Part shown: positions 1 through 64,000 of the stretch, one piece after another | How the letters are laid out: every line of letters starts with the position of its first letter | How positions within the stretch are numbered: position 1 is the stretch's first letter | Assembly: GCF_018100785.1 (NCBI RefSeq) | Contig: NZ_JAGJEC010000001.1 | Location: 1,302,001-1,366,000 of the forward strand | DNA: 64,000 nt | Source of the DNA: Maribacter sp. MMG018 | GTDB lineage: Bacteria > Bacteroidota > Bacteroidia > Flavobacteriales > Flavobacteriaceae | Direction: 5' to 3' | Notes under the pieces: model-generated | What the model was told of the DNA's origin: nothing | Seen by the model: the letters and a program-made list of their open reading frames with translations, nothing else | Databases searched by the model: none | Made by a program: the position numbers and the translations under genes

Positions 1-47
1 CCTATTAACATACAAATAAAACCCAGAAGTAATAATACAATATCCAT
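1..47 (-). CDS. DUF456-type small membrane protein, N-terminus only (cut by window edge)
   Basis: Reading leftwards from an ATG at 47-45 gives 15 codons (MDIVLLLLGFICMLI) before the window edge. This hydrophobic opening resembles the start of Bacteroidota DUF456 membrane proteins, which usually begin MDI-LLLLGF-LMLIG. A TAnnTTTG promoter box lies just upstream on the same strand. The gene is divergent from the TonB-dependent receptor at 164. The family assignment rests on very few residues; it could be another small membrane protein. Confidence 0.5.
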   Translation of the reverse strand, partial: MDIVLLLLGFICMLI

Positions 48-62
48 AGTACAAATGTTAGA

Positions 63-70
63 CAAAAATA
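63..70 (-). promoter_or_regulatory. Candidate Bacteroidota -7 promoter box (TATTTTTG) for the leftward gene
   Basis: On the minus strand the sequence is TATTTTTG, a full match to the flavobacterial -7 consensus TAnnTTTG, 16 bp before the ATG at 47. No convincing -33 TTG is seen at the right distance, so this is a moderate call. Confidence 0.35.
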
Positions 71-89
71 AATCGGATTTGTTACAATC

Positions 90-123
90 GTTGAAAAAAA
101 TGTACAGTTTCTATTTATTTTTG
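90..123 (+). promoter_or_regulatory. Candidate promoter of the TonB-dependent receptor gene
   Basis: GTTG at 90-93 and TATTTTTG at 116-123 are separated by 22 bp, which fits the flavobacterial -33 TTG / -7 TAnnTTTG arrangement. The predicted transcript would start near 130 and leave a leader of about 35 nt before the ATG at 164. Confidence 0.45.
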
Positions 124-163
124 CGAATCGTAAAAAAAATAAACAATTAAAATTTAGCAATTT

Positions 164-2389
164 ATGAAAAGGGCATTGTTTGCTTTTAGTTTACTATTGT
201 CAATAACCGCACAAGGCCAAAATTTAGAAGGTGTTATAAGCGATAGCGAAGGCAATGCTTTGCAAGATGTTGGCGTTTTTAATAAGAATAGCGGACAGCA
301 CAGCCATTCTGATGTTTCGGGTAATTTTTTATTGCCGAATACCAGCGTTAACGATTCTATTTATTTCTCAAGTTTAGGGTATGCGACCAAATTGTGGGTG
401 GTAAAAAAAGAAGATATGGCGAAGCCTATTTCCATTGTTATGGAAAGTGCTTCCATTTCTTTGGATCAGGTGGTGTTGACATCAAAGGTAGATGTGTTGA
501 GCCAGTTGGTAGATATAGACGTTGAGGCGAGTCCGGTGAAGTCTTCCCAAGAAATTTTAAGAAAGGTGCCGGGCCTTATTATCGGTCAGCATGCGGGCGG
601 AGGAAAAGCGGAGCAAATTTTCTTGCGCGGTTTCGATATTGATCATGGTACCGATATTTCAATTAGTGTCGATGGTTTGCCGGTAAATATGGTTTCCCAT
701 GCGCACGGGCAAGGCTATGCGGATCTACATTTTGTAATACCGGAGACCATTGAGAACATCAATTTTGGTAAGGGCCCTTTTTATGCGGAACAAGGAAATT
801 TTAACACGGCCGGTTATGTAGATCTACACCTCCGAAAAAGTATCGATAACAATATGGCCTCTGTAGAGATCGGACAGTTCAATACCCAAAGATTTCTGGG
901 TATGTTCAATGTAATGGATACAGGTAATAGCGATGCCTATATAGCTTCTGAACTTTATTTGACGGATGGCCCGGTAGAATCGCCACAAAATTTTAACCGA
1001 ATAAACATTATGGGTAGGTACAGGTATAAGCTGCCTGGGCATCAAGAATTATTGTTGACGGCGTCTCACTTTACAAGCAAGTGGGATGCAAGCGGACAAA
1101 TACCACAGCGTGCCGTGGATCAGGGATTGATCAGTAGATTTGGGTCTATAGATGATACCGAAGGGGGAGAGACCTCCAGAACCAATATTTTGTTAAATCA
1201 CCATAAGACATTACAGGATGGAGGGGCTATTCGTTCAAAGGCCTACGTTTCTCAGTATGATTTTGAACTGTATTCGAACTTTACTTTCTTTTTGGACGAT
1301 CCCATTAACGGAGATCAGATAAAACAAAAGGAGAATAGGGTGACCGTAGGTGCCGAAACCATTTATGAAAATTACAAGAAGAACTGGGGAAGTGAAGGTT
1401 TGGCCTATAGGGGAGGAATCGGTTTTAGATACGATAATAGTGATGACAACGAATTGTCACATACCTTGAACAGGCAAACGGTACTGAACAGCATCTCTTA
1501 TGGCGATATTGATGAGGTGAACACCTATGGTTTTTTAGATGCCGAATTAAAATGGGGCGATTTTACGTTTAATCCATCGGTACGATTAGATTATTTCAAG
1601 TTCGATTATGTGAACAAATTAAGTGAGCTTTATGATAATCAAAGTCAAGATAAACTAGCGTTCAGTCCTAAATTCAATACCACCTTTACCCCTAGTTTAA
1701 ACACCCAGTTTTTTCTAAAGGCGGGTATGGGGTTCCATTCCAACGACACTAGGGTGGTGGTCGCAAACAATGGGGAAGACGTATTGCCGGCCGCTTATGG
1801 AATAGATTTGGGAACTATTGTTAAACCTGCGGACAAGTTGGTGCTCAATGCCACTTTATGGAGCTTGTTTATGGACCAGGAATTTGTGTATGTTGGCGAT
1901 GCAGGTATTGTAGAGCCAAGTGGAAAAACAAGAAGATTGGGATTGGAAGTAGGGGCTAGGTACCAGGCAGCGGATTGGTTATACCTTTATGTAGATGGTA
2001 ACTATGCCCATGCAAGAAGTACCGATGAGCCCGATGGGGAAGATTATATTCCGTTGGCACCCGATTTTACGACATCGGGCGGTTTTACGGTAGATGTCCC
2101 TAATGGTATTTCTGGCGGAATTAACTATAGATATGTAGATGACCGTGCGGCGAACGAAGACAACTCCATCGTTGCGGACGGCTATTTTGTAACAGATGCC
2201 AATATCAATTATAGTCTTAAAAATTGGACTTTTGGTATCATTGTAGAAAACCTCTTCGATACCGATTGGAACGAAACCCAATTTGCTACAGAAAGCCGCC
2301 TTTTTAACGAAGCCAATCCTGTTGAAGAGATTCACTTTACACCCGGAACCCCTTTCTATTTAAGAGGAAAGGTATCCGTAACTTTTTAA
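164..2389 (+). CDS. TonB-dependent outer-membrane receptor
   Basis: This 741-residue protein has a signal peptide (about 1-18, ending AQGQ), a carboxypeptidase-regulatory-like domain (about 20-100), a TonB plug (about 115-225) and a C-terminal beta-barrel ending in F. The plug contains the His-rich stretch GFDIDHGTDISISVDGLPVN followed by SHAHGQGYADLHF, typical of one receptor subfamily found in Bacteroidota and Proteobacteria whose substrate I cannot name. It should import a scarce ligand across the outer membrane using TonB energy. A terminator follows, so it is probably its own transcription unit, although the next operon encodes a sensor with TonB-like domains. Confidence 0.93.
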   Translation: MKRALFAFSLLLSITAQGQNLEGVISDSEGNALQDVGVFNKNSGQHSHSDVSGNFLLPNTSVNDSIYFSSLGYATKLWVVKKEDMAKPISIVMESASISLDQVVLTSKVDVLSQLVDIDVEASPVKSSQEILRKVPGLIIGQHAGGGKAEQIFLRGFDIDHGTDISISVDGLPVNMVSHAHGQGYADLHFVIPETIENINFGKGPFYAEQGNFNTAGYVDLHLRKSIDNNMASVEIGQFNTQRFLGMFNVMDTGNSDAYIASELYLTDGPVESPQNFNRINIMGRYRYKLPGHQELLLTASHFTSKWDASGQIPQRAVDQGLISRFGSIDDTEGGETSRTNILLNHHKTLQDGGAIRSKAYVSQYDFELYSNFTFFLDDPINGDQIKQKENRVTVGAETIYENYKKNWGSEGLAYRGGIGFRYDNSDDNELSHTLNRQTVLNSISYGDIDEVNTYGFLDAELKWGDFTFNPSVRLDYFKFDYVNKLSELYDNQSQDKLAFSPKFNTTFTPSLNTQFFLKAGMGFHSNDTRVVVANNGEDVLPAAYGIDLGTIVKPADKLVLNATLWSLFMDQEFVYVGDAGIVEPSGKTRRLGLEVGARYQAADWLYLYVDGNYAHARSTDEPDGEDYIPLAPDFTTSGGFTVDVPNGISGGINYRYVDDRAANEDNSIVADGYFVTDANINYSLKNWTFGIIVENLFDTDWNETQFATESRLFNEANPVEEIHFTPGTPFYLRGKVSVTF

Positions 2390-2411
2390 GTAGATACTAC
2401 TTATTTACTTG

Positions 2412-2446
2412 AAACCTAAGTAATAACCGTTGCTTAGGTTTTTTTA
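2412..2446 (+). terminator. Intrinsic terminator after the TonB-dependent receptor
   Basis: AAACCTAAG at 2412-2420 pairs with CTTAGGTTT at 2433-2441 and is followed by a run of T. It separates the receptor gene from the blaI operator region. Confidence 0.75.
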
Positions 2447-2456
2447 TAAAGTTTTT

Positions 2457-2518
2457 AACTAAAATTTTAGTTTGAACTAATTTTTTAGTTACATTTGATT
2501 CGAACTAAAGAATTAGTT
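2457..2518 (+). promoter_or_regulatory. Three tandem 16-bp palindromic operators for the adjacent BlaI-type repressor
   Basis: Three copies of AACTAAnnnnTTAGTT lie in a row: AACTAAAATTTTAGTT (2457-2472), AACTAATTTTTTAGTT (2475-2490) and AACTAAAGAATTAGTT (2503-2518). The centres are 18 and 28 bp apart. BlaI/MecI/CopY repressors bind palindromic operators overlapping their own promoter, so autoregulation of the downstream operon is the natural reading. The third copy ends 7 bp before the ATG at 2526, so a full repressor load would cover the whole promoter. The half-site differs from the canonical TACAnnTGTA core, unlike the second BlaI operator set in this window. Confidence 0.8.
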
Positions 2519-2525
2519 GAAAGAA

Positions 2526-2888
2526 ATGAAGCAATTAACAAAAGCGGAAGAGGAGGTAATGCAAGTGTTGTGGCAGTTAGAAAAATCTAATGTTGCCGGT
2601 ATTATAGAAAAATTGCCGGAGCCTAAACCTGCGTACAATACGGTTTCTACTATAGTGAGAATACTGGAAAGCAAAGGTTTTGTCGATCACGAACAAGAGG
2701 GAAAGGGGTATTTATATTACCCTTTGTTAAAAAAGGCAGACTACAGCAATCAGAGTATAAACAAGTTGGTAGACGGTTATTTTCAAGGCTCGTTTAAAAG
2801 TATGGTTTCTTTTTTTATGAAAAAGAACGATATGAGTCTTTCTGAATTGGAATCGATTTTAAAGGACATTAAAAAAGAGGAATCATGA
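2526..2888 (+). CDS. BlaI/MecI/CopY-family transcriptional repressor
   Basis: About 120 residues, the usual family length. The N-terminal winged helix (about 1-75) has the family signature LTKAEEEVMQVLW and the recognition helix PAYNTVSTIVRILESKGFV; the C-terminal part is the dimerisation and cleavage region. I chose the ATG at 2526, because a possible TTG start at 2517 lies inside the third operator. It overlaps the M56 peptidase gene by 4 nt (ATGA), so the two are translationally coupled. By analogy with BlaI-BlaR1 and MecI-MecR1, the repressor would be inactivated by proteolysis when the membrane sensor is triggered. The ligand is unknown, and no beta-lactamase gene lies nearby. Confidence 0.93.
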   Translation: MKQLTKAEEEVMQVLWQLEKSNVAGIIEKLPEPKPAYNTVSTIVRILESKGFVDHEQEGKGYLYYPLLKKADYSNQSINKLVDGYFQGSFKSMVSFFMKKNDMSLSELESILKDIKKEES

Positions 2889-4534
2889 TACAGTATGTTC
2901 TAGAATGCGTAGCATTTCAACTTTTGTTTTTGATGATCTATGATTTCTTTCTAAAAAAGGAAACGTTCTTTCAATGGAACAGGGCATATTTAATAGTTAC
3001 CTATGCATTGTCGTTGTTGCTTCCATGGGTGAAAATAGAGGCATTTAGTACAGAGTTGCCAGTCACCTTTCAAGGCTACTCAGATTTCTTGTGGAGTTTA
3101 GAGCAGTCCCCGGTTACTGTAGGCACGACTATGGATAGCGACTTGCATGTTTCATGGCAACAAGTGTTTTTTTTAACGGGAATAGTGATAGCTACTTTCT
3201 GGTTTTTAATAAAACTATGGCGTCTATATCAATTAAGAAGAAAAGGCGAGGTAACGTATTTTAAACATTTTACCCAAATTGTATTGCCCCATAGTAATGA
3301 AGCTTTCTCTTTTTTCAGGTCCATTTTCTTGGGCGATGAGGTATTAAAAAAGGAATATAACGTAATTGTTTCCCACGAGTTGGTGCATATAAGACAACGG
3401 CATTCGTTAGATCTGTTGTTTTTCGAATTAATGCGCATTGTAGGCTGGTTTAATCCGTTGGTCTACATATATCAGCAGAGAATAACCGAGTTGCATGAGT
3501 TTATTGCAGACGCCCATGTGCCAAAAACCGAGCGTAAGGCGCATTATAATTTGTTGTTGTCACAAGTATTCGAATCCGGAAACATCTCCTTTGTCAATCA
3601 TTTTTTTAAAAATTCATTAATCAAAAAACGAATAGTCATGTTACAAAAATCGAAATCAAAAAAAGTATGGCAGTTAAAGTACTTACTTCTTGTGCCGTTG
3701 GTATTGGGTATGTTATTTTATACTTCATGTGAACAAAATGAAAAGGAAGGTCTTAAAAGTGAAGAGGAGGCCACGGCATTAAAAACGGAAATGGATGCGG
3801 TATCTTTTGCCGAAATAGACGAAGTGCCTGTTTTTCCCAATTGTGAGGATGCCGATGATAAAAAGGCCTGTTTTTCCACCATGTTACATCAACATATTTC
3901 TAAAAATTTCAGATATCCCGAGGATGCACAAGAATTAGGACTGCAAGGAAGGGTACATATTATGTTTACCATAGATGAGAATGGATCGGTGGGCGATATT
4001 AAAAAAAGAGGACCACATTTTTTGTTGGAAGATGAGGCAGAGCGCATTATTGGTAAATTGCCTCAGATGCAACCGGGCATAAACGATGGAACGCCCGTGA
4101 AAACGGTTTATTCTATCCCTATTTCCTTTAGGTTGGGCGATGGCATAGCTTCAAAGGTCGGTAATAAAAATTATTGGGTAGATAAGGAAGAGGTGCCTTT
4201 TTCTTATGTAGAAAATGTACCTGTCTTTCCGGGTTGTGAAGATAACAGCAACGCTAGGGCTTGTTTTAATATGATGATGCAAAGGCATATCAGTAAAAAT
4301 TTCAACTATCCTAAAGAGGCCATGGAAAAAGGTATACAGGGCAGGGTAAGTGTGATGTTTACGATTTCGGCAGACGGCAGTATTATTAATATCAGAAAAA
4401 GAGGGCCTCATGAGTTATTGGAGAACGAGGTAGAGCGCATTATCAAAAAACTACCTAAAATGACCCCGGGTAATTACGACGGAAAGAACGTGGACGTACC
4501 CTATTCCATTCCTGTAACATTCAAATTAACATAG
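2885..4534 (+). CDS. M56 (BlaR1-like) membrane metallopeptidase with two C-terminal TonB-type domains
   Basis: This 549-residue protein has N-terminal transmembrane helices (about 5-27, 33-50, 95-115), a cytoplasmic zinc peptidase core with HELVH at 164-168 and a third ligand in HEFIAD near 204-209, then a further helix (about 265-280). The periplasmic part is not a penicillin-binding sensor domain. Instead it has two tandem TonB C-terminal-like domains (about 314-416 and 445-548), each with the pattern VPVFPxCED, a second Cys ten residues later, HISKNF, then QGRV and MFTI. The gene overlaps blaI and precedes a TPR gene and a lipoprotein with a related module. It probably transduces an envelope signal to BlaI; whether the TonB domains contact receptors is inference. 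Confidence 0.9.
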   Translation: MIQYVLECVAFQLLFLMIYDFFLKKETFFQWNRAYLIVTYALSLLLPWVKIEAFSTELPVTFQGYSDFLWSLEQSPVTVGTTMDSDLHVSWQQVFFLTGIVIATFWFLIKLWRLYQLRRKGEVTYFKHFTQIVLPHSNEAFSFFRSIFLGDEVLKKEYNVIVSHELVHIRQRHSLDLLFFELMRIVGWFNPLVYIYQQRITELHEFIADAHVPKTERKAHYNLLLSQVFESGNISFVNHFFKNSLIKKRIVMLQKSKSKKVWQLKYLLLVPLVLGMLFYTSCEQNEKEGLKSEEEATALKTEMDAVSFAEIDEVPVFPNCEDADDKKACFSTMLHQHISKNFRYPEDAQELGLQGRVHIMFTIDENGSVGDIKKRGPHFLLEDEAERIIGKLPQMQPGINDGTPVKTVYSIPISFRLGDGIASKVGNKNYWVDKEEVPFSYVENVPVFPGCEDNSNARACFNMMMQRHISKNFNYPKEAMEKGIQGRVSVMFTISADGSIINIRKRGPHELLENEVERIIKKLPKMTPGNYDGKNVDVPYSIPVTFKLT

Positions 4535-4544
4535 TGTGCTTGTT

Positions 4545-5684
4545 ATGAGGGTTGTGAAGGCGGTTTTTATTTTACTATGCTTTTTTAAGGGCGAAGCCCA
4601 ATCCTCGGGTATCATGGCCGCAGATAGTCTTTATGCTACGGGTAACTATACTTTGGCGATCAACGAATATTCTAAAATAGGTGGTGCACGGGCATTATTA
4701 CAAATAGCAAGGTCGTATAGTGCCATTGGCAATTATGACAAGGCCATTGCCCAGTATGAAAGTGTTGTGGGCAAGGATCCCACGTTGCACATTGCAAGTT
4801 TTGAGTTGGGTAAGTTGTATATGAAGGGCCGGTTATTTGACGAGGCACGTAGGCTCTTTGCCAAACTTGTCAGTAATGGAAATGGCAACCCAGAGTTTTA
4901 TTATTATCTAGGGGAGGCGTATACGGAATCTGGGCAACCTGCCAGTAGTTTGGTCGCATACAAAAACGCGGTGCAATTAGATAGTACCCACTTGCGAAGC
5001 TTATTTCGATTGGGAAAGTACTTTTTGGTCAAAAAACAACCAGATCAAGCACTTTTATACATTAACAAAGGATTGGAGTTTTATAGTAGCGATGTGGGGT
5101 TTGTAAACTTAAAGGCCTTGGTCTATTTTAATGATAATAAGTACGAAGAGGCCATACCGTGGTTGGAAAAAGTGTTGGAGTTGGGGGAGCACAAAGAATA
5201 CGTTTATGAAAAACTGGCCTATAGCTATTATAAGAACTGGGAGTTCGGCAAGGCCAAGAAGACCTACAAAGAACTACTAAAATTAAACGACCAAAATTCG
5301 GATACTTATTTTGGTTTGGCGGAAGTGTATAGAAAAAATAAGGAATTGGATAGTGCCGAAGTTTTTATAAACAAGGCGATGATGATTAAAAGACCCATAT
5401 TCGCAAAGGGTTACAGTCTGTTGGCAGGTCTTTACAGAGAACGACAAGATCTAAAGGGCGCTTTAAAATATTATCGAATGGCCCATAAAGAAAACCCCGA
5501 AGAACCGTTGCTGTACTACAATATTTGTACGGTGTACGATCAATTGGGTACAGAACCGGAGAAAAAGCTGGAGTACTATCAGAGTTTTAAGACCCAATAT
5601 GGTACAGGGCAACCGTATCTTTCCGAAATAGTGGCGAAACGTATTTCTGAATTGAAGACAGAAATACATTTCACAGAAGAGTAA
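4545..5684 (+). CDS. Exported tetratricopeptide-repeat protein
   Basis: About 379 residues: a signal peptide (MRVVKAVFILLCFFKGEAQS) followed by roughly nine TPR units covering most of the protein, for example FYYYLGEAYTESGQ and AYSYYKNWEFGKAKKTYKEL. I prefer the ATG at 4545 over a GTG at 4536 because it gives a clean signal peptide. It follows the M56 gene by 10 nt, so it is probably in the same operon. TPR proteins act as scaffolds; here it may bridge the sensor to an envelope partner, but no specific function can be read from the sequence. Confidence 0.88.
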   Translation: MRVVKAVFILLCFFKGEAQSSGIMAADSLYATGNYTLAINEYSKIGGARALLQIARSYSAIGNYDKAIAQYESVVGKDPTLHIASFELGKLYMKGRLFDEARRLFAKLVSNGNGNPEFYYYLGEAYTESGQPASSLVAYKNAVQLDSTHLRSLFRLGKYFLVKKQPDQALLYINKGLEFYSSDVGFVNLKALVYFNDNKYEEAIPWLEKVLELGEHKEYVYEKLAYSYYKNWEFGKAKKTYKELLKLNDQNSDTYFGLAEVYRKNKELDSAEVFINKAMMIKRPIFAKGYSLLAGLYRERQDLKGALKYYRMAHKENPEEPLLYYNICTVYDQLGTEPEKKLEYYQSFKTQYGTGQPYLSEIVAKRISELKTEIHFTEE

Positions 5685-5725
5685 ACTCCCTAAAAAGTTG
5701 TAATTTCAACCATAGTTTTGGTGTA

Positions 5726-6202
5726 ATGCAGCGCATTTTATTTGTATTGGTTTGTTTGATAATGTCCTCTTGTAATCTCTTTGAATCCAAAGAGCAAAGG
5801 ACCCAAGATCTTGTGAATGAGGAACTACGGCAGATGGATTGGAACTCTGTCGATTCGTACCCTCTGTTTTTAGATTGTGATGAAACCGCCCTCAAGGAAG
5901 ATCAAAAAAGGTGTTTTGAGCAAAAATTGATCGGTCATTTCGAGGTTACCTTGAGTGAGTTTGAATTTACGGTCAATTCTGATGAAAACGCCATCGTAGA
6001 TGTTATCTTTGTCATAGATGCGGAAGGAAAAATCAGTGTGGTAGACATTCGTAAAGATGCTTCTATCATGAAACAGATGCCAGAGCTTGACGGTATTATT
6101 ATACAGAGCCTAAAAAACATTCCGCAGATTGCCCCTGCATTAAAGAGGGGAATTCCGGTAAGTACAAAGTTTAAGTTGCCGGTTCAATTAAACACAAAAT
6201 AG
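5726..6202 (+). CDS. Lipoprotein with a TonB_C-like domain
   Basis: This 158-residue protein has a lipoprotein signal (MQRILFVLVCLIMSSC, Cys at 16). The mature part (about 45-155) matches the module repeated in the M56 peptidase upstream: a first Cys (FLDCDE), a second Cys in KRCFEQKL, then IVDVIFVIDAEGKI and a closing hydrophobic strand. It is therefore the third copy of the same TonB C-terminal-like fold within 3.5 kb. It sits 41 nt after the TPR gene and 4 nt before ruvC. A role as a soluble partner or decoy for the sensor is inference. Confidence 0.8.
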   Translation: MQRILFVLVCLIMSSCNLFESKEQRTQDLVNEELRQMDWNSVDSYPLFLDCDETALKEDQKRCFEQKLIGHFEVTLSEFEFTVNSDENAIVDVIFVIDAEGKISVVDIRKDASIMKQMPELDGIIIQSLKNIPQIAPALKRGIPVSTKFKLPVQLNTK

Positions 6203-6206
6203 AAAT

Positions 6207-6761
6207 TTGAGTACCGAAAAAATTATATTGGGAATAGATCCCGGAACTACTATAATGGGGTTCGGATTGATAAAAGTAGTCGGTAAGAAGATGGAATTCG
6301 TTCAAATGAACGAGCTTTTATTGCAAAAATATAACGATCCCTATACCAAATTGAAGCTCATATTTGAACGGACCATTGAGTTGATAGATACCTATCATCC
6401 GGACGAGATAGCTATAGAGGCCCCTTTTTTTGGTAAAAATGTGCAATCGATGCTCAAATTAGGGCGTGCACAGGGGGTGGCCATGGCTGCGGGACTTTCT
6501 AGGGAAATACCTATCACCGAATATTTGCCAAAAAAAATAAAGATGGCCATTACGGGCAATGGTAATGCCAGTAAAGAACAAGTGGCAAAAATGTTACAAA
6601 GTGTCTTGGGGCTTAAAACACTGCCAAAAAATTTGGATAGTACCGATGGGCTGGCCGCTGCCGTATGTCATTTTTATAATGAAGGTAGAATAGATGTCGG
6701 AAAATCGTACTCCGGTTGGGCCTCTTTCGTGAAAAAGAACGAGGGAAGGATCAAAAAGTAA
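6207..6761 (+). CDS. ruvC: Crossover junction endodeoxyribonuclease RuvC
   Basis: RuvC resolves Holliday junctions by paired incisions, working with RuvAB. At 184 residues it has the family length, and the RNase H-like fold carries the four acidic catalytic residues: D11 (LGIDPGTT), E71 (IAIEAPFFGKN), D144 and D147 (LDSTDG). The start is TTG at 6207, which gives the conserved MSTEKIILGIDPG opening. hemW follows closely, a common flavobacterial order. Confidence 0.97.
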   Translation: MSTEKIILGIDPGTTIMGFGLIKVVGKKMEFVQMNELLLQKYNDPYTKLKLIFERTIELIDTYHPDEIAIEAPFFGKNVQSMLKLGRAQGVAMAAGLSREIPITEYLPKKIKMAITGNGNASKEQVAKMLQSVLGLKTLPKNLDSTDGLAAAVCHFYNEGRIDVGKSYSGWASFVKKNEGRIKK

Positions 6762-6772
6762 ACAAGACTTCA

Positions 6773-7906
6773 ATGAGCGGTATTTATATCCACATCCCGT
6801 TTTGTAAACAGGCATGTCATTATTGTGATTTTCATTTTTCTACCTCTATGGGTAAAAAAGAAGCCATGGTCGATGCCTTGTGCAGCGAAATGGAGCTTCG
6901 AAAAATGGAGTTCGAGGGCGAGGTGGTCGAAACCATATATTTTGGCGGAGGTACCCCATCCGTTTTAGAGCCGCAAGAGATACAGCGTTTAATAGCAACG
7001 GTGTATGCACATTATCAGGTATCCGAAAGCCCCGAAATTACCTTGGAGGCCAACCCCGATGACCTATCCGAAGAAAAATTGAATCAATTGGCGAATGGCC
7101 CCATTAATAGGTTGAGCATAGGGATACAGTCTTTTTTCGAGGAAGACCTACAACTTATGAATCGTTCCCACACCGCCGATCAGGCAGAAAAAGTGCTGGG
7201 CATGGCTGCACAAAAGTTTGATAATATCTCTATTGACCTGATCTATGGCATGCCGAACATGACCCAAGACCGTTGGCGCCATAATATAAAAAAAGCGCTG
7301 TCTTTCAACATAGGTCATATATCTAGCTATGCCCTAACGGTAGAACCAAAAACGGCCTTGGCTACATTCGTAAAAAAAGGATTGGTGAAGCCTGCCGATG
7401 ATGAGGTGGCGCAAGCGCATTTTAATGAGCTCTACGAGACACTTATCAAAGAGGGCTACGTGTGCTACGAAATTTCAAATTTTGGGAGGCCCGGCTATTT
7501 CTCAAAGAACAATTCTGCGTATTGGCAGCAAAAAAAATATATAGGAATAGGCCCTTCGGCACATTCTTTCGACGGCCGGCGTAGAGGGTGGAACATTAAT
7601 AACAATCCGAAATACATTAAGGCTATCGATAAGGGAGAACTGCCTATAGAAATCGAGGAGCTTACCGATAACGATAAATATAACGAGTACATTATGACCG
7701 GTCTTAGAACTATTTGGGGCGTGTCATTAAATAGGATAGCCGCTGATTTTGGACCAAGGTACGAGACCTATTTGCTTGCCCGATCAAAAAAATATATAAA
7801 AGAAAAGTTGCTAACTTTAGACCAGAATGTGTTGTTGACCACTAAAAAAGGGAAGTTTCTTGCAGATGGAATTGCAGCTGATTTGTTTATGGTTAACTTG
7901 TCATAA
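6773..7906 (+). CDS. hemW: HemW, radical SAM heme chaperone
   Basis: About 377 residues from the ATG at 6773. The radical SAM cluster motif is C11-x3-C15-x2-C18 (PFCKQACHYCDFHFS), followed by the SAM-binding GGGTPS, ANPD and a conserved RLSIGIQSF. An extra Cys follows the cluster motif in coproporphyrinogen dehydrogenase HemN; here the residue after CDF is His, as expected for HemW. HemW binds heme and delivers it to respiratory enzymes, although such genes are often misnamed coproporphyrinogen oxidase. A longer reading from 6716 would overlap ruvC and adds no conserved residues, so I reject it. Confidence 0.93.
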   Translation: MSGIYIHIPFCKQACHYCDFHFSTSMGKKEAMVDALCSEMELRKMEFEGEVVETIYFGGGTPSVLEPQEIQRLIATVYAHYQVSESPEITLEANPDDLSEEKLNQLANGPINRLSIGIQSFFEEDLQLMNRSHTADQAEKVLGMAAQKFDNISIDLIYGMPNMTQDRWRHNIKKALSFNIGHISSYALTVEPKTALATFVKKGLVKPADDEVAQAHFNELYETLIKEGYVCYEISNFGRPGYFSKNNSAYWQQKKYIGIGPSAHSFDGRRRGWNINNNPKYIKAIDKGELPIEIEELTDNDKYNEYIMTGLRTIWGVSLNRIAADFGPRYETYLLARSKKYIKEKLLTLDQNVLLTTKKGKFLADGIAADLFMVNLS

Positions 7907-7989
7907 AAAGTTCCGATACGCTTTTATGATACAGTATGGGGGTTTACAATAAATGTATTACATAAATTTTCTCTTAATATATTTCGAAC

Positions 7990-8736
7990 TTGAAGGCAAC
8001 GATAAAACATAGACAACAAGAATACAAGATAGACCTGAACAGGCCTTTGGATATTTCTATACCTCTGAAAGGAGATGTGTCCAACGTTAATGCTTGGTAT
8101 ATTGACCATCCAAAAATAGCCCCGCACACCGAACACGATTTTGTGGGGAGTGTAAAGGCTGGTGCATCCACTAATTTTAATGATATCTGGTTTAATCCGC
8201 ATGCCCATGGCACCCATACGGAATGTGTAGGGCATATTACCGAAGAGTTTTATTCGGTAAACCAAAACCTGAACAAATATTTCTTTTTGGCAGAAGTGAT
8301 TACCATAGCCCCCGGAAAAGTACAGGATGATTTTGTTATTTCTAAACATCAATTGGACAATGCCATAAAAACAACTGGATTGGAAGCCTTGGTCATAAGA
8401 ACATTGCCGAACACAACAGCAAAATTTTCCAAGCAATATTCGAATAGCAACCCTCCTTATTTATTAGAGGAAGCCGCTAGATATTTGGTGGACCTAGGGG
8501 TAAAGCATTTGTTGATAGACCTGCCTTCGGTAGATAAAGAAAATGATAACGGGGCCCTTTTGGCACACAAAGCATTTTGGGACACACAAGGTTCTCTAAG
8601 AATGGACGCTACCATAACCGAGTTTATTTATGTTGCCAACGATATTCCCGATGGTACGTACATTTTAAACCTGCAGATGGCATCTTTTGAGAACGATGCC
8701 AGCCCTAGTAGACCTGTTCTATATCAAACAAAATAA
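7990..8736 (+). CDS. Cyclase-family metal hydrolase (kynurenine formamidase-like)
   Basis: This 248-residue protein carries the metal-binding signature HAHGTHTECVGHI at about 71-83, a version of the HxGTHxDxPxH motif in which the Asp is Glu. The family includes kynurenine formamidases and isatin hydrolases and acts on small amide or lactam substrates in the cytoplasm. No signal peptide is present. The start is TTG at 7990 (MKATIKHRQQEYKIDL); there is no better ATG in frame. The gene lies 84 nt after hemW and 2 nt before the DUF4260 gene. No tryptophan-degradation genes are nearby, so the substrate is open. Confidence 0.85.
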   Translation: MKATIKHRQQEYKIDLNRPLDISIPLKGDVSNVNAWYIDHPKIAPHTEHDFVGSVKAGASTNFNDIWFNPHAHGTHTECVGHITEEFYSVNQNLNKYFFLAEVITIAPGKVQDDFVISKHQLDNAIKTTGLEALVIRTLPNTTAKFSKQYSNSNPPYLLEEAARYLVDLGVKHLLIDLPSVDKENDNGALLAHKAFWDTQGSLRMDATITEFIYVANDIPDGTYILNLQMASFENDASPSRPVLYQTK

Positions 8737-8738
8737 CA

Positions 8739-9098
8739 ATGAAGAATTTATTAAGACTCGAAGAACTGGCCATGTTCATATTGGGAATTTTTATGTTTGG
8801 CCTGCTAGGATACCAATGGTGGTTGTTTCCGGTATTGTTACTTACGCCGGATATAGGCATGCTAGGGTATTTGGTGAATAATAAATTAGGGGCAGGGCTT
8901 TATAACTTGTTCCATCATAAAGGGATTGCCATCCTTTTGTATTTTATTGGCATGTATTTTTCGATGCCAATTGTTCAATTAGCAGGGGTTATCTTATTTT
9001 CGCATTCCGCAATGGATAGAATATTCGGGTACGGCCTTAAATATGAAAAAGGTTTTAAATTCACGCATTTAGGAGAAATAGGTAAAAAAAATGGATAA
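8739..9098 (+). CDS. DUF4260 family membrane protein
   Basis: 119 residues with about four hydrophobic segments and the family features LLTPDIGMLGYL and HSAMDRIFGYGLKY. It matches the DUF4260 family of small integral membrane proteins of unknown function. It starts 2 nt after the cyclase gene and overlaps the DUF4230 gene by 8 nt, so the three are likely cotranscribed. Confidence 0.85.
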   Translation: MKNLLRLEELAMFILGIFMFGLLGYQWWLFPVLLLTPDIGMLGYLVNNKLGAGLYNLFHHKGIAILLYFIGMYFSMPIVQLAGVILFSHSAMDRIFGYGLKYEKGFKFTHLGEIGKKNG

Positions 9099-9714
9099 CG
9101 TTCTAGACGTTCTTTTGGGTCTTATTCTAGGAGGTATAATAGTCTACTGGCTATTTTCCTTTTTTAGAAAAAAGCAAAACAAAGAAATTACGACGCACCA
9201 GTCTACGGTGCTTCTTGAAAAAATTAAAAGTGTTTGTAAGCTGATTTCGGTAGAAGGTGATTTTGCGGAAATTTATAAATATGAAAATACCAAAGAACGG
9301 TTTTTAAGTCTGGTCATAAGTAAAAAGAAAGCCTTGGTGGTCATTAAGGCCAAAGCACAAATTGGATATGACCTTAACAAGATTTTGATGCACGCCGACG
9401 ATGGTAAGAAAAAAATAGTTCTTGCTAATTTTCCGGAGCCGGAAGTGCTTTCCATAGAACCTGAACTAGAATTTTATGATGTAAAGAACGGCTTTTTCAA
9501 TAGCTTTACGCCCGACGATCTTACCAGTCTTAACCAAGAGGCGAAAAAGCATATACGCGAAAAAATACCTGAGAGCGGCCTTATGGATACGGCAAGAAAA
9601 GAGGCCCTGCAGACCGTATTGCTGATAGAGAAAATAGTGGAGACCATAGGGTGGAAATTGGATTATTCGGCACTTGAAATTACCGACGAACAAAAGAAAT
9701 TATTGGAAAATTAA
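9091..9714 (+). CDS. DUF4230 domain protein, membrane-anchored
   Basis: 207 residues. One N-terminal transmembrane helix (about 5-25, VLLGLILGGIIVYWLFSFF) is followed by a soluble domain with the DUF4230 pattern (KLISVEGDFAEIYKYE, then KKALVVIKAKAQIGYDLNKI). Function is unknown for the family. It overlaps the preceding gene by 8 nt. Confidence 0.85.
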   Translation: MDNVLDVLLGLILGGIIVYWLFSFFRKKQNKEITTHQSTVLLEKIKSVCKLISVEGDFAEIYKYENTKERFLSLVISKKKALVVIKAKAQIGYDLNKILMHADDGKKKIVLANFPEPEVLSIEPELEFYDVKNGFFNSFTPDDLTSLNQEAKKHIREKIPESGLMDTARKEALQTVLLIEKIVETIGWKLDYSALEITDEQKKLLEN

Positions 9715-9724
9715 ATTATTGAAA

Positions 9725-10117
9725 ATGAAAACTATTACAACTTTACTATTTTTAACGATTGCTATAACGGCCTTTGGCCAAACTACAGATACAATGAAAG
9801 AATTTGATCCTAATTTTTCCCATACCGTGTTTTTTTGGTTAAAAAACCCGGATAGCCAGGCAGATCGTACTGCATTTGTTACATCACTGAAAAAGTTTTT
9901 GGACAACTCGGCGTATGCCAAGACAAAATTTATAGGTACCCCGCCAAAAGCCAGTAGAGATGTGGTAGATGGTTCGTTTACCTATTCTTTGATACTATCC
10001 TTTGATTCGGCAGAGGCACAACAGGCTTATCAAGACGAAGCCCCACATAAGGTCTTTATAAAAGAATCGGAGGCGTTGTGGGAAAAGGTAATCGTCTATG
10101 ACTCTCAGGGAATCTAG
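9725..10117 (+). CDS. Exported Dabb (stress-responsive alpha/beta barrel) protein
   Basis: About 130 residues from the ATG at 9725, with a signal peptide (MKTITTLLFLTIAITAFGQ) and then a ferredoxin-like Dabb domain: SHTVFFWLKNPDSQADR, SYSLILSFDSAEAQQAYQ and PHKVFI. The domain usually forms a dimeric barrel. A start at 9674 overlapping the previous gene is rejected because it would bury the signal peptide. No biochemical role is known for exported versions. Confidence 0.85.
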   Translation: MKTITTLLFLTIAITAFGQTTDTMKEFDPNFSHTVFFWLKNPDSQADRTAFVTSLKKFLDNSAYAKTKFIGTPPKASRDVVDGSFTYSLILSFDSAEAQQAYQDEAPHKVFIKESEALWEKVIVYDSQGI

Positions 10118-10125
10118 ATTTTATA

Positions 10126-10482
10126 ATGAATATTGAGACTTTTCGTGAATATTGTTTACAAAAGAAAGGGGTGACCGAAGAATTTCCTTTCGATGAGCAA
10201 ACCCTTGTCTTTAAGGTAATGGGCAAAATGTTTGCCTTGTCCGGACTTGAGAGGGTGCCATCGCAAGTAAACCTCAAGTGTGATCCGGAAAGGGGAATTG
10301 CTCTTAGGGAAGAGTATGACGGAACCATTATTGCAGGTTACCATATGAGCAAAACCCATTGGAATACCCTTTTCATAGAAAGTCTACCTCAAAACCTGGT
10401 TTTAGAGCTAACCGATCATTCTTATGATCTGGTAGTGGCCAAGCTTACCAAAAAACTAAAGATGGCACTGGATAATCTCTAG
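10126..10482 (+). CDS. MmcQ/YjbR family protein
   Basis: 118 residues with the YjbR fold pattern: EYCLQKKGVTEEFPFDEQTLVFKVMGKMFAL near the start, LKCDPE in the middle, and a GYHMSKTHWNTLFI strand. It starts 8 nt after the Dabb gene. Members are small proteins with a CyaY-like fold; DNA binding has been proposed but no cellular role is established. Confidence 0.9.
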   Translation: MNIETFREYCLQKKGVTEEFPFDEQTLVFKVMGKMFALSGLERVPSQVNLKCDPERGIALREEYDGTIIAGYHMSKTHWNTLFIESLPQNLVLELTDHSYDLVVAKLTKKLKMALDNL

Positions 10483-10532
10483 TGCCGTTTTATTCACGCT
10501 TCTTAAGTTCATGTTTAATTCGTCAGTGCTGT

Positions 10533-12305
10533 ATGCAAGACCCGGAAAGTTTTTATAAAGATCAAATTACAAAACATAAGGAAAGCTTTGTAAAAGTAAA
10601 GGGGCAATTGTTCGCTTCTAGTATGCTAAGGCTATCTGTGTTTGTATTGGCAATTGTGGCACTCTACTTTTTTAGTTCCAATACTAAAATAATGGTCGCT
10701 ATTATTGTTGGTACGATAGCACTGTTTCTATACCTTGTTTCCAGACATTCTGACCTACAGTACAAAAGGGACAAGCTAAAGCAACTGATGCTAATTAATG
10801 AGACCGAGCTAAAGGTGTTGAACAGAGATTTTCATCATTTGCCAAAAGGGGAGGCGTTTAAAGATGATCAACATTTTTACAGTCAAGATATAGATCTTTT
10901 TGGGCAGGGATCTTTTTATCAGTACATAAATAGAACGGCCCTGCCACAAGGTAGTGAAGTGTTGGCCGGTCTATTAAAGGCGAACTCTATTGCAGATATC
11001 ACAAAAAAGCAAAACGGTATTAGAGAGCTGGGCGATATGCCCCAATGGATACAAGATTTTTCGGCCACCGCTTCTTTGGCAGCTACCGAAACCACTACCA
11101 ATACCATAACCGATTGGTTAAGGTCTTATAAGTCTTTTGTTCCCAAGGTGATGAATGTTGTCCCATGGTTGTTTTCAGGTATTAGTGTAGCTCTTTTTGC
11201 GGCCTTCTTTTTAGGGTTTGTAAAAGAGTCCATATTAATTTATTGGTTGATGTTCGGGTTGTTGGTTACCGGTTTTTTTACTAAAAAAATAACCAAACTG
11301 GCTTCCGACGCAGGTAAGGTTCAATCTACATTTCAGCAATACAATCAGTTGTTAAGAATGATAGAGGATAAAGAATTTACCTCTGACCTTCTTAAGGAGA
11401 AAAAATCGCAGATCTTAAGTGATGGCAAAAAAACGTCCCAGGCCTTAAAAGAGTTTTCGAAGCTGTTGGGGAGTTTGGACCAAAACAACAATATTGTTTA
11501 TCTCATATTTGGTAACGGCCTTTTTTTAAGGGGCCTCTATACCTGTCTTAAAATAGAAAATTGGATAGCGAAGCATGGGGCCTTTGTAGAAAATTGGTTC
11601 GAGGTTATTGCCTTTTTTGATGCCTACGGTAGTCTCGGTAACTTTGTTTTTAATCATCCGGAGTATTCGTTTCCTGAGATTACGGAAGAAAATATCACTA
11701 TAAAATCGGTAGGGGCGGGGCACCCCTTACTAGACCCCAAAAAGAGTGTTCTAAACGATTTTGAAATTGATAACGAAGAGTTTTTAATTATTACCGGGGC
11801 TAATATGGCCGGAAAAAGTACTTTTTTAAGAACGGTATCCTTGCAGATAGTTATGGCCAATATGGGGTTGCCGGTCTGTGCAAAACAAATGGTGTACAGT
11901 CCCATTAAATTAATTACCAGTATGCGCACCACAGACTCTTTAACAGATGATGAGTCTTACTTTTTTTCTGAGTTGAAGCGATTAAAGTTTGTGGTGGAAC
12001 AGATACAGCACGATCGATATTTTATTGTTCTCGATGAAATTTTAAAAGGTACCAATAGCATCGATAAGGCAAAAGGCTCCAGAAAGTTTGTAGAACGTTT
12101 GGTAGGGTCTAGGTCTACGGGTATTATTGCCACTCACGACCTTAGTCTTTGTGAAGTGTCCAAAGAGTTTCCACAGGTTAAAAACCATTATTTTGATGCC
12201 GAGATAATTGATGATGAGCTACACTTCGACTATAAGTTCAAAGAAGGTGTTTGTCAAAATATGAATGCATCCTTTTTATTGAAGAAAATGGGGATTATTG
12301 AATAA
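10533..12305 (+). CDS. MutS-family ATPase with transmembrane segments
   Basis: About 590 residues from the ATG at 10533 (MQDPESFYKDQ). Two pairs of hydrophobic helices (about 30-70 and 200-250) place it in the membrane. The C-terminal half is a MutS-type ATPase with Walker A GANMAGKST (about residue 421), Walker B IVLDEILKGTN and a signature TDDESYFFSELKRL, ending with IIATHDLSL. The mismatch-recognition domain of true MutS is absent, so this is not the mismatch sensor. A GTG start at 10482 is possible but adds an unconserved segment. It is the largest gene of this cluster and lies after the YjbR gene. Confidence 0.88.
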   Translation: MQDPESFYKDQITKHKESFVKVKGQLFASSMLRLSVFVLAIVALYFFSSNTKIMVAIIVGTIALFLYLVSRHSDLQYKRDKLKQLMLINETELKVLNRDFHHLPKGEAFKDDQHFYSQDIDLFGQGSFYQYINRTALPQGSEVLAGLLKANSIADITKKQNGIRELGDMPQWIQDFSATASLAATETTTNTITDWLRSYKSFVPKVMNVVPWLFSGISVALFAAFFLGFVKESILIYWLMFGLLVTGFFTKKITKLASDAGKVQSTFQQYNQLLRMIEDKEFTSDLLKEKKSQILSDGKKTSQALKEFSKLLGSLDQNNNIVYLIFGNGLFLRGLYTCLKIENWIAKHGAFVENWFEVIAFFDAYGSLGNFVFNHPEYSFPEITEENITIKSVGAGHPLLDPKKSVLNDFEIDNEEFLIITGANMAGKSTFLRTVSLQIVMANMGLPVCAKQMVYSPIKLITSMRTTDSLTDDESYFFSELKRLKFVVEQIQHDRYFIVLDEILKGTNSIDKAKGSRKFVERLVGSRSTGIIATHDLSLCEVSKEFPQVKNHYFDAEIIDDELHFDYKFKEGVCQNMNASFLLKKMGIIE

Positions 12306-12326
12306 CGCCCCTATTTATACCTATAC

Positions 12327-13328
12327 ATGGATTCGTTAACACAAATAGTTCTTGGAGCTGCAGTCGGTGAAGTTGCCCTTGGCAAGAAAGTGGGCAATAA
12401 GGCTATGCTGTATGGTGCCATTGCAGGTACTATACCCGATCTAGATGTGTTGTCGAAGTATTTTTTAGATACTGTGAGTGCCACCGAGTGGCACAGGGGG
12501 GTGACCCACTCTATTTTTTTTTCGGTATTGTTCGCTCCCGTTTTTGGTTGGCTCGTTTGGAAACTGAATCCTAAAGGAAAGGCCTCTTGGCAAGATTGGT
12601 CCTTACTTATGTTCTTGGGGCTCTTTACCCATCCGATATTGGATGCCTTTACCACTTGGGGCACCCAGCTATTTTGGCCTTTTAAGACAAGGCTTGCTTT
12701 TCAAAGTATTTTTGTGATCGATCCCTTGTACACAATTCCTTTTATCATTTTCTTGGTTTTAGCAATGATGCAAGAACGAACGGCGATAAAAAGAAGAAGA
12801 TATGTGTATCTCGGGCTTGTGATTAGTAGTGCTTATTTGGTATTGACATTGGTTTTAAAGGGAGTCGCTTACCAAAAATTTGAAAACGAACTTCAAGAGC
12901 AAGGTATAGCCTATAATGAGATAAATACAAGGCCTGCTCCTTTTAATACTATTCTTTGGATGGCCAATATCGAAAAGGAAGATGTCTATCTCATGGGCAA
13001 CTATTCCTTTTTTGATTCGCAACCGGTCGTATTTAGAGAGTATCCCAAAAATCATGAACTATTGGGCGATTGGGCCACCAACGATAAAATTAAAAGACTG
13101 ATTCAGATTACAGGCGGTTGGTATACCATTTCAGAAAAGGATGGAGACCTTTATTTTAACGATCTGCGATTTGGATTGATAAGTCTGGATGGTGATGAAA
13201 ACCAATTTGCGTTCAGTTACCGTCTTACGCCCAATGGAGACGATCTTTATGTTCATGAAACCCCTAAGTTAAAAAGAGATGCAAAGCGGTTAATGGCCTC
13301 TCTTTGGAAGCGTATATGGGGCAACTGA
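12327..13328 (+). CDS. YdjM-like membrane-bound metal-dependent hydrolase
   Basis: 333 residues. The N-terminus (MDSLTQIVLGAAVGEVALGKKVGNKAMLYG) and the HRGVTHSIFF motif match the YdjM / LexA-binding, inner-membrane-associated hydrolase family. Four to five hydrophobic helices lie in the first 180 residues, followed by a soluble C-terminal region. Conserved His and Asp residues (IPDLDVL, HRGVTHS, THPILDAFTTWG) probably bind metal. It ends the plus-strand run and converges on the DUF4407 gene 16 nt away. Confidence 0.85.
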   Translation: MDSLTQIVLGAAVGEVALGKKVGNKAMLYGAIAGTIPDLDVLSKYFLDTVSATEWHRGVTHSIFFSVLFAPVFGWLVWKLNPKGKASWQDWSLLMFLGLFTHPILDAFTTWGTQLFWPFKTRLAFQSIFVIDPLYTIPFIIFLVLAMMQERTAIKRRRYVYLGLVISSAYLVLTLVLKGVAYQKFENELQEQGIAYNEINTRPAPFNTILWMANIEKEDVYLMGNYSFFDSQPVVFREYPKNHELLGDWATNDKIKRLIQITGGWYTISEKDGDLYFNDLRFGLISLDGDENQFAFSYRLTPNGDDLYVHETPKLKRDAKRLMASLWKRIWGN

Positions 13329-13344
13329 TCTTTAGATGATCTTG

Positions 13345-14448
13345 CTACTTTAATCCTTTTACCTGTATCTCGTGAAAAGTGTCGGCTTGCAGGCGTAACA
13401 ATTCTTCTGCCTTTTTCTTTTTGTACCCGTATAGTTCTTCTTCTCCCTTTAGGTCTTCATAGATTTTTTGGTTGATGTCGCCATCGGTGGTAACGATTAG
13501 CTTGCGCTGTGCTACTTTTTGTGCTACCCAAGAGGATAAGATACTTTCTTGCTCTTCCAGTTTTATGTCATATTCTCCTTTCGGAGCCAAAAGCTTGGCA
13601 ATAATGGGCGATGTTTCGATGGCCAAGAACAACAGGAATATAAAAAATGAGGGAAGCCATGGCAACTCTTCCAATGCCGTAATTCTGGCCATAAGACCAT
13701 CAAACCCATCAATAATGGGTTGAGAGTTTTTTACCACTGCTGCATATTCGGTATCCAATGCCGCAATTTGACTTTCGATAACCGCAATTTTTTCTGCATT
13801 GGCCGTTTTTAAGGCCTGTAGTTCAGAAAGTGCGGCATCGTGTTTTTCGCGTTTTTCTTTATAAACGGGGCCTTTGCCCAAGAGTTTTGTGCCGGCCGTG
13901 CCTTCGGCCTCGTTAATATAAATATCGTACAAGGCATTGGTTTCCGCCTCTTTAGTTGCAATTTCTGATTTTAAGGAGGCAATGTCTTGGTTTAGCTTTT
14001 CTATTTGTGGCGTGTATTGCTGCGCCAATTGCTCTTTATTGGCCAAAGTGAGTTCGTTTTTTTGTTCCAGCAAGACTTGGTTTATCTCTTTTTCAAATAT
14101 TTTCATTTCCAAAGGTTTGGAAATTACGATAGCTATAATGACGGCTAACGCAATACGTGGCGTTGCCTGTAAAAACTCTTGTTTAAAATTGTTTCGTTTT
14201 TTAATGGTGGAGACGATGAACCTATCCAGATTAAAAATCAACAACCCCCAAATGGCTCCAAAAAAAATAGCTGTGTAGACGTTGTCGAATACAGTATATA
14301 GGGCGTAGCTGCTGGCAATAAAAGCCATTACAGCAGTAAAAAATACCGTGGCGCCAATACCGGCATATTTATTCTGTTCTCCTTTTGAACATGTTTTTAA
14401 TATTTCTGAATCGGCCCCTGAACAAAGGATAAAAAAGTTCTGTAACAT
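13345..14448 (-). CDS. DUF4407 membrane protein with a coiled coil
   Basis: About 367 residues from the ATG at 14448 (MLQNFFILCSGADSEIL). Three hydrophobic helices lie in the first 130 residues, then a long Glu/Lys/Ala-rich coiled coil (about 140-250), then another helix (LPSFFIFLLFLAIETSPII) and a charged tail. This is the DUF4407 architecture; function is unknown. A longer reading from 14517 adds 23 residues that overlap the upstream terminator, so I reject it. Confidence 0.87.
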   Translation of the reverse strand: MLQNFFILCSGADSEILKTCSKGEQNKYAGIGATVFFTAVMAFIASSYALYTVFDNVYTAIFFGAIWGLLIFNLDRFIVSTIKKRNNFKQEFLQATPRIALAVIIAIVISKPLEMKIFEKEINQVLLEQKNELTLANKEQLAQQYTPQIEKLNQDIASLKSEIATKEAETNALYDIYINEAEGTAGTKLLGKGPVYKEKREKHDAALSELQALKTANAEKIAVIESQIAALDTEYAAVVKNSQPIIDGFDGLMARITALEELPWLPSFFIFLLFLAIETSPIIAKLLAPKGEYDIKLEEQESILSSWVAQKVAQRKLIVTTDGDINQKIYEDLKGEEELYGYKKKKAEELLRLQADTFHEIQVKGLK

Positions 14449-14515
14449 ATTGATTTGTTTTTTGATTGATGATGCTATGTAATGGGTGAACGTAACTATT
14501 CGGTTTTTGGTACGC

Positions 14516-14540
14516 AAAAAGCCCTCGAAAAGAGGGCTTT
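14516..14540 (-). terminator. Intrinsic terminator of the second BlaI/M56 operon
   Basis: On the minus strand AAAGCCCTC pairs with GAGGGCTTT across a 5-nt loop and runs into TTTTT. It lies 22 nt after the stop of the M56 gene and insulates the DUF4407 gene. Confidence 0.8.
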
Positions 14541-14561
14541 AACATTAGTTTGACGTTATTT

Positions 14562-17336
14562 CTATTCTATTGTTACAGGGTCTTTTGTGATTTTTATCAC
14601 CGTATTACCATTTTTGCCCCGAGATTCTATGTTCAACTCCTTGTTGTTTTTTATTAGATCAATGGCCTTATCAGAGGAGACTTCTTTGTCTTCGTATAAA
14701 AACGTTGCCCCTTTTTTTGCCGCATCTATTACAAAATCTAAGGGCGAAATTGGGGTAGGTGGAGACGGAGGAGGTGGAATTTTTATGTTGTCTTTTTCCT
14801 TATAAATTCTGACTTCTGGTTGTTTGTTAGTATAGGGCAATGTTTCTATAGTAATGTCCTTTTCGTTATTTACGACGCTAAAGCCTTCTTCTGTAGTTAT
14901 TTTTTTTCCATCTAGATAAAATTGGGCGTCTTGTTTTGCAAGGGACTTCAAGTTTTTCATCAGATTGGGAGACCTGTCAGATTCGATAAAGTTCGAATTA
15001 TGAATATAGACTTGTGTGTTTTCTACAGCAATAATGTCTTTATTGTTTATGATCTTTTCTATTTCTGCATCGGTATAATCGACGGAGTTCGGGGTGTCTG
15101 GCGCTTTTGGGGCAGGTGGTGGCTCGGGGAAATCAGGAAATGGGGCGGCGTCTTTCTTTTGTTTATCCGACATTAGGTTGTAGATATACCTTAACCGGTC
15201 TACATCCGATTTTAGAATGCGAATATTGCCACCTTTGGCGATCATGCTGTTGTACTTATTTGCCAGGTCGTTGTATTCCTTGATTTGTTTTGTGGTGGGT
15301 GGTTCTTGAAATCCGACTTTTTTTCCATAAATATTGACTGTAGCCGCACCGAATTCAGAGACAATTTGGTCTATTTTCTGCAAAACATCTTTTGGGGCAT
15401 CATTGTCGCTGGTAATAAGTACTCTTAGCGATTTTTGTCTTTCTTCGTATGTTTTTGGGGTGTTCATACTTTTTAGATGTTCCTTTAATTCGTCTACTTG
15501 TAATAACTGCGAATCAATTAGGAGAAGCCCATCTTTATGTACCTTAATGTCAATTTCTTTGATGGTGCCTTGAATGTTACATTCAGGAAAAGGTTGAGCA
15601 TTCTTTTTTTGGCTTGCCGACATTTTACGGTAGATTTTTTCCAGAATTTTTAAATCCTTTAAAGGAATAATCCGTTTTTCAATAGAAACAGCATTGTATT
15701 TTTTTGCCAGCCTGTTATAGGTTTTAATTGCTCGGTTATCTAGATTGTCATTGATGTCACCAGAGGTTGTATAGATTGCAAAATCGGAGTTGTCATAATC
15801 TTCTAGCGGTGACATTGATTTTATACTACTTCTAGTGATATAACCATTCAAATTAGAAGCTATAATATTTGTATTGTCGTTTATGGCTATAATATCATTT
15901 GGAGAGTTTAATTTTAACCACCCTGTTGAACTGACCAAATAGAGAGAGCCATCTACTTCAATAACTATATCTGAGGTCTTTCTTTTTGTATTCTCAAGTT
16001 TCTGATTAAAGGTCAACTCTTTTTCGATATGTATTTTGTTCTTGTATATTGAAGAATAAGATAGGTCACCGTTATCTGTAAATAACTTTGAAAACTCTGG
16101 GGATTCGGATGTTAATTTTTGAAGTCCTAAGTAGAAAGTTGATGTAATTACCCCATTAAGATTGCCCCAATGTTCTTGCTGTACCATTGGTTTGTACCCA
16201 TTTTTTTCAACGAAGAGGTTAAAATAGATCTCATCTGTTGTGTGGTCATCAATATGTAACCTATAATACCCTTTACGGTCCGTTTTGAAAAGTAACCTTC
16301 CGTTAGAATCTTTTATTTCAACACCTTCTAAAGGATTCAAAGTTTCAGAGTCTAAAACTAATCCTGCTATTCTAATGGTTCTGACAGCACTTTTATCAGA
16401 GTTTTCAAGGGTTAGTGCGTTTTCGATATGTGAATTAGAATCAATATATTCTATTGATTTTTCACTAAAATTGGCCAATAGGAAGCCCATTAAGGGTAAG
16501 AGCAGTAGGCTTCTTAACACAACTCCTTTTTTTGATGTTCTTTTTTTCATGATGATAAATCGTTTTTTGATTGATGAATAATTAATGGCACTTGAAATGC
16601 CGGTCGACTGATGTTTTATATAGCTATCGTGTGATAAGTACGATAGTAAAGTGTTCTGGTACTGTAAGAGGTTTTTGCTTTTATTGAGCACGGCCGTATC
16701 GGCCAAAAACTCGTGGTTTAGTTTAGCAGCGTGCTTGTATAGATATATGAACGGGTTGAACCAAAGTAGCACCTGTAATAATTCTAGGGCCAATACATCT
16801 ATACTATGTTTTTGTTTTGCATGGGTTTCTTCGTGAAGCAAAACAGTTTCCGGAATTTCGTTGTTGTCAAATTTCTTCTTGTTCAAGAAGATATAGTTAA
16901 AAAAGGTATGTGGTGGCAATTGCTCTTGTAAGAGCACTTGAATGATGAAGTTTTTCCTCAATTTCGGATTCTTACGTATGCGATGCCATATTTGAGAAAG
17001 ATGCCGGGCAAAACGAAGTCCAAATCCGAATACACCTAGGCAGTACAATACCCATAGTAGTATCTGATAATTAAATGTTGCTGGTTCGGGGGCCACGGGT
17101 GGGTCTGTGGCAGTATTGTCAAAAGAACCGTCTACGGGTAGTTGAGGGGATATTTCAACGGGTGCCATTTCTATATATTCCGTAAAAACAAGCGAAGGTA
17201 TTATAAACGATGCTGCCAATGCTCCCAGAAGATAGAACCTCTTAAAAACGTGCATGGTTTCTTTTTCCAATAAGAGCTTATAGAAAATCCATAAAATGGC
17301 CATGCAGGCCGTAGATTTTAAAAGAAAGAGTGCCAT
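14562..17336 (-). CDS. M56 (BlaR1-like) membrane metallopeptidase with a long repeat-containing periplasmic tail
   Basis: 924 residues, far longer than BlaR1. The N-terminal membrane peptidase has HEETH at 168-172 and the third ligand in NHEFLAD (about 207-213); a transmembrane helix follows near 273-290. The periplasmic tail starts with a carboxypeptidase-regulatory-like domain (about 318-400). A repeated unit, YNxLAxKYN then IYxxMSxxQKKxAxPFP, occurs at about 540-585 and 688-735. Between the two copies, about 594-672, is a stretch that resembles an ExbD/TolR periplasmic fold (IDIKVHKDGLLLID, LRVLITSDNDAPKDVLQKID, ATVNIYG). Two related short units with KKGATFLYEDKE-type strands end the protein. 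It starts 1 nt after blaI. The signal sensed is unknown. Confidence 0.87.
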   Translation of the reverse strand: MALFLLKSTACMAILWIFYKLLLEKETMHVFKRFYLLGALAASFIIPSLVFTEYIEMAPVEISPQLPVDGSFDNTATDPPVAPEPATFNYQILLWVLYCLGVFGFGLRFARHLSQIWHRIRKNPKLRKNFIIQVLLQEQLPPHTFFNYIFLNKKKFDNNEIPETVLLHEETHAKQKHSIDVLALELLQVLLWFNPFIYLYKHAAKLNHEFLADTAVLNKSKNLLQYQNTLLSYLSHDSYIKHQSTGISSAINYSSIKKRFIIMKKRTSKKGVVLRSLLLLPLMGFLLANFSEKSIEYIDSNSHIENALTLENSDKSAVRTIRIAGLVLDSETLNPLEGVEIKDSNGRLLFKTDRKGYYRLHIDDHTTDEIYFNLFVEKNGYKPMVQQEHWGNLNGVITSTFYLGLQKLTSESPEFSKLFTDNGDLSYSSIYKNKIHIEKELTFNQKLENTKRKTSDIVIEVDGSLYLVSSTGWLKLNSPNDIIAINDNTNIIASNLNGYITRSSIKSMSPLEDYDNSDFAIYTTSGDINDNLDNRAIKTYNRLAKKYNAVSIEKRIIPLKDLKILEKIYRKMSASQKKNAQPFPECNIQGTIKEIDIKVHKDGLLLIDSQLLQVDELKEHLKSMNTPKTYEERQKSLRVLITSDNDAPKDVLQKIDQIVSEFGAATVNIYGKKVGFQEPPTTKQIKEYNDLANKYNSMIAKGGNIRILKSDVDRLRYIYNLMSDKQKKDAAPFPDFPEPPPAPKAPDTPNSVDYTDAEIEKIINNKDIIAVENTQVYIHNSNFIESDRSPNLMKNLKSLAKQDAQFYLDGKKITTEEGFSVVNNEKDITIETLPYTNKQPEVRIYKEKDNIKIPPPPSPPTPISPLDFVIDAAKKGATFLYEDKEVSSDKAIDLIKNNKELNIESRGKNGNTVIKITKDPVTIE

Positions 17337-17337
17337 G

Positions 17338-17703
17338 TTATCGTTTTTTTAGTTCGGTGTCTATAAGCTTTCTTAGCTCTTCGAGCTCTTGTTTGCTGAG
17401 GTCGGTTTCCTGTGTAAAAAAAGAGGCAAATTGCCCGGGACTGTTATTGAAAAAGTTTTTTATGAGTCCGTTTACGTGTTTAGAAAAATAATCTTTCTTT
17501 TTTACCAAAGGGTAATATTCCCTGCTTCTACCATAACTTTTATACGCAACAAAACCCTTGTCGGCCATTCTTTTTAAAAGAGTGGCAACCGTTGTGGTAG
17601 CAGGTTTTGGGTCTGGGTAGGCATCTAAAAGGTCTTTCATGAACGCCTTTTTAAGTTTCCAGACAATGTTCATTAATTCTTCTTCCGATTTTGATAGCTG
17701 CAT
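17338..17703 (-). CDS. BlaI/MecI/CopY-family transcriptional repressor (second copy)
   Basis: 121 residues. The winged-helix region has LSKSEEELMNIVWKLKKAFM and the recognition segment PATTTVATLLKRMADKGFV, followed by the reader-specific wing GRSREYYPLVKKKDYF. It is a paralogue of the repressor at 2526 but differs in several recognition-helix residues (YNTVSTIVRIL against TTTVATLLKRM). Three palindromes immediately upstream of the ATG carry a different half-site from the first system. The M56 gene follows after 1 nt, so the two form one operon. Confidence 0.93.
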   Translation of the reverse strand: MQLSKSEEELMNIVWKLKKAFMKDLLDAYPDPKPATTTVATLLKRMADKGFVAYKSYGRSREYYPLVKKKDYFSKHVNGLIKNFFNNSPGQFASFFTQETDLSKQELEELRKLIDTELKKR

Positions 17704-17704
17704 C

Positions 17705-17768
17705 TTCTACGTTTTTAGAATTTGTTCTACAAACATAGAACAAATATTTTAATTCTACAAATGTAGAG
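17705..17768 (-). promoter_or_regulatory. Three tandem palindromic operators for the second BlaI repressor
   Basis: TTCTACGTTTTTAGAA (17705-17720), TTCTACAAACATAGAA (17725-17740) and TTCTACAAATGTAGAG (17753-17768) lie directly before blaI, with centres 20 and 28 bp apart. The outermost copy contains TACAAATGTA, an exact TACAnnTGTA core as in bla, mec and cop operators. The copy number and the 28-bp interval match the first BlaI system, but the half-site is TTCTAC rather than AACTAA. Confidence 0.8.
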
Positions 17769-17897
17769 TATTAAATAGGGGGATTAATGGCTGTGTTTAT
17801 AATCTATTAACTGGTATTGTGTGCTGTTGAAAAGTCTATTTCATAGAAATGCAGTATAAAAGTAAAGGCGTAAGCAGCCTTTTCTTATTGAAAATTT

Positions 17898-17905
17898 TAA
17901 ATTTG
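17898..17905 (+). promoter_or_regulatory. Candidate -7 box (TAAATTTG) for the PhnA-like gene
   Basis: TAAATTTG matches TAnnTTTG and lies 17 bp before the ATG at 17923. No clear -33 element is visible at the usual spacing. Confidence 0.3.
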
Positions 17906-17922
17906 GGCCTTATTTAACAATT

Positions 17923-18501
17923 ATGAGTGTACTTGAAGAATTAAAAAGTAGAAGTAACGGAGTTTGTGAGCTATGTGGTGCCACAGATAATTTAAGCGTA
18001 TATGAAGTGCAGCCCGTTTCGACCGGAGGTGTGGACGGGAGCATATTGGCCTGTAATACATGTATTGGTCAAATCGAGGACCCGGAAACTACCGATGCCA
18101 ACCATTGGCGTTGTCTTAACGATAGTATGTGGAGCGAGCATGATGCGGTAAAAGTTGTTGCGTGGCGTATGCTATCTCGTTTAAAATCGGAAGGCTGGCC
18201 TCAAGATTTATTGGATATGATGTATATGGAGCCGGATACGTTGGAGTGGGCGCAAGCAACGGGAGAAGGTGTTGCCGAAGCCGATAAGATCATACATAGA
18301 GATGTGAACGGGGTTGTGTTGGAAAACGGCGATAGTGTTGTGCTGATAAAGGATTTAAAAGTGAAAGGTTCTAGTATGGTAGCCAAGCAAGGTACCGCAG
18401 TACGAAGAATCTCATTAGATCATGACAATGCCGAGTATATCGAAGGAAAAGTAGATGGTCAGCAAATCGTGATCATTACTAAATATGTAAAGAAGATATA
18501 G
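17923..18501 (+). CDS. PhnA-domain zinc-ribbon protein
   Basis: 192 residues. An N-terminal zinc ribbon has CELCGATDNL and CNTC Cys pairs (about 14-50), and a C-terminal PhnA domain (about 128-190) has VLENGDSVVLIKDLKVKGSS and ends VIITKYVKKI. The family is named after alkylphosphonate uptake, but no phn genes are present and the name does not establish a function. It stands alone between divergent and convergent neighbours. Confidence 0.88.
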   Translation: MSVLEELKSRSNGVCELCGATDNLSVYEVQPVSTGGVDGSILACNTCIGQIEDPETTDANHWRCLNDSMWSEHDAVKVVAWRMLSRLKSEGWPQDLLDMMYMEPDTLEWAQATGEGVAEADKIIHRDVNGVVLENGDSVVLIKDLKVKGSSMVAKQGTAVRRISLDHDNAEYIEGKVDGQQIVIITKYVKKI

Positions 18502-18525
18502 TACTTCTTTTAAAAGGTGTGAATG

Positions 18526-18566
18526 AAAAAGCGAACTCTTTGTCATGGACAAAAGAGTTCGCTTTT
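18526..18566. terminator. Bidirectional terminator between the PhnA-like and M20 genes
   Basis: AAAGCGAACTCTTT and AAAGAGTTCGCTTT form a strong stem flanked by A-runs on one side and T-runs on the other. It can serve both convergent genes. Confidence 0.8.
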
Positions 18567-18594
18567 CTTTGTTTGGTGAAAAAAGTATTTGGTC

Positions 18595-19986
18595 TTACGC
18601 TTTCTTCATCTCTGTAAAATATTCGTAAAAATGTGGTATGGTCTCTATACCCTTTAAATAGTTCCATACCCCAAAATGTTCGTTCGGGGAATGTATGGCA
18701 TCACTATCAAGGCCAAAGCCCATAAGAATCGTTTTACTGCCCAGTTCTTTTTCGAACAAAGAAACAATAGGAATACTACCTCCGCTTCGTTGTGGAATCG
18801 GCTTTTTGCCAAAAGTGGTTTCATAGGCCTTGGAAGCGGCCTGGTAGGCAATAGTGTCTATAGGGGTAACATAGCCCTGTCCGCCATGGTGCGGAGTTAC
18901 CTTTACCTTTACGCCTTTTGGCGCTATGGCCTCAAAATGTTTTTGAAACAGCTCTGTAATCTCTTGCCAGTCTTGGTGTGGTACCAAACGCATCGATATT
19001 TTTGCATAGGCTTTACTGGCAATAACCGTTTTGGCGCCTTCGCCGGTATAACCTCCCCAAATGCCGTTTACATCCAACGTGGGGCGTATAGAGTTGCGTT
19101 CGTTGGTACTATAACCTTTTTCGCCATATACGGTTTCTATATCCAAGGCTTTTTGATAATTTTCCAATGAAAATGGAGCTTTGGCCATTTCTGCGCGCTC
19201 TTCTTGCGATAGTTCCTCTACCTTGTCATAAAATCCGGGTATGGTAATATGGTTGTTTTCATCATGTAGGCTGGCGATCATTTTGGCGAGAATGTTGATA
19301 GGGTTTGCCACCGCACCACCATACAATCCAGAATGTAGGTCGCGATTGGGCCCCGTTACTTCAACTTCTACATAACTCAAACCTCGCAATCCGGTAGTAA
19401 TGGAGGGTACATCGTTGGCGATCATACCCGTATCGGAAATCAGTATGATATCATTTTTTAATTTTTCTTTGTTCAAAGAAACGTAGGTTGCCAAATTGTT
19501 ACTGCCCACTTCTTCTTCGCCCTCTATCATAAATTTAACGTTACAGGGCAATTGGTCTGTCTTAACCATAAACTCCAAGGCCTTTACGTGCATATACATT
19601 TGCCCTTTGTCGTCACAGGCTCCACGGGCGAATATGGCCCCTTGTGGATGTATTGCCGTTTCTTTGATGACCGGTTCAAAAGGAGGTGACTCCCACAATT
19701 CTACGGGATCTGGCGGTTGTACGTCGTAATGGCCGTATACCAATATCGTAGGTAGGTTGGGGTCAATAATTTTTTCGCCATAAACAATGGGGTAGCCATC
19801 GGTTTCATGAATTTCTACCAAATCGCAACCTGCTTCTTCCAAAGCAGATTTTACCGCGTCGGCAGTATCTAGCACATCTTGTGAAAAAGCGGAGTCGGCA
19901 CTTATGGACGGAATCCTCAGTAATTCAATCAGTTCTTTTAGAAATCGTTCCCTGTTATCAGAGATATAATCCTCTATGTTTTGCAT
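18595..19986 (-). CDS. M20-family dipeptidase
   Basis: 463 residues, cytoplasmic, no signal peptide. Metal and catalytic motifs of M20 dipeptidases are present in order: YGHYDVQPPDP (H86, D88), GACDDKGQM (D125/D126), the general base in MIEGEEEVGS (about 154-163) and a late HSPNEHFGV histidine. The lid or dimerisation domain (about 190-350) includes DLHSGLYGG. It should hydrolyse dipeptides or related peptide bonds in peptide recycling. It is a single-gene unit, with tRNA-Leu divergent upstream. Confidence 0.94.
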   Translation of the reverse strand: MQNIEDYISDNRERFLKELIELLRIPSISADSAFSQDVLDTADAVKSALEEAGCDLVEIHETDGYPIVYGEKIIDPNLPTILVYGHYDVQPPDPVELWESPPFEPVIKETAIHPQGAIFARGACDDKGQMYMHVKALEFMVKTDQLPCNVKFMIEGEEEVGSNNLATYVSLNKEKLKNDIILISDTGMIANDVPSITTGLRGLSYVEVEVTGPNRDLHSGLYGGAVANPINILAKMIASLHDENNHITIPGFYDKVEELSQEERAEMAKAPFSLENYQKALDIETVYGEKGYSTNERNSIRPTLDVNGIWGGYTGEGAKTVIASKAYAKISMRLVPHQDWQEITELFQKHFEAIAPKGVKVKVTPHHGGQGYVTPIDTIAYQAASKAYETTFGKKPIPQRSGGSIPIVSLFEKELGSKTILMGFGLDSDAIHSPNEHFGVWNYLKGIETIPHFYEYFTEMKKA

Positions 19987-20068
19987 GTATATTAATTCAA
20001 ATAAGTACCTAAAAATACAAAAAGCGTGAATTTAAACTTCGAAAATTTAGAGAATTGATTTTTTGCTT

Positions 20069-20076
20069 TATATTTG
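20069..20076 (+). promoter_or_regulatory. Candidate -7 promoter box (TATATTTG) of tRNA-Leu
   Basis: TATATTTG matches the TAnnTTTG consensus and lies 22 bp before the tRNA 5' end, which would place transcription initiation about 16 nt upstream of the mature tRNA. Confidence 0.45.
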
Positions 20077-20098
20077 CATCCCGTTTTGAACGGATTAT

Positions 20099-20180
20099 GC
20101 AGGCGTGGTGGAATTGGTAGACACGCTAGACTTAGGATCTAGTGCCGCAAGGTGTGAGAGTTCGAGTCTCTCCGCCTGTA
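20099..20180 (+). tRNA. tRNA-Leu (anticodon UAG)
   Basis: The acceptor arm GCAGGCG (20099-20105) pairs with CGCCTGT (20173-20179), with A as discriminator. The D-arm region GTGGTGGAATTGGTAGACAC is typical of Leu. The anticodon stem CTAGA/TCTAG encloses the loop CTTAGGA, giving anticodon UAG for CUA codons. A variable arm (TGCCGCAAGGTGT) and the T-arm GAGAGTTCGAGTCTCTC follow. The 3' CCA is not encoded. Confidence 0.97.
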
Positions 20181-20187
20181 CAAAATG

Positions 20188-20217
20188 AAGGTCGACTTTT
20201 TAAAGTCGGCCTTTTTT
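20188..20217 (+). terminator. Terminator of tRNA-Leu
   Basis: AAGGTCGACTT pairs with AGTCGGCCTT and is followed by TTTTTT, 8 nt after the tRNA 3' end. Confidence 0.8.
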
Positions 20218-20442
20218 ATTTAGCATAACATAGGTAGCCCATATCGACCTTTTTAGCATATTGTTCTCGACAATTTTATTAGGGTCGTACAGTTTTTGTT
20301 TCGGATATAGAGGGTATAATCGATTAGTTGGTGGAAGAAGTCACCCTACTTATTTAGGAGCTGCTCTAATAAAATTATCATCTAGATAGAATAATATGAG
20401 GTAATCTATTTTGTGGGTGAAACATATGTATATTGAATTAAT
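20218..20442. other. Non-coding stretch between tRNA-Leu and the PorP operon
   Basis: Together with the flanking terminators this is about 340 bp without a gene. I see no open frame with coding character, no repeat and no clear RNA structure here. Confidence 0.5.
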
Positions 20443-20478
20443 AAAAAAGACCGTCTAATTTATATTAGACGGTCTTTT
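20443..20478. terminator. Strong terminator downstream of the PorP/SprF gene
   Basis: AAAGACCGTCTAAT and ATTAGACGGTCTTT form a near-perfect 14-bp stem with a 4-nt loop, flanked by A and T runs. It lies 43 bp past the stop of the minus-strand PorP/SprF gene and can act in either direction. Confidence 0.8.
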
Positions 20479-20521
20479 TCTGTGTACAAACTTTCTTTTG
20501 TAAAGAAATACCTCTTTCTTT

Positions 20522-21406
20522 TTAAAACACAAACCTTAAGAACAGCTCGTTGGTGTTCTTTGCACTGGCGAGTTCGTTTCTGGTACTCACTTCATAGGCA
20601 AAGCCTATCGTAAGTCGCTTTTGAAGGCTTAGGTTTATTAGGCCAGCGAAGGCAGAATCGGTTCTATAGCTGGCTCCCAGTTCAAAGCTATTGTCAAAGG
20701 AGAGCATGGTGTTAAAGTCTATGGATAGAGGTGCCCCGCTCACTTGACGCATCATGGCAGAGGGTTTCAATAGTAGGTGGCTCTTGCCTAAGGGCCAATC
20801 ATAACCTATTGTAGCGTAAAGATGTGGCTCGGCCACAGTGGCCGTTGCCGTACCGTTGAGGTTCTCTGCCCTGTCCGTTTGCAGTATTCTGGGCATAGCC
20901 AAAGAAAGGAACAGCCCTTCTCTTTTTAACAGTATACCGGCCCCTATATTGGGGTTAAAATCGGAGAGAGACGATATGCTGGGGTCTGACTGGATGTTAT
21001 AAGTCTCCAGTCCGGCAGTATTTACCGAATACGTGTTGCCGCCCACCTTTAGCCCCAGGTAGAGTTCCGATTTTTCAGACAACTTAAGCTTGTAGGAGTA
21101 ATCGATACCGATGAAGGTCTGACTCTCTATAAAAGTCTTGTCGTTCATCACGGAGACCCCTAGGCCCATCTTTTCGCCCAAACGGGTGCCAAAGGAGACC
21201 ACCATGGTTCTTGGTGCCTCTTCCACTCCCGTCCATTGCTGGCGGAAGCTGGAAGTAATGGCCGTCTCCCCTTCTGGAGAGACATAGGCCGGGTTATAGG
21301 CATTCATATGATAACGATAATTGGTCAACAGCCCTTCTTGCTGGGCACTTAGCGTTCCAAAGATGAGGAATAGAGCTAAGGTTACTATATTTTTTATATT
21401 CTGCAT
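20522..21406 (-). CDS. PorP/SprF family outer-membrane protein of type IX secretion
   Basis: 294 residues with a signal peptide (ending GTLSAQQ) and the family hallmarks LLTNYRYHMNAYNPAYVSPEG and SSFRQQWTGVEEAPRTMVVSF, followed by a membrane beta-barrel ending RFVF. PorP/SprF proteins attach cell-surface proteins that carry type B T9SS sorting domains. The gene directly follows (28 nt) the type B cargo gene on the same strand, the usual pairing, so it is most likely dedicated to that cargo. Confidence 0.94.
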   Translation of the reverse strand: MQNIKNIVTLALFLIFGTLSAQQEGLLTNYRYHMNAYNPAYVSPEGETAITSSFRQQWTGVEEAPRTMVVSFGTRLGEKMGLGVSVMNDKTFIESQTFIGIDYSYKLKLSEKSELYLGLKVGGNTYSVNTAGLETYNIQSDPSISSLSDFNPNIGAGILLKREGLFLSLAMPRILQTDRAENLNGTATATVAEPHLYATIGYDWPLGKSHLLLKPSAMMRQVSGAPLSIDFNTMLSFDNSFELGASYRTDSAFAGLINLSLQKRLTIGFAYEVSTRNELASAKNTNELFLRFVF

Positions 21407-21434
21407 TGTATTTTATTTCTTAGGTATATTGTGA

Positions 21435-24400
21435 TTATTGTTTGGCCAAGAACAGCCATCCGTCCATATCAACACGGCCGTCTCCTTCAAGGTCTACTTG
21501 GTAGAAATAGGATCCACCGTCGGGAAGTTTGCTGTTAAGGTTTTTGTAATGTCCGTCCCAATTGTTCTGGTAGTTTTTAGCCGAGAACACTTCTTTGCCC
21601 CAGTTGTTGAATACCCTTACTATTGAGTTGGGGTAGTTTTCTATACCATAAATAGTCCAGGTATCGTTTATGCCATCGCCATTCGGCGTAAAAGCTTGGG
21701 ACACCTTTAAGGTATCGGTGTCATCTTTACTGTCTTCTTCACCGTCACCATTATCTATTTCGTCTCCGGGTTCATCACCATCTTTCTGACTATCGGCACA
21801 TCCGTTGGCATCCACAGATTCATCTTCAGGGGAATCGGGACATTGGTCGTCGGCATCGCTGATTCCATCAAAATCAGAATCTTTTTGACTATCTGAACAG
21901 CCTTCGGCATCTACAGTTTCGCTTACCGGTGTATTGGCACAGATATCGTTTTCATCTAAAACACCATCATCATCGTCATCGGTATCGGCATTGTCGCCCA
22001 TACCGTCACCATCGGTATCGGTATCCTCGTTTGCATTCAATGGGAAGGCATCTTCGGTATCCAAGGTGCCGTCATTGTCATCATCGGTATCGGCATTGTC
22101 ACCTGTACCGTCATTGTCGGTATCGGTATCCTCGTCTGCATCCAATGGGAAAGCATCTTCCGAATCCGGGGTGCCGTCATTATCGCTATCTTTTTGGCTA
22201 TCGGAACAACCGTTTGCATCTACGGTTTCACCTGCAGGGGTGTCTGCACAGTTGTCCATATCGTCCTGCACACCGTCTTCATCCGAATCGACAATGTCGC
22301 AATTTAGACCGGCATCGGTAATGGTCCATCTATAACTATCGATTAAATCTTGCCTTGCCGTCTCTCCGGAGCAATAAACACTATTACCGCCATCGAAGGT
22401 AATACTTGTTGGTATTTTTGTTTCCCCGGCAGCTGTATCCAAAGTATTCCAACCTATTAAGGTATTGTCGTAATTTTTTAAGGATAGTGCTGCACCATCA
22501 AACATTATTGTCATGTCCCTTACCTTACTTATGTCCCAATTACCTAAATCTTGGTCAAAAGCTGTTGCATCTAGAAACATACCTGTCATAATGGTAACAC
22601 TACTAACATCCCAAGTGCCGATAGGCTGGTTAAAAGCGGTTGCTCCTTGAAACATATATATCATAGAGGTTACATTGCCCACATCCCAATTGTCTATATT
22701 TTGGTCAAAAGCTGTTGCTTTGTAAAACATACCCTCCATAGTGGTAACATTGCTTACATTCCAACTACTAAGATCTTGGTTAAAAGCGGTTGCCCGTGCA
22801 AACATCGAATGCATTGTTGTTACTTTGCTTACATCCCATTTTCCGATATCTTGCTTAAAAGCTATCGCGTCGGCGAACATACCTGACATACTGGTGACAT
22901 TGCTTACATCCCAATCAGTGATATCTTGGTTAAAAGCGTCAGCGTGATAGAACATGAAATCCATATTGGTGACATTGCTCACATCCCAATCACCGATGTC
23001 TCCATTAAATTTTGTTGCATAGGAGAACATACTGGACATATTGGTTACCAACGAAAGGTCGGGCATATCGGTAGCATTATATTCCATATTTGAACATCGC
23101 CAAAAACTAGATTCCATACTGGCCCATTGTTGGTTTCCCCATTGTTCAATGGATACAAATTGATCTCTGTCAGAATCGTTTGCAAATTGAATCTGCGGAA
23201 AAACACCAGAAATGGATACGGTATAAGTGCCCTGATCAACATAACGGTGTGTTGCATCACCTTCATAAACCCTACTATCTGTAGAGCCATCACCCCAATC
23301 TACGGTATAGGCGTAGGTGTATTCTGAATTAGTAGGGACGGTAATCCATTCATTTGCGCTTTCCGTTTTCCATTTGCCGATAAAGGGTAATGTACAATCC
23401 TCTCCACTATCCGTAATAGACCAGCCGTAGGTGTCGATTAAATTTTGTCTTGCAGTGGCTCCTGAACAATACGTACTATTACCGCCATTGAATGTAATAT
23501 CCACTGGTATTTGTGTTTCTCCAGCAGTGGTATCCAAGGTGTTCCAGCCTATTAGGGTGTCGTCATAATTTGCAGTGGAAAGTCCTGCATTATTGAACAT
23601 ATCGTACATCCCGGTAACTTGGCCAATATCCCAAGTACTTAAATCTTGATCAAAAGCAGTTGCTCCTTGAAACATTCCTTGACCTATTCGAAACCCTGAT
23701 GGCATCATAAATTCCTCTACAGACCCCATATTTTGGACGCTACTAACATCCCAACCACTTATGTCCTGGTTAAAGGCTGTTGCGTCCGCAAACATGCCAC
23801 CCATACCTAAAACATTGCTTACATCCCAATTGCCAATGTTTTGATTAAAAGCAGCTGCTCCTTCAAACATTCCTGAAATTGATCTCGGAAACCCCATCTC
23901 ATCTAAATAAGTCCCCATAGATATTACATTGCTTACATCCCAATTACCGATATCCTGGTTGAAGGAAATAGCATCTGCGAACATACCGGACATATCTTGT
24001 ACAAGACTTACATCCCAACTACCTATGTCTTGGTTAAAACTGGTAGCCTCTTCAAACATACCCCCCATATCCGTTACTTTTGAAACATCCCAAGTTCCAA
24101 TATCTTGATTAAAACTGTTTGCACCATTAAACATATCTTCCATATCTTCAACATTGCCTACATCCCAATTACCGATATCTTGATTGAAAGCTGTGCTTAT
24201 AAACATGTTGGCCATCGTTGTTACTTTACTTACATTCCAGTTGGAAATATTTCCATTAAAAGAATCAGCATTTAGAAACATACCTTCCATAAGGGTTACG
24301 TTGGACACATCCCAGCTATTTAAATCCTGGTTAAATGTTTCAGCGCCGACAAACATTCTAGACATTTCAGTAACATTACTAACATTCCAGTTATCTATAT

Positions 24401-24872
24401 TTGAATCTATTAATTTTGCGTAACCGAACATACTATTCATATTGGTCACTTGCGTAAGATCGGGTGCGTCAGAAGCATTGACTATCATATTGGAACAATA
24501 GTAAAAACTCTTTTCCATGGATTCCCATACTTGATTTCCCCATTGCTCTACAGTAAGTAGTTTTTCACTATCTGTATTATAATCATTTCTTAAATGCGGA
24601 AAATCCCCGCTGATACTTACGGTATAGGTGCCTGCAGTTGCATACGTGTGGGTGGCATCACCCGTATACACGTTAGTATCGGTACTGCCATCGCCCCAAT
24701 CTACGGTATAGGCAAAAGTGCCATTACCGGTAGGAATGGTAATTTGGTTGTTGTTAGATTCTCCATCATTATCCGTTTTCCAGGTGGTGATGAAGTCATC
24801 TTGTGCCTGCAGAAAGCCGAAGCTTAGAAACGCTAGCAGGATAAGCAAGGGGTGTGTAAAATTCTTTTTCAT
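21435..24872 (-). CDS. T9SS type B surface protein with two PKD-DUF285 modules and thrombospondin type 3 repeats
   Basis: 1145 residues. After a signal peptide (to about residue 23) comes a PKD-like domain with [16 protein letters not shown] (about 30-90) and ten DUF285/BspA-like units of the [16 protein letters not shown] type (about 150-430). The whole arrangement then repeats: PKD-like (about 495-570) and seven units (about 620-790). An Asp-rich calcium-binding thrombospondin type 3 region spans about 860-1050. The C-terminus is a gliding-motility/CHU_C type B sorting domain ([14 protein letters not shown] to the end). It should be secreted by T9SS and held on the surface through the PorP/SprF partner next door. 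BspA-like repeats often mediate adhesion; the target here is unknown. Confidence 0.92.
22499..23010 (-). repeat. Second DUF285 repeat array, seven units
   Basis: About seven 75-bp units encode FNQD-type 25-residue repeats inside the surface protein. Units are near-identical in length and diverged in sequence. Confidence 0.8.
23595..24415 (-). repeat. First DUF285 repeat array, ten units
   Basis: Ten units, mostly 75 bp. Two carry insertions of about 13 codons (residues [14 protein letters not shown] and [13 protein letters not shown]), which break the otherwise regular period. Confidence 0.8.
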
Positions 24873-25546
24873 AAATGATTTAATTGGTTTTAATTGATAG
24901 GTACATACTTTATCGGCCGAACAAAATATGTAGGAAAAAACTTATATTGTTTTGCCGGATTTAGAACGGAACAAAAAAGAGAATGATATATAGAGGATTT
25001 GGCGAATATGTGCCTACATACGATTTGGACACTGTTTTTTACTTGGAAAAAGAAAATAAAGAAAGGAGTTTGATGTAGTATAATGGTTTGTAAACAAGCA
25101 GTTTAAATGCCTGTGTAATCAATTGTAAAAAAGCAATATTTTGATACGCGCCTAGTATAAAAAATCTTCTTTAAGCATGTGTCCAAATACGATTTGGACA
25201 CATAATAAGGAAAATAAGAGTCGAAAAGTGGTGTGTTAACGTGGTTGTTTCATGTAGGGAGGGCGGTGATATGGGTTCTAATTTTGAGAATAGAGCAAAT
25301 AACTAGTGCTCTTATAGGTATTCAATCGTGTACTTTTTTCGCTAAGGTTTTTAGTTTTCATTATAGGCTATCGCACAAACTTCGACCTATGATATTTGCT
25401 GGCATTGTTTTGTGTCCCTATATGTTTGGTCAAAATCACTCTTAAACCGATTTAAATCGGGAACGGAAAATTGATGGGGTCTCGACTGCGATAGACCTAT
25501 TAAACTTCGACTGCATTTACTATCGAAAAGATATGGGAGATTATTT
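24873..25546. other. 674-bp intergenic region upstream of the surface-protein operon
   Basis: No convincing gene is present. The region contains the related inverted repeats at 25009-25032 and 25178-25202 and a 14-bp palindrome CCGATTTAAATCGG at 25447-25460. It must hold the promoter of the minus-strand surface-protein and PorP operon. Confidence 0.6.
25009..25202. promoter_or_regulatory. Two related operator-like sequences (ATTTGGACAC inverted repeat)
   Basis: At 25178-25202 an 11-bp perfect inverted repeat has arms TGTGTCCAAAT and ATTTGGACACA around ACG. At 25009-25032 the right half and centre recur exactly (ATACGATTTGGACAC) but the left arm is degenerate (TGTGCCTAC). The copies are about 170 bp apart and lie 137-330 bp upstream of the surface-protein start. 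They look like binding sites for a dimeric regulator; the neighbouring AraC-family gene is one candidate but is not shown to bind here. Confidence 0.55.
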
Positions 25547-26695
25547 TCAACTATTAGAGCTAAACTCGGTAACATTCATAGTGGTTACCTTTTTAAAGGT
25601 CTTACTAAAAGAACTTCTATTGGCAAAACCACATTGTTGTGCGAGGGCCTCCATCGTATTCTTTTCCAAATAACCGAGGGTTATAAGTGTCTTTCCTTTT
25701 TCTATTCGCACATTGTTTCTGTACGCCGAAAAAGTGAGCCCTAATTGCTGATTTAGAAAATAGGATAAATGATGTGTGGGAATTTCCAATGCCTTGGCAC
25801 AACTTGTCAAATCAAAATTCTGCTTATAAAACGATCCACTTTCCTTTATTTCAGCTAACCGACTTAACAATCCGTCAACATCCAGACCAAATTTCAATTC
25901 TTCTTCGTCTTTAGTAGTAACCGTTGAAGTTGATTTAGGTTTATTGGACCTAGGGTAACCATATAAAATTGAAGGAAAATAAATGGGCATTATACCTATG
26001 ATAAATAGTACCACATAAAATACAAAATTAACGGTTCGTAATATTGGGCCGGTAGAACGTAAGAAATCGATATTCAGTAATTTTTCAAATGCGAACATGG
26101 TCGCCAATATTGACATTAAAATAAATAGGACATATAAAGAAATTACCCAGAAAAGCAACTTACGATCTTTTTCCTTCAATAGGTTTTTAATAAAATCCCA
26201 CAATAAAGGCAATAGACCGATCAATGCTAAAAACTGCCATAGAAAGCGCATGGCATAATGTTGGTTTATATTAAAAAAACCATATTGCACAGCAAGTCTT
26301 TCGCCTGGTTTTAAATATGCATTGTGAATAATGGTATCATATACCTCTTGTGGTTTGGCATAAACAATCAACACATCAACAAAACCGATTATAAAGGGTA
26401 CGAATAGGAGCAAATATCGCCAACGCCAAACAAATTCATCTTTGATCAAGGTTAAAAAATAAAAAAATATGGGTGCGGCTATTAAATTATAAAGGGGTAG
26501 GGGCCAAACATAAAACCAACTGAACTTTAAAAGTAAACCAGATTCAATAACGTAGGTTTGAAATGTATAAATAGAGAATATCGCATAAAATGCCCCTAAG
26601 AAAAAGGTGGAAATTTTGTTAACGGACTTTCTGGCAAAAAATGAAATTGCCAATACCATCCCGAAAACAGCTAGGATTAAGAAAAAATTTTGCAA
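25547..26695 (-). CDS. AraC-family regulator with an N-terminal multi-helix membrane domain
   Basis: 382 residues. Seven hydrophobic segments fill about 1-245, followed by a linker and a C-terminal AraC DNA-binding domain (about 280-380) with ALEIPTHHLSYFLNQQLGLTF and the second helix-turn-helix MEALAQQCGFANRSSFSKTFKK. This 7TM-AraC layout is common in flavobacteria and senses an unknown membrane or extracellular cue. The start is TTG at 26695 (TTGCAAAAT). It lies upstream of the surface-protein operon on the same strand, separated by 674 bp. Confidence 0.88.
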   Translation of the reverse strand: MQNFFLILAVFGMVLAISFFARKSVNKISTFFLGAFYAIFSIYTFQTYVIESGLLLKFSWFYVWPLPLYNLIAAPIFFYFLTLIKDEFVWRWRYLLLFVPFIIGFVDVLIVYAKPQEVYDTIIHNAYLKPGERLAVQYGFFNINQHYAMRFLWQFLALIGLLPLLWDFIKNLLKEKDRKLLFWVISLYVLFILMSILATMFAFEKLLNIDFLRSTGPILRTVNFVFYVVLFIIGIMPIYFPSILYGYPRSNKPKSTSTVTTKDEEELKFGLDVDGLLSRLAEIKESGSFYKQNFDLTSCAKALEIPTHHLSYFLNQQLGLTFSAYRNNVRIEKGKTLITLGYLEKNTMEALAQQCGFANRSSFSKTFKKVTTMNVTEFSSNS

Positions 26696-27158
26696 AGTAT
26701 CGGGTATTTCATGTTTGTGGGAAAATCCTCAAAATTAATTTTTTTATAATACATACGAGCTACCAGTTGAACTTTCTTACGTTTTTATGTAGTATTGCCA
26801 TATTATTATTAACAAATTACCAATCTTATAAAATTCATGGCCCTTAAATACAGATGATAGAAACCATATCTTATATTTCTTTTTCATTAAATCCAAAAAG
26901 ACATATAATCGACCCCAAGGGCCGGCCCAAATGGAACTACCTTAGCTTCTGTTGTTGTATAAAAATAGAGGCTACACATAACTGATCGTAATTTTGCGGA
27001 TTAGACAATGTCCGAATCCACTATGAATAGCTATGGTGTACGCTAAACGGAAAATAAATGCTAATTTAACCCTTGACTGACGGTTACAAGACCAACTATA
27101 AACTGTTAGATAGCAATTGATGTGACCGTAAAACACCGTTAACTAAAAATCCTATAGA
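26696..27158. other. Intergenic region between divergent AraC-family and TIM-barrel genes
   Basis: About 460 bp, AT-rich, with no coding frame I would support. It contains a GGGCCGGCCC palindrome (26920-26929) and a half copy of the TAAAATTCATG motif near 26829, neither of which I can interpret. Confidence 0.5.
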
Positions 27159-28145
27159 ATGAAAAACAGAAGAAAATTTATAAAACAATTAGGTTTAGGT
27201 GCTGTTGGTACTGGTCTAATAACCGCATTGCCAGAATCTTTATATGCCAAAAGTACAACGGCGCTAAAGTATGATATTTCGTTGGCACAGTTTTCTTTGG
27301 CTTCCGAGTTTTTTACGGGCAAGCATAATACATTGGAGTTTCCGGCCAGGGCCAAAAATGAATTTGGAATTGATATCGTGGAGTATGTTTCTATGTTCTT
27401 TGCCGATAAAATAACCGATGCCTCTTTTCTTAAAGAGCTTAAGATGCGTACCGATGATCTTGGGGTAACAAATAATTTGATCATGGTAGATGATGAGAAC
27501 ATCGCCGATCTTGATAAGGCAAAAAGGGATCATGCCGTAGAAAGCCATTATAAATTTGTGGACGCGGCCAAGGTATTGGGGTGTACATCTATTCGGGTGA
27601 ACCTGGGTAGTTTAGAACAAACGGGTACTGCCGAAGAAGTAAGGGATGCGGCTTTGGAAGGGTATAGTAAGTTACTTGAGTTTGGAGACCAAAATGAAAT
27701 GGATATCATTGTAGAGAACCATGTGGGACACTCTTGTAATGGTAAGTGGTTGGCAAATATTATGAAAGAGGTAAACCATAAACGTGCCGGGGTACTGCCC
27801 GATTTCGGTAATTTTTGTGTGAATAGAACAAAGCCCGAAACAATGGATATTGAGGGCTTTATGAATACCAAATGTTTAGAGAAATATGATATGTACCTGG
27901 GTATAGAGGAATTAATGCCCTATGCAAAAGGGGTTAGTGCCAAAACGCATAAATTTGATGCTAATGGAAATGAAACCGAAATAGATTTTAATAGGGTTTT
28001 TGATATTATAGAAAAATCTGGTTTTAATGGTGTTGTAGGCATCGAGTATGAGGGAGGGCTTATGCATTTACAAGGTATGGAAGGCTATTTGAGCAACGAA
28101 GAGGGGATAAGGGCCACGAAGAAACTGATAGAGAAATCTGTATAG
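27159..28145 (+). CDS. Tat-exported sugar phosphate isomerase/epimerase-like TIM-barrel protein
   Basis: 328 residues. The N-terminus MKNRRKFIKQLGLGAVGTGL has a twin-arginine motif and a hydrophobic stretch with cleavage near ALPESLYAKS. The mature protein has the xylose-isomerase-like TIM barrel (AP endonuclease 2 superfamily), with a likely metal site in IIVENHVGHSCNG, GVLPDFGNF and GIEYEGG near the end. Such secreted members are common in Bacteroidota near sugar metabolism genes, but this one stands alone and its substrate is unknown. Confidence 0.85.
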   Translation: MKNRRKFIKQLGLGAVGTGLITALPESLYAKSTTALKYDISLAQFSLASEFFTGKHNTLEFPARAKNEFGIDIVEYVSMFFADKITDASFLKELKMRTDDLGVTNNLIMVDDENIADLDKAKRDHAVESHYKFVDAAKVLGCTSIRVNLGSLEQTGTAEEVRDAALEGYSKLLEFGDQNEMDIIVENHVGHSCNGKWLANIMKEVNHKRAGVLPDFGNFCVNRTKPETMDIEGFMNTKCLEKYDMYLGIEELMPYAKGVSAKTHKFDANGNETEIDFNRVFDIIEKSGFNGVVGIEYEGGLMHLQGMEGYLSNEEGIRATKKLIEKSV

Positions 28146-28223
28146 TACACGTTGGGTTTAAAAAATGGCGACAGAAGAACGGGTGTAGTCTTACAATATG
28201 CGTTAAATTATAATTTCAAAGTA

Positions 28224-28231
28224 TATATTTG
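28224..28231 (+). promoter_or_regulatory. Candidate -7 box (TATATTTG) for the NTF2-like gene
   Basis: TATATTTG matches TAnnTTTG and lies 53 bp before the ATG at 28285. No -33 element is obvious. Confidence 0.3.
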
Positions 28232-28284
28232 GTTTTTGTAATTGGCTAGATTAATAATAACGAAGCACTATTAAATAAAAGAAG

Positions 28285-28779
28285 ATGAAAATTAAAATCG
28301 TATTACATGTACTGTTGGTAGGTATGTTGTTCAGTAGCAATGCTTTTTCGCAAGACAGGATTACAGAATTGAACACATATTGGAAGGTGGTGAAGGAAAA
28401 AGTGGAAGCTGGCGATGTTGATGGCTATGCGGCTACCTATCATGAAGATGGTATTTTGGTCTCCGATAATAACAAGTCTTGTTATTCTGTAAAGGAAGCG
28501 TTGGAGAACTGGAGAGATGGATTGGAAAAAACTAAAAAGGGAATAACAAAAGTAAACTTGGACTTTAGGTTTTCTGATCGTAGGGGAGATGCGGTTACAG
28601 CTTTTGAAAAGGGTATCTTTAGATATGATTTGGTAGACGAAAAAGGCCAACAATCAGTAAGGTTTGTTCATTTTGAAGGGCTTCTAACAAAAAAGAATGG
28701 TAAATGGCTGCTCATACTAGAGCATCAAAAACTGCCTGCTACAAAAGAAGAATGGCTTAGCTTGAGTCAACTGGACTAA
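28285..28779 (+). CDS. Exported NTF2/SnoaL-like protein
   Basis: 164 residues with a signal peptide (to about AFSQ, residue 23). The mature part has an NTF2-like cone fold pattern: ELNTYWKVVKEKVEAGDVDGYAATYHEDGILVSD at the start and FVHFEGLLTKKNGKWLLILEH at the end. This resembles DUF4440 and SnoaL-like proteins. The fold supports ligand binding or simple catalysis; no catalytic residues can be assigned. It has its own intergenic space on both sides. Confidence 0.8.
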   Translation: MKIKIVLHVLLVGMLFSSNAFSQDRITELNTYWKVVKEKVEAGDVDGYAATYHEDGILVSDNNKSCYSVKEALENWRDGLEKTKKGITKVNLDFRFSDRRGDAVTAFEKGIFRYDLVDEKGQQSVRFVHFEGLLTKKNGKWLLILEHQKLPATKEEWLSLSQLD

Positions 28780-28956
28780 AACAGCCGATTTAATAAATAC
28801 ATTTTTTAGGTTATTAAGAGTTGAAAAGAATAAGGTAACCCCATTAATCTACAGGCGATATTGCTTAAGTGACAGAAATAACCATAACATATTATATGGT
28901 CCGTAATTAGTACTTCAATTTTAGATTATATTAACATGGTGTTTGGTTTAATTTAG

Positions 28957-28964
28957 TAAGTTTG
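28957..28964 (+). promoter_or_regulatory. Candidate -7 box (TAAGTTTG) directly before a start codon
   Basis: TAAGTTTG matches TAnnTTTG and ends only 7 nt before the ATG at 28972. If used, the transcript would be leaderless or nearly so. Confidence 0.3.
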
Positions 28965-28971
28965 TTTTTCG

Positions 28972-29280
28972 ATGAAAGACGGTCGCTTAAAAAATAGTAT
29001 CAGCTATCTATTCATTGTCCTCTTACTTTCATTGAAAATAGCAGGGCTGCATGTCTTGTCGCATTCCGATGACAATGATCATGCCTTACATTGTGCAATT
29101 TGTGATCATGCTCTTGTGAATGGCATGACTCCGGCACTTGCTTCCGATATACAAGATTTTAAAATTGAAAATACCGAACCTGTTGTTCGGGGAGAGATAA
29201 TAGAAAACTACAGTTTTGTTATCTCTAGCAACATAGCTTCAAATCAGCTTTTTTCACGTCCCCCTCCTTCTTTATTATAA
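28972..29280 (+). CDS. Small membrane-anchored Cys/His protein, probable metal binding
   Basis: 102 residues. One hydrophobic N-terminal segment (about 9-28) is followed by a short periplasmic region with HVLSHSDDNDHALHCAICDH, a cluster of five His and two Cys in a CxxC arrangement, and then a Ser/Pro-rich tail. Small proteins of this kind often precede TonB-dependent receptors in flavobacterial metal loci. I do not recognise a named family with confidence; the Cys/His cluster suggests binding of zinc or copper. It lies 246 nt before the receptor gene. Confidence 0.75.
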   Translation: MKDGRLKNSISYLFIVLLLSLKIAGLHVLSHSDDNDHALHCAICDHALVNGMTPALASDIQDFKIENTEPVVRGEIIENYSFVISSNIASNQLFSRPPPSLL

Positions 29281-29526
29281 GTTTCCCATACATTTTAATT
29301 ATTTCGAAGCTCTGTCTGTTTGGTCTAAATGCCAAATTGTAGATCGATGATATGAGATAAGCTATACTGCTTCTTGCCAAGAATCATTTAAAACTTGGTA
29401 GTTGCTGGTTCGTAGCCAAAGTATATAATCAACATCAATTTATAGGCTTCTAAAATAATACTATGTATAGGGTTTGGTCAAGGTTCTTTTAAGTGAACAA
29501 TTTTCAAAATCTTATAGTATCTCTAT

Positions 29527-31902
29527 ATGTTTTACAAAATACTGGGTGCATGGCTATGTTTTAGCCTTGGCTCTGTGGCTATTGCCCAAGATTCTTTTCA
29601 GATAAAAGGATCTGTAATCAACGCAAATACTTTACAACCTGTAGAAGGTGCCAATATTGTTGGTACAGGTTTTTATTCAATTTCATCGGCGACAGGCGCA
29701 TTTAAAATAAATAATGTGCCTAGGGGTACATATTCACTTCGGGTGTCCCATATAAGTTATAGTCCCAAAACGATTGAGGTCCATGTTGGGCCAGATATGG
29801 AAGAGGTTCGGGTTTTATTGAGTGAGTCCACTACCGAGCTTAAGGAGGTAGAAGTGTATGGAGATTACGAGAAGGAGCAGGCCAAGAAACTTTCTACAGT
29901 GTCACAGTCTGTGTCTAAAGAGTTTCTTGATCAAAACAGGGAAAACAGTCTTATGCAAACCCTTAAAAAGATTCCGGGGGTAAGTACGATCAATATTGGC
30001 TCTGGGCAATCTAAACCGGTTATTCGTGGATTGGGTTTTAATAGGGTGGCCGTTGTGCAAAACGGAATAAAGCACGAGGCTCAGCAATGGGGCAATGATC
30101 ATGGTCTGGAGATAGACCAATACGGAATCGAAAAAATACGGATCATAAAAGGCCCCGCCTCTTTGTTATATGGGTCAGATGCCATTGCGGGTGTGGTAGA
30201 TATACAACCTTCGAAAATACCTTTCCCAAATTCCTTTAGCGGGGAAGTGAACGTTTTGGCAGAAAGCAACAACGATCTCTTGGGAGTTTCGGCTGGTGTT
30301 CAGGGGAGAAAGGAAAAATGGTACTATCGTGGACGTTTGACCTATAGGGATTATGGAGACTACAAAGTGCCCGTTGATCAAATCAATTACGAAAACTACA
30401 TCTTTGAGCTATACGATAATCATTTAAGAAATACGGCAGGCAAGGAAGCCAATGCTAGTTTTAGTGTCGGATATGTTTCGGATAATGTAAAATCGGAAAC
30501 CTTTTTTAGTAATGTAAATACTAAAAATGGCTTTTTTGCCAATGCACATGGTTTAGAGGTAAGAACTTCCAGTATTGATTATGATAGCTCCGATAGGGAT
30601 GTGGACCTTCCTTACCAAAAGGTCAATCATTTTAAAGTGATAAATAACACCACTTTAGAATTGGGCGGTCATACTCTTCTCTTTGATGTAGGTTTTCAAA
30701 ACAATCATAGAGAAGAACATACAGAGCCAACGGCCCACGGTTATATGCCAAAACCTTCAAGCACCAAAGAGCGGGTGTTCAATAAAAATACCTATGCCCT
30801 AAATATAAAGGACTCCTTTGAGCCTGATAAAAAACATGATGTAGTTGTTGGTCTGAACCTAGAGTTTCAAGATAATAATATAGGGGGGTGGGGCTTTTTG
30901 GTACCCGCGTACAACCGTTTTACCGTCGGTGCTTTTGCATATGACCAATTTGAGATAAATCCGGACTTGCATTTTTTGGCAGGAATAAGGTATGATTACG
31001 GATTTATGGAAACCAAGGCCTATTCCGATTGGTACCCGTCTACCATCAGTAACACTGATGGTTCCACTTCATATGTATATATACAAAGGGCATTGGACAA
31101 GACCTTGACTTTTGGAAATATCAGTGCATCTGCCGGGTTGAGCTATATAAACAAAAACACCACGTATAAAATAAATGTAGGCAAGAGTTTTAGAATGCCT
31201 TTAGCCAACGAATTGGCTTCTGACGGTGTTTTTTATCATATGTACCGTTATGAAAGGGGTAATTTAGACTTGGATCCCGAAGAGTCGTACCAATTGGATC
31301 TTGAGGTCGATCATTCATCTGGGATATTTAGTTTTGGTATCAGTCCTTTTGTGAATTTTTTCCAAAACTATATCTATTTAAATCCGACATCGGACTACTA
31401 CGAAACCCAACAAATATATGAATATACACAGGCCAAGGTCTTTAGGTTCGGAGGGGAACTTCGAATTGGTGCAAGGGTGTTGCATAACCTGCAATTAGAT
31501 GCGTCTGCAGAATATGTCTACTCTAGACAGACCAGTGGGCCCAAAAAGGATTTTACACTTCCTTTTTCACCTCCATTGTCGGGGTTGTTTTCAGCCAACT
31601 ATCAGTTCAAGAATTTTTTCTTTTTAAACAAACCCCAGCTAATAGCGGATGTAAGGGTGACCGCGGCCCAGAACGAAATTGTTCCTCCAGAAGAAAAAAC
31701 TGAAGGATACCAAGTATTGAACATGTCTCTATTAGCGGATATGAACATTTTTAAGAACAGTCCTCCGGTCTCACTTAGGGTAAAACTTAATAATGTGTTC
31801 AATACAAAATACTTTGACCATACCAGCTTTTATCGACTGATCGATGTGCCAGAGGCTGGTAGAAACCTATCTATATCGCTCACAATACCTTTTAATAAAT
31901 AA
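29527..31902 (+). CDS. TonB-dependent receptor, probable metal (ZnuD-like) importer
   Basis: 791 residues. The signal peptide ends near VAIAQ; a carboxypeptidase-regulatory-like domain (about 24-105) precedes the plug (about 115-230, with KKIPGVSTINIGSGQSKPVI and GLGFNRVAVVQNGIKHEAQQWG) and the barrel. An extracellular-loop segment is His-rich: NNHREEHTEPTAHGYM (about 396-411). This recalls the His-rich loops of ZnuD-type zinc receptors. The flanking Cys/His protein and two His-rich DUF4625 lipoproteins support a metal substrate. Zinc is the best guess, copper or others are possible. Confidence 0.9.
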   Translation: MFYKILGAWLCFSLGSVAIAQDSFQIKGSVINANTLQPVEGANIVGTGFYSISSATGAFKINNVPRGTYSLRVSHISYSPKTIEVHVGPDMEEVRVLLSESTTELKEVEVYGDYEKEQAKKLSTVSQSVSKEFLDQNRENSLMQTLKKIPGVSTINIGSGQSKPVIRGLGFNRVAVVQNGIKHEAQQWGNDHGLEIDQYGIEKIRIIKGPASLLYGSDAIAGVVDIQPSKIPFPNSFSGEVNVLAESNNDLLGVSAGVQGRKEKWYYRGRLTYRDYGDYKVPVDQINYENYIFELYDNHLRNTAGKEANASFSVGYVSDNVKSETFFSNVNTKNGFFANAHGLEVRTSSIDYDSSDRDVDLPYQKVNHFKVINNTTLELGGHTLLFDVGFQNNHREEHTEPTAHGYMPKPSSTKERVFNKNTYALNIKDSFEPDKKHDVVVGLNLEFQDNNIGGWGFLVPAYNRFTVGAFAYDQFEINPDLHFLAGIRYDYGFMETKAYSDWYPSTISNTDGSTSYVYIQRALDKTLTFGNISASAGLSYINKNTTYKINVGKSFRMPLANELASDGVFYHMYRYERGNLDLDPEESYQLDLEVDHSSGIFSFGISPFVNFFQNYIYLNPTSDYYETQQIYEYTQAKVFRFGGELRIGARVLHNLQLDASAEYVYSRQTSGPKKDFTLPFSPPLSGLFSANYQFKNFFFLNKPQLIADVRVTAAQNEIVPPEEKTEGYQVLNMSLLADMNIFKNSPPVSLRVKLNNVFNTKYFDHTSFYRLIDVPEAGRNLSISLTIPFNK

Positions 31903-31962
31903 CAACTATTACGAATAACTAAAATGAAACAAATGAAAACAAACCTTTTTAAATCAAACATT

Positions 31963-32739
31963 ATGAAATCAAATTTTAAATTTTTAGCGGCCATTACATT
32001 GCTGGGCCTTTTTTTACACTCATGTAGTAGTGACGATGACGGTTCTTCTGCGCTAAATGCGCCTGTAATCTCCAATTTTGAATATGGCGAGGGGGATGAC
32101 CATTCAACAGAGCAGTTTGCCTATAAAGGATCAGATATTCACTTAGAGGCCGAAATTAGTGCAGAAGCGGTAGTAAGTAGTATTACTCTTGAAATTCATG
32201 CCCATGACCTTGCTCCTGGAGATGATGAAGTGGATTGGGAGTTTGAAAAAGTGTATACCGATTCTAAATATTTGGCGATCAACCCAACTTTTCACGAGCA
32301 TGTAGATGTGCCTACAAACATACCGGCCGGGGAATATCATATAGAATTGGTCGTTACCGATGAACTTGGAAACAGTACAGAGGTAGAGGGCCATGTTCAA
32401 ATCTTGGATCCAATTACCTTAAGTGATATTTCCGTTAGCGAAACGGCCGCTAGGGGAGATGATTTTCATGCGGAGTTTATGATAGATGCCGTTAACGGAA
32501 TCCATAGTATTACAGTCGATGTACATACACACGAAGTAACACCTGGTGAGGGAGAAGTAGAGTGGGATTATGAAGAAGAATTCTTGGGAGACTACCATGA
32601 GCAAACATCGGTAGAGTTTCATGAGCACATAGATATTCCCGCAACCGCACCTGCTGGAGAATACCATGTTATTTTCACTGTGGAAGATGAAGATGGTAAT
32701 ACGGTTGAATATGAAACGCACATAGATATTACAGCTTAA
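31963..32739 (+). CDS. Lipoprotein with two His-rich DUF4625-like domains
   Basis: About 258 residues from the ATG at 31963 (MKSNFKFLAAITLLGLFLHSC, lipobox LHSC); a start at 31924 is possible but would displace the signal. Two homologous Ig-like domains follow, each with the pattern IHAHDLAPGDDEVDW or VHTHEVTPGEGEVEW, then FHEHVDVPTNIPAGEYH or FHEHIDIPATAPAGEYH. His residues alternate along strands as if lining metal sites. It lies 60 nt after the receptor gene and is probably cotranscribed. A role as metal-binding surface lipoprotein is inference from the His pattern and context. Confidence 0.82.
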   Translation: MKSNFKFLAAITLLGLFLHSCSSDDDGSSALNAPVISNFEYGEGDDHSTEQFAYKGSDIHLEAEISAEAVVSSITLEIHAHDLAPGDDEVDWEFEKVYTDSKYLAINPTFHEHVDVPTNIPAGEYHIELVVTDELGNSTEVEGHVQILDPITLSDISVSETAARGDDFHAEFMIDAVNGIHSITVDVHTHEVTPGEGEVEWDYEEEFLGDYHEQTSVEFHEHIDIPATAPAGEYHVIFTVEDEDGNTVEYETHIDITA

Positions 32740-32752
32740 TAAATATAATTAT

Positions 32753-32786
32753 ACCGCATGGCGCTCTTGGGTGCCATGCGGTTTTA
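32753..32786 (+). terminator. Terminator or attenuator between the two DUF4625 genes
   Basis: ACCGCATGGC (32753-32762) pairs with GCCATGCGGT (32773-32782) and is followed by TTTT. It would lower transcription of the second DUF4625 gene relative to the receptor and first lipoprotein. Confidence 0.75.
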
Positions 32787-32797
32787 AATAGTTCTCA

Positions 32798-33277
32798 ATG
32801 AAATTTATACCAAAATATTTTTACTTTTTGTTCTTTGCGTTAATACTAGCCTCGTGTTCTAGTGATGACGGTGTCGGAAAGGATGAAGAAAAGCCTGCTA
32901 TTAGTATTAATTACAATGAAGGGTTTCCGCAGGCATGTGAACAATTAGTGAGGGGAGAAACCTACAATTTTAGAGCTCAGGTTACAGATAACGTGGCGTT
33001 GGCCTCTTATAGTTTGGACATACATCACAATTTTGACCATCATACCCATGATGATCAGGCTGGAGAATGTGATTTGGAGGAGAAAAAAGATGCTGTGAAT
33101 CCTATGATATTCATAGAGAATTATACCATAGAAGGCGGGGTAACGAGCTACGAAATAAATATAAGTATCACAATTCCCGATGATGTGGATACGGGAGATT
33201 ACCATTGTTCTTATTCCGTAACCGATGAGACGGGTTGGCAATCAAGAACATCGGTAGATATAAAAATTGTAGAGTAA
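32798..33277 (+). CDS. DUF4625 lipoprotein, single His-rich domain
   Basis: 159 residues with a lipoprotein signal (ending ILASC, Cys at 20). One DUF4625-like domain contains LDIHHNFDHHTHDDQAGEC, the densest His cluster in the window, and GDYHCSYSVTDETG near the end, with three Cys in the mature domain. It follows a terminator-like hairpin after the two-domain paralogue. It is likely a periplasmic or surface metal-binding partner of the receptor. Confidence 0.85.
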   Translation: MKFIPKYFYFLFFALILASCSSDDGVGKDEEKPAISINYNEGFPQACEQLVRGETYNFRAQVTDNVALASYSLDIHHNFDHHTHDDQAGECDLEEKKDAVNPMIFIENYTIEGGVTSYEINISITIPDDVDTGDYHCSYSVTDETGWQSRTSVDIKIVE

Positions 33278-33372
33278 ATAGAAGTTATAGATTGTTTTTA
33301 GTAAAAGGAATTAGTGATTATACCCGACCGATATCACCTATATGGTGGGTGATGTATCTTTTGGGTATATGA

Positions 33373-33408
33373 TTGAAAAAGCCGAAGATTGTTCTTCGGC
33401 TTTTTCAA
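33373..33408 (+). terminator. Terminator after the DUF4625 locus
   Basis: TTGAAAAAGCCGAAG pairs with CTTCGGCTTTTTCAA across a 6-nt loop. The rest of the 395-bp gap up to the regulator gene at 33673 is AT-rich, and I see no further feature in it. Confidence 0.8.
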
Positions 33409-33672
33409 TTTTATAAAATCAGGAAGGTCTGTTTTTAGTTGGTTGTGTCTGTTCGATTTCACAAGAATTTTTTTTTGAATACTTATATTCTTTAATTTAG
33501 AACTGTAGCTTTCTGCTTTAAAAGAAGATGGTTGCTATCACATGCCTCGTCTGTGCAGAATGATTTTATAGGTAACGAGTAGTAAAATGTGATTTTGAAA
33601 ATAGTTTACTTTTGGAAACCTAAAATAGGTTTTCCAATAATCTTCCCCCATAAAATTTAATAGGCTTTATAG

Positions 33673-36513
33673 ATGGCTCTACGGATGGAACAATATGTTT
33701 TTTCGGGTAAGATAAAAGCAGTTTTATTGTTTGTGTTATGCCCATTGTTCCTATGTTGTCAAATTGTAGATGTAGAAACAGAAGTGGGGGATTGGAAAAT
33801 ATTGACCCAAAATGATTTATTGCATTTTGAGGACGACACTAGGTCTTTAACCTTTAGTGAGGTTCTTAAGAAAGAATTTACGGCGGCACAACAGGAAAAC
33901 CAGAATAAGCAAGCAGTGCATTGGTATCGGTTTTCTTTGATCAACGAGAAAAACAAAGGCCAGTTGTTCATGAGCTTTCGGTTGGTTGATTATAGTGATG
34001 TATACGTTCCTGTAAAAGGAGAGGAAGGGTATCGTCACCATACAGTAGGGTTCTTTGCCAAAAAGAAAGAGAAGATTGTTGGAGGCGAACATCTTCAGAT
34101 GTTGCGATTACAGACCGACGAAATTGACTTTTCGCGCCCTTTCTATTTTAATAGAAGGATGATAACACATTGGGCCAAAAATAATTGGGGACATTTGCTA
34201 GCATTTTTCTTTGCGGATGATAATGTTGCGTTAAGTCGAGATTTGTTATGGATTAATTATAAAGAAAGTGATATCTATTTTTATATAGGTGTTGTTTTTA
34301 TTTCGTTTTTTCTGTTTTTGGTCAATTTTCTGATCAGTAAGAACAAAAGCTACTTAATATATGGACTATACCTATTAGGGGTTGCGCTATATTACGCCAA
34401 CCGATTGCCGATTTTTTTAAATCTTTATCAAAACACCATTCCCGAGCTTTATTTTTATGTAAACCAGATCGCCCATATTGCCAACATCGGATGCTATACA
34501 TGGTTTGTGTTTTATTTTCTCGATTTTAAAAATGCTTTTCCAAAGGCATATAAGTTTACCAAGAGGCTGCTGTTCGGGATTTTAATTTTTGGTATCCTCT
34601 ATACATTGCAAATAATAGTGTTTCCGTATTTTTCATTACGATTCTTTGTAATAGATGCATTTCGGGTGGTAGTAATGTTGTTGTCCATAGGGTTATTTGT
34701 GTTTCTGATGTTTCAAAACCCAGATACCATAGCCAAAATTGTGCTCATTGGTAGCATGGTTCTTATAGCGGGCAATATATTGTCTCTTGTTATGGGGGAT
34801 CATACCATGTTCTTAAAATTGATGGTTTTGGAAATTATTCTCTTTTCATTGGTGGTGGCCCTTCGTAATAAAGAAGTAAATGATGGGCGTCTTAGGTATA
34901 GGTATGATCTAGAGGTGGAGAAAATGAAACTTAAGACCTTAAAGGAACTGGACTCCGTTAAGACACGTTTTTATGAAAATATAACCCATGAGTTCCGCAC
35001 CCCGCTAACACTTATAATTTCTCCTGTTGTTAAGAAACTGTCCGATCCTGAGCTATCACAGGAAGAAAGGGAAGAACTGGAGTTAATACAGCGAAATGCC
35101 GATAAATTGTTGGATTTGGTGAACCAAATATTGGATTTGTCAAAACTGGAAGAAGGTAATGTAAAGCTTACGGTAAGAAGGGGAGATCTAGGAGAAGTTA
35201 TAGAACCATTAATAAACCCTTTTCGACAAGAGGCCAAGAATAAGAATATTGATTTTTTATGTCGTATAGAAGATATAGAAACAGCATGGTTTGATAAGGA
35301 CATAATTGAGAAGGTGGTGGTTAACCTGCTTTCCAATGCGTTAAAGTATACACCCGAGAATGGGAGTGTACGTATTGAATCTTACTCTAAAAACGGGAAT
35401 TGGATATTTATAATTACCAATACGGTCGATGGTGATGTAGCTATAGATGTATCAAAACTTTTTACCCGCTACTATAGGGCTAGTAAAAACATTCAGGGAA
35501 CGGGTATTGGTCTCAATATAACCAAAGAACTGGTAGAGTTGGCCAAAGGGAATATAGTAGCCAATACCTTGCAAAACAATGAAATTCAATTCACCGTGTC
35601 GTTGCCCATAAAAAAATCATTGTTTATTGATAATATAGCCGATGATGTTGATGAAAAGATTATGGAGGTCAACCTTTCTACAGAAGTAGAAAACGGGAAT
35701 AAAACTCTTTTGAAAGAGTCGAACAATACCTCTTTTATAAAAAACAAGTTAGAGGATGCTGAGTTGCCTAAATTATTAGTCGTTGAGGACAACCCTGAAA
35801 TGAGGGCGTTTATTGTTTCAAACTTTAAAGGGGACTATCAAATAAAAGAAGCTGAAAACGGTCTTGTAGGAATAGATTTGGCAATAGAGTTTTTACCGGA
35901 CCTAATCATTAGTGATATTATGATGCCGGTTAAAAATGGATTTGAACTTTGTGATGCCGTTAAGCAAAACATACAAACAAGCCATATTCCCGTAATATTG
36001 CTCACTGCCAAAGTAGGGGAAGAAAATGAACTACAAGGCTTTAAGACCGGGGCAGATGATTATATGACAAAACCCTTTAGTGTTAAAAAACTAAAAGTAA
36101 GGGTAAGGCAGTTGATTCAAAATCAAAAACAGTTGGGAGACTATTATGGAACCACCTTTAGCATAGATCCAGAGATGACGGTCTCAGAAACCGATTCAGA
36201 GTTTTTAAAATTACTTAAAGAGGTAATGGACGGGCATATAACCGATCCCGATTTTAATGTTGATGCTTTTGTCGGGGCTATGAATATGAGTCGAAGACAG
36301 TTACAGCGTAAATTGAAAACTATAATAGGAATGTCCCCGATAGAGTTCATCCGTAATGAACGGGTAAAATTGGCCGCCAAGCTTCTTAAGCTATCGGATG
36401 CTACTGTATCAGAAATTTCATATCAAGTAGGTTTTAAGACACCTTCGTATTTTATAAAGTGTTTTAAAGAAACCTATGGTTGTACACCTAGCGAGTTTTC
36501 TGAAAATCTTTAA
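33673..36513 (+). CDS. Hybrid two-component regulator: 7TM sensor, histidine kinase, receiver and AraC domains
   Basis: 946 residues. After a signal-like segment (about 10-28) comes a periplasmic DISM-type region (about 30-190), seven transmembrane helices (about 200-400, 7TMR-DISM), a dimerisation domain with the H-box THEFRTPLTLI (H439) and an ATPase domain with N-box NLLSNALKYTP and GTGIGLNI. A receiver domain (about 695-810) has the phospho-acceptor D748 in ISDIMMP, and an AraC-type domain (about 845-946) ends the protein. It detects an external cue and regulates transcription as one polypeptide. The usual DxGxG ATP-lid motif appears as NTVDGDV, which is degenerate. Targets are unknown; the small envelope genes downstream and the SusC/SusD pair are candidates. 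Confidence 0.92.
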   Translation: MALRMEQYVFSGKIKAVLLFVLCPLFLCCQIVDVETEVGDWKILTQNDLLHFEDDTRSLTFSEVLKKEFTAAQQENQNKQAVHWYRFSLINEKNKGQLFMSFRLVDYSDVYVPVKGEEGYRHHTVGFFAKKKEKIVGGEHLQMLRLQTDEIDFSRPFYFNRRMITHWAKNNWGHLLAFFFADDNVALSRDLLWINYKESDIYFYIGVVFISFFLFLVNFLISKNKSYLIYGLYLLGVALYYANRLPIFLNLYQNTIPELYFYVNQIAHIANIGCYTWFVFYFLDFKNAFPKAYKFTKRLLFGILIFGILYTLQIIVFPYFSLRFFVIDAFRVVVMLLSIGLFVFLMFQNPDTIAKIVLIGSMVLIAGNILSLVMGDHTMFLKLMVLEIILFSLVVALRNKEVNDGRLRYRYDLEVEKMKLKTLKELDSVKTRFYENITHEFRTPLTLIISPVVKKLSDPELSQEEREELELIQRNADKLLDLVNQILDLSKLEEGNVKLTVRRGDLGEVIEPLINPFRQEAKNKNIDFLCRIEDIETAWFDKDIIEKVVVNLLSNALKYTPENGSVRIESYSKNGNWIFIITNTVDGDVAIDVSKLFTRYYRASKNIQGTGIGLNITKELVELAKGNIVANTLQNNEIQFTVSLPIKKSLFIDNIADDVDEKIMEVNLSTEVENGNKTLLKESNNTSFIKNKLEDAELPKLLVVEDNPEMRAFIVSNFKGDYQIKEAENGLVGIDLAIEFLPDLIISDIMMPVKNGFELCDAVKQNIQTSHIPVILLTAKVGEENELQGFKTGADDYMTKPFSVKKLKVRVRQLIQNQKQLGDYYGTTFSIDPEMTVSETDSEFLKLLKEVMDGHITDPDFNVDAFVGAMNMSRRQLQRKLKTIIGMSPIEFIRNERVKLAAKLLKLSDATVSEISYQVGFKTPSYFIKCFKETYGCTPSEFSENL

Positions 36514-36751
36514 ACACCTTTTTTTTGGGCAACGTATATAATAGTTGTGTCAAGATTTTTCTCATTTTTAAATATATCATATTTATTTCGAGGGCTTTTG
36601 AAAGCCCTATAAAAACGAGTGTTCTCATGTGATGTCCAATTTGTGGCATCATTGGGTACATCTGTGGTATTACTTCATTCTTACCTCCATTAGTTTTACA
36701 TCGGCTTACAGGTCATATAGGTTGTCCTGTAAACATACTAAGTAAACTGCC

Positions 36752-36889
36752 ATGGATTCGAAATCAAATGATTCTTTAAATGAAAAGAAGATTTTTATGA
36801 GCATTGATCACTTAAAAAAAGGTATTTACATCTTGAGTGTTTTAGAAAATGGAAAGGTGATAAAATCAATAAGAATTAAGAAGCAATAA
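36752..36889 (+). pseudogene. Orphan T9SS type A sorting-domain fragment (45 codons)
   Basis: An ATG-to-stop frame of 45 codons ends MSIDHLKKGIYILSVLENGK then VIKSIRIKKQ, which matches the last 30-35 residues of T9SS type A C-terminal sorting domains (I..L..GIYilsv..nGk..ksiriiKk). There is no cargo domain: an in-frame TAA lies 9 nt before the ATG, and no signal peptide is present. It is most likely the remnant of a secreted protein gene lost by deletion. The rest of this 410-bp gap holds an 8-bp-arm hairpin AGGGCTTT/AAAGCCCT at 36591-36608 and nothing else I can support. Confidence 0.6.
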
Positions 36890-36923
36890 TCGAAGTTTAA
36901 TAATAATCAAAACCTTAATTAGA

Positions 36924-37433
36924 ATGAAAACCACAAAAATTATTTTATGTATGACCCTATTGTTGTTGGGGGTTCAATATAGCAAGGCACAAGATGAAAT
37001 GAGAATAGGAGGTATGCTTGCCTATGGCACCGAAGTAGAAAATATTGGTATAGGGGTTACCGCAGCTTTTCCTATCATGGACAAAATGACGATAGCACCT
37101 TCGTTCATATTCTATTTGCCAAAAGATGAGTTTGGTGTAAAGATCAATTGGTTTGAGTTGAATGCCAATGCCAATTATTATTTTCTTGATGAGGGAAACT
37201 TGGATGTATATGGATTGGGGGGACTTAACTTTAGTAGTGTGAGTGTGAAGTACGACAATGCCTCAATTTACGGAAGTGGACTTTCGGCAAGTGATGGTCG
37301 CGTCGGCCTGAACCTTGGGGGAGGAGCGAATTTTGATATTGGAACAAGCTTCTTGCTCTTTTCCGAATTAAAGTATGTGATCATAGACCAGGGACAGTTG
37401 GTAATTGCAGCAGGGGTGAAGTTTAGTCTGTAA
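36924..37433 (+). CDS. Small outer-membrane beta-barrel protein
   Basis: 169 residues. The signal peptide ends near SKAQD (about 23), followed by a chain of amphipathic strands typical of OmpX/OmpW-like eight-stranded barrels (MRIGGMLAYGTEVENIGIGV, VYGLGGLNFSSVSV, VIAAGVKFSL), ending in L. It probably sits in the outer membrane; a specific role is not visible. The DUF4412 gene starts 21 nt later, suggesting an operon. Confidence 0.85.
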   Translation: MKTTKIILCMTLLLLGVQYSKAQDEMRIGGMLAYGTEVENIGIGVTAAFPIMDKMTIAPSFIFYLPKDEFGVKINWFELNANANYYFLDEGNLDVYGLGGLNFSSVSVKYDNASIYGSGLSASDGRVGLNLGGGANFDIGTSFLLFSELKYVIIDQGQLVIAAGVKFSL

Positions 37434-37454
37434 TCAATTAAAGAACTATATAAA

Positions 37455-38330
37455 ATGAAAGCAAAAGCAATTGTACTAATTATTGTAATGTTCTGTTTTG
37501 CCCTGCCCATGAATGCGCAGTTTTTTGAGAAACTTGCAAAAAAGGCCGAAAAGGCAGCGGAACGTACAGTGCTGAACCGGACGGATAAGGAGGTTTCTAA
37601 AAAGACCGATAAGGCCATAGATGGTGTCGTTAAAGAGGGAGGTAAGAAAAAAAAGACAACTGATAAAGGCAATGCAACCACCAATGGAACTCTAGAGAAA
37701 GACTCTGGATTGCCTACAAGTATGTTCGGTGGTGCAAATATGGATATCGTACCGGACGAGTATAGATTTTCCTATGCGGTAAAGATGCTGATGACCACCG
37801 GTAAGGACAAGATGGATTTAACCTACTATTTAGAACCGGGGCAGACTTATTTTGGTAGTGAATTCGGTAATATGGATAATATAACGGTCATGGATTTTAC
37901 AGCTAATATGATACTGATATTTGGTAATAGAGGTGGTCAAAAAACAGTTATGGGAATTAACAATAACAGTAAGTTGTATGAAAAATACCGCAGCAAAATG
38001 GTAAATGATACCAATTATGACCAAGCCAAGATAAAAGAGATAGGAAGCAAAAATCTCTTGGGGTATAACTGTTCTGGATATGAAGTTGTTACAGAAGAAG
38101 GAATTTCTAGAATATGGGTTACTAATGAGATACCTATAGGAAACATATATAGTGTATTTTATGATAATGAAGCCCCGGGTGGTCTGCCATTTGATAAAGA
38201 AGCAATGATCATGGAAATGGACTACAAATCAAATAAAGGAGCTAAGGGCAACTTTCATTTGATTTGTACGGACATTGTCAAGAAAGGCTTTTCAATTTAT
38301 AAAAAGGACTATGCCTCAATGGGCTACTAG
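37455..38330 (+). CDS. Exported DUF4412 domain protein
   Basis: 291 residues with a signal peptide (ending MNAQ, about 23). A Lys-rich low-complexity region (about 25-85) precedes a domain (about 95-290) that fits DUF4412: YRFSYAVKMLMTTGKDKMDL, GYNCSGYEVVTEEG and IWVTNEIPIGN. Function is unknown. It follows the small outer-membrane barrel gene closely. Confidence 0.82.
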   Translation: MKAKAIVLIIVMFCFALPMNAQFFEKLAKKAEKAAERTVLNRTDKEVSKKTDKAIDGVVKEGGKKKKTTDKGNATTNGTLEKDSGLPTSMFGGANMDIVPDEYRFSYAVKMLMTTGKDKMDLTYYLEPGQTYFGSEFGNMDNITVMDFTANMILIFGNRGGQKTVMGINNNSKLYEKYRSKMVNDTNYDQAKIKEIGSKNLLGYNCSGYEVVTEEGISRIWVTNEIPIGNIYSVFYDNEAPGGLPFDKEAMIMEMDYKSNKGAKGNFHLICTDIVKKGFSIYKKDYASMGY

Positions 38331-38484
38331 GCAGTTCCGGTAGCGGTAATCTTGTCAATTTAAATTCCCCTAAACAATACTAAAGAGCTATTACGGGCAA
38401 TAATAATGTTCGTTGTAATAGAGAGGTGATGTAAACGGTCGCTCGCATACAACACCTTTAAGGTTAATCACTAAAGATAATATT

Positions 38485-39078
38485 ATGAAAACAAAACAAA
38501 ACAAATTGGCTTCAAGGGGAAAACCTATCTATTTTCTAGGTATGGTACTATTGACCTTAATATTTATGACAGGCTGTAGCGAAGATGATTCGGATGATGC
38601 TCAGACGGATGATCAGGTGAGTGGAGAGTATCCGGAATCATATGTGAAATTTACTATTTCAGGGTCAACGCTTAACGGGGATTATGAATTCTCCGATTTG
38701 AGTGAAGATGATGAATTTACAACATCGGGCCATCTTTATACAAAAGAGTCCGATCCTGATCTTCCCGAAGATCAAATACAGGTATCCGTGCGTAAGTCGT
38801 ATACCGAATCCAATTTTTTGTTGGTAGCATCCCCCGAAACGGGTAGTCGCAATATTATCTACACCGGTGGACCCAATGATTTTGATGTGCGGGTATTGTT
38901 GTCTACAGAAGAAAACTATTATGCTAAAGAGGTGTCGGTAAATATTACAGAACTTGAGATTGCGGAAAGCGGTAGGGTGGTAAGTTGTAAAGGGACTTTT
39001 ACTGGTGATTTCTATAGAAATAATTTAGTGGAAGATGATGTGCATGAAATAGAAGGCACATTCGAAATTAGACAATAA
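38485..39078 (+). CDS. Lipoprotein of unknown function
   Basis: 197 residues. A basic N-terminus and hydrophobic segment lead to the lipobox MTGC (Cys near 31), then an Asp-rich spacer (SEDDSDDAQTDD) and a beta-rich domain ending in a GTFEIRQ strand. It resembles small surface-exposed lipoproteins of flavobacteria; the Asp-rich segment after Cys may serve as a surface export signal. No family is recognised. Confidence 0.75.
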   Translation: MKTKQNKLASRGKPIYFLGMVLLTLIFMTGCSEDDSDDAQTDDQVSGEYPESYVKFTISGSTLNGDYEFSDLSEDDEFTTSGHLYTKESDPDLPEDQIQVSVRKSYTESNFLLVASPETGSRNIIYTGGPNDFDVRVLLSTEENYYAKEVSVNITELEIAESGRVVSCKGTFTGDFYRNNLVEDDVHEIEGTFEIRQ

Positions 39079-39133
39079 CAGGTGCATCTTTGTTATAATG
39101 TCTCTATATAAACAATAGATCAAATAATGAGAA

Positions 39134-39487
39134 ATGGAACAAGCGGAACAAAAAAATACGACAACAACAATAGAGGATGAAGGAAAGAAAATAGCGGTTA
39201 TAGCATACCTTACATTTATTGGGCTCATAATCGCCTTTGTAATGAACAATGAGAAAAAATTACCTTTTGCCCAATATCATATTGCTCAATCCTTGGGGTT
39301 GGTGGTAACCGGAATCGGAATAGGGGTTATAGGTATGGTGCCTATTTTAGGGTGGTTCATTTCAATATTTGGAAGCTTTGTTGTTATTTATATGTGGATT
39401 ATGGGGCTGTTGAACGCCGTTAACGGAAAAGAAAAACCTATTCCTATTTTAGGTAGGCAATATGAAAAATGGTTTGCGAACCTCTGA
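39134..39487 (+). CDS. DUF4870 family membrane protein
   Basis: 117 residues with three hydrophobic helices. EGKKIAVIAYLTFIGLIIAF, PFAQYHIAQSLGL and GLLNAVNGKEKPIPILG match the DUF4870 (Tic20-like) small membrane protein family. Function is not established. It lies 55 nt after the lipoprotein gene. Confidence 0.87.
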   Translation: MEQAEQKNTTTTIEDEGKKIAVIAYLTFIGLIIAFVMNNEKKLPFAQYHIAQSLGLVVTGIGIGVIGMVPILGWFISIFGSFVVIYMWIMGLLNAVNGKEKPIPILGRQYEKWFANL

Positions 39488-39602
39488 TTCGGTTTTGACC
39501 TTTAATAGTGGGCAAGGGCGCAAGTGACCCCAATTAATTTCTTGGATCATCATTTTTGAGCGTTTTTATGATCGGATGAAGGACGTCTTTTTTAATTATT
39601 TC

Positions 39603-39634
39603 AGGGCGGGCATCGTACGTACGATGCCCGCCCT
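39603..39634. repeat. Perfect 32-bp palindrome
   Basis: AGGGCGGGCATCGTAC followed immediately by its exact reverse complement GTACGATGCCCGCCCT, with no loop. It is GC-rich in an AT-rich gap and is followed by TATATTTTTC. It may end transcription of the DUF4870 gene, 115 bp upstream, but the stem is unusually long and has no loop or strict T-run. The rest of the 430-bp gap (39488-39917) shows no gene. Confidence 0.7.
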
Positions 39635-39917
39635 TATATTTTTCTTCCTTTTGGCGGATATTTCGATGGTTGGGCTATAAATGATGTTTGTTGTTAAATA
39701 ATGAGAATTACCTGATAAACAATTTATGAACTAGGGCCATTGATGGGAAAATTTTTGTAAAATAAAGGAAATCAATATATCCTTTTTTGTTTAAGGGATT
39801 ATAGATATTTTTAAAAGCCATTATAAAATTGGAAAGAGAACCCTATGAAGAAAGGAAGAGATACTAGTCCATATAAAGTTTAGTTGGCTTGTTCGTGAAA
39901 AATTTGATTATTGATTT

Positions 39918-40787
39918 ATGAAAGCGGAACCAATATTTGAGATAAGACCAGTCCATGGAGAAGGCCCGGTTTGGTGCCCAATAGAGAAAAAATTCTATTG
40001 TGTAGATTTACTAAAGGGAACTTATTATAAGATTGATTTTCTAACAGGGTGTTTTTCTGAGTTTAGTGTTGGGCAAGAATTAGGTGTATTGGCACTTTGT
40101 ACAAGTGGTAGAATAATAACAGGGGTGCGTGACGGGTTTGGTTTTTATGATGAGGAAAAAAAACAGTTGCGGTTAGTTGAAAATTCTCCTGAAATCAATG
40201 TTAAGAAAAGGCGAATGAATGATGGAGCCGTTGATCCTAAAGGCCGTTTTTTTGCAGGAACTATGGAATATGATGGGAAAAATGCTACCGGTAGTTTGTA
40301 TCGGCTCAATACAGACCAAACTGTAACTTGTCTTGAGCGGAACATATTTATAACCAATGGTATGGGGTGGAGTCCGGATTGTAAAACCTATTATATGATA
40401 GACACAATGCGCAATGTTATGTATGCATATGATTATAATATAGAAACTGGTAATATTTCAAATAGGAGAAGACATATTCAATGGGGAAAAAATGAATTTC
40501 CAGATGGTATGACGGTTGATTCGGAAGGAGGTTTTTGGGTTGCCATGTGGAATGGTAAAAAAATCAGCCATTTTGATAGGGAAGGTATCTGGATAGAAGA
40601 TATCAGTATTCCTGTGAGTTTTGTGACAAGTTGTTGTTTTGGAGGTGAAGAAAATAATACTTTGTTCATAACAACATCACGTTTGAACTTAACAGAAGAA
40701 GAGCAGAAAAAGAATCCTTTGGAGGGTAGATGCTTTGCGGTCAATACTAATACCAAGGGGCAAATAGAACCTAGATATAATGGATAG
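39918..40787 (+). CDS. SMP-30/gluconolactonase family protein
   Basis: 289 residues, cytoplasmic, with the six-bladed propeller pattern of the SMP-30/regucalcin family. The four metal-site residues are at the expected places: E15 (HGEGPVW), N101 (MNDGAVDPKG), N147 (ITNGMGWSPD) and D196 (FPDGMTVD). These enzymes hydrolyse sugar lactones such as gluconolactone in oxidative sugar pathways. It is the closest enzyme gene to the SusC/SusD pair, 980 bp upstream, so it may process the imported sugar; this is inference. Confidence 0.88.
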   Translation: MKAEPIFEIRPVHGEGPVWCPIEKKFYCVDLLKGTYYKIDFLTGCFSEFSVGQELGVLALCTSGRIITGVRDGFGFYDEEKKQLRLVENSPEINVKKRRMNDGAVDPKGRFFAGTMEYDGKNATGSLYRLNTDQTVTCLERNIFITNGMGWSPDCKTYYMIDTMRNVMYAYDYNIETGNISNRRRHIQWGKNEFPDGMTVDSEGGFWVAMWNGKKISHFDREGIWIEDISIPVSFVTSCCFGGEENNTLFITTSRLNLTEEEQKKNPLEGRCFAVNTNTKGQIEPRYNG

Positions 40788-41769
40788 TTTAATTTATATA
40801 AACTCAATGTATTTAGCTTAGGTGTGCTTATGGGTTTGTGAAAATATTTTTTATCTCTTATTGCGTTTTAGTTCTATAAAATGATTCAATTATTGGGTCT
40901 GGGGTTTCATAAAACTAAATCCAATTTCAACGATCTTCATTTTTACAATATTTAAACTAAAATGAATTCTTCAAAGAATTATTGTTTCCCAATGCTTAAT
41001 ATATTAGAATAATATCGTTCATGTCAACCAATTTTTGGGCTGTATAGATTTTGGATATTTTTTAGCGCGAATTAACAGGTTTTTTGTTTTTCCTCACATA
41101 TTTGACTAGTCATTTGATGGATTTTTGGGAATATTTTATTGTGAATCACTTAATAGGTGGCCGGACTGCACTTAATCTCAATTTCTTTTAAAAAATTAGT
41201 ATAGGCCTAGGTGCTTTTTCTGTTGGGTTGCTTCAATGTCCGATAGTGGTATATAGTTTGGGTGAATTATTTGTTTTAGGTGTTAAGGGCATATGGTCTA
41301 TGCGATATAATTCTTAGTATGGCCCTTGTTGTTATAAGTGTTTTGTAAGGTAGATTATTGACGTTTGATCAAGTTACAAAAGAACTTTTTTTTGCCATTT
41401 AAGTGGAGAGTTTATTGCGAATTTCTGCACTTTATCTTGAGTATTCAATAAATAATTACATAAAATTAACATAAAACATAAAGTATTTTGCTTAATTTTT
41501 TGCTAAAATTTGCATAATCCTTAATTTGCTGAAGAATTTATTTGCGATTTATGAAAATGAGATGTAAAGAATCCTTAAAATTCATGAATTTTAGAGTTTT
41601 TACGCTATTAAATAGTCAATAATTCATTTTTGATAATTTAATTTTAGCGATTATGAAATAATTAACATAAAATATTAATTGTAGGTGGGTCACTCAATTC
41701 AAATATCGCCTATGATTGATTTCTTTAATAACTAACAACAATCAATATTAACTTAAACTTTAATTATTT
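40788..41769. other. 982-bp AT-rich non-coding region upstream of susC
   Basis: I find no gene. Short frames, such as a 24-codon one near 40880, lack coding signs. The region contains the 18-bp palindrome at 41576-41593 and presumably the SusC/SusD promoter and a long leader. The last 150 bp are extremely AT-rich. Confidence 0.6.
41576..41593. promoter_or_regulatory. 18-bp palindrome upstream of susC (copy 1)
   Basis: TAAAATTCATGAATTTTA is a perfect palindrome 176 bp before the SusC start. The same 18 bases occur at 47054-47071 downstream of SusD, with similar flanks (TGTAxAG about 10 bp before, TTTTTxCG or TTTTTCG after). It looks like a regulator site. Confidence 0.55.
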
Positions 41770-44700
41770 ATGAAGAGTACTTTGTTGAAGGGGTTATTAC
41801 TGGTCGGTGCATTTTTATGCGTCGGATTAGTAAAAGCTCAGACGGTAACGGGAACCGTTGCGGATGAAACTGGACCATTGCCTGGGGCCAGTGTTCTTAT
41901 TAAGGGTACAACGAACGGAACCCAAACCGATTTTGATGGAAACTACACATTGGACAATGTGGAAGGTAATGCCGTATTGGTATTTAGTTACATTGGATAT
42001 AAAACTGTTGAGATTCCCGTAAATGGTCAATCCACCATTAATGTAACGTTGGAAGAGGATGCGGCTGCTTTAGATGAAGTAGTGGTAACAGGTTATGGCT
42101 CACAATCTAAACGAGATGTAACAGGTTCCGTATCTACAGTAGATGTGGAGGAGCTTACGGCTGTGCCAGCGACCACTTTCGCCCAACAGTTACAGGGTAG
42201 GGCCGCCGGTATCGGAATTGTAAGTGATGCTACACCGGGTGGTGAGGCAAAAGTGCGTATCCGTGGGTACGGTACTATTGGTAATAACGACCCCCTATAT
42301 ATTATAGATGGAGTGCCTTCAAAGTCACAAGCTAATTTGAATCCTGGGGATATAGAATCGTTGCAGGTATTAAAAGATGCATCTGCGGCTTCCATATATG
42401 GTTCGCGAGCTGCGAATGGTGTAATTATCATTACCACCAAAAAAGGTAAAATGGGAAAACCTGTTATCAGTTATGAAACGTACTATGGTATGCAAACGGC
42501 TGCTAATGACGTTGAGGCCTTAAATGCGGAAGAATTGGGTCAATATTTGTATTTGGCCGATTTATATGCAGGTAAAACACCTAGCCATGGCCAATATACT
42601 TTTGGTCCTAACGGTGAAGTGACTATACCAGATTATGTGTTCCCAAGTGGGGCCATGGAAGGTGATTCTGGTACCGATCCAAGCCTGTATGCTTTAGAGC
42701 CTGGTAATATATATGCTATTACACGTTCTGCCGATACCAACTGGTGGGAAGAGTCTATTCGTTCGGCTCCGATCTTAAACCACCAGATAAGCGCGTCCGG
42801 AGCAACGGAAAATGCTAGATATGCGTTTACCCTAAGTTACTTTGAGCAAAAAGCGATTACCAAATTTGTAGGTTATAATAGAACATCTATTAGGGCCAAT
42901 ACAGAATTTAAGGCTTTGAACAAGAAATTGACCATAGGAGAGAATTTAACCGTAAACTTGGATAATAGAAAAGGTGGTTTTTCCAATGATGATGAGCAAA
43001 ATACAGTTTCAGGTGCTTTTAAACACCATCCATTATTACCCGTTTACGATATTGCCGGTAATTTTGCCGGTAGTAGAGGAGCAAATTTAGGTAATAACTT
43101 TAACCCTGTGGCGGTTTTAACTAGGGATAAAGACGATAGAAGATACCGAGCAAGAGTCTTGGGTAATGTTTTTGCCAATTTGGATATTACCGATAATCTG
43201 GAACTTAAGACAAGTTTTGGTGTGGACGCGGAAAACGAAAGGGGAATAGACCTTCGTAGGCCTCAACCAGAATATGTAGAAGGTAACTTTATTAATGGTT
43301 CTACCTCGTCCAATGCCTATGAATATCAATGGCAATGGAATACGGTACTTACTTATACCAAAACATTTAATGAAAATCATAATGTTACTGCTTTTGTTGG
43401 TGTAGAAGGTATTCAGGCTTATGGTGAATTCTTTAACGCTAGTAGAAATCAGTTTGCCTTTGAAACTACCGATATATTAAGGTATCTAAGATTGGGTGAT
43501 GCTACGACCGCTTCCAATGATGGGGCTTCTTATCTTGATTATACCTTGTTTTCTCAATTCGGGAAATTCAATTATGACTATAATGGTAAATATTTGGCGC
43601 AGGTCATATTAAGAAATGACTCCTCTTCTCGATTCCAATCGGCTTCTAGAAGTGCCTTTTTTCCTGCTTTTAGTTTAGGATGGAGGGTGTCTGATGAGAG
43701 TTTTATGGATAACATAGAATGGATAGACGAATTAAAGTTAAGATACGGATGGGGTAAAACGGGTAACCAAGAAATTGGGGATTACAATGCCTATACTACG
43801 TATCGTTCAAATATATTTAATGCCGGTTATCCTATAGACGGTTCTACAAGTGCGCCTACTATTGGTTTTGATGCTTCTGGTTTTGGTAACCCTGATGCAA
43901 AATGGGAGACTACCACATCAAACAACTTCGGTATTGATTTATCGATGTTCGATAGTAGGTTGAATATGAACGTTGACATATGGGATAGGGTAACATCGGA
44001 TATGTTGTTTCAATCACCTATTACCTATAGTGCCGGTGATGCCAGTGCACCTTATTTTAATGTAGGGAAAATGACCAATAAAGGGGTTGATCTTTCTCTT
44101 AATTGGAATGAAAACAAAGGCGATTGGGGCTATGGAATCGGAGTTAATTTCTCACAATACAAAAATGAAGTAAACCAGTTAAGTGAAAGTGCCGATACTA
44201 GGTTATTTGGTGATGCATCTCGTGTGCCATCCTTAACGGTAACAGAGGCCGGTAGTCCAATATCATCATTTTATGGTTTTGTGACGGAAGGTATTTTCCA
44301 AAGTCAGGCCGAGGCTGATGCTTGGCCGACCTATGGAGATTATAACGCTCCGGGTAAATTGAAGGTTAAGGATATTAATGGCGACGGTGAAATTACAGAT
44401 GATGACCGTACCATAATCGGAAGTCCACACCCTGATTTTACTTACGGTATTAATTTAGATTTTAATTATAAGAATTTGGCCTTGAATATTTTCGGTAACG
44501 GTTTTCAAGGAAATGACATCTATAATTATGTTCGTTATTTTGCTGATTTTAACACGTTTCAAGGTAATAGGTCCAAAAGAGCATTGTACGATGCTTGGCA
44601 ACCAACAAACCCTACGGCTCCTCGAAGCGAGTGGGTAGCGGCAAACCCAAATGCCACCGTTCCTATTATGGATGCCAACGATCAGGTAAGTAGTAGACCT

Positions 44701-44967
44701 TCTTCTTATTTTATTGAAGATGGTAGCTATTTCCGATTAAAGAACGTTCAGTTGACATATAGTTTTCCAGAGGATATTTTGGAAGGTATAGGATTGTCTA
44801 GGGCACAAATTTATGTTCAAGGACAAAATTTAGCTACTTGGACTAAATATTCTGGTCTTAACCCCGAAATTAATTCTAGTAGAAGTGATGCGACCTTAGG
44901 GTTTGATGGTGGGTTTATGCCTGTTTCAAGAACCTATACTTTAGGGTTAAGGGTTAGCTTTGATTAA
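41770..44967 (+). CDS. SusC/RagA-family TonB-linked outer-membrane transporter
   Basis: 1065 residues with a signal peptide (ending LVKAQ, about 24), a carboxypeptidase-regulatory-like domain (about 25-100, GTVADETGPLPGASVLIKGT), a TonB plug (about 115-225, including YGSRAANGVIIITTKKGK) and a large barrel. It imports an oligomeric substrate bound by its SusD partner, using TonB energy. SusD follows after 51 nt. No glycoside hydrolase, lyase, sulfatase or peptidase gene is beside it, so the substrate cannot be predicted. Confidence 0.96.
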   Translation: MKSTLLKGLLLVGAFLCVGLVKAQTVTGTVADETGPLPGASVLIKGTTNGTQTDFDGNYTLDNVEGNAVLVFSYIGYKTVEIPVNGQSTINVTLEEDAAALDEVVVTGYGSQSKRDVTGSVSTVDVEELTAVPATTFAQQLQGRAAGIGIVSDATPGGEAKVRIRGYGTIGNNDPLYIIDGVPSKSQANLNPGDIESLQVLKDASAASIYGSRAANGVIIITTKKGKMGKPVISYETYYGMQTAANDVEALNAEELGQYLYLADLYAGKTPSHGQYTFGPNGEVTIPDYVFPSGAMEGDSGTDPSLYALEPGNIYAITRSADTNWWEESIRSAPILNHQISASGATENARYAFTLSYFEQKAITKFVGYNRTSIRANTEFKALNKKLTIGENLTVNLDNRKGGFSNDDEQNTVSGAFKHHPLLPVYDIAGNFAGSRGANLGNNFNPVAVLTRDKDDRRYRARVLGNVFANLDITDNLELKTSFGVDAENERGIDLRRPQPEYVEGNFINGSTSSNAYEYQWQWNTVLTYTKTFNENHNVTAFVGVEGIQAYGEFFNASRNQFAFETTDILRYLRLGDATTASNDGASYLDYTLFSQFGKFNYDYNGKYLAQVILRNDSSSRFQSASRSAFFPAFSLGWRVSDESFMDNIEWIDELKLRYGWGKTGNQEIGDYNAYTTYRSNIFNAGYPIDGSTSAPTIGFDASGFGNPDAKWETTTSNNFGIDLSMFDSRLNMNVDIWDRVTSDMLFQSPITYSAGDASAPYFNVGKMTNKGVDLSLNWNENKGDWGYGIGVNFSQYKNEVNQLSESADTRLFGDASRVPSLTVTEAGSPISSFYGFVTEGIFQSQAEADAWPTYGDYNAPGKLKVKDINGDGEITDDDRTIIGSPHPDFTYGINLDFNYKNLALNIFGNGFQGNDIYNYVRYFADFNTFQGNRSKRALYDAWQPTNPTAPRSEWVAANPNATVPIMDANDQVSSRPSSYFIEDGSYFRLKNVQLTYSFPEDILEGIGLSRAQIYVQGQNLATWTKYSGLNPEINSSRSDATLGFDGGFMPVSRTYTLGLRVSFD

Positions 44968-45018
44968 ATATTTAAAGATATGATCGTGAAGAATTTGAAA
45001 ATAAATAAATTATAGACA

Positions 45019-46782
45019 ATGAAAAAGATTAGAATAATTTTCGCAGCACTAACAGGACTTTTAGTCTTGGTTACGGGCTGTAGCGATGAATTTTTGACCC
45101 GAGAGCCCGAAGGGCAGTTTGGTCAGCCAAGTTTGCAGACAGCGGATGGGGTAGAAGGTATACTCTTAGGTGCTTATGCAATGATCGATGGGGCGGGCCT
45201 AGACGGTACGGCCGATTGGAACGTAACTGTAGAGAACTGGGCCTTTAATATAGCGTCCGATGACGCTTTAAAGGGTACAGATGCAGGTGACCAACCAGAA
45301 CAGTCCTTTATTGAGGCCTATGACTTTCAGGCTTTTAATGGGCATATTACGAACCGATGGAGATCTTTGTATAAAGGTATTGCAAGAACCAATGATGCCA
45401 TTGTTTCTGCAAGAGCCGTAGAAGAGATCGATGATGCTAGAAGAGAGCAAATAATAGCGGAAGCTAGATTTTTGAGAGGCATTTTTCATATGGAGGCGCG
45501 CAAAATGTGGAAAAGACCACCATATATCAGTGATGAAGTATATGATATCAACGATGTAAACAGTACTTTGGTGCCGAACGATCGCGAGATCTGGCCAGAT
45601 ATTGAGGAGGATTTTAAGGCAGCAGCAGCTGTGCTGCCGGAAACTCAATCTCAGGTGGGTAGGCCTACAAGTTGGGCAGCCAAGGCCTTTTTAGCAAAAT
45701 CCCTGGTATATCAAGGATGGAATGAGGATGGCTCTGCCAATATTGCAAAATTGGAAGAGGCCAAGCCTATTTTAGAAAATATACTTAACGATGGACCTTT
45801 TAGTTTGGCAGAAAAGTTTCAAGATAATTTCTTGGTAGCTACCCGTAACAATTCTGAATCTATTTTTGAAATTCAGTATGCAGTTAGTAGCGCTGCTGAC
45901 CAGGCTTCTTCTAGAGGTATGGGATTGGCGCATCCGTATATTGATCCATGGGGTTGCTGTGGTTTTTATCAGGTTTCGCAAAACTTGGTAAATGCATATC
46001 AAACAGAGGATGGTTTACCATTGTTGGATAACTTTGATGATACCGATGTACCTGCAGATATAAACGAAGAAGACTATACTTCTCCGGTAACTACACCTTT
46101 AGATCCAAGAATAGACCATACCGTAGGTAGACCTGGTATCCTGTACAAAGGATTTAAAATTTATGATACTGACTTTGTACGTGATTTATCGTACGCCGGA
46201 CCATTTTTCTCTAAAAAGCACGTAGCGGAACCAGAAGGTTTCGGTATTGGTGGATGGGGAAATTTAACCGCAAATAACTATCGTTATATGAGGTTGGATA
46301 TGATTATTCTTTGGTTGGCCGAAGTAGAAGTTGAATTGGGTAACCTTGAACCAGCTAGGTTATTGGTGAATAGAATTAGGGAAAGGGCAGCAAACCCTGC
46401 GGATTTTGTACCTAAAGCTACAAAACCGGAAGACGGCGGAAGAAATGACTTTGTTATAGAAGAAGGTGTTCCTGCTGCCAATTATCAAATTTCCACCTAT
46501 GAAGATGCTTGGACAGATCAAGATTTTGCCCGTAAGGCGGTTCGGTTTGAAACAAGGTTGGAGTTTGCTATGGAAGGACATCGTTTCTGGGACTTAGTAA
46601 GATGGGGTATTGCCGCAGAAACTTTGAATGCATATATCGCGAGCGAATCAGAGCATAGGAGTTACCTTAGTGGAAGATCTTTTGTTGAAGGGAAAAATGA
46701 ATACTTCCCGATACCTTCACAGGCTATAGATAGATCTTTTAAAGAGGGTACTGCAACGTTAACACAAGATCCAGCTTATTAA
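45019..46782 (+). CDS. SusD/RagB-family substrate-binding lipoprotein
   Basis: 587 residues with a lipoprotein signal (MKKIRIIFAALTGLLVLVTGC, Cys near 21) and the SusD-like TPR fold: FNGHITNRWRSLYKGIARTN near the start and NYRYMRLDMIILWLAEVEVELG with RFETRLEFAMEGHRFWDLVRWG in the C-terminal half. It forms the lid on the SusC channel and captures substrate at the cell surface. It is in an operon with susC and followed by a strong terminator. Confidence 0.96.
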   Translation: MKKIRIIFAALTGLLVLVTGCSDEFLTREPEGQFGQPSLQTADGVEGILLGAYAMIDGAGLDGTADWNVTVENWAFNIASDDALKGTDAGDQPEQSFIEAYDFQAFNGHITNRWRSLYKGIARTNDAIVSARAVEEIDDARREQIIAEARFLRGIFHMEARKMWKRPPYISDEVYDINDVNSTLVPNDREIWPDIEEDFKAAAAVLPETQSQVGRPTSWAAKAFLAKSLVYQGWNEDGSANIAKLEEAKPILENILNDGPFSLAEKFQDNFLVATRNNSESIFEIQYAVSSAADQASSRGMGLAHPYIDPWGCCGFYQVSQNLVNAYQTEDGLPLLDNFDDTDVPADINEEDYTSPVTTPLDPRIDHTVGRPGILYKGFKIYDTDFVRDLSYAGPFFSKKHVAEPEGFGIGGWGNLTANNYRYMRLDMIILWLAEVEVELGNLEPARLLVNRIRERAANPADFVPKATKPEDGGRNDFVIEEGVPAANYQISTYEDAWTDQDFARKAVRFETRLEFAMEGHRFWDLVRWGIAAETLNAYIASESEHRSYLSGRSFVEGKNEYFPIPSQAIDRSFKEGTATLTQDPAY

Positions 46783-46833
46783 TTAATAGGATCAATAGCC
46801 TATGAGTTAAAGGCTTTGTAATAATTATAATTT

Positions 46834-46870
46834 AAAAGGCCATGGTGTATTTACACCATGGCCTTTTTTG
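46834..46870 (+). terminator. Terminator of the SusC/SusD operon
   Basis: AAAAGGCCATGGTGTA pairs with TACACCATGGCCTTTT and runs into TTTTTT. It lies 51 bp after the SusD stop. Confidence 0.88.
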
Positions 46871-47255
46871 TTATTGTAATCATCTTACCTAATTGTGGGA
46901 AACTAGTTTTATGAAAAAAAGGACCTTTTATAACAGGGTTATGTTGCTCTAGAGAAGTTTAGAATAGATACAAGAATGATTACAATCGTTGTTTTGTACT
47001 CTGATTATAAGTAAAGGAGAAAGTTCAATATTTTTTGATTGTACAGTTCATGTAAAATTCATGAATTTTAAGGGTTTTTCGTTTGTAATTGGATGTAATC
47101 GCTTGATTATAAGTGTATATTGTAATGGTGATATAGAGGGTAACTATATTGAAAGTTTAGAGTTAGTTTTATTTTAATTTTCAGAGAAGGTAATATTTTA
47201 AAAGGTATTGCCTTTTTCTATGAATATAAAAGTATGGAATTCCGCTTGTGGAGGG
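46871..47255. other. Intergenic region between SusD and the convergent TPR/AraC gene
   Basis: No supported gene. A 62-codon frame at 46989-47177 has no coding features. The region holds the second 18-bp palindrome (47054-47071). Confidence 0.5.
47054..47071. promoter_or_regulatory. 18-bp palindrome downstream of susD (copy 2)
   Basis: TAAAATTCATGAATTTTA, identical to the copy at 41576-41593. No gene start lies just downstream on either strand, so this copy is either a distant operator or a relic. Confidence 0.5.
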
Positions 47256-49082
47256 TTAAGATTCTTCGTTCAATTGTTTTATGAAGAAAGAGGGTAAAAT
47301 ACCTTGCCTTTTTTTGAAGGCGGCATTAAAAGTATTTAGATTGTTGTATCCTACAGATGAGGCAATATAGCTGAGTTTGCTGTTTCTGAATTCTTCGTCC
47401 TGAACTAGTTTGGTCAACAAGAAGTTAATGCGTAGTTCGTTTATGTAATTGTTGAAATTAGAACCTTTTTCAACATTTATTACCTGTGATAAATATTTCG
47501 GGTTGGTTTTAAGTTTCTCGGCTAATTGGTGCAAATTACAATCGGAATCTATAAAGAAATTTTCGTTTTCAAGTTTTTCGAGCCTATTTAAAATAATCGT
47601 TTTTACATTGTCATCAATAGTCGGATTGGTTTTTTCCTTGGTACTTTTAGATTTTGTTTTAAGCGGGAGTTTTTTGTCTTCGGTTTTTAGTTGGGTTTCC
47701 AGGTTTTCAATGGTCCTTCGATATAAGACCTTGTTTTTTTCCTTGATCTTTACATAAGATAGAACAAAGAAGAAACCAATAACAAGAATAGATCCAAGAA
47801 TAGCGATGATGGTAGTCAACTTAGATCGCTGTGCTAAATTTTCCAATTCTAGAGCCTGCTGTTTTTGGGTGGCCTCCTTTATTTTTCGTCTTGTTTCCAA
47901 GATAATAATTTGTTGTTCTTTTTCATTATTGAAAAGAGAATCTCGTATGGCTTCATGTAGGGCCTTATATTCGTTAACTTTAGAGGGCTGATTCGTTTTT
48001 TCGTACAAATCTATTAGTATTTGGCTATTCGTCTTTATAACATCGAATGCGTTAATATTTTCAGCTGCCTCAATGCTTTTTTCGTATGTACTTATTGCAT
48101 TTAATGTGTCTTTTGTTTTTAGGTAAAGTTCAGATTGTAGGGTAAGCGCCCTGGGAATTCTGAACCTATAGTTGTTTTCGTTGTTTAAAGTCAGAGCTTG
48201 GGTTAAATAGTTTTGGGCTTTTTCGAATTCTCCAATGGCCATATGAAGATCGGCCATGTTCATATAAACGATACTTTGAATATAACTACCTGGAGAATAT
48301 AGCTCTTTTTCTATTTTAAGGTAGAATGCATATGCCTTTAAGGAGGTTTTGGTATCCCCTAATTTTGCTGTCATGCGGGCTATTTCGTCCACTTTTTGAA
48401 AAATATAGTGCACATTTTTTTGGTCGATGATGAAATCAAGCTCCAATAGGCAATGTTCAAGTGCCTTTTTATAGTTTTTTGTTCGCAAATAGTAATGGGA
48501 AAGAGCGGCATGCGATTTCATGAGTATATACTCATTTTGGATATTTTCCCCTATGTCCAAAAGTTTAAGGCCGGTTTCCAAAGCCTTGTCGTATTCCCCT
48601 TTTTCTGTATGTATATCAGATTTTAAGGTTTGAACATCCGCGTAGTTTTTAGGAAATCTTTTGTAGTTTATTCTTTTTTCCAAACTTTTTATCACCGTCA
48701 TGGCCCTGTTGAAATCACCTTGTATAAATTGTAGGTAGGCATGGTTGTAGGTGGCGCTGTATATACCTTTTAAGTAGTTTATATCGTTAGAGAGATCAAA
48801 AGCCTTTTTATTGTAATTTTCTGCTACCTTGATACTTTTGTATTTATTAAGGTGGCATAGCTCTAATAGAACATCCACCTTTTCCGTGCCATAGGTATTT
48901 TCGTTTCTCTTTAGTAAAATGTCCTGTTTTGGGTATTCATCCGCAGACTTGATGTCTGTAACTAATTTCTCTATTCTATTAAAATAATCGTTTATACTGT
49001 CTCCTTTTTTTTCTTGAGAAAAAGCGGTAGAATAAAATAAGGTTGACAAGGGGAAGAATAATATTAAGAATCTTTTTTTCAA
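47256..49082 (-). CDS. TPR-containing membrane regulator with AraC-type DNA-binding domain
   Basis: 608 residues. A signal peptide (about 1-22) leads to a periplasmic TPR array (about 40-385), a short coiled coil, one transmembrane helix (LTTIIAILGSILVIGFFFVLSYV, about 428-450) and a cytoplasmic AraC domain (about 500-605) with HQLAEKLKTNPKYLSQVINV and IASSVGYNNLNTFNAAFKKR. This one-component layout is common in flavobacteria. The start is TTG at 49082. It converges on the SusC/SusD operon and may regulate it, although its target is not shown. Confidence 0.9.
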   Translation of the reverse strand: MKKRFLILFFPLSTLFYSTAFSQEKKGDSINDYFNRIEKLVTDIKSADEYPKQDILLKRNENTYGTEKVDVLLELCHLNKYKSIKVAENYNKKAFDLSNDINYLKGIYSATYNHAYLQFIQGDFNRAMTVIKSLEKRINYKRFPKNYADVQTLKSDIHTEKGEYDKALETGLKLLDIGENIQNEYILMKSHAALSHYYLRTKNYKKALEHCLLELDFIIDQKNVHYIFQKVDEIARMTAKLGDTKTSLKAYAFYLKIEKELYSPGSYIQSIVYMNMADLHMAIGEFEKAQNYLTQALTLNNENNYRFRIPRALTLQSELYLKTKDTLNAISTYEKSIEAAENINAFDVIKTNSQILIDLYEKTNQPSKVNEYKALHEAIRDSLFNNEKEQQIIILETRRKIKEATQKQQALELENLAQRSKLTTIIAILGSILVIGFFFVLSYVKIKEKNKVLYRRTIENLETQLKTEDKKLPLKTKSKSTKEKTNPTIDDNVKTIILNRLEKLENENFFIDSDCNLHQLAEKLKTNPKYLSQVINVEKGSNFNNYINELRINFLLTKLVQDEEFRNSKLSYIASSVGYNNLNTFNAAFKKRQGILPSFFIKQLNEES

Positions 49083-49284
49083 ACCGTTATGCTCAATTTT
49101 AATAGGTACCTAAATTAGGGAATATACTTGGTATAGTTATGATGAACAAAGGGTTGTGTCTTAAAATTTACGATCAAAATGATTTAAAGTTTTTAAAATC
49201 AGGTAATTGAAGTAAATGACGTTTTTTATTTTCACAAAAAACATTTTAGTTTCTTTTTATGAACGTACATCTAGTATTGCACTT

Positions 49285-49292
49285 TAGCTTTG
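49285..49292 (+). promoter_or_regulatory. Candidate -7 box (TAGCTTTG) for the DUF4202 gene
   Basis: TAGCTTTG matches TAnnTTTG and lies 33 bp before the ATG at 49326. The -33 element is not obvious. Confidence 0.3.
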
Positions 49293-49325
49293 TTGTATAT
49301 TAGTTTTAAATTTTACTGACCTTAG

Positions 49326-49907
49326 ATGAACAGATTAGAGAAGGCATTTGAGCTTTTTGACGAAGAGAACTCAATGGATCCCAATAAAGAGGACTTTAAT
49401 GGTAAGATGTACCCGAAGGAGTTGTTATATTCGATGAGAATGACCGATAAATTGAATGAATATGCCCCTGACGCCAGTGACTCTCTTAAATTAGCGGCTC
49501 GGTGCCAACATATTTGTAGGTGGAAAATTCCAAGGGAATCTTACGATATGGATCGCACAGGCTATTTAAGATGGAGGAACGAGCTTAAAAAGTTTCATGC
49601 GGAAGAGGCATCAAAAATTCTCGAAAAAGTGGGGTACAGTGATGAAACGATTTCACAAGTAAGGTTTCTTTTGCAAAAAAAGCAGTTAAAAAAGAGCGGG
49701 GATACCCAACTATTGGAAGATGTAATTTGTTTGGTTTTTTTGGAGCATTATTTTGAACCTTTTGCACTGCGACATTCAGAGGAGAAGGTTATTGGGATAC
49801 TTCAAAAAACTTGGGGAAAAATGTCTGAAAAAGGTCAAAAGGCAGCTCTTGGACTTACACTGTCCAAAAAATCGCTCTCTATTTTAAATAAAGCGTTGGA
49901 AGCATAG
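49326..49907 (+). CDS. DUF4202 family protein
   Basis: 193 residues, all-helical and cytoplasmic. The conserved DUF4202 features are NGKMYPKELLYSMRMTDKL, LAARCQHICRWKIPRESYDM, GYLRWRNELKKFHA and VFLEHYF. The His and Glu/Asp residues resemble an HD-like metal site. The function is unknown, but in several bacteria the gene occurs near sulfate or nitrite assimilation and siroheme genes, as here with the siroheme synthase 87 nt downstream. Confidence 0.88.
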   Translation: MNRLEKAFELFDEENSMDPNKEDFNGKMYPKELLYSMRMTDKLNEYAPDASDSLKLAARCQHICRWKIPRESYDMDRTGYLRWRNELKKFHAEEASKILEKVGYSDETISQVRFLLQKKQLKKSGDTQLLEDVICLVFLEHYFEPFALRHSEEKVIGILQKTWGKMSEKGQKAALGLTLSKKSLSILNKALEA

Positions 49908-49994
49908 CCGATTATAGAAATTGTATTGTTGATGGCATAAAATTTAAAGTAATACCATCGATGATTCTGTATTAATTATAAAGAAAGTTTTTAG

Positions 49995-50588
49995 ATGAAG
50001 CAAAACGAACTGTATCCCGTTTTTTTAAAGGTGTCCGAATTAAATATTTTAATTGTAGGAGGTGGAAACGTGGCATTGGAAAAACTTACTTTCTTATTAA
50101 AATCTAGTCCAAGTGCAAAAGTAGAAATGGTCTCCCCTACGTTTCGTGAAGAGATTGTTGAAATGGCCAAGCAGTATAATATAGAAATGCACAAGGCCCT
50201 GTATAATACCGATTTTTTATCAGGAAAACATATGGTGGTGGCAACTACCGATAATGTTACGGTAAACGAACAGGTATATAGTGATTGTAAAAAGCGACAC
50301 ATATTGGTGAACGTTGCGGACAATCCGCCATTTTGTGATTTTTACATGGGCGGAATCGTAACAAAGGGCAATGTAAAAGTGGCTATATCAACTAATGGGA
50401 AATCGCCAACTACGGCCAAGAGATTGCGCCAGTTCTTTGAAGATGTAATACCTGATAATATTGATGACTTGGTGCAAAACCTTAATGAATATAGAAAAAC
50501 CATTAAAGGTGATTTTGAAGAAAAAGTTCAAACTTTGAACGAGTTTACTAAAGGACTGGTAAATAGCAAACAGACAGATGAAAATTAG
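49995..50588 (+). CDS. Siroheme synthase, precorrin-2 dehydrogenase/ferrochelatase (Met8/CysG N-terminal type)
   Basis: 197 residues, the length of the Met8-like module without a methyltransferase domain. It has the NAD-binding VGGGNVALEK (residues 21-30), VATTDNVTVNEQVYSDC, then NVADNPPFCDFYMGGIVTKG with the catalytic Asp. It oxidises precorrin-2 to sirohydrochlorin and inserts iron to give siroheme, the cofactor of sulfite and nitrite reductases. The matching uroporphyrinogen methyltransferase is not in the window. It overlaps the next gene by 11 nt. Confidence 0.94.
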   Translation: MKQNELYPVFLKVSELNILIVGGGNVALEKLTFLLKSSPSAKVEMVSPTFREEIVEMAKQYNIEMHKALYNTDFLSGKHMVVATTDNVTVNEQVYSDCKKRHILVNVADNPPFCDFYMGGIVTKGNVKVAISTNGKSPTTAKRLRQFFEDVIPDNIDDLVQNLNEYRKTIKGDFEEKVQTLNEFTKGLVNSKQTDEN

Positions 50589-50949
50589 AATTAGGGGAAA
50601 CTCCATCCGTTATAGGTTGACGAAGACAGAGGTTAATACATTATCCGATATTGGGTATTATGAGAACAGTACTGATTTTGGCGACCAAAAATTTATTTAT
50701 GCCGTAAAGGCTATCGATGATGTTGAAGTGCTCAATGTCGATTTTAAGGATAATGCCATCACTCTATATATGAACAGGGCCAAAAGCTTAACATGGCCGA
50801 AAAGTAGAAAGGTTGGGTTTAGTAATGTTGTTAAGACAAAAAACGGAAACGAACTTTCTTTGCTGTTAGAAAAAGACTTTGTGTGTATGGACGAAACTGT
50901 GGAAGACCAGTCGGATAACTACCCAAATCCGAAATCATTGAAAAAATAG
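50578..50949 (+). CDS. Conserved protein of unknown function beside siroheme synthase
   Basis: 123 residues with no signal peptide. The N-terminus MKIRIRGNSIRYRLTKTEV is distinctive, followed by beta-rich sequence and an acidic C-terminus (VCMDETVEDQSDNYPNP). It resembles small flavobacterial proteins (possibly DUF7009) found next to sulfur or nitrogen assimilation genes; I am not sure of the family name. The overlap with siroheme synthase implies coupled translation and a linked function. Confidence 0.8.
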   Translation: MKIRIRGNSIRYRLTKTEVNTLSDIGYYENSTDFGDQKFIYAVKAIDDVEVLNVDFKDNAITLYMNRAKSLTWPKSRKVGFSNVVKTKNGNELSLLLEKDFVCMDETVEDQSDNYPNPKSLKK

Positions 50950-50957
50950 GTAAAAAT

Positions 50958-50982
50958 AAAAGCCCCTTTATAAGGGGCTTTT
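50958..50982. terminator. Bidirectional terminator
   Basis: AAAAGCCCCTT and AAGGGGCTTTT form a compact stem. It serves the siroheme gene pair from the left and, on the minus strand, the mini membrane protein at 51013-51135. Confidence 0.85.
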
Positions 50983-51012
50983 CAAAGTAAATTTTAATCG
51001 ATAATCTAAAGT

Positions 51013-51135
51013 TTAAATTAATCCCAATAGGGACAATAAAGATCCTGTTGCAACTACCGCCAAGAAGGCGTTCATTGCGATGATTAATACTGATAGATAA
51101 GAATCTACCCCCGTTTTAAATGATAAATTGTTCAT
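51013..51135 (-). CDS. 40-residue membrane mini-protein
   Basis: An ATG at 51135 opens a 40-codon frame beginning MNNLSFKTGVDSYLSVLI and continuing as one hydrophobic helix to LLSLLGLI, with no charged residue after Asp11. The stop lies 30 nt before a terminator oriented for this strand. The isolated frame, clear membrane helix and proper terminator support a real gene. No family is recognised. Confidence 0.55.
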   Translation of the reverse strand: MNNLSFKTGVDSYLSVLIIAMNAFLAVVATGSLLSLLGLI

Positions 51136-51306
51136 AACATTACCTACTTTAAAGTTATACACAATAAATTACGGAATCTTAAAGCAGGAACAATATTAAT
51201 TGTTGTATACTCTTACAATATGAGCGCGAATGACGTTGTTTTTGTGGTGTAAAATTTTGAAAATGTGCATTTTAACGGTAAAAAATAGCAAATGGTCGGA
51301 TAAATA

Positions 51307-51341
51307 TGAAAAAGAAAGGGCCTACATTTTCGTAAACCCTT
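51307..51341 (-). terminator. Possible terminator after the second mini-protein
   Basis: On the minus strand AAGGG...GTA loops back to TAC...CCCTT with a two-base internal mismatch and is followed by a T-rich tail. It is imperfect. Confidence 0.35.
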
Positions 51342-51360
51342 GTGATAACTATCAACTTGT

Positions 51361-51498
51361 TTATTTGAATATTCCCAGCCAATCAAGAATGAGGGCTATA
51401 GGAATGGCAATTAGAATACCTATCAAACAGATAATCATTAATCTTAAAAAGCCATTAAGGATTTTGGTCCCTAACGTAAGTTCTTGTTCCATAATCAT
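51361..51498 (-). CDS. 45-residue membrane mini-protein
   Basis: An ATG at 51498 (or the second Met at 51492) opens a 45-codon frame beginning MIMEQELTLGTKILNGFLRL, then a hydrophobic helix (MIICLIGILIAIPIALIL) and the tail DWLGIFK. A charged soluble N-terminus followed by one helix is typical of small membrane proteins. It lies in tandem with the mini-protein at 51013-51135. The opposite-strand 90-codon frame (51230-51502) has no coding features, so the minus-strand reading is preferred. Confidence 0.55.
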   Translation of the reverse strand: MIMEQELTLGTKILNGFLRLMIICLIGILIAIPIALILDWLGIFK

Positions 51499-51638
51499 AT
51501 AGTGTTGTTTACTACAATATATGTATTATAAAATAAAGTGATTGAAAAACAAGTGTTTGGATCGATTAAAAGCTTGAAAAATCTATTAAAGCTATATATG
51601 AACTTATAGGGAGGTTAAAGGGGGTAAATAGAAAAAAA

Positions 51639-51902
51639 TTATTCTGTGGTTCGCTCTTCCGAACCAAGCATTTCTTCCGAATCCAAATACCCGGCCATTT
51701 TGGGTTTTAGAGTGTCGATCGCATTGCCTTTTGGAGCTTTTTGGGGCTTGTTGGGTTTTAATAATGTATCGTTTCTTTCTTGGTAATCTTTTTTTGGGGT
51801 TTCCGAAGGGTGCAATTCTTTGTGTTTTTCATGAGAGCCCCAACAAGAAGAAAACAAAAGAACTAATGTTAAAGTGAGTGTAAATATAAGAGAACGTTTC
51901 AT
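51639..51902 (-). CDS. Small lipoprotein downstream of waaA
   Basis: 87 residues: a lipoprotein signal (lipobox LFSSC, Cys near 20) followed by a short hydrophilic Lys/Glu/Pro-rich chain without a fold I recognise (HEKHKELHPSETPKK). It starts 16 nt after the Kdo transferase stop and is probably cotranscribed. It could be an outer-membrane or LPS-associated small lipoprotein. Confidence 0.7.
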   Translation of the reverse strand: MKRSLIFTLTLTLVLLFSSCWGSHEKHKELHPSETPKKDYQERNDTLLKPNKPQKAPKGNAIDTLKPKMAGYLDSEEMLGSEERTTE

Positions 51903-51918
51903 TTATAATGCCTTTGGA

Positions 51919-53154
51919 TTATAATAATGTACGTATATCCTCTATGATTTGGATGCTGGCACCTTTGTTGTCAACAATATATTTTGTGTTGATTTTTCCT
52001 ATTTTTTCGCGCATAGTATCCTCGGCAATCAGTTTGTCCGTAATTTTGAAAAACTCGTTTTTATTGGAGATGGATAGTAGTCCGCCCAATTGAACCAAGT
52101 CTTCCGCTTCTAGAAAACCTTTGTATCTAGGGCCTATGATTACGGGAATACCAAATACTGCCGGTTCTAAGGTGTTGTGCAATCCGGTAGCGAATCCTCC
52201 TCCTACATATGCAATGTCTCCATAACTATAAATTTTGGTCAAAAGACCAATGGTGTCGACTATAATGACCTGGGTCTCAGCTGGTATATTTTTTGGTAGT
52301 TCAGAATATAGAAGGGTGTTTTTGTTGATCGATGCCTTTAGGGATGTTATGTGGTCGTACTTTATGTTATGTGGCGCAATTACATATTTTACGTTTGATG
52401 TTGATTCGTTTATGTAGTCTACAAGAATATTTTCATCTTCGGGCCAAGTGCTACCTGCTATAAAGCAAAGGGCGTCTTGGCAGAACTGATTCATAAAGGG
52501 CAAGGAATTATCCTGCTCCAGTATTTCTGAAACCCTGTCTAAGCGGGTGTCCCCGGCAATTTTTACGTTATCGATATGAATAGAGTTTAAAAGCCTTTTA
52601 GAATTGTAGTCCTGTACGTATAAAAATGAAAAGTTTGAAAGGGCCTTGCGCATAAAGCCTCCGTAACTCTTGAAGAATATTTTATCTTTTTTAAATCGGG
52701 CAGAGATCAATATGGCCGGAATTTTCCTTTTCCCAATTTCGGACAAGTAATTTGGCCAAATTTCATACTTTATAAAAATCACCAATTTAGGTTGAACCGT
52801 GTTAAGAAAACGAATGGCCTTTTTCTTGACATCAAAAGGTAAATAGGTGATTATGTCGGCCGGCGAAGAATTTTTTTTCACTTCATATCCAGAAGGGGAA
52901 AAGAATGTTACCAAGGTTTTATGGTCCGGATATTCCTTTTTTAGTTTTTCCAGCACCGGTAGTCCTTGTTCATATTCCCCTAAAGAGGCGGCGTGGATCC
53001 AGATAATCTTATCGTTTGGGGAAATGTGTTCGTTTAATATGTCAAAAGTATTTTTTCGTCCCTTTACAAAGAGTGATATTTTGGGGTTTATTAAGCCTAT
53101 CAGTTTTAAAAACTGCCAAACTATGGAAACGATTATATTGTAGATACTTCGCAA
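51919..53154 (-). CDS. waaA: 3-deoxy-D-manno-octulosonic acid (Kdo) transferase
   Basis: 411 residues. An N-terminal membrane anchor and the motif HAASLGEYEQGLPVLEKL (catalytic Glu at about 60), then ARFKKDKIFFKSYGGFMRKALSNFS and a C-terminal GT-B domain with AYVGGGFATGLHNTLEPAVFG. WaaA adds Kdo from CMP-Kdo to lipid A in inner-core LPS synthesis at the inner membrane. The start is TTG at 53154 (TTGCGAAGTATC). It is divergent from the aminotransferase gene. Confidence 0.95.
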   Translation of the reverse strand: MRSIYNIIVSIVWQFLKLIGLINPKISLFVKGRKNTFDILNEHISPNDKIIWIHAASLGEYEQGLPVLEKLKKEYPDHKTLVTFFSPSGYEVKKNSSPADIITYLPFDVKKKAIRFLNTVQPKLVIFIKYEIWPNYLSEIGKRKIPAILISARFKKDKIFFKSYGGFMRKALSNFSFLYVQDYNSKRLLNSIHIDNVKIAGDTRLDRVSEILEQDNSLPFMNQFCQDALCFIAGSTWPEDENILVDYINESTSNVKYVIAPHNIKYDHITSLKASINKNTLLYSELPKNIPAETQVIIVDTIGLLTKIYSYGDIAYVGGGFATGLHNTLEPAVFGIPVIIGPRYKGFLEAEDLVQLGGLLSISNKNEFFKITDKLIAEDTMREKIGKINTKYIVDNKGASIQIIEDIRTLL

Positions 53155-53213
53155 TTTGTTTTATTTGGGACTAAATTACATTTCTTTCACTAAAATCATT
53201 GTGGTGCGTTTCG

Positions 53214-53221
53214 TATTTTTG
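53214..53221 (+). promoter_or_regulatory. Candidate -7 box (TATTTTTG) for the sugar aminotransferase gene
   Basis: TATTTTTG matches TAnnTTTG and lies 25 bp before the ATG at 53247. It lies inside a longer frame that would start at 53199, which argues for the later start. Confidence 0.45.
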
Positions 53222-53246
53222 CACTACTTCAAATAATCCAAAAAAG

Positions 53247-54401
53247 ATGAAAAAAATTCAAATGGTAGACCTTGGAGGTCAATACCAGGATATTAAAGAG
53301 CAAGTAAATGCTTCGATCTCTCAAATAATGGAAACGTCTGCTTTCGTCAACGGGCCTGAAGTACATGCCTTTCAAAAAGAATTGGAGGATTATTTGGGGG
53401 TAAAACATGTAATACCTTGTGCCAATGGTACAGATGCACTTCAAATTGCCATGATGGGGTTGGGATTAAAACCAGGCGATGAGGTTATAACGGCCGATTT
53501 TACTTTCGCCGCTACCGTTGAGGTTATAGCCCTGTTGCAGCTGACACCAGTTTTGGTCGATGTGGATATGGATACCTTTAATATAAATGTAGATGCGGTC
53601 AAAAAGGCCATAACACCTAGAACAAAGGCGATAGTGCCGGTTCATTTGTTCGGCCAGTGTGCAAATATGGATGCTATTTTGAAGTTGGCAGAGGAGCATA
53701 ATTTGTTTGTAATAGAGGATAATGCCCAAGCTATTGGGGCCAAATATTTGTCTAGAACGGGGGAAAAGTACATGGCCGGATCAATGGGCCATGTAGGGGC
53801 AACTTCTTTTTTTCCTTCCAAAAATTTAGGCTGCTATGGTGACGGTGGTGCTATTTTTACGAACGATGATGCCTTAGCGCATACCATTAGAGGTATTGTA
53901 AATCATGGTATGTACGAGCGTTACCATCACGATGTGGTAGGGGTGAATTCTAGGTTAGATTCTATCCAAGCCGCAGTTTTAAGGGCAAAGCTTCCAAGAT
54001 TGGACGCTTATTGCGAAGCAAGAAGAACCGCGGCCCGCAAATATTCCGAGGCATTAAAGGGGCAAAAGCATATTATCGTTCCGGTTACCGTGAACGATTG
54101 TGAAGATATATGTGACACTTGCGATTGTCATGTTTTTCATCAGTATACATTGCGTATTACCAATGGTAAACGAGATGGCCTTGTGAAATACCTGAACGAA
54201 AATGATATTCCTTGTGGTGTGTACTATCCTATTCCGCTACACCGTCAAAAGGCATATTTGGACGATGGGTACAACGAAGCGGATTTTCCGGTTACCAACC
54301 AATTGGTGCAGGAAGTGATTTCCCTTCCTATGCATACCGAGTTAGATGATGAGCAAATTGCCTTTATTACGGATAAGGTTATCGAGTTTGTTAACTCTTA
54401 A
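53247..54401 (+). CDS. DegT/DnrJ/EryC1/StrS-family sugar aminotransferase
   Basis: 384 residues from the ATG at 53247 (MKKIQMVDLGGQYQDIKEQV). The PLP site is K192 in SFFPSKNLGCYGDGGA, with D158 in IEDNAQA and GTDAL for phosphate binding. Sequence features such as NGPEVHAFQKELEDYLGVKH resemble WbpE-type enzymes that transaminate UDP-3-keto sugars for surface polysaccharides. A Cys-rich segment CEDICDTCDCH lies near 285-295 in a loop before HQYTLRI. Together with galE and waaA it forms a cell-surface glycan neighbourhood. Confidence 0.9.
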   Translation: MKKIQMVDLGGQYQDIKEQVNASISQIMETSAFVNGPEVHAFQKELEDYLGVKHVIPCANGTDALQIAMMGLGLKPGDEVITADFTFAATVEVIALLQLTPVLVDVDMDTFNINVDAVKKAITPRTKAIVPVHLFGQCANMDAILKLAEEHNLFVIEDNAQAIGAKYLSRTGEKYMAGSMGHVGATSFFPSKNLGCYGDGGAIFTNDDALAHTIRGIVNHGMYERYHHDVVGVNSRLDSIQAAVLRAKLPRLDAYCEARRTAARKYSEALKGQKHIIVPVTVNDCEDICDTCDCHVFHQYTLRITNGKRDGLVKYLNENDIPCGVYYPIPLHRQKAYLDDGYNEADFPVTNQLVQEVISLPMHTELDDEQIAFITDKVIEFVNS

Positions 54402-54440
54402 CTTTATATAGTACTACTTTTAGATACCAATTAAATTATT

Positions 54441-55457
54441 ATGAAGATATTAGTTACAGGTGGATTGGGCTTTATCGGTTCACATACCGTTGTTGAACTT
54501 CAGAACAAAGGTTTTGAAGTCATTATTATTGATGATTGCTCAAATTCCAATGAAAATGTGCTGGACGGTATTGAGCGCATAACTGGCAAAAGACCACTTT
54601 TTGTAAAGTTGGATCTAAAAGAAAGGGATAAAGTTGAGGAGTTTTTTAAAGACTATTCAGACGTAGAGGGTGTTATTCACTTTGCAGCATCAAAGGCTGT
54701 AGGTGAAAGCGTAGAAAAACCATTGTTATATTATGAAAATAATATAGGTACATTGGTGTATATACTAAAGGAATTAAGCCGTAAGAACAAAGCTAGTTTT
54801 ATTTTTAGTTCTTCTTGCACTGTTTACGGTCAGGCCGATAAAATGCCGATTACAGAAAATGCTCCTGTAAAAGAAGCGGAGTCCCCTTACGGCAATACCA
54901 AGCAAATGGGAGAGGAGATTATAAGGGATACTTGTAAGGTCACTCCTAATTTGAATGCCATTGCACTTAGATATTTTAATCCTATGGGGGCGCATCCAAG
55001 CGCTGAAATTGGTGAGCTGCCAATTGGGGTACCCCAAAATTTGGTTCCGTTTATTACTCAAACTGGGGTTGGCTTAAGAGAAGAATTGTCAGTGTTTGGC
55101 GATGACTATCCAACACCTGACGGTACCTGTATTAGAGATTATATATATGTAGTTGATCTGGCCAAGGCACATGTGGTGGCGCTGGAACGTTTGTTGGAAG
55201 GCAGGAACAAAGAAAATTACGAAGTGTTCAACGTAGGTACGGGTAAAGGAAGTTCTGTGTTGGAGGTAATCAAGAGTTTTGAGAAGGTTTCCGGAAAAAA
55301 ATTAAACTATAAAATAGTAGACAGAAGGCCCGGGGATATTACCGAGGCTTATGCCGATACGACCAAGGCGAATGAAGTATTGGGGTGGAAAGCTGAATAT
55401 ACTTTAGATGAGGCCATGAAGTCTGCATGGGTATGGGAGCAAAAGATCAGAAGCTGA
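54441..55457 (+). CDS. galE: UDP-glucose 4-epimerase GalE
   Basis: 338 residues of the extended SDR family. It has NAD-binding TGGLGFIGSH, the SSSCTVYG serine region and the catalytic SPYGNTKQMGEE (Tyr-x3-Lys), with CIRDYIYVVDLAKAHV and a C-terminal GDITEAYADT substrate region. It interconverts UDP-glucose and UDP-galactose for glycan synthesis and galactose use. It follows the aminotransferase by 39 nt and ends at a terminator. Confidence 0.95.
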   Translation: MKILVTGGLGFIGSHTVVELQNKGFEVIIIDDCSNSNENVLDGIERITGKRPLFVKLDLKERDKVEEFFKDYSDVEGVIHFAASKAVGESVEKPLLYYENNIGTLVYILKELSRKNKASFIFSSSCTVYGQADKMPITENAPVKEAESPYGNTKQMGEEIIRDTCKVTPNLNAIALRYFNPMGAHPSAEIGELPIGVPQNLVPFITQTGVGLREELSVFGDDYPTPDGTCIRDYIYVVDLAKAHVVALERLLEGRNKENYEVFNVGTGKGSSVLEVIKSFEKVSGKKLNYKIVDRRPGDITEAYADTTKANEVLGWKAEYTLDEAMKSAWVWEQKIRS

Positions 55458-55479
55458 TATTGTATACATAACACATTGA

Positions 55480-55515
55480 AAATAAAGGGAAATATGGTTA
55501 TATTTCCCTTTATTT
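55480..55515 (+). terminator. Terminator after galE
   Basis: AAATAAAGGGAAATA pairs perfectly with TATTTCCCTTTATTT around a 6-nt loop, 23 bp after the galE stop. Confidence 0.75.
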
Positions 55516-55535
55516 AATTTAGCGCAGCACATCTT

Positions 55536-56807
55536 ATGAAAAATCTCTTATTGTTTTTATTCCTTTTGGCCGTCGGCATTGTTAGTGCACAGGATACCTA
55601 TATTCAGTGTGGTAAGGTTTTGGACGTGGAATCTGGAAAAATGTTATCCGAAAAGACCATTGTTGTTTCGGGTGGTAAGATTAAAAGTATCGTCAACGGT
55701 TATGTTTCGGGAACGGAAGGCGACAAGGTTATCGATCTAAGGTCAAAAACCATATTGCCCGGTTTTATAGATATGCATGTTCATATAGAGAGTGAATCTA
55801 GTCCATCTAGATATTTAGAAAGGTTTACCATGAATGAGGCGGATGTTGCATTGCAGTCTACCATATATGCAAAAAGAACTTTAATGGCCGGTTTTACTAC
55901 CGTTAGGGACTTAGGTGGTTCTGGAGTGAATATTTCTTTAAGAAACGCCATTAATAAAGGTACGGTGGTAGGCCCAAGAATTTTTACGGCCGGCAAGTCA
56001 TTGGCCTCTACTGGTGGCCATGCAGATCCTACCAACGGTACAAGAAAAGACCTAATGGGTGATCCAGGACCTAAAGAGGGGGTCGTAAACTCGCCGGAAG
56101 ATGGTAGAAAAGCTGTGCGCCAAAGATATAAAGAGGGGGCCGATGTAATTAAGATCACCGCTACCGGTGGTGTTTTAAGTGTGGCGAAAAGTGGACAGAA
56201 TCCACAATTTACAATAGAAGAGATCAAGGCGATTACAGAAACCGCCGATGATTATGGAATGCTTACCGCCGCACATGCCCATGGGGATGAAGGTATGAGA
56301 AGGGCTATTCTAGGAGGTATTAAAACCATTGAGCACGGCACATTGATGTCAGAAGAAACAATGGATTTAATGATAGAGCATAACACCTATATGGTGCCTA
56401 CTATTTCTGCAGGACAAGAAGCGGCCAGGTTGGCCAAAATACCAAATTATTTGCCAGCTGTTGTAGCAAAGAAGGCGTTAGAAATTGGGCCTAAATTGAA
56501 TGCTACGTTTGCCAAAGCATACAAGAAAGGGGTTAATATTGCTTTTGGAACGGATTCCGGAGTATCGCCACATGGCGATAATGGCAAAGAATTCGTGTAT
56601 ATGCACAAAGCGGGAATGCCCGTTATAGATGCTATACGGTCTGCTACGATAACCAATGCAAAATTATTGGGGCTGGATAAATTGGGGCAATTGAAAGAAG
56701 GGTATGTAGCCGACATAGTTGCTGTGAACGATAACCCCTTAAAAAAGGTGGAAGCACTTACCGATGTGGTGTTTGTAATGAAAGAGGGCGTTGTTTATAA
56801 ACAATAA
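55536..56807 (+). CDS. Exported amidohydrolase (imidazolonepropionase/prolidase-like)
   Basis: 423 residues with a signal peptide (ending GIVSAQ, about 19). The metal-dependent amidohydrolase motifs appear in order: FIDMHVHIES (H81, H83), the carbamylated-Lys region DVIKITATGGV (about 204-214), AAHAHGDEGMRRAI, TIEHGTLM and FGTDSGVSPHG. Such periplasmic members often act as Xaa-Pro dipeptidases or on N-acyl amino acids. It stands on its own after the galE terminator. Confidence 0.9.
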   Translation: MKNLLLFLFLLAVGIVSAQDTYIQCGKVLDVESGKMLSEKTIVVSGGKIKSIVNGYVSGTEGDKVIDLRSKTILPGFIDMHVHIESESSPSRYLERFTMNEADVALQSTIYAKRTLMAGFTTVRDLGGSGVNISLRNAINKGTVVGPRIFTAGKSLASTGGHADPTNGTRKDLMGDPGPKEGVVNSPEDGRKAVRQRYKEGADVIKITATGGVLSVAKSGQNPQFTIEEIKAITETADDYGMLTAAHAHGDEGMRRAILGGIKTIEHGTLMSEETMDLMIEHNTYMVPTISAGQEAARLAKIPNYLPAVVAKKALEIGPKLNATFAKAYKKGVNIAFGTDSGVSPHGDNGKEFVYMHKAGMPVIDAIRSATITNAKLLGLDKLGQLKEGYVADIVAVNDNPLKKVEALTDVVFVMKEGVVYKQ

Positions 56808-56867
56808 TTTCTCGCGGTAGGCAACAGTTGTAAAGGGTGTGAAGTTATAGAAAATACAATAGGTATT

Positions 56868-57221
56868 ATGGGGTCGGATATTGTTGATACTAACGGATTG
56901 TTGCTCGTTGCGAAAGAAAAGTTACTTACCGATAAGTTGGTGGCCCAAGTGGCAAAAGATTTTAGTCTCGCCAATATTTCATTGCAACTGCCCATAACAT
57001 TTGAGGCAAATACTTTTATTTCCGTTATTCGTGACCGGGTGTATCGTTTAATTACCGAACATTTTTCAGAATATCTGAATCTATTGTATATAATTGATGT
57101 GCCGGAAAGGGAACTCGAGAATATGCAGGTTACCGATGCTGCTGAAATAGCGGACCAAGTAACTTTTTTGATTCTAAAAAGAGAGTTTCAAAAGGTGATG
57201 TATAAAACCTTGTATGGATAG
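56868..57221 (+). CDS. Unknown cytoplasmic protein
   Basis: 117 residues, largely helical, with no signal peptide: KLLTDKLVAQVAKDFSLANI, then TFISVIRDRVYRLITEHFSEY and ENMQVTDAAEIADQV. Nothing catalytic is visible. It lies 60 nt after the amidohydrolase gene and converges with the acyltransferase gene. Confidence 0.65.
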   Translation: MGSDIVDTNGLLLVAKEKLLTDKLVAQVAKDFSLANISLQLPITFEANTFISVIRDRVYRLITEHFSEYLNLLYIIDVPERELENMQVTDAAEIADQVTFLILKREFQKVMYKTLYG

Positions 57222-57266
57222 GTGTTCTTTTTAGGTTTAGTGTTATTATAAAATTGAAGGTTTTGG

Positions 57267-58370
57267 TCAAACCTTGATGTAAATACCTTTTTTGTCCATA
57301 ATGTATCCTACAAACCAGCATGTTAACATAATCCAAAGCGCAAACAAGAAGGATCCGTTATAGTCGCCCGCGAACGCTATGAATATATTGTCGGCGATCC
57401 AAGTATAGGCGTTGGTCCCCTTTACGGATATTTCGGCCAAAGAAATGATGAACAATTCCGATAGTAAATAGATGAAAAGGGTGTTTTTTCCAAAAACTTC
57501 AAAAAAATAGGTCCATTTAACAGCTTTGGACATGTCCAATAAATACACCAAAATGGCTATGACGAACAGGTCTATTCCAGAGGTCAATAGTACGAATGAG
57601 CTGGTCCAAAGCTTTTTGTTAATAGGTAATAATAGATCCCATGCCAATCCGGCAAAGACCAAAAGGCAGCCGACTATCATCAGTTTGGCAATGGTCTCAT
57701 AGTTTTGGCCGTTTTTCTGAATGAATTTTCCTGTAAAATATCCGGCAATCACATTTACAATGGCCGGTAGGGTGCTTAGCAGGCCTTCGGGGTCAAAGGC
57801 CACCCCGCCGTTGCCGTGGTACATATGGTCTGCCCCAATAAGTAATTTGTCCAATTTTAGAACCGCATTGCCGGTCAGTGTTAAGTCGCCGAATACCAAT
57901 AGTATTATGTGGTAACCTATCAGGGCTATAGCGCTGAATATAAGAACACTTTTAGTTTTAAAATAGTGGATTAATAAAGAGGCGAAAAGATAGCACAGGG
58001 CTATACGCTGGAGTACTCCGAATATGCGGGTTTCAGCAATTGGTTTTAGGTGTCCGTTCTCAAAAAAAGGAAACCAATACATTAAAAAGCCCAAAAGAAA
58101 AATAATGACGAACCTTTTTAGTACTTTTTTTAAAAATGCCCCGTCGCCCATAGTCTCGTATTTTTTTATACTAAAGCTCATAGCGTTGCCGACGACAAAT
58201 AAAAAAGTTGGAAAAACCAGATCGGTCAGTGTAAAGTCGTTCCATACGGCGTGTTTTAGAGGTCCGTAACTCAAGTCGCCGTTGCCTGGGGAGTTTACAA
58301 TGATCATAAGGGCAACATCCATGCCCCTGAATACATCAAGAGAGAGGTACCTGTTTTTTAATTTTTTCAT
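57267..58370 (-). CDS. Heparan-alpha-glucosaminide N-acetyltransferase-like membrane protein (DUF5009 type)
   Basis: 367 residues with ten or so transmembrane helices. The N-terminus RYLSLDVFRGMDVALMIIVNSPGNG and HAVWNDFTLTDLVFPTFLFVVG match the HGSNAT/NagX family, which transfers acetyl groups across a membrane to amino sugars. The invariant His is in LKHAVW. It may acetylate glucosamine-containing glycans or recycle sugars. It lies 26 nt after the outer-membrane barrel gene on the same strand. Confidence 0.87.
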   Translation of the reverse strand: MKKLKNRYLSLDVFRGMDVALMIIVNSPGNGDLSYGPLKHAVWNDFTLTDLVFPTFLFVVGNAMSFSIKKYETMGDGAFLKKVLKRFVIIFLLGFLMYWFPFFENGHLKPIAETRIFGVLQRIALCYLFASLLIHYFKTKSVLIFSAIALIGYHIILLVFGDLTLTGNAVLKLDKLLIGADHMYHGNGGVAFDPEGLLSTLPAIVNVIAGYFTGKFIQKNGQNYETIAKLMIVGCLLVFAGLAWDLLLPINKKLWTSSFVLLTSGIDLFVIAILVYLLDMSKAVKWTYFFEVFGKNTLFIYLLSELFIISLAEISVKGTNAYTWIADNIFIAFAGDYNGSFLFALWIMLTCWFVGYIMDKKGIYIKV

Positions 58371-58396
58371 AAAGGGTTGGTTTGGTTGTGGTCAAT

Positions 58397-58912
58397 TTAA
58401 AAATAAACGCGGACAAATGGCATCAGTGCGTCTGCGTATATACTTTTATTGTTGTCGAAAAGTAGGTCGTAACGTACTCCAAAGGTAACATTGTAGGTGC
58501 TATAACCCAATCCTACGAACAATGCGGGAGACCAATAATTATCTTTCCAGTAAGTTGTAGGTGTATCTATTGTTCTGTTGATTCTGAGTTGTTCGAACTC
58601 TGCAGAAATTTGTAACTGGGGTATAGGGTTGAACAGGGATAGGATGCTGCCCCCGTAGGCTACTAATTTTTGGTCGTCATATTTGGCGTAATTAAAACTT
58701 AAACTGGTTCCTGTGGCAAATTGTTCGTTGAACTGATAAAGAGCGCTTGGGGAAATAGAGGCATTAAAGCCTCCATTGCTAAAACCAAGCCCAAGGTTTC
58801 CGCCGTAACGAACATTGCTCCAAAAATTTTCATTTGCAGCGCTGTTCTGCGAAAAAATAGAAGTGGAAAGTAAAGCCAAAAAGGATAGAAGAATAGTTTT
58901 TTTTAATAGCAT
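58397..58912 (-). CDS. Small outer-membrane beta-barrel protein upstream of sucA
   Basis: 171 residues with a signal peptide (ending SIFSQ, about 21). The mature part is a chain of beta-strands (RYGGNLGLGFSNGGFNASIS, ALFVGLGYSTYNVTFGVRYD), ending in VRVYF, as in small outer-membrane barrels. Homologues near sucA in flavobacteria are often mislabelled alpha-ketoglutarate decarboxylase; there is no enzyme domain. It is divergent from sucA. Confidence 0.85.
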   Translation of the reverse strand: MLLKKTILLSFLALLSTSIFSQNSAANENFWSNVRYGGNLGLGFSNGGFNASISPSALYQFNEQFATGTSLSFNYAKYDDQKLVAYGGSILSLFNPIPQLQISAEFEQLRINRTIDTPTTYWKDNYWSPALFVGLGYSTYNVTFGVRYDLLFDNNKSIYADALMPFVRVYF

Positions 58913-58987
58913 TTAGTCAAATTTGTTTTAAACGTTATTTTTTTTCAATAATACGGGTGAACTTTCCGTTAGATATTGTAAATGTTG

Positions 58988-58995
58988 TATTTTTG
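58988..58995 (+). promoter_or_regulatory. Candidate -7 box (TATTTTTG) for sucA-sucB
   Basis: TATTTTTG matches TAnnTTTG, 35 bp before the sucA ATG at 59031. The -33 element is not clear. Confidence 0.45.
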
Positions 58996-59030
58996 TTCAA
59001 ATTTCTTCTTAAAGATACAGAAAGTTATCC

Positions 59031-61835
59031 ATGGATAAATATTCCTTTTTGAACGCTGTTCATACCTCTTATTTTTCCGAGTTATATGACAGATATTTGT
59101 TAAACCCAGACAGTATAGAGCCAAGTTGGAGAGCCTTTTTTCAAGGATTCGATTTTGGTGTAGAGAGCTCATTGGATGGGCTCGACATTGATTCTGGTAA
59201 CCCTACTGCCGTTACGGTCAACGGAAATACGGTAATGATGCCCGAATCTTTGCAGAAAGAGTTTCAGGTTATAAGGCTTATAGATGGTTACAGAAGTAGG
59301 GGACACCTTTTTACAAAAACCAATCCGGTAAGGGACAGAAGAAAGTACGAGCCTAGTTTGTCTCTTGAGAATTTTGGTTTGAGTTCTTCTGATTTGGATA
59401 CCGTTTTTAGTGCCGGCGACATACTGGGCATAGGTCCTCGTACCTTAAAAGAGATTATCAAGTACCTGACCGATGTTTATTGTGATGCTATCGGGGTCGA
59501 GTACATGTATATTAGAAAACCGGAAAGAATTAAGTGGATCCAAGAATGGATCGGTGTTAATAACAACAAGCCTAATTTTACGCCAGAAAGAAAGAAGCAC
59601 ATCCTTAAAAAATTGAACCAAGCGGTTTCGTTCGAGGCTTTTTTGCATACTAAATATGTTGGGCAAAAACGATTCTCTTTGGAAGGTAACGAATCTTTGA
59701 TACCGGCATTGGACGTTATCGTAGAACGTGCGGCCGAAATGGGAGTGGAGCAATTTGTTATGGGTATGGCCCATAGAGGTAGGTTGAATGTGCTTACCAA
59801 TATATTCGGCAAGTCTGCAAAAGATATCTTTAGTGAATTTGATGGTAAGGATTATGAGCAGGAAATATTCGATGGTGATGTAAAATACCACTTGGGTTGG
59901 ACATCCGATAGAATGTCCGATAATGGAAATAAAATTCGAATGAACATAGCCCCTAATCCATCTCACCTAGAAACCGTTGGTGCAGTGGTAGAGGGTATAG
60001 CTAGGGCAAAACAAGATGCACAATATGAGGATGATTTCTCTAAGGTGCTACCCATCGTAGTTCATGGCGATGCGGCTATCGCGGGTCAGGGATTGGTCTA
60101 TGAGGTTATTCAAATGGCCGCTTTAGATGGTTATAAGACCGGGGGTACCATACATATTGTAGTGAACAACCAAATAGGGTTCACGACCAACTACTTGGAT
60201 GCAAGGTCGTCTACCTACTGTACAGATGTGAGCAAGGTTACCTTGAGCCCTGTGTTGCATGTAAATGCCGATGATGCCGAGGCTGTGGTACACGCTTCCT
60301 TGTTCGCATTGGAATATAGAATGCGATTTGATAGGGATGTATTCATCGATTTGTTGGGGTATAGAAAATATGGGCATAACGAGGGTGATGAACCGCGTTT
60401 TACCCAGCCAAAACTATACAAGGCCATATCAAAGCATAAAAATGCAAGGGATATATATGCGGAAAGGTTGATCCAAGAAGGTATTATCAACGAAGGTTAT
60501 GTTGCCCAGTTAGAAAAGGAATATAAAGATTCGTTGGAAGAGAAGTTGGAAGACTCTAGAAAAGAGGACAAGACGGTGATTACCCCATTTATGGCAGATG
60601 AATGGAAAGGTTTTGACAATGTTCGCGAATGGGAAATGATGGAGCCGGTAGATACAACCTATGATAGGGAGAAACTGACCGAAATTGCGAAAGTCATTAC
60701 CGAGTTACCAGCAGGGAAAAAATTCTTGAGAAAGATAGAGAAGTTGATAAAAGACCGTAAAAAGATGTTCTTTGAGACCAATTCTTTGGATTGGGCCATG
60801 GGCGAATTATTGGCTTATGGAACTTTGCTTCAAGAAGGGTACGGTGTTCGTATGTCGGGTCAAGATGTGGAGCGTGGTACTTTTTCTCACAGGCATGCGG
60901 TAATGAAAGTAGAGGAGAGTGAAGAGGAAGTATTGTTACTTAATAATATTTCTGAAGACCAAGGTAAGTTTCAGATATACAATTCTCTTTTGTCTGAATA
61001 TGGTGTGGTAGGTTTTGATTATGGTTATGCCATGGCAAGCCCTAATACATTGACTATTTGGGAGGCACAGTTTGGGGATTTCAGTAATGGGGCCCAGATT
61101 ATGATCGACCAATATATTTCGTCTGCCGAAGATAAATGGAAACTGCAGAATGGTTTGGTAATGTTATTGCCCCATGGTTATGAAGGCCAGGGTGCAGAGC
61201 ACTCTTCCGCTAGAATGGAGCGTTACCTTCAACTTTGTGCAAGAGATAATATGTACATTGCCGATGTGACCACACCTGCACAAATGTTTCATATACTTAG
61301 GCGTCAAATGAAGGTGAGCTTTAGAAAACCGCTCATAATATTTACGCCCAAGAGTTTGTTAAGGCATCCAAGGGCCGTATCCAGTATAGATGATTTGGTT
61401 TCCGGTAGTTTTAAAGAAGTGATAGACGACGAAACGGCCAAGGTGAGCAAGGTTAAAAGTTTAGTATTCTGTACCGGTAAATTTTATTACGATTTGTTGG
61501 CGGCGAAAGAGGAATTGAAGCGTGATGATGTTGCCCTGGTAAGGGTAGAGCAACTTTTTCCTTTGCCAGATCAGCAAATGAAAGACATTATTGCTAAATA
61601 CAGTAATGCGGATGATATTGTTTGGGCACAAGAGGAGCCCAGAAATATGGGGGCTTGGAGTCATTTATTGATGCATTTTAGCGAAGTGGATAAATTTAGG
61701 GTGGCCTCGAGAAGATATTATGCCGCACCTGCAGCAGGTAGTTCGGTCAGGTCCAAAGCAAGGCACCAGCAGGTTATCGATTATGTCTTCGATAAGACAA
61801 AGGACAACATGACAAGACCAAAAAATAAGAAGTAA
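59031..61835 (+). CDS. sucA: 2-oxoglutarate dehydrogenase E1 component
   Basis: 934 residues. The N-terminal segment [21 protein letters not shown] is typical of E1o, followed by [16 protein letters not shown], the ThDP motif ([10 protein letters not shown] to NNQIGFTT) and the C-terminal transketolase domain with [21 protein letters not shown]. It decarboxylates 2-oxoglutarate and transfers the succinyl group to the lipoyl arm of E2 in the TCA cycle. sucB follows 20 nt later. Confidence 0.98.
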
Positions 61836-61855
61836 AATATCAAATTATAGAAAGA

Positions 61856-63097
61856 ATGATTCTAGAAATGAAAGTTCCCTCTCCTGGGGAGTCTATAACA
61901 GAAGTCGAAATTGCCGAGTGGTTGGTTGAAGATGGGGATTACGTAGAAAAAGATCAGGCCATTGCAGAAGTTGATTCTGACAAGGCAACGTTGGAATTGC
62001 CTGCGGAGGCCAGCGGAACAATAACCCTAAAGGCAGAGGTAGGCGATGCTGTTGAGGTAGGTGCCGTGGTGTGTCTGATAGATACTGGTGCCGCAAAACC
62101 AGAAGGGGCTTCTTCAGATGCGGATAAAGCTTCTGCCGATAGTGCTAAAAAGGAAGAGGTAAAAGAAGAAGTAAAAGCTGAAAAAGAGCCTCAGGCTTCT
62201 CAAACAAAAGAAACATATGCAACAGGTGCCGCGTCACCTGCCGCAAAAAAAATATTGGCAGAAAAAGGTATCGACGCTTCCAGTATATCAGGTACGGGAA
62301 GGGATGGTAGAATTACCAAGTCAGATGCTATGAACGCTAAACCTTCTATGGGGTCTCCGGTGACCGGAGGTAATAGAGGTGAGAAGAGGTCTAAGCTTTC
62401 TATGTTAAGAAGAAAGGTTGCCGAACGTTTGGTTTCCGCAAAAAATGAAACGGCCATGTTGACCACTTTTAATGAAGTGGATATGAGTGCTATATTCGAA
62501 TTAAGAAATCAATATAAAGAAGATTTTAAATTGAGACACGGGGTTAGCCTTGGTTTTATGTCCTTCTTTACCCGTGCGGTTGTACGTGCTCTGGAAATGT
62601 ATCCGGCAGTAAACTCAATGATAGACGGTAAAGAAATGATTTCATATGATTTCTGTGATATTAGTATTGCCGTTTCCGGACCTAAAGGTCTGATGGTGCC
62701 CGTAATTAGAAATGCCGAAAACTTAAGTTTCAGGGGCATCGAGGCAGAGGTGAAAAGATTGGCGATAAGAGCACGCGAAGGGGAGATTACAGTAGATGAG
62801 ATGACCGGAGGAACGTTTACCATTACCAATGGTGGTGTGTTCGGATCTATGTTGTCCACACCTATTATAAATCCACCACAAAGTGCCATACTGGGTATGC
62901 ATAATATTGTAGAAAGACCGGTAGCCAGAGATGGGGCCATTGCAATAGCGCCTATTATGTATGTTGCCTTGTCTTATGACCATAGAATAATTGATGGTAA
63001 AGAATCTGTTGGATTTTTGGTAGCCGTAAAAGAGGCTCTCGAAAATCCTGTTGAGCTATTAATGGACAACGACGTAAAAAGAGCGTTGGAGATGTAG
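61856..63097 (+). CDS. sucB: Dihydrolipoyllysine-residue succinyltransferase (E2 of 2-oxoglutarate dehydrogenase)
   Basis: 413 residues. The N-terminal lipoyl domain has K43 in [14 protein letters not shown]; an Ala/Glu/Lys-rich linker (about 85-120) leads to a peripheral-subunit-binding domain ([21 protein letters not shown]). The catalytic domain ends with [12 protein letters not shown] (catalytic His near 381). It carries succinyl groups from E1 to CoA. E3 is not encoded here. Its operon ends at the terminator at 63126. Confidence 0.98.
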
Positions 63098-63125
63098 CAA
63101 ATAGGTTATTATAGCATATAAGAAT

Positions 63126-63157
63126 AAAGAAGCGCCGGATTTTTCCGGTGCTTCTTT
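63126..63157. terminator. Bidirectional terminator between sucB and the retropepsin-like gene
   Basis: AAAGAAGCGCCGGA pairs with TCCGGTGCTTCTTT across TTTT, with one G-T wobble; T and A runs flank it on both sides. Confidence 0.85.
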
Positions 63158-63170
63158 ATTTTAGATAGGA

Positions 63171-63614
63171 TTATTTCGCCTTTAGATATAGTTTTTTCTT
63201 GTTGTAATCTATGATGGCCTTGGCTTTTTTAAGGATGTCGGCGCCTATAATACCGTCTACCGGATGTGCGTTGTGTGCTGTAAGGGCCGTATTTACGTGA
63301 ATTAGGTCAAAGAGTACGATTTTAAGTTTTTTGTTCGTCCATTTTCCTATCTCAATGTGGTTTTTGCTAGAGGTAGAAGTTTCCATGTCTGTGGCACCTG
63401 CTCCCGCCGCCTTAATATCAGAGGTTTTAGAGGTTAATTTAAATTGGTCTATTTTGTCTAGCCCTATACATGTGTTCGAGGCTCCAGTATCCAAAATGAA
63501 CCTGCCCTGTATTCCGTTAATTTTGGCCGTAAGCTCAAAGTGATTGGTAGATGTATATACCAGATCAACGCTGTAATAATTTTTGTTTTTTAAAAACTTC
63601 TTGAGTGATGACAT
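63171..63614 (-). CDS. Retropepsin-like aspartic protease domain protein
   Basis: 147 residues with the clan AA signature FILDTGASNTCI (D42-T-G) and a second conserved strand GIIGADIL near 128. Bacterial single-domain members of this type dimerise to form an active site. No signal peptide or membrane segment is visible. Substrates are unknown. It converges with sucB. Confidence 0.87.
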   Translation of the reverse strand: MSSLKKFLKNKNYYSVDLVYTSTNHFELTAKINGIQGRFILDTGASNTCIGLDKIDQFKLTSKTSDIKAAGAGATDMETSTSSKNHIEIGKWTNKKLKIVLFDLIHVNTALTAHNAHPVDGIIGADILKKAKAIIDYNKKKLYLKAK

Positions 63615-63696
63615 ATATCAATGTTAATCGATAATCCCATTTTTGTAGGATTAAATTTGAATTAGAGACTATGGTAATAAAAATCAAAGATAAGCC

Positions 63697-63704
63697 TATT
63701 TTTG
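63697..63704 (+). promoter_or_regulatory. Candidate -7 box (TATTTTTG) directly before the tatD-like start
   Basis: TATTTTTG matches TAnnTTTG and ends 5 nt before the ATG at 63709, so the transcript may be leaderless. Confidence 0.4.
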
Positions 63705-63708
63705 TCCT

Positions 63709-64000
63709 ATGAACATTACAGATACCCATACACATTTATATAGTGAGGCTTTTGATGAGGACAGAAGTCAGGTTGTAGAAAGGGCGATTGCCCAAGGTGT
63801 AAAAAGATTCTTTATTCCGGCGATAGATTCAACCTATACGGACGGTATGCTGAAGTTGGAAAGTGCATATCCGGAAAATGTTTTTTTGATGACCGGCTTG
63901 CATCCGACACATGTAAAGGCCGATTATGAACAAGAATTAGAGCATGTAAGGGATTTATTGGCCCAACGTAAATTTTATGCGATAGGGGAAATTGGAATAG
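63709..64000 (+). CDS. TatD-family metal-dependent DNase (N-terminal part)
   Basis: About 97 codons are present before the window ends. The TatD signatures are MNITDTHTHLYSEAFDED (metal-binding His pair), then FFIPAIDSTYT, LMTGLHPTHVKADY and AIGEIGI with the conserved Glu. TatD enzymes are 3'-5' exonucleases or endonucleases acting in DNA repair and turnover. Truncated by the window edge. Confidence 0.92.
   Translation, partial: MNITDTHTHLYSEAFDEDRSQVVERAIAQGVKRFFIPAIDSTYTDGMLKLESAYPENVFLMTGLHPTHVKADYEQELEHVRDLLAQRKFYAIGEIGI

What the first reader, a model, noticed from the sequence alone, without database searches (positions are those of the whole stretch)
2457..17768. Two paralogous BlaI/M56 systems with parallel triple operators but different half-sites
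Seen: blaI at 2526 and blaI at 17703 (minus) are each preceded by three 16-bp palindromes. Set 1 is AACTAAnnnnTTAGTT (2457, 2475, 2503); set 2 is TTCTACnnnnnTAGAA-like (17705, 17725, 17753), whose outer copy has the canonical TACAnnTGTA core. Each set has one 28-bp centre interval and one of 18-20 bp, but in opposite order relative to the gene start. Known: BlaI/MecI bind palindromes of this kind near their own promoters. Inferred: the two repressors have diverged in recognition sequence so the two signalling lines do not cross-talk.
Basis: partly seen in the sequence, partly recalled or inferred. Interest (0 to 1): 0.7.

Follow-up and report, generated by a model that had tools for sequence, protein, structure and literature searches.

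The report
Paralogous BlaI repressors with separate operators
This marine bacterium has three related on/off switches (a DNA-binding repressor plus a membrane protease), and each seems to have its own DNA address with its own spacing, conserved among relatives, so that at least two of the switches should not interfere with each other.

Summary
Set 1 (2457, 2475, 2503; AACTAAN4TTAGTT) and set 2 (17705, 17725, 17753; TTCTAC-type) are tandem arrays before two BlaI/M56 operons of a Maribacter-like genome. In 293 distinct Bacteroidota BlaI genes operator type follows recognition-helix class: class A (...RIL) has AACTAA within 200 bp in 46/50, class C (TT.AT..KRM) has TTCTAC in 112/122. The exceptions are operons with something in front of blaI. 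No A promoter has a C site (0/50); no C promoter has two A sites (0/122). In 24 genomes holding both classes, no promoter carries the other's array. Spacing is class-specific too: A 18 bp plus a variable 25-34; C 28 then 20. Single sites are not above control counts; the array is the signal, found mostly at blaI operons. One experimental precedent was found (Clostridium thermocellum). Binding, and selection for insulation, are untested.

The parts
2457..2472 (.). operator A1, AACTAAAATTTTAGTT
   Evidence: class A array
2475..2490 (.). operator A2, AACTAATTTTTTAGTT, centre 18 bp from A1 (the usual class A interval)
2490..2497 (+). TACATTTG, match to the Bacteroidota -7 box TAnnTTTG (consensus recalled), just after A2; same phase in 25 of 36 anchored class A promoters
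2503..2518 (.). operator A3, AACTAAAGAATTAGTT, next to the start codon
2526..2888 (+). blaI1, class A repressor (helix NTVSTIVRILES); PF03965 1.4e-31
2885..4534 (+). M56 membrane protease (HELVH) with two TonB_C stretches, 549 aa, overlaps blaI1 by 4 bases
4545..5684 (+). TPR protein, likely third gene of the operon
5726..6202 (+). 158-aa lipoprotein-like ORF, no Pfam match; resembles the periplasmic TonB-like part of the M56 protein (26%, 2.8e-11)
14562..17336 (-). M56 membrane protease of the second system (HEETH), 924 aa, long C-terminal part without TonB_C
17338..17703 (-). blaI2, class C repressor (helix TTVATLLKRMAD); PF03965 8.8e-30
17705..17720 (.). operator C3, TTCTACGTTTTTAGAA (gene-proximal)
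17725..17740 (.). operator C2, TTCTACAAACATAGAA
17730..17737 (-). TATGTTTG -7-like box lying inside operator C2; same phase in 85 of 91 anchored class C promoters
17753..17768 (.). operator C1 (gene-distal), TTCTACAAATGTAGAG, with TACAnnTGTA core

Best explanation
These are two (of three in the genome) self-repressing BlaI/M56 modules. Dimers of each BlaI sit on a tandem array of 16-bp palindromes laid across the operon's own promoter and block it. A signal sensed by the outer part of the M56 membrane protease leads to loss of the repressor, and the operon is switched on. The DNA address is class-specific in two ways, the half-site (AACTAA, AACTAT or TTCTAC around a common CTA) and the spacing (18 plus a variable 25-34; 20+20; 28+20). 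Lines A and C therefore should not read each other's promoters. Shown here: arrays, class-specific sequence and spacing, promoter-box phase, M56 partners. Inferred from the known family: binding, repression, protease-driven induction. Inferred with less support: that separation of the lines is what was selected.
For: A class-blind palindrome search over 293 distinct BlaI upstream regions returns AACTAA (87), AACTAT (34) and TTCTAC (31) as the top half-sites, and these sort by recognition helix. Own-type site within 200 bp (up to 2 mismatches): A 46/50, B 27/31, C 112/122, against 4%, 5% and 2% in shuffles; C-type site in A 0/50 and in B 0/31; two or more A-type sites in C 0/122. Paired arrays score 21 or more in 188 of 292 regions and in none of the shuffles. 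The 18 regions without a near site (4 A, 4 B, 10 C): in A and C an own-class site stands before a leading gene (leading gene unclear in one, L113); in B all are the second blaI of a tandem. 24 of 125 genomes hold A and C: A promoter with 2 or more A sites 20/24, with any C site 0/24; C promoter with 2 or more C sites 23/24, with 2 or more A sites 0/24. Promoter-like box in fixed phase: 25/36 (A), 16/25 (B), 85/91 (C). In 118 order genomes, by my count, 39 of 42 A/B arrays and 13 of 17 C arrays lie at blaI operons (positions; contexts). HExxH in the ORF after blaI: A 48/49, B 31/32, C 116/116 (one more B gene without such an ORF). A MORN-like leading gene carries AACTAA in a class A operon and TTCTAC in class C operons.
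Against: No binding or expression data. 104 of 292 regions fall below the array threshold, partly because classes D-F use other half-sites. Exact single A sites, 1-5 per genus genome, are not above the reversed control (0-8). Operator type tracks deep repressor clades; on a 93-row tree only 2 well-supported independent pairs exist for helix residue 9 against base -3, too few for a test, and Ala at helix residue 4 does not by itself go with T at -7 (no difference in 1.5 of 2 pairs on average). So which residues read which base is unproven, and selection for insulation is not separable from old divergence. A and B half-sites differ by one base. 10 of 122 C promoters carry one A-like site (8%, against 6% in shuffles). 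MecI and BlaI of S. aureus are interchangeable on DNA (PMC3305447, passages), so paralogues need not be separated.
Confidence: 0.8

Rival explanations
1. The operators differ only because the repressor clades are old; there was no selection for insulation, and real cross-talk (mainly A with B, which share AACTA) occurs in the cell.
For: The -7 base changes once on the tree. At up to 2 mismatches B promoters score for AACTAA in 26/31 and A promoters for AACTAT in 46/50. S. aureus MecI and BlaI are interchangeable (PMC3305447, passages).
Against: No A promoter has a C site and no C promoter an A array in the 24 genomes that hold both. Spacing also differs by class.
Confidence: 0.45
2. The palindromes are read by some other regulator or act as AT-rich promoter structure, and BlaI binds elsewhere.
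For: No binding data were found for these proteins. The palindromes are AT-rich and overlap the promoter-like box.
Against: The arrays lie mostly at blaI operons, and their sequence follows the BlaI class even inside one genome. BlaI paralogues of C. thermocellum bind similar half-sites, GTCTAT and GACTAT, in tandem inverted repeats at their own operons (PMC8457756, passages and section 25).
Confidence: 0.05
3. Each system is a larger stress regulon with many targets, and the blaI operon is just one of them.
For: Class A sites precede ChaN/Tiki-like lipoprotein genes away from blaI in G278 (exact pair, 18 bp apart; G278 also has a class A blaI on another contig) and in G383 (one exact site; its BlaI set was not looked at). 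A class B-type array precedes a lipoprotein-like ORF in G019. A second A pair precedes a TPR gene next to blaI in G019.
Against: In the window's genome the arrays occur only at blaI operons. Only 1 of the 14 ChaN-like homologues found has an A site with up to 1 mismatch, and 139 of 149 family genomes, the window's own included, have no such homologue.
Confidence: 0.15

Closest known systems
BlaI/BlaR1 and MecI/MecR1 of Staphylococcus and Bacillus licheniformis
   Same: Repressor family (PF03965; MecI 1okr at 5.5e-15 and 2.6e-12), M56 partner with HExxH, palindromic operators at the own promoter; B. licheniformis also has three operators OP1-3 (PMC3305447, passages).
   Different: No penicillin-binding sensor domain and no beta-lactamase among the proteins of the two window operons; operators AACTAA/TTCTAC instead of the ATTACA..TGTA consensus (PMC5341023, figure legend); these paralogues have different operators, whereas staphylococcal MecI and BlaI are interchangeable.
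BlaI_0696 and BlaI_1845 of Clostridium thermocellum (PMC8457756, passages and section 25)
   Same: Two paralogues in one genome with related but different half-sites (GTCTAT, GACTAT; in my register a T/A switch at -7 around CTA), tandem inverted repeats in fixed order, small autoregulatory regulons.
   Different: Two palindromes per promoter, not three; GTCTAT repeats are given as five nucleotides apart, not four; one species; no family-wide class or spacing rule and no TonB-type sensors in the parts I read.
CopY/CopR copper repressors (PMC9345489, passages)
   Same: Same repressor superfamily; consensus RNYKACANNYGTMRNY, distal and proximal operator at copY.
   Different: Copper-exporter repressors (metal-responsive); the CopY equivalog cut-off is not met here (56.7 and 55.1 bits against 121.95).

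Membership tests
BlaI/MecI repressor family | Penicillinase_R domain over the cut-off | tested here: met
   109.6 and 103.9 bits against cut-off 22.6
BlaI/MecI repressor family | Paired membrane protease M56 with HExxH | tested here: met
   PF05569 49.1 and 61.1 bits against 31; HELVH and HEETH in the translations
BlaI/MecI repressor family | Palindromic operators overlapping the own promoter | tested here: met
   as sequence only; the -7 box consensus is recalled and promoter use is not shown
BlaI/MecI repressor family | TACAnnTGTA operator core | tested here: inconclusive
   Present in the outer set-2 site only; set 1 lacks it
BlaR1/MecR1 beta-lactam resistance system | Penicillin-binding sensor domain on the M56 protein | tested here: not met
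   Pfam finds TonB_C in one and only a weak CarbopepD_reg_2 in the other, no transpeptidase domain; NCBIfam BlaR1 models far under cut-off
BlaR1/MecR1 beta-lactam resistance system | Control of a beta-lactamase or PBP2a gene | tested here: inconclusive
   None among the operon proteins scanned; targets elsewhere in the genome were not searched for it
BlaI/MecI repressor family | Cleavage at N101-F102 | tested here: inconclusive
   In the alignments to MecI the pair N-F faces F-F in both window proteins; cleavage itself not testable
BlaI/MecI repressor family | Specific binding of the repressor to its operator | not testable with these tools
   needs EMSA or footprinting
CopY/TcrY | equivalog score over cut-off | tested here: not met
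   56.7 and 55.1 against 121.95

The most novel reading that the evidence does not exclude
Bacteroidota run at least three parallel BlaI/M56 lines whose outer sensor parts come from TonB-linked outer-membrane transport (TonB_C in class A, receptor plug in class B). Each line is kept apart by its own operator code of half-site plus spacing, and envelope lipoprotein 'payload' genes are moved between lines by acquiring the matching array. That would make a natural set of orthogonal repressors for watching the outer membrane.
Probability: 0.25. Interest if true: 0.75.

Novelty: new variant of a known kind. Interest (0 to 1): 0.52.

Why it matters
How paralogous repressors in one cell keep their signals apart is a general question. 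Here one repressor family gives a natural series with three half-site types, three spacing rules and a short recognition helix, seen in 125 genomes and 80 named contigs. It makes the reading code testable with a few proteins and oligonucleotides. It also points to what BlaI/M56 systems may do outside beta-lactam resistance, since some sensors carry TonB-system domains and several of the occasional extra targets are lipoprotein-like genes.

Tried and rejected
Rejected: using single operators to define a regulon. Single sites are at or near control counts; of the twelve 1-mismatch set-1 sites of the own genome one is the third blaI's, the others are scattered, three of them inside genes. In G009 the only exact set-1 site is not at a blaI gene; the two blaI genes found there are class B and C. 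Rejected as chance: the perfect TTCTACAGAAGTAGAA at 35676, inside a large sensor-kinase-like gene; C-type pair hits in G081, G082, G108 (783635) and G119, since the reversed control also hits 2 genomes; the A/B-type hit in G087 between mutY-like and rng-like genes (names from memory), which reads as one large inverted repeat.

Tried without a decision: the residue-level code. Helix residue 9 (I46 of BlaI1) is the best protein column for base -3 (1.22 bits), but for -8 the best column, and for -7 most of the tied best columns, lie outside the helix, and too few independent changes exist. A regular expression for TonB-like and plug-like tails failed as a counter (plug-like 0 in every class although Pfam finds a plug in a class B protein; TonB-like in 11 of 24 complete class A tails and 4 of 7 class E tails), so sensor classes rest on few Pfam scans: TonB_C in 3 of 3 class A proteins (window, L362, L366), plug in L044 (1.3e-12) and, under Pfam's cut-off, in L360 (2.3e-4), both class B, neither in 3 of 3 class C proteins (window, L129, L144) (classes checked). 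The sigma-70 and terminator scan found nothing at set 1. Structure prediction was not run; similarity to MecI by sequence was taken as enough.

Dropped rows: 316 HMM hits became 293 by leaving out hits that start beyond HMM position 8 and exact duplicates; 311 without removing duplicates. The genome draws overlap, their match lists are cut, and only part of the listed matches was fetched, by my choice. In L113 the leading gene is unclear, an antisense ORF being listed there; L131 shows it clearly.
Full report
What is in the window. The window lies in contig C1 of a 4.13-Mb genome; the nearest named relative of BlaI2 is from Maribacter thermophilus, 98% identical. Two BlaI/M56 operons point towards each other, their start codons 15 kb apart. 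Operon 1 (+): blaI1 2526-2888, an M56 protease with HELVH and two TonB_C stretches 2885-4534, a TPR protein, and a small lipoprotein-like ORF. Operon 2 (-): blaI2 17338-17703 and a 924-aa M56 protease with HEETH 14562-17336. Both repressors match MecI over nearly their whole length (5.5e-15 and 2.6e-12). A third blaI/M56 pair lies at C1:1813246.

The operators. The exact set-1 pattern occurs nowhere else in the genome, but with one mismatch it is no commoner than its reversed control. Set 2 is convincing only as an array. The third blaI has AACTATTTTTTTAGTT and AACTATAAAAATAGTT 20 bp apart and a degenerate third site.

Test across relatives. A search for palindromes that knew nothing of classes gave AACTAA, AACTAT and TTCTAC as the three commonest half-sites. 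They sort by recognition helix: RIL (class A), RNL (B) and TT.AT..KRM (C). Own-type sites within 200 bp: 46/50, 27/31, 112/122; C-type sites at A or B promoters: 0/50 and 0/31; two or more A-type sites at C promoters: 0/122. Other classes use further half-sites, TACTA-type for the TT.MT helices and TACGAA for QIM.

Spacing. Class A: 18 bp (a few 17 or 20), then a variable 25-34; class B: 20 and 20; class C: 28 (some 27) then 20 towards the gene. The box TAnnTTTG (consensus recalled) has a usual place in each array: right after site 2 in A (25/36), after site 3 in B (16/25), inside site 2 in C (85/91). The geometry fits promoter occlusion, which is an inference.

The exceptions fit the rule. 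18 genes (4 A, 4 B, 10 C) lack a site within 200 bp. The four A cases have one extra gene before blaI, and class A sites stand in front of that gene. The four B cases are the second blaI of tandem blaI-M56-blaI-M56 units, with arrays before the first blaI. Of the ten C cases, eight have a MORN-like leading gene (Pfam MORN_2 matches in the two of them scanned stay under its cut-off), one (L131) another lipoprotein-like gene, and in L113 the leader is unclear; a class C site with up to 2 mismatches stands upstream in all ten. A MORN-like leader occurs both in a class A operon with AACTAA sites (L279) and in class C operons with TTCTAC sites (L223; 35% identity, 2.5e-31). So the array follows the repressor class, not the neighbouring gene.

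Within one genome. 24 of 125 genomes hold both A and C. The A promoter has two or more A sites in 20/24 (three of the other four have a leading gene, G013 has one site) and any C site in 0/24; the C promoter has two or more C sites in 23/24 and two or more A sites in 0/24. The genomes are related, so these are not independent trials. 16 genomes hold A and B, whose half-sites differ by one base.

Regulon. In 118 order genomes the A/B pair pattern occurs in 33 genomes, the reversed control in 1. I count 42 arrays, 39 of them at blaI operons (positions compared; G073 with a leading gene). The other three: G087 (rejected), a TPR gene next to blaI in G019, and in G019 an array before a lipoprotein-like ORF cut by the contig end. 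The C pair pattern occurs in 16 genomes, the control in 2; I count 17 arrays, 13 at blaI operons, the other four rejected as chance. These patterns are strict and miss many blaI promoters. In the genus, exact single A sites number 1-5 in each of 36 genomes, the reversed control 0-8; their place, not their number, is informative. An exact class A pair 18 bp apart precedes a ChaN/Tiki-like lipoprotein gene in G278 (L348; Pfam match under its cut-off) on a contig other than that of its class A blaI; the protein is 58% identical to the leading gene of the blaI1 operon of G006. A homologue in G383 has one exact site. Only 1 of the 14 homologues found has such a site, so this is at most occasional recruitment.

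Sensors. TonB_C was found in the three class A M56 proteins scanned (window, L362, L366), a TonB-receptor plug domain in L044 (class B, 1.3e-12) and, under the cut-off, in L360 (class B), and neither in the three class C proteins scanned (window, L129, L144). The lines may therefore sense different things; a link to TonB-dependent transport is a guess from the domains.

What is not shown. Trees built without the helix columns (44 rows; 93 rows) put each operator type in deep clades. On them base -7 changes once, -3 eight and eleven times. Tests with independent pairs had at most 2 well-supported pairs and decide nothing; Ala at helix residue 4 alone does not predict T at -7. So the causal residues, and whether insulation was selected, remain open.

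Known work. Ten searches of the paper library (BlaI with M56 and Bacteroidetes; MecI, operator and recognition helix; Flavobacterium and BlaR1; CopY and paralog; licheniformis; Bacteroides and regulon; 'BlaI family'; palindromic and Mycobacterium; MecI and Arg51; M56, TonB, BlaR1, plug) listed no paper whose title, abstract start or passages seen describe BlaI operators in Bacteroidota; subscription papers are mostly not held. The closest is the C. thermocellum DAP-seq study (PMC8457756; passages and section 25): two BlaI paralogues with GTCTAT and GACTAT half-sites in ordered tandem repeats and tiny autoregulatory regulons, with EMSA support. S. aureus MecI and BlaI, by contrast, are interchangeable on DNA, and B. 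licheniformis BlaI uses three operators (PMC3305447, passages). A Riemerella transcriptome reports a BlaI-family gene up-regulated in an LPS mutant (PMC5294843, passages).

Verdict. A real and conserved feature that I found little described: a new variant of the known BlaI/M56 kind, with class-specific operator sequence and spacing.

Noticed in passing
G000:C1:1813246-1813584 (L003, L044): Third blaI/M56 pair of the genome; its M56 protein ends in a TonB-receptor plug-like domain (1.3e-12).
   Followed up: yes
L348:425-1660 with sites at 1683 and 1701; L045:191-1429; L401:1141-2763: ChaN/Tiki-like lipoprotein genes with class A operators: once away from blaI behind an exact 18-bp pair, once as leader of the blaI1 operon, once with a single exact site.
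   Followed up: partly
L279:1891-2310, L223:1875-2324, L238:1136-1561: MORN-like lipoprotein leaders shared between class A and class C operons, each with the operators of its own class.
   Followed up: partly
L390:1-270: Class B-type array at a contig end before a cut lipoprotein-like ORF; looks like DUF4369 from memory, not scanned.
   Followed up: no
window 17923-19986: A 192-aa ORF resembling PhnA and a dipeptidase-like gene (names from memory) lie next to blaI2; similar neighbours stand beside class C blaI in some relatives, e.g. L113 and L131 (both) and L226, L238 (the latter gene).
   Followed up: no
window 20522-24872: A PorP/SprF-like membrane protein and a large surface protein with BspA-like repeats and a gliding-type C-terminal domain (names from memory, not scanned).
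   Followed up: no
window 164-2389: TonB-dependent receptor with plug domain directly upstream of the blaI1 operon, same strand; whether it is linked to the TonB_C sensor is unknown.
   Followed up: no
window 33673-36513: Hybrid two-component-like protein (kinase, receiver, AraC-like end by reading, not scanned) holding a chance perfect set-2-type palindrome at 35676.
   Followed up: no
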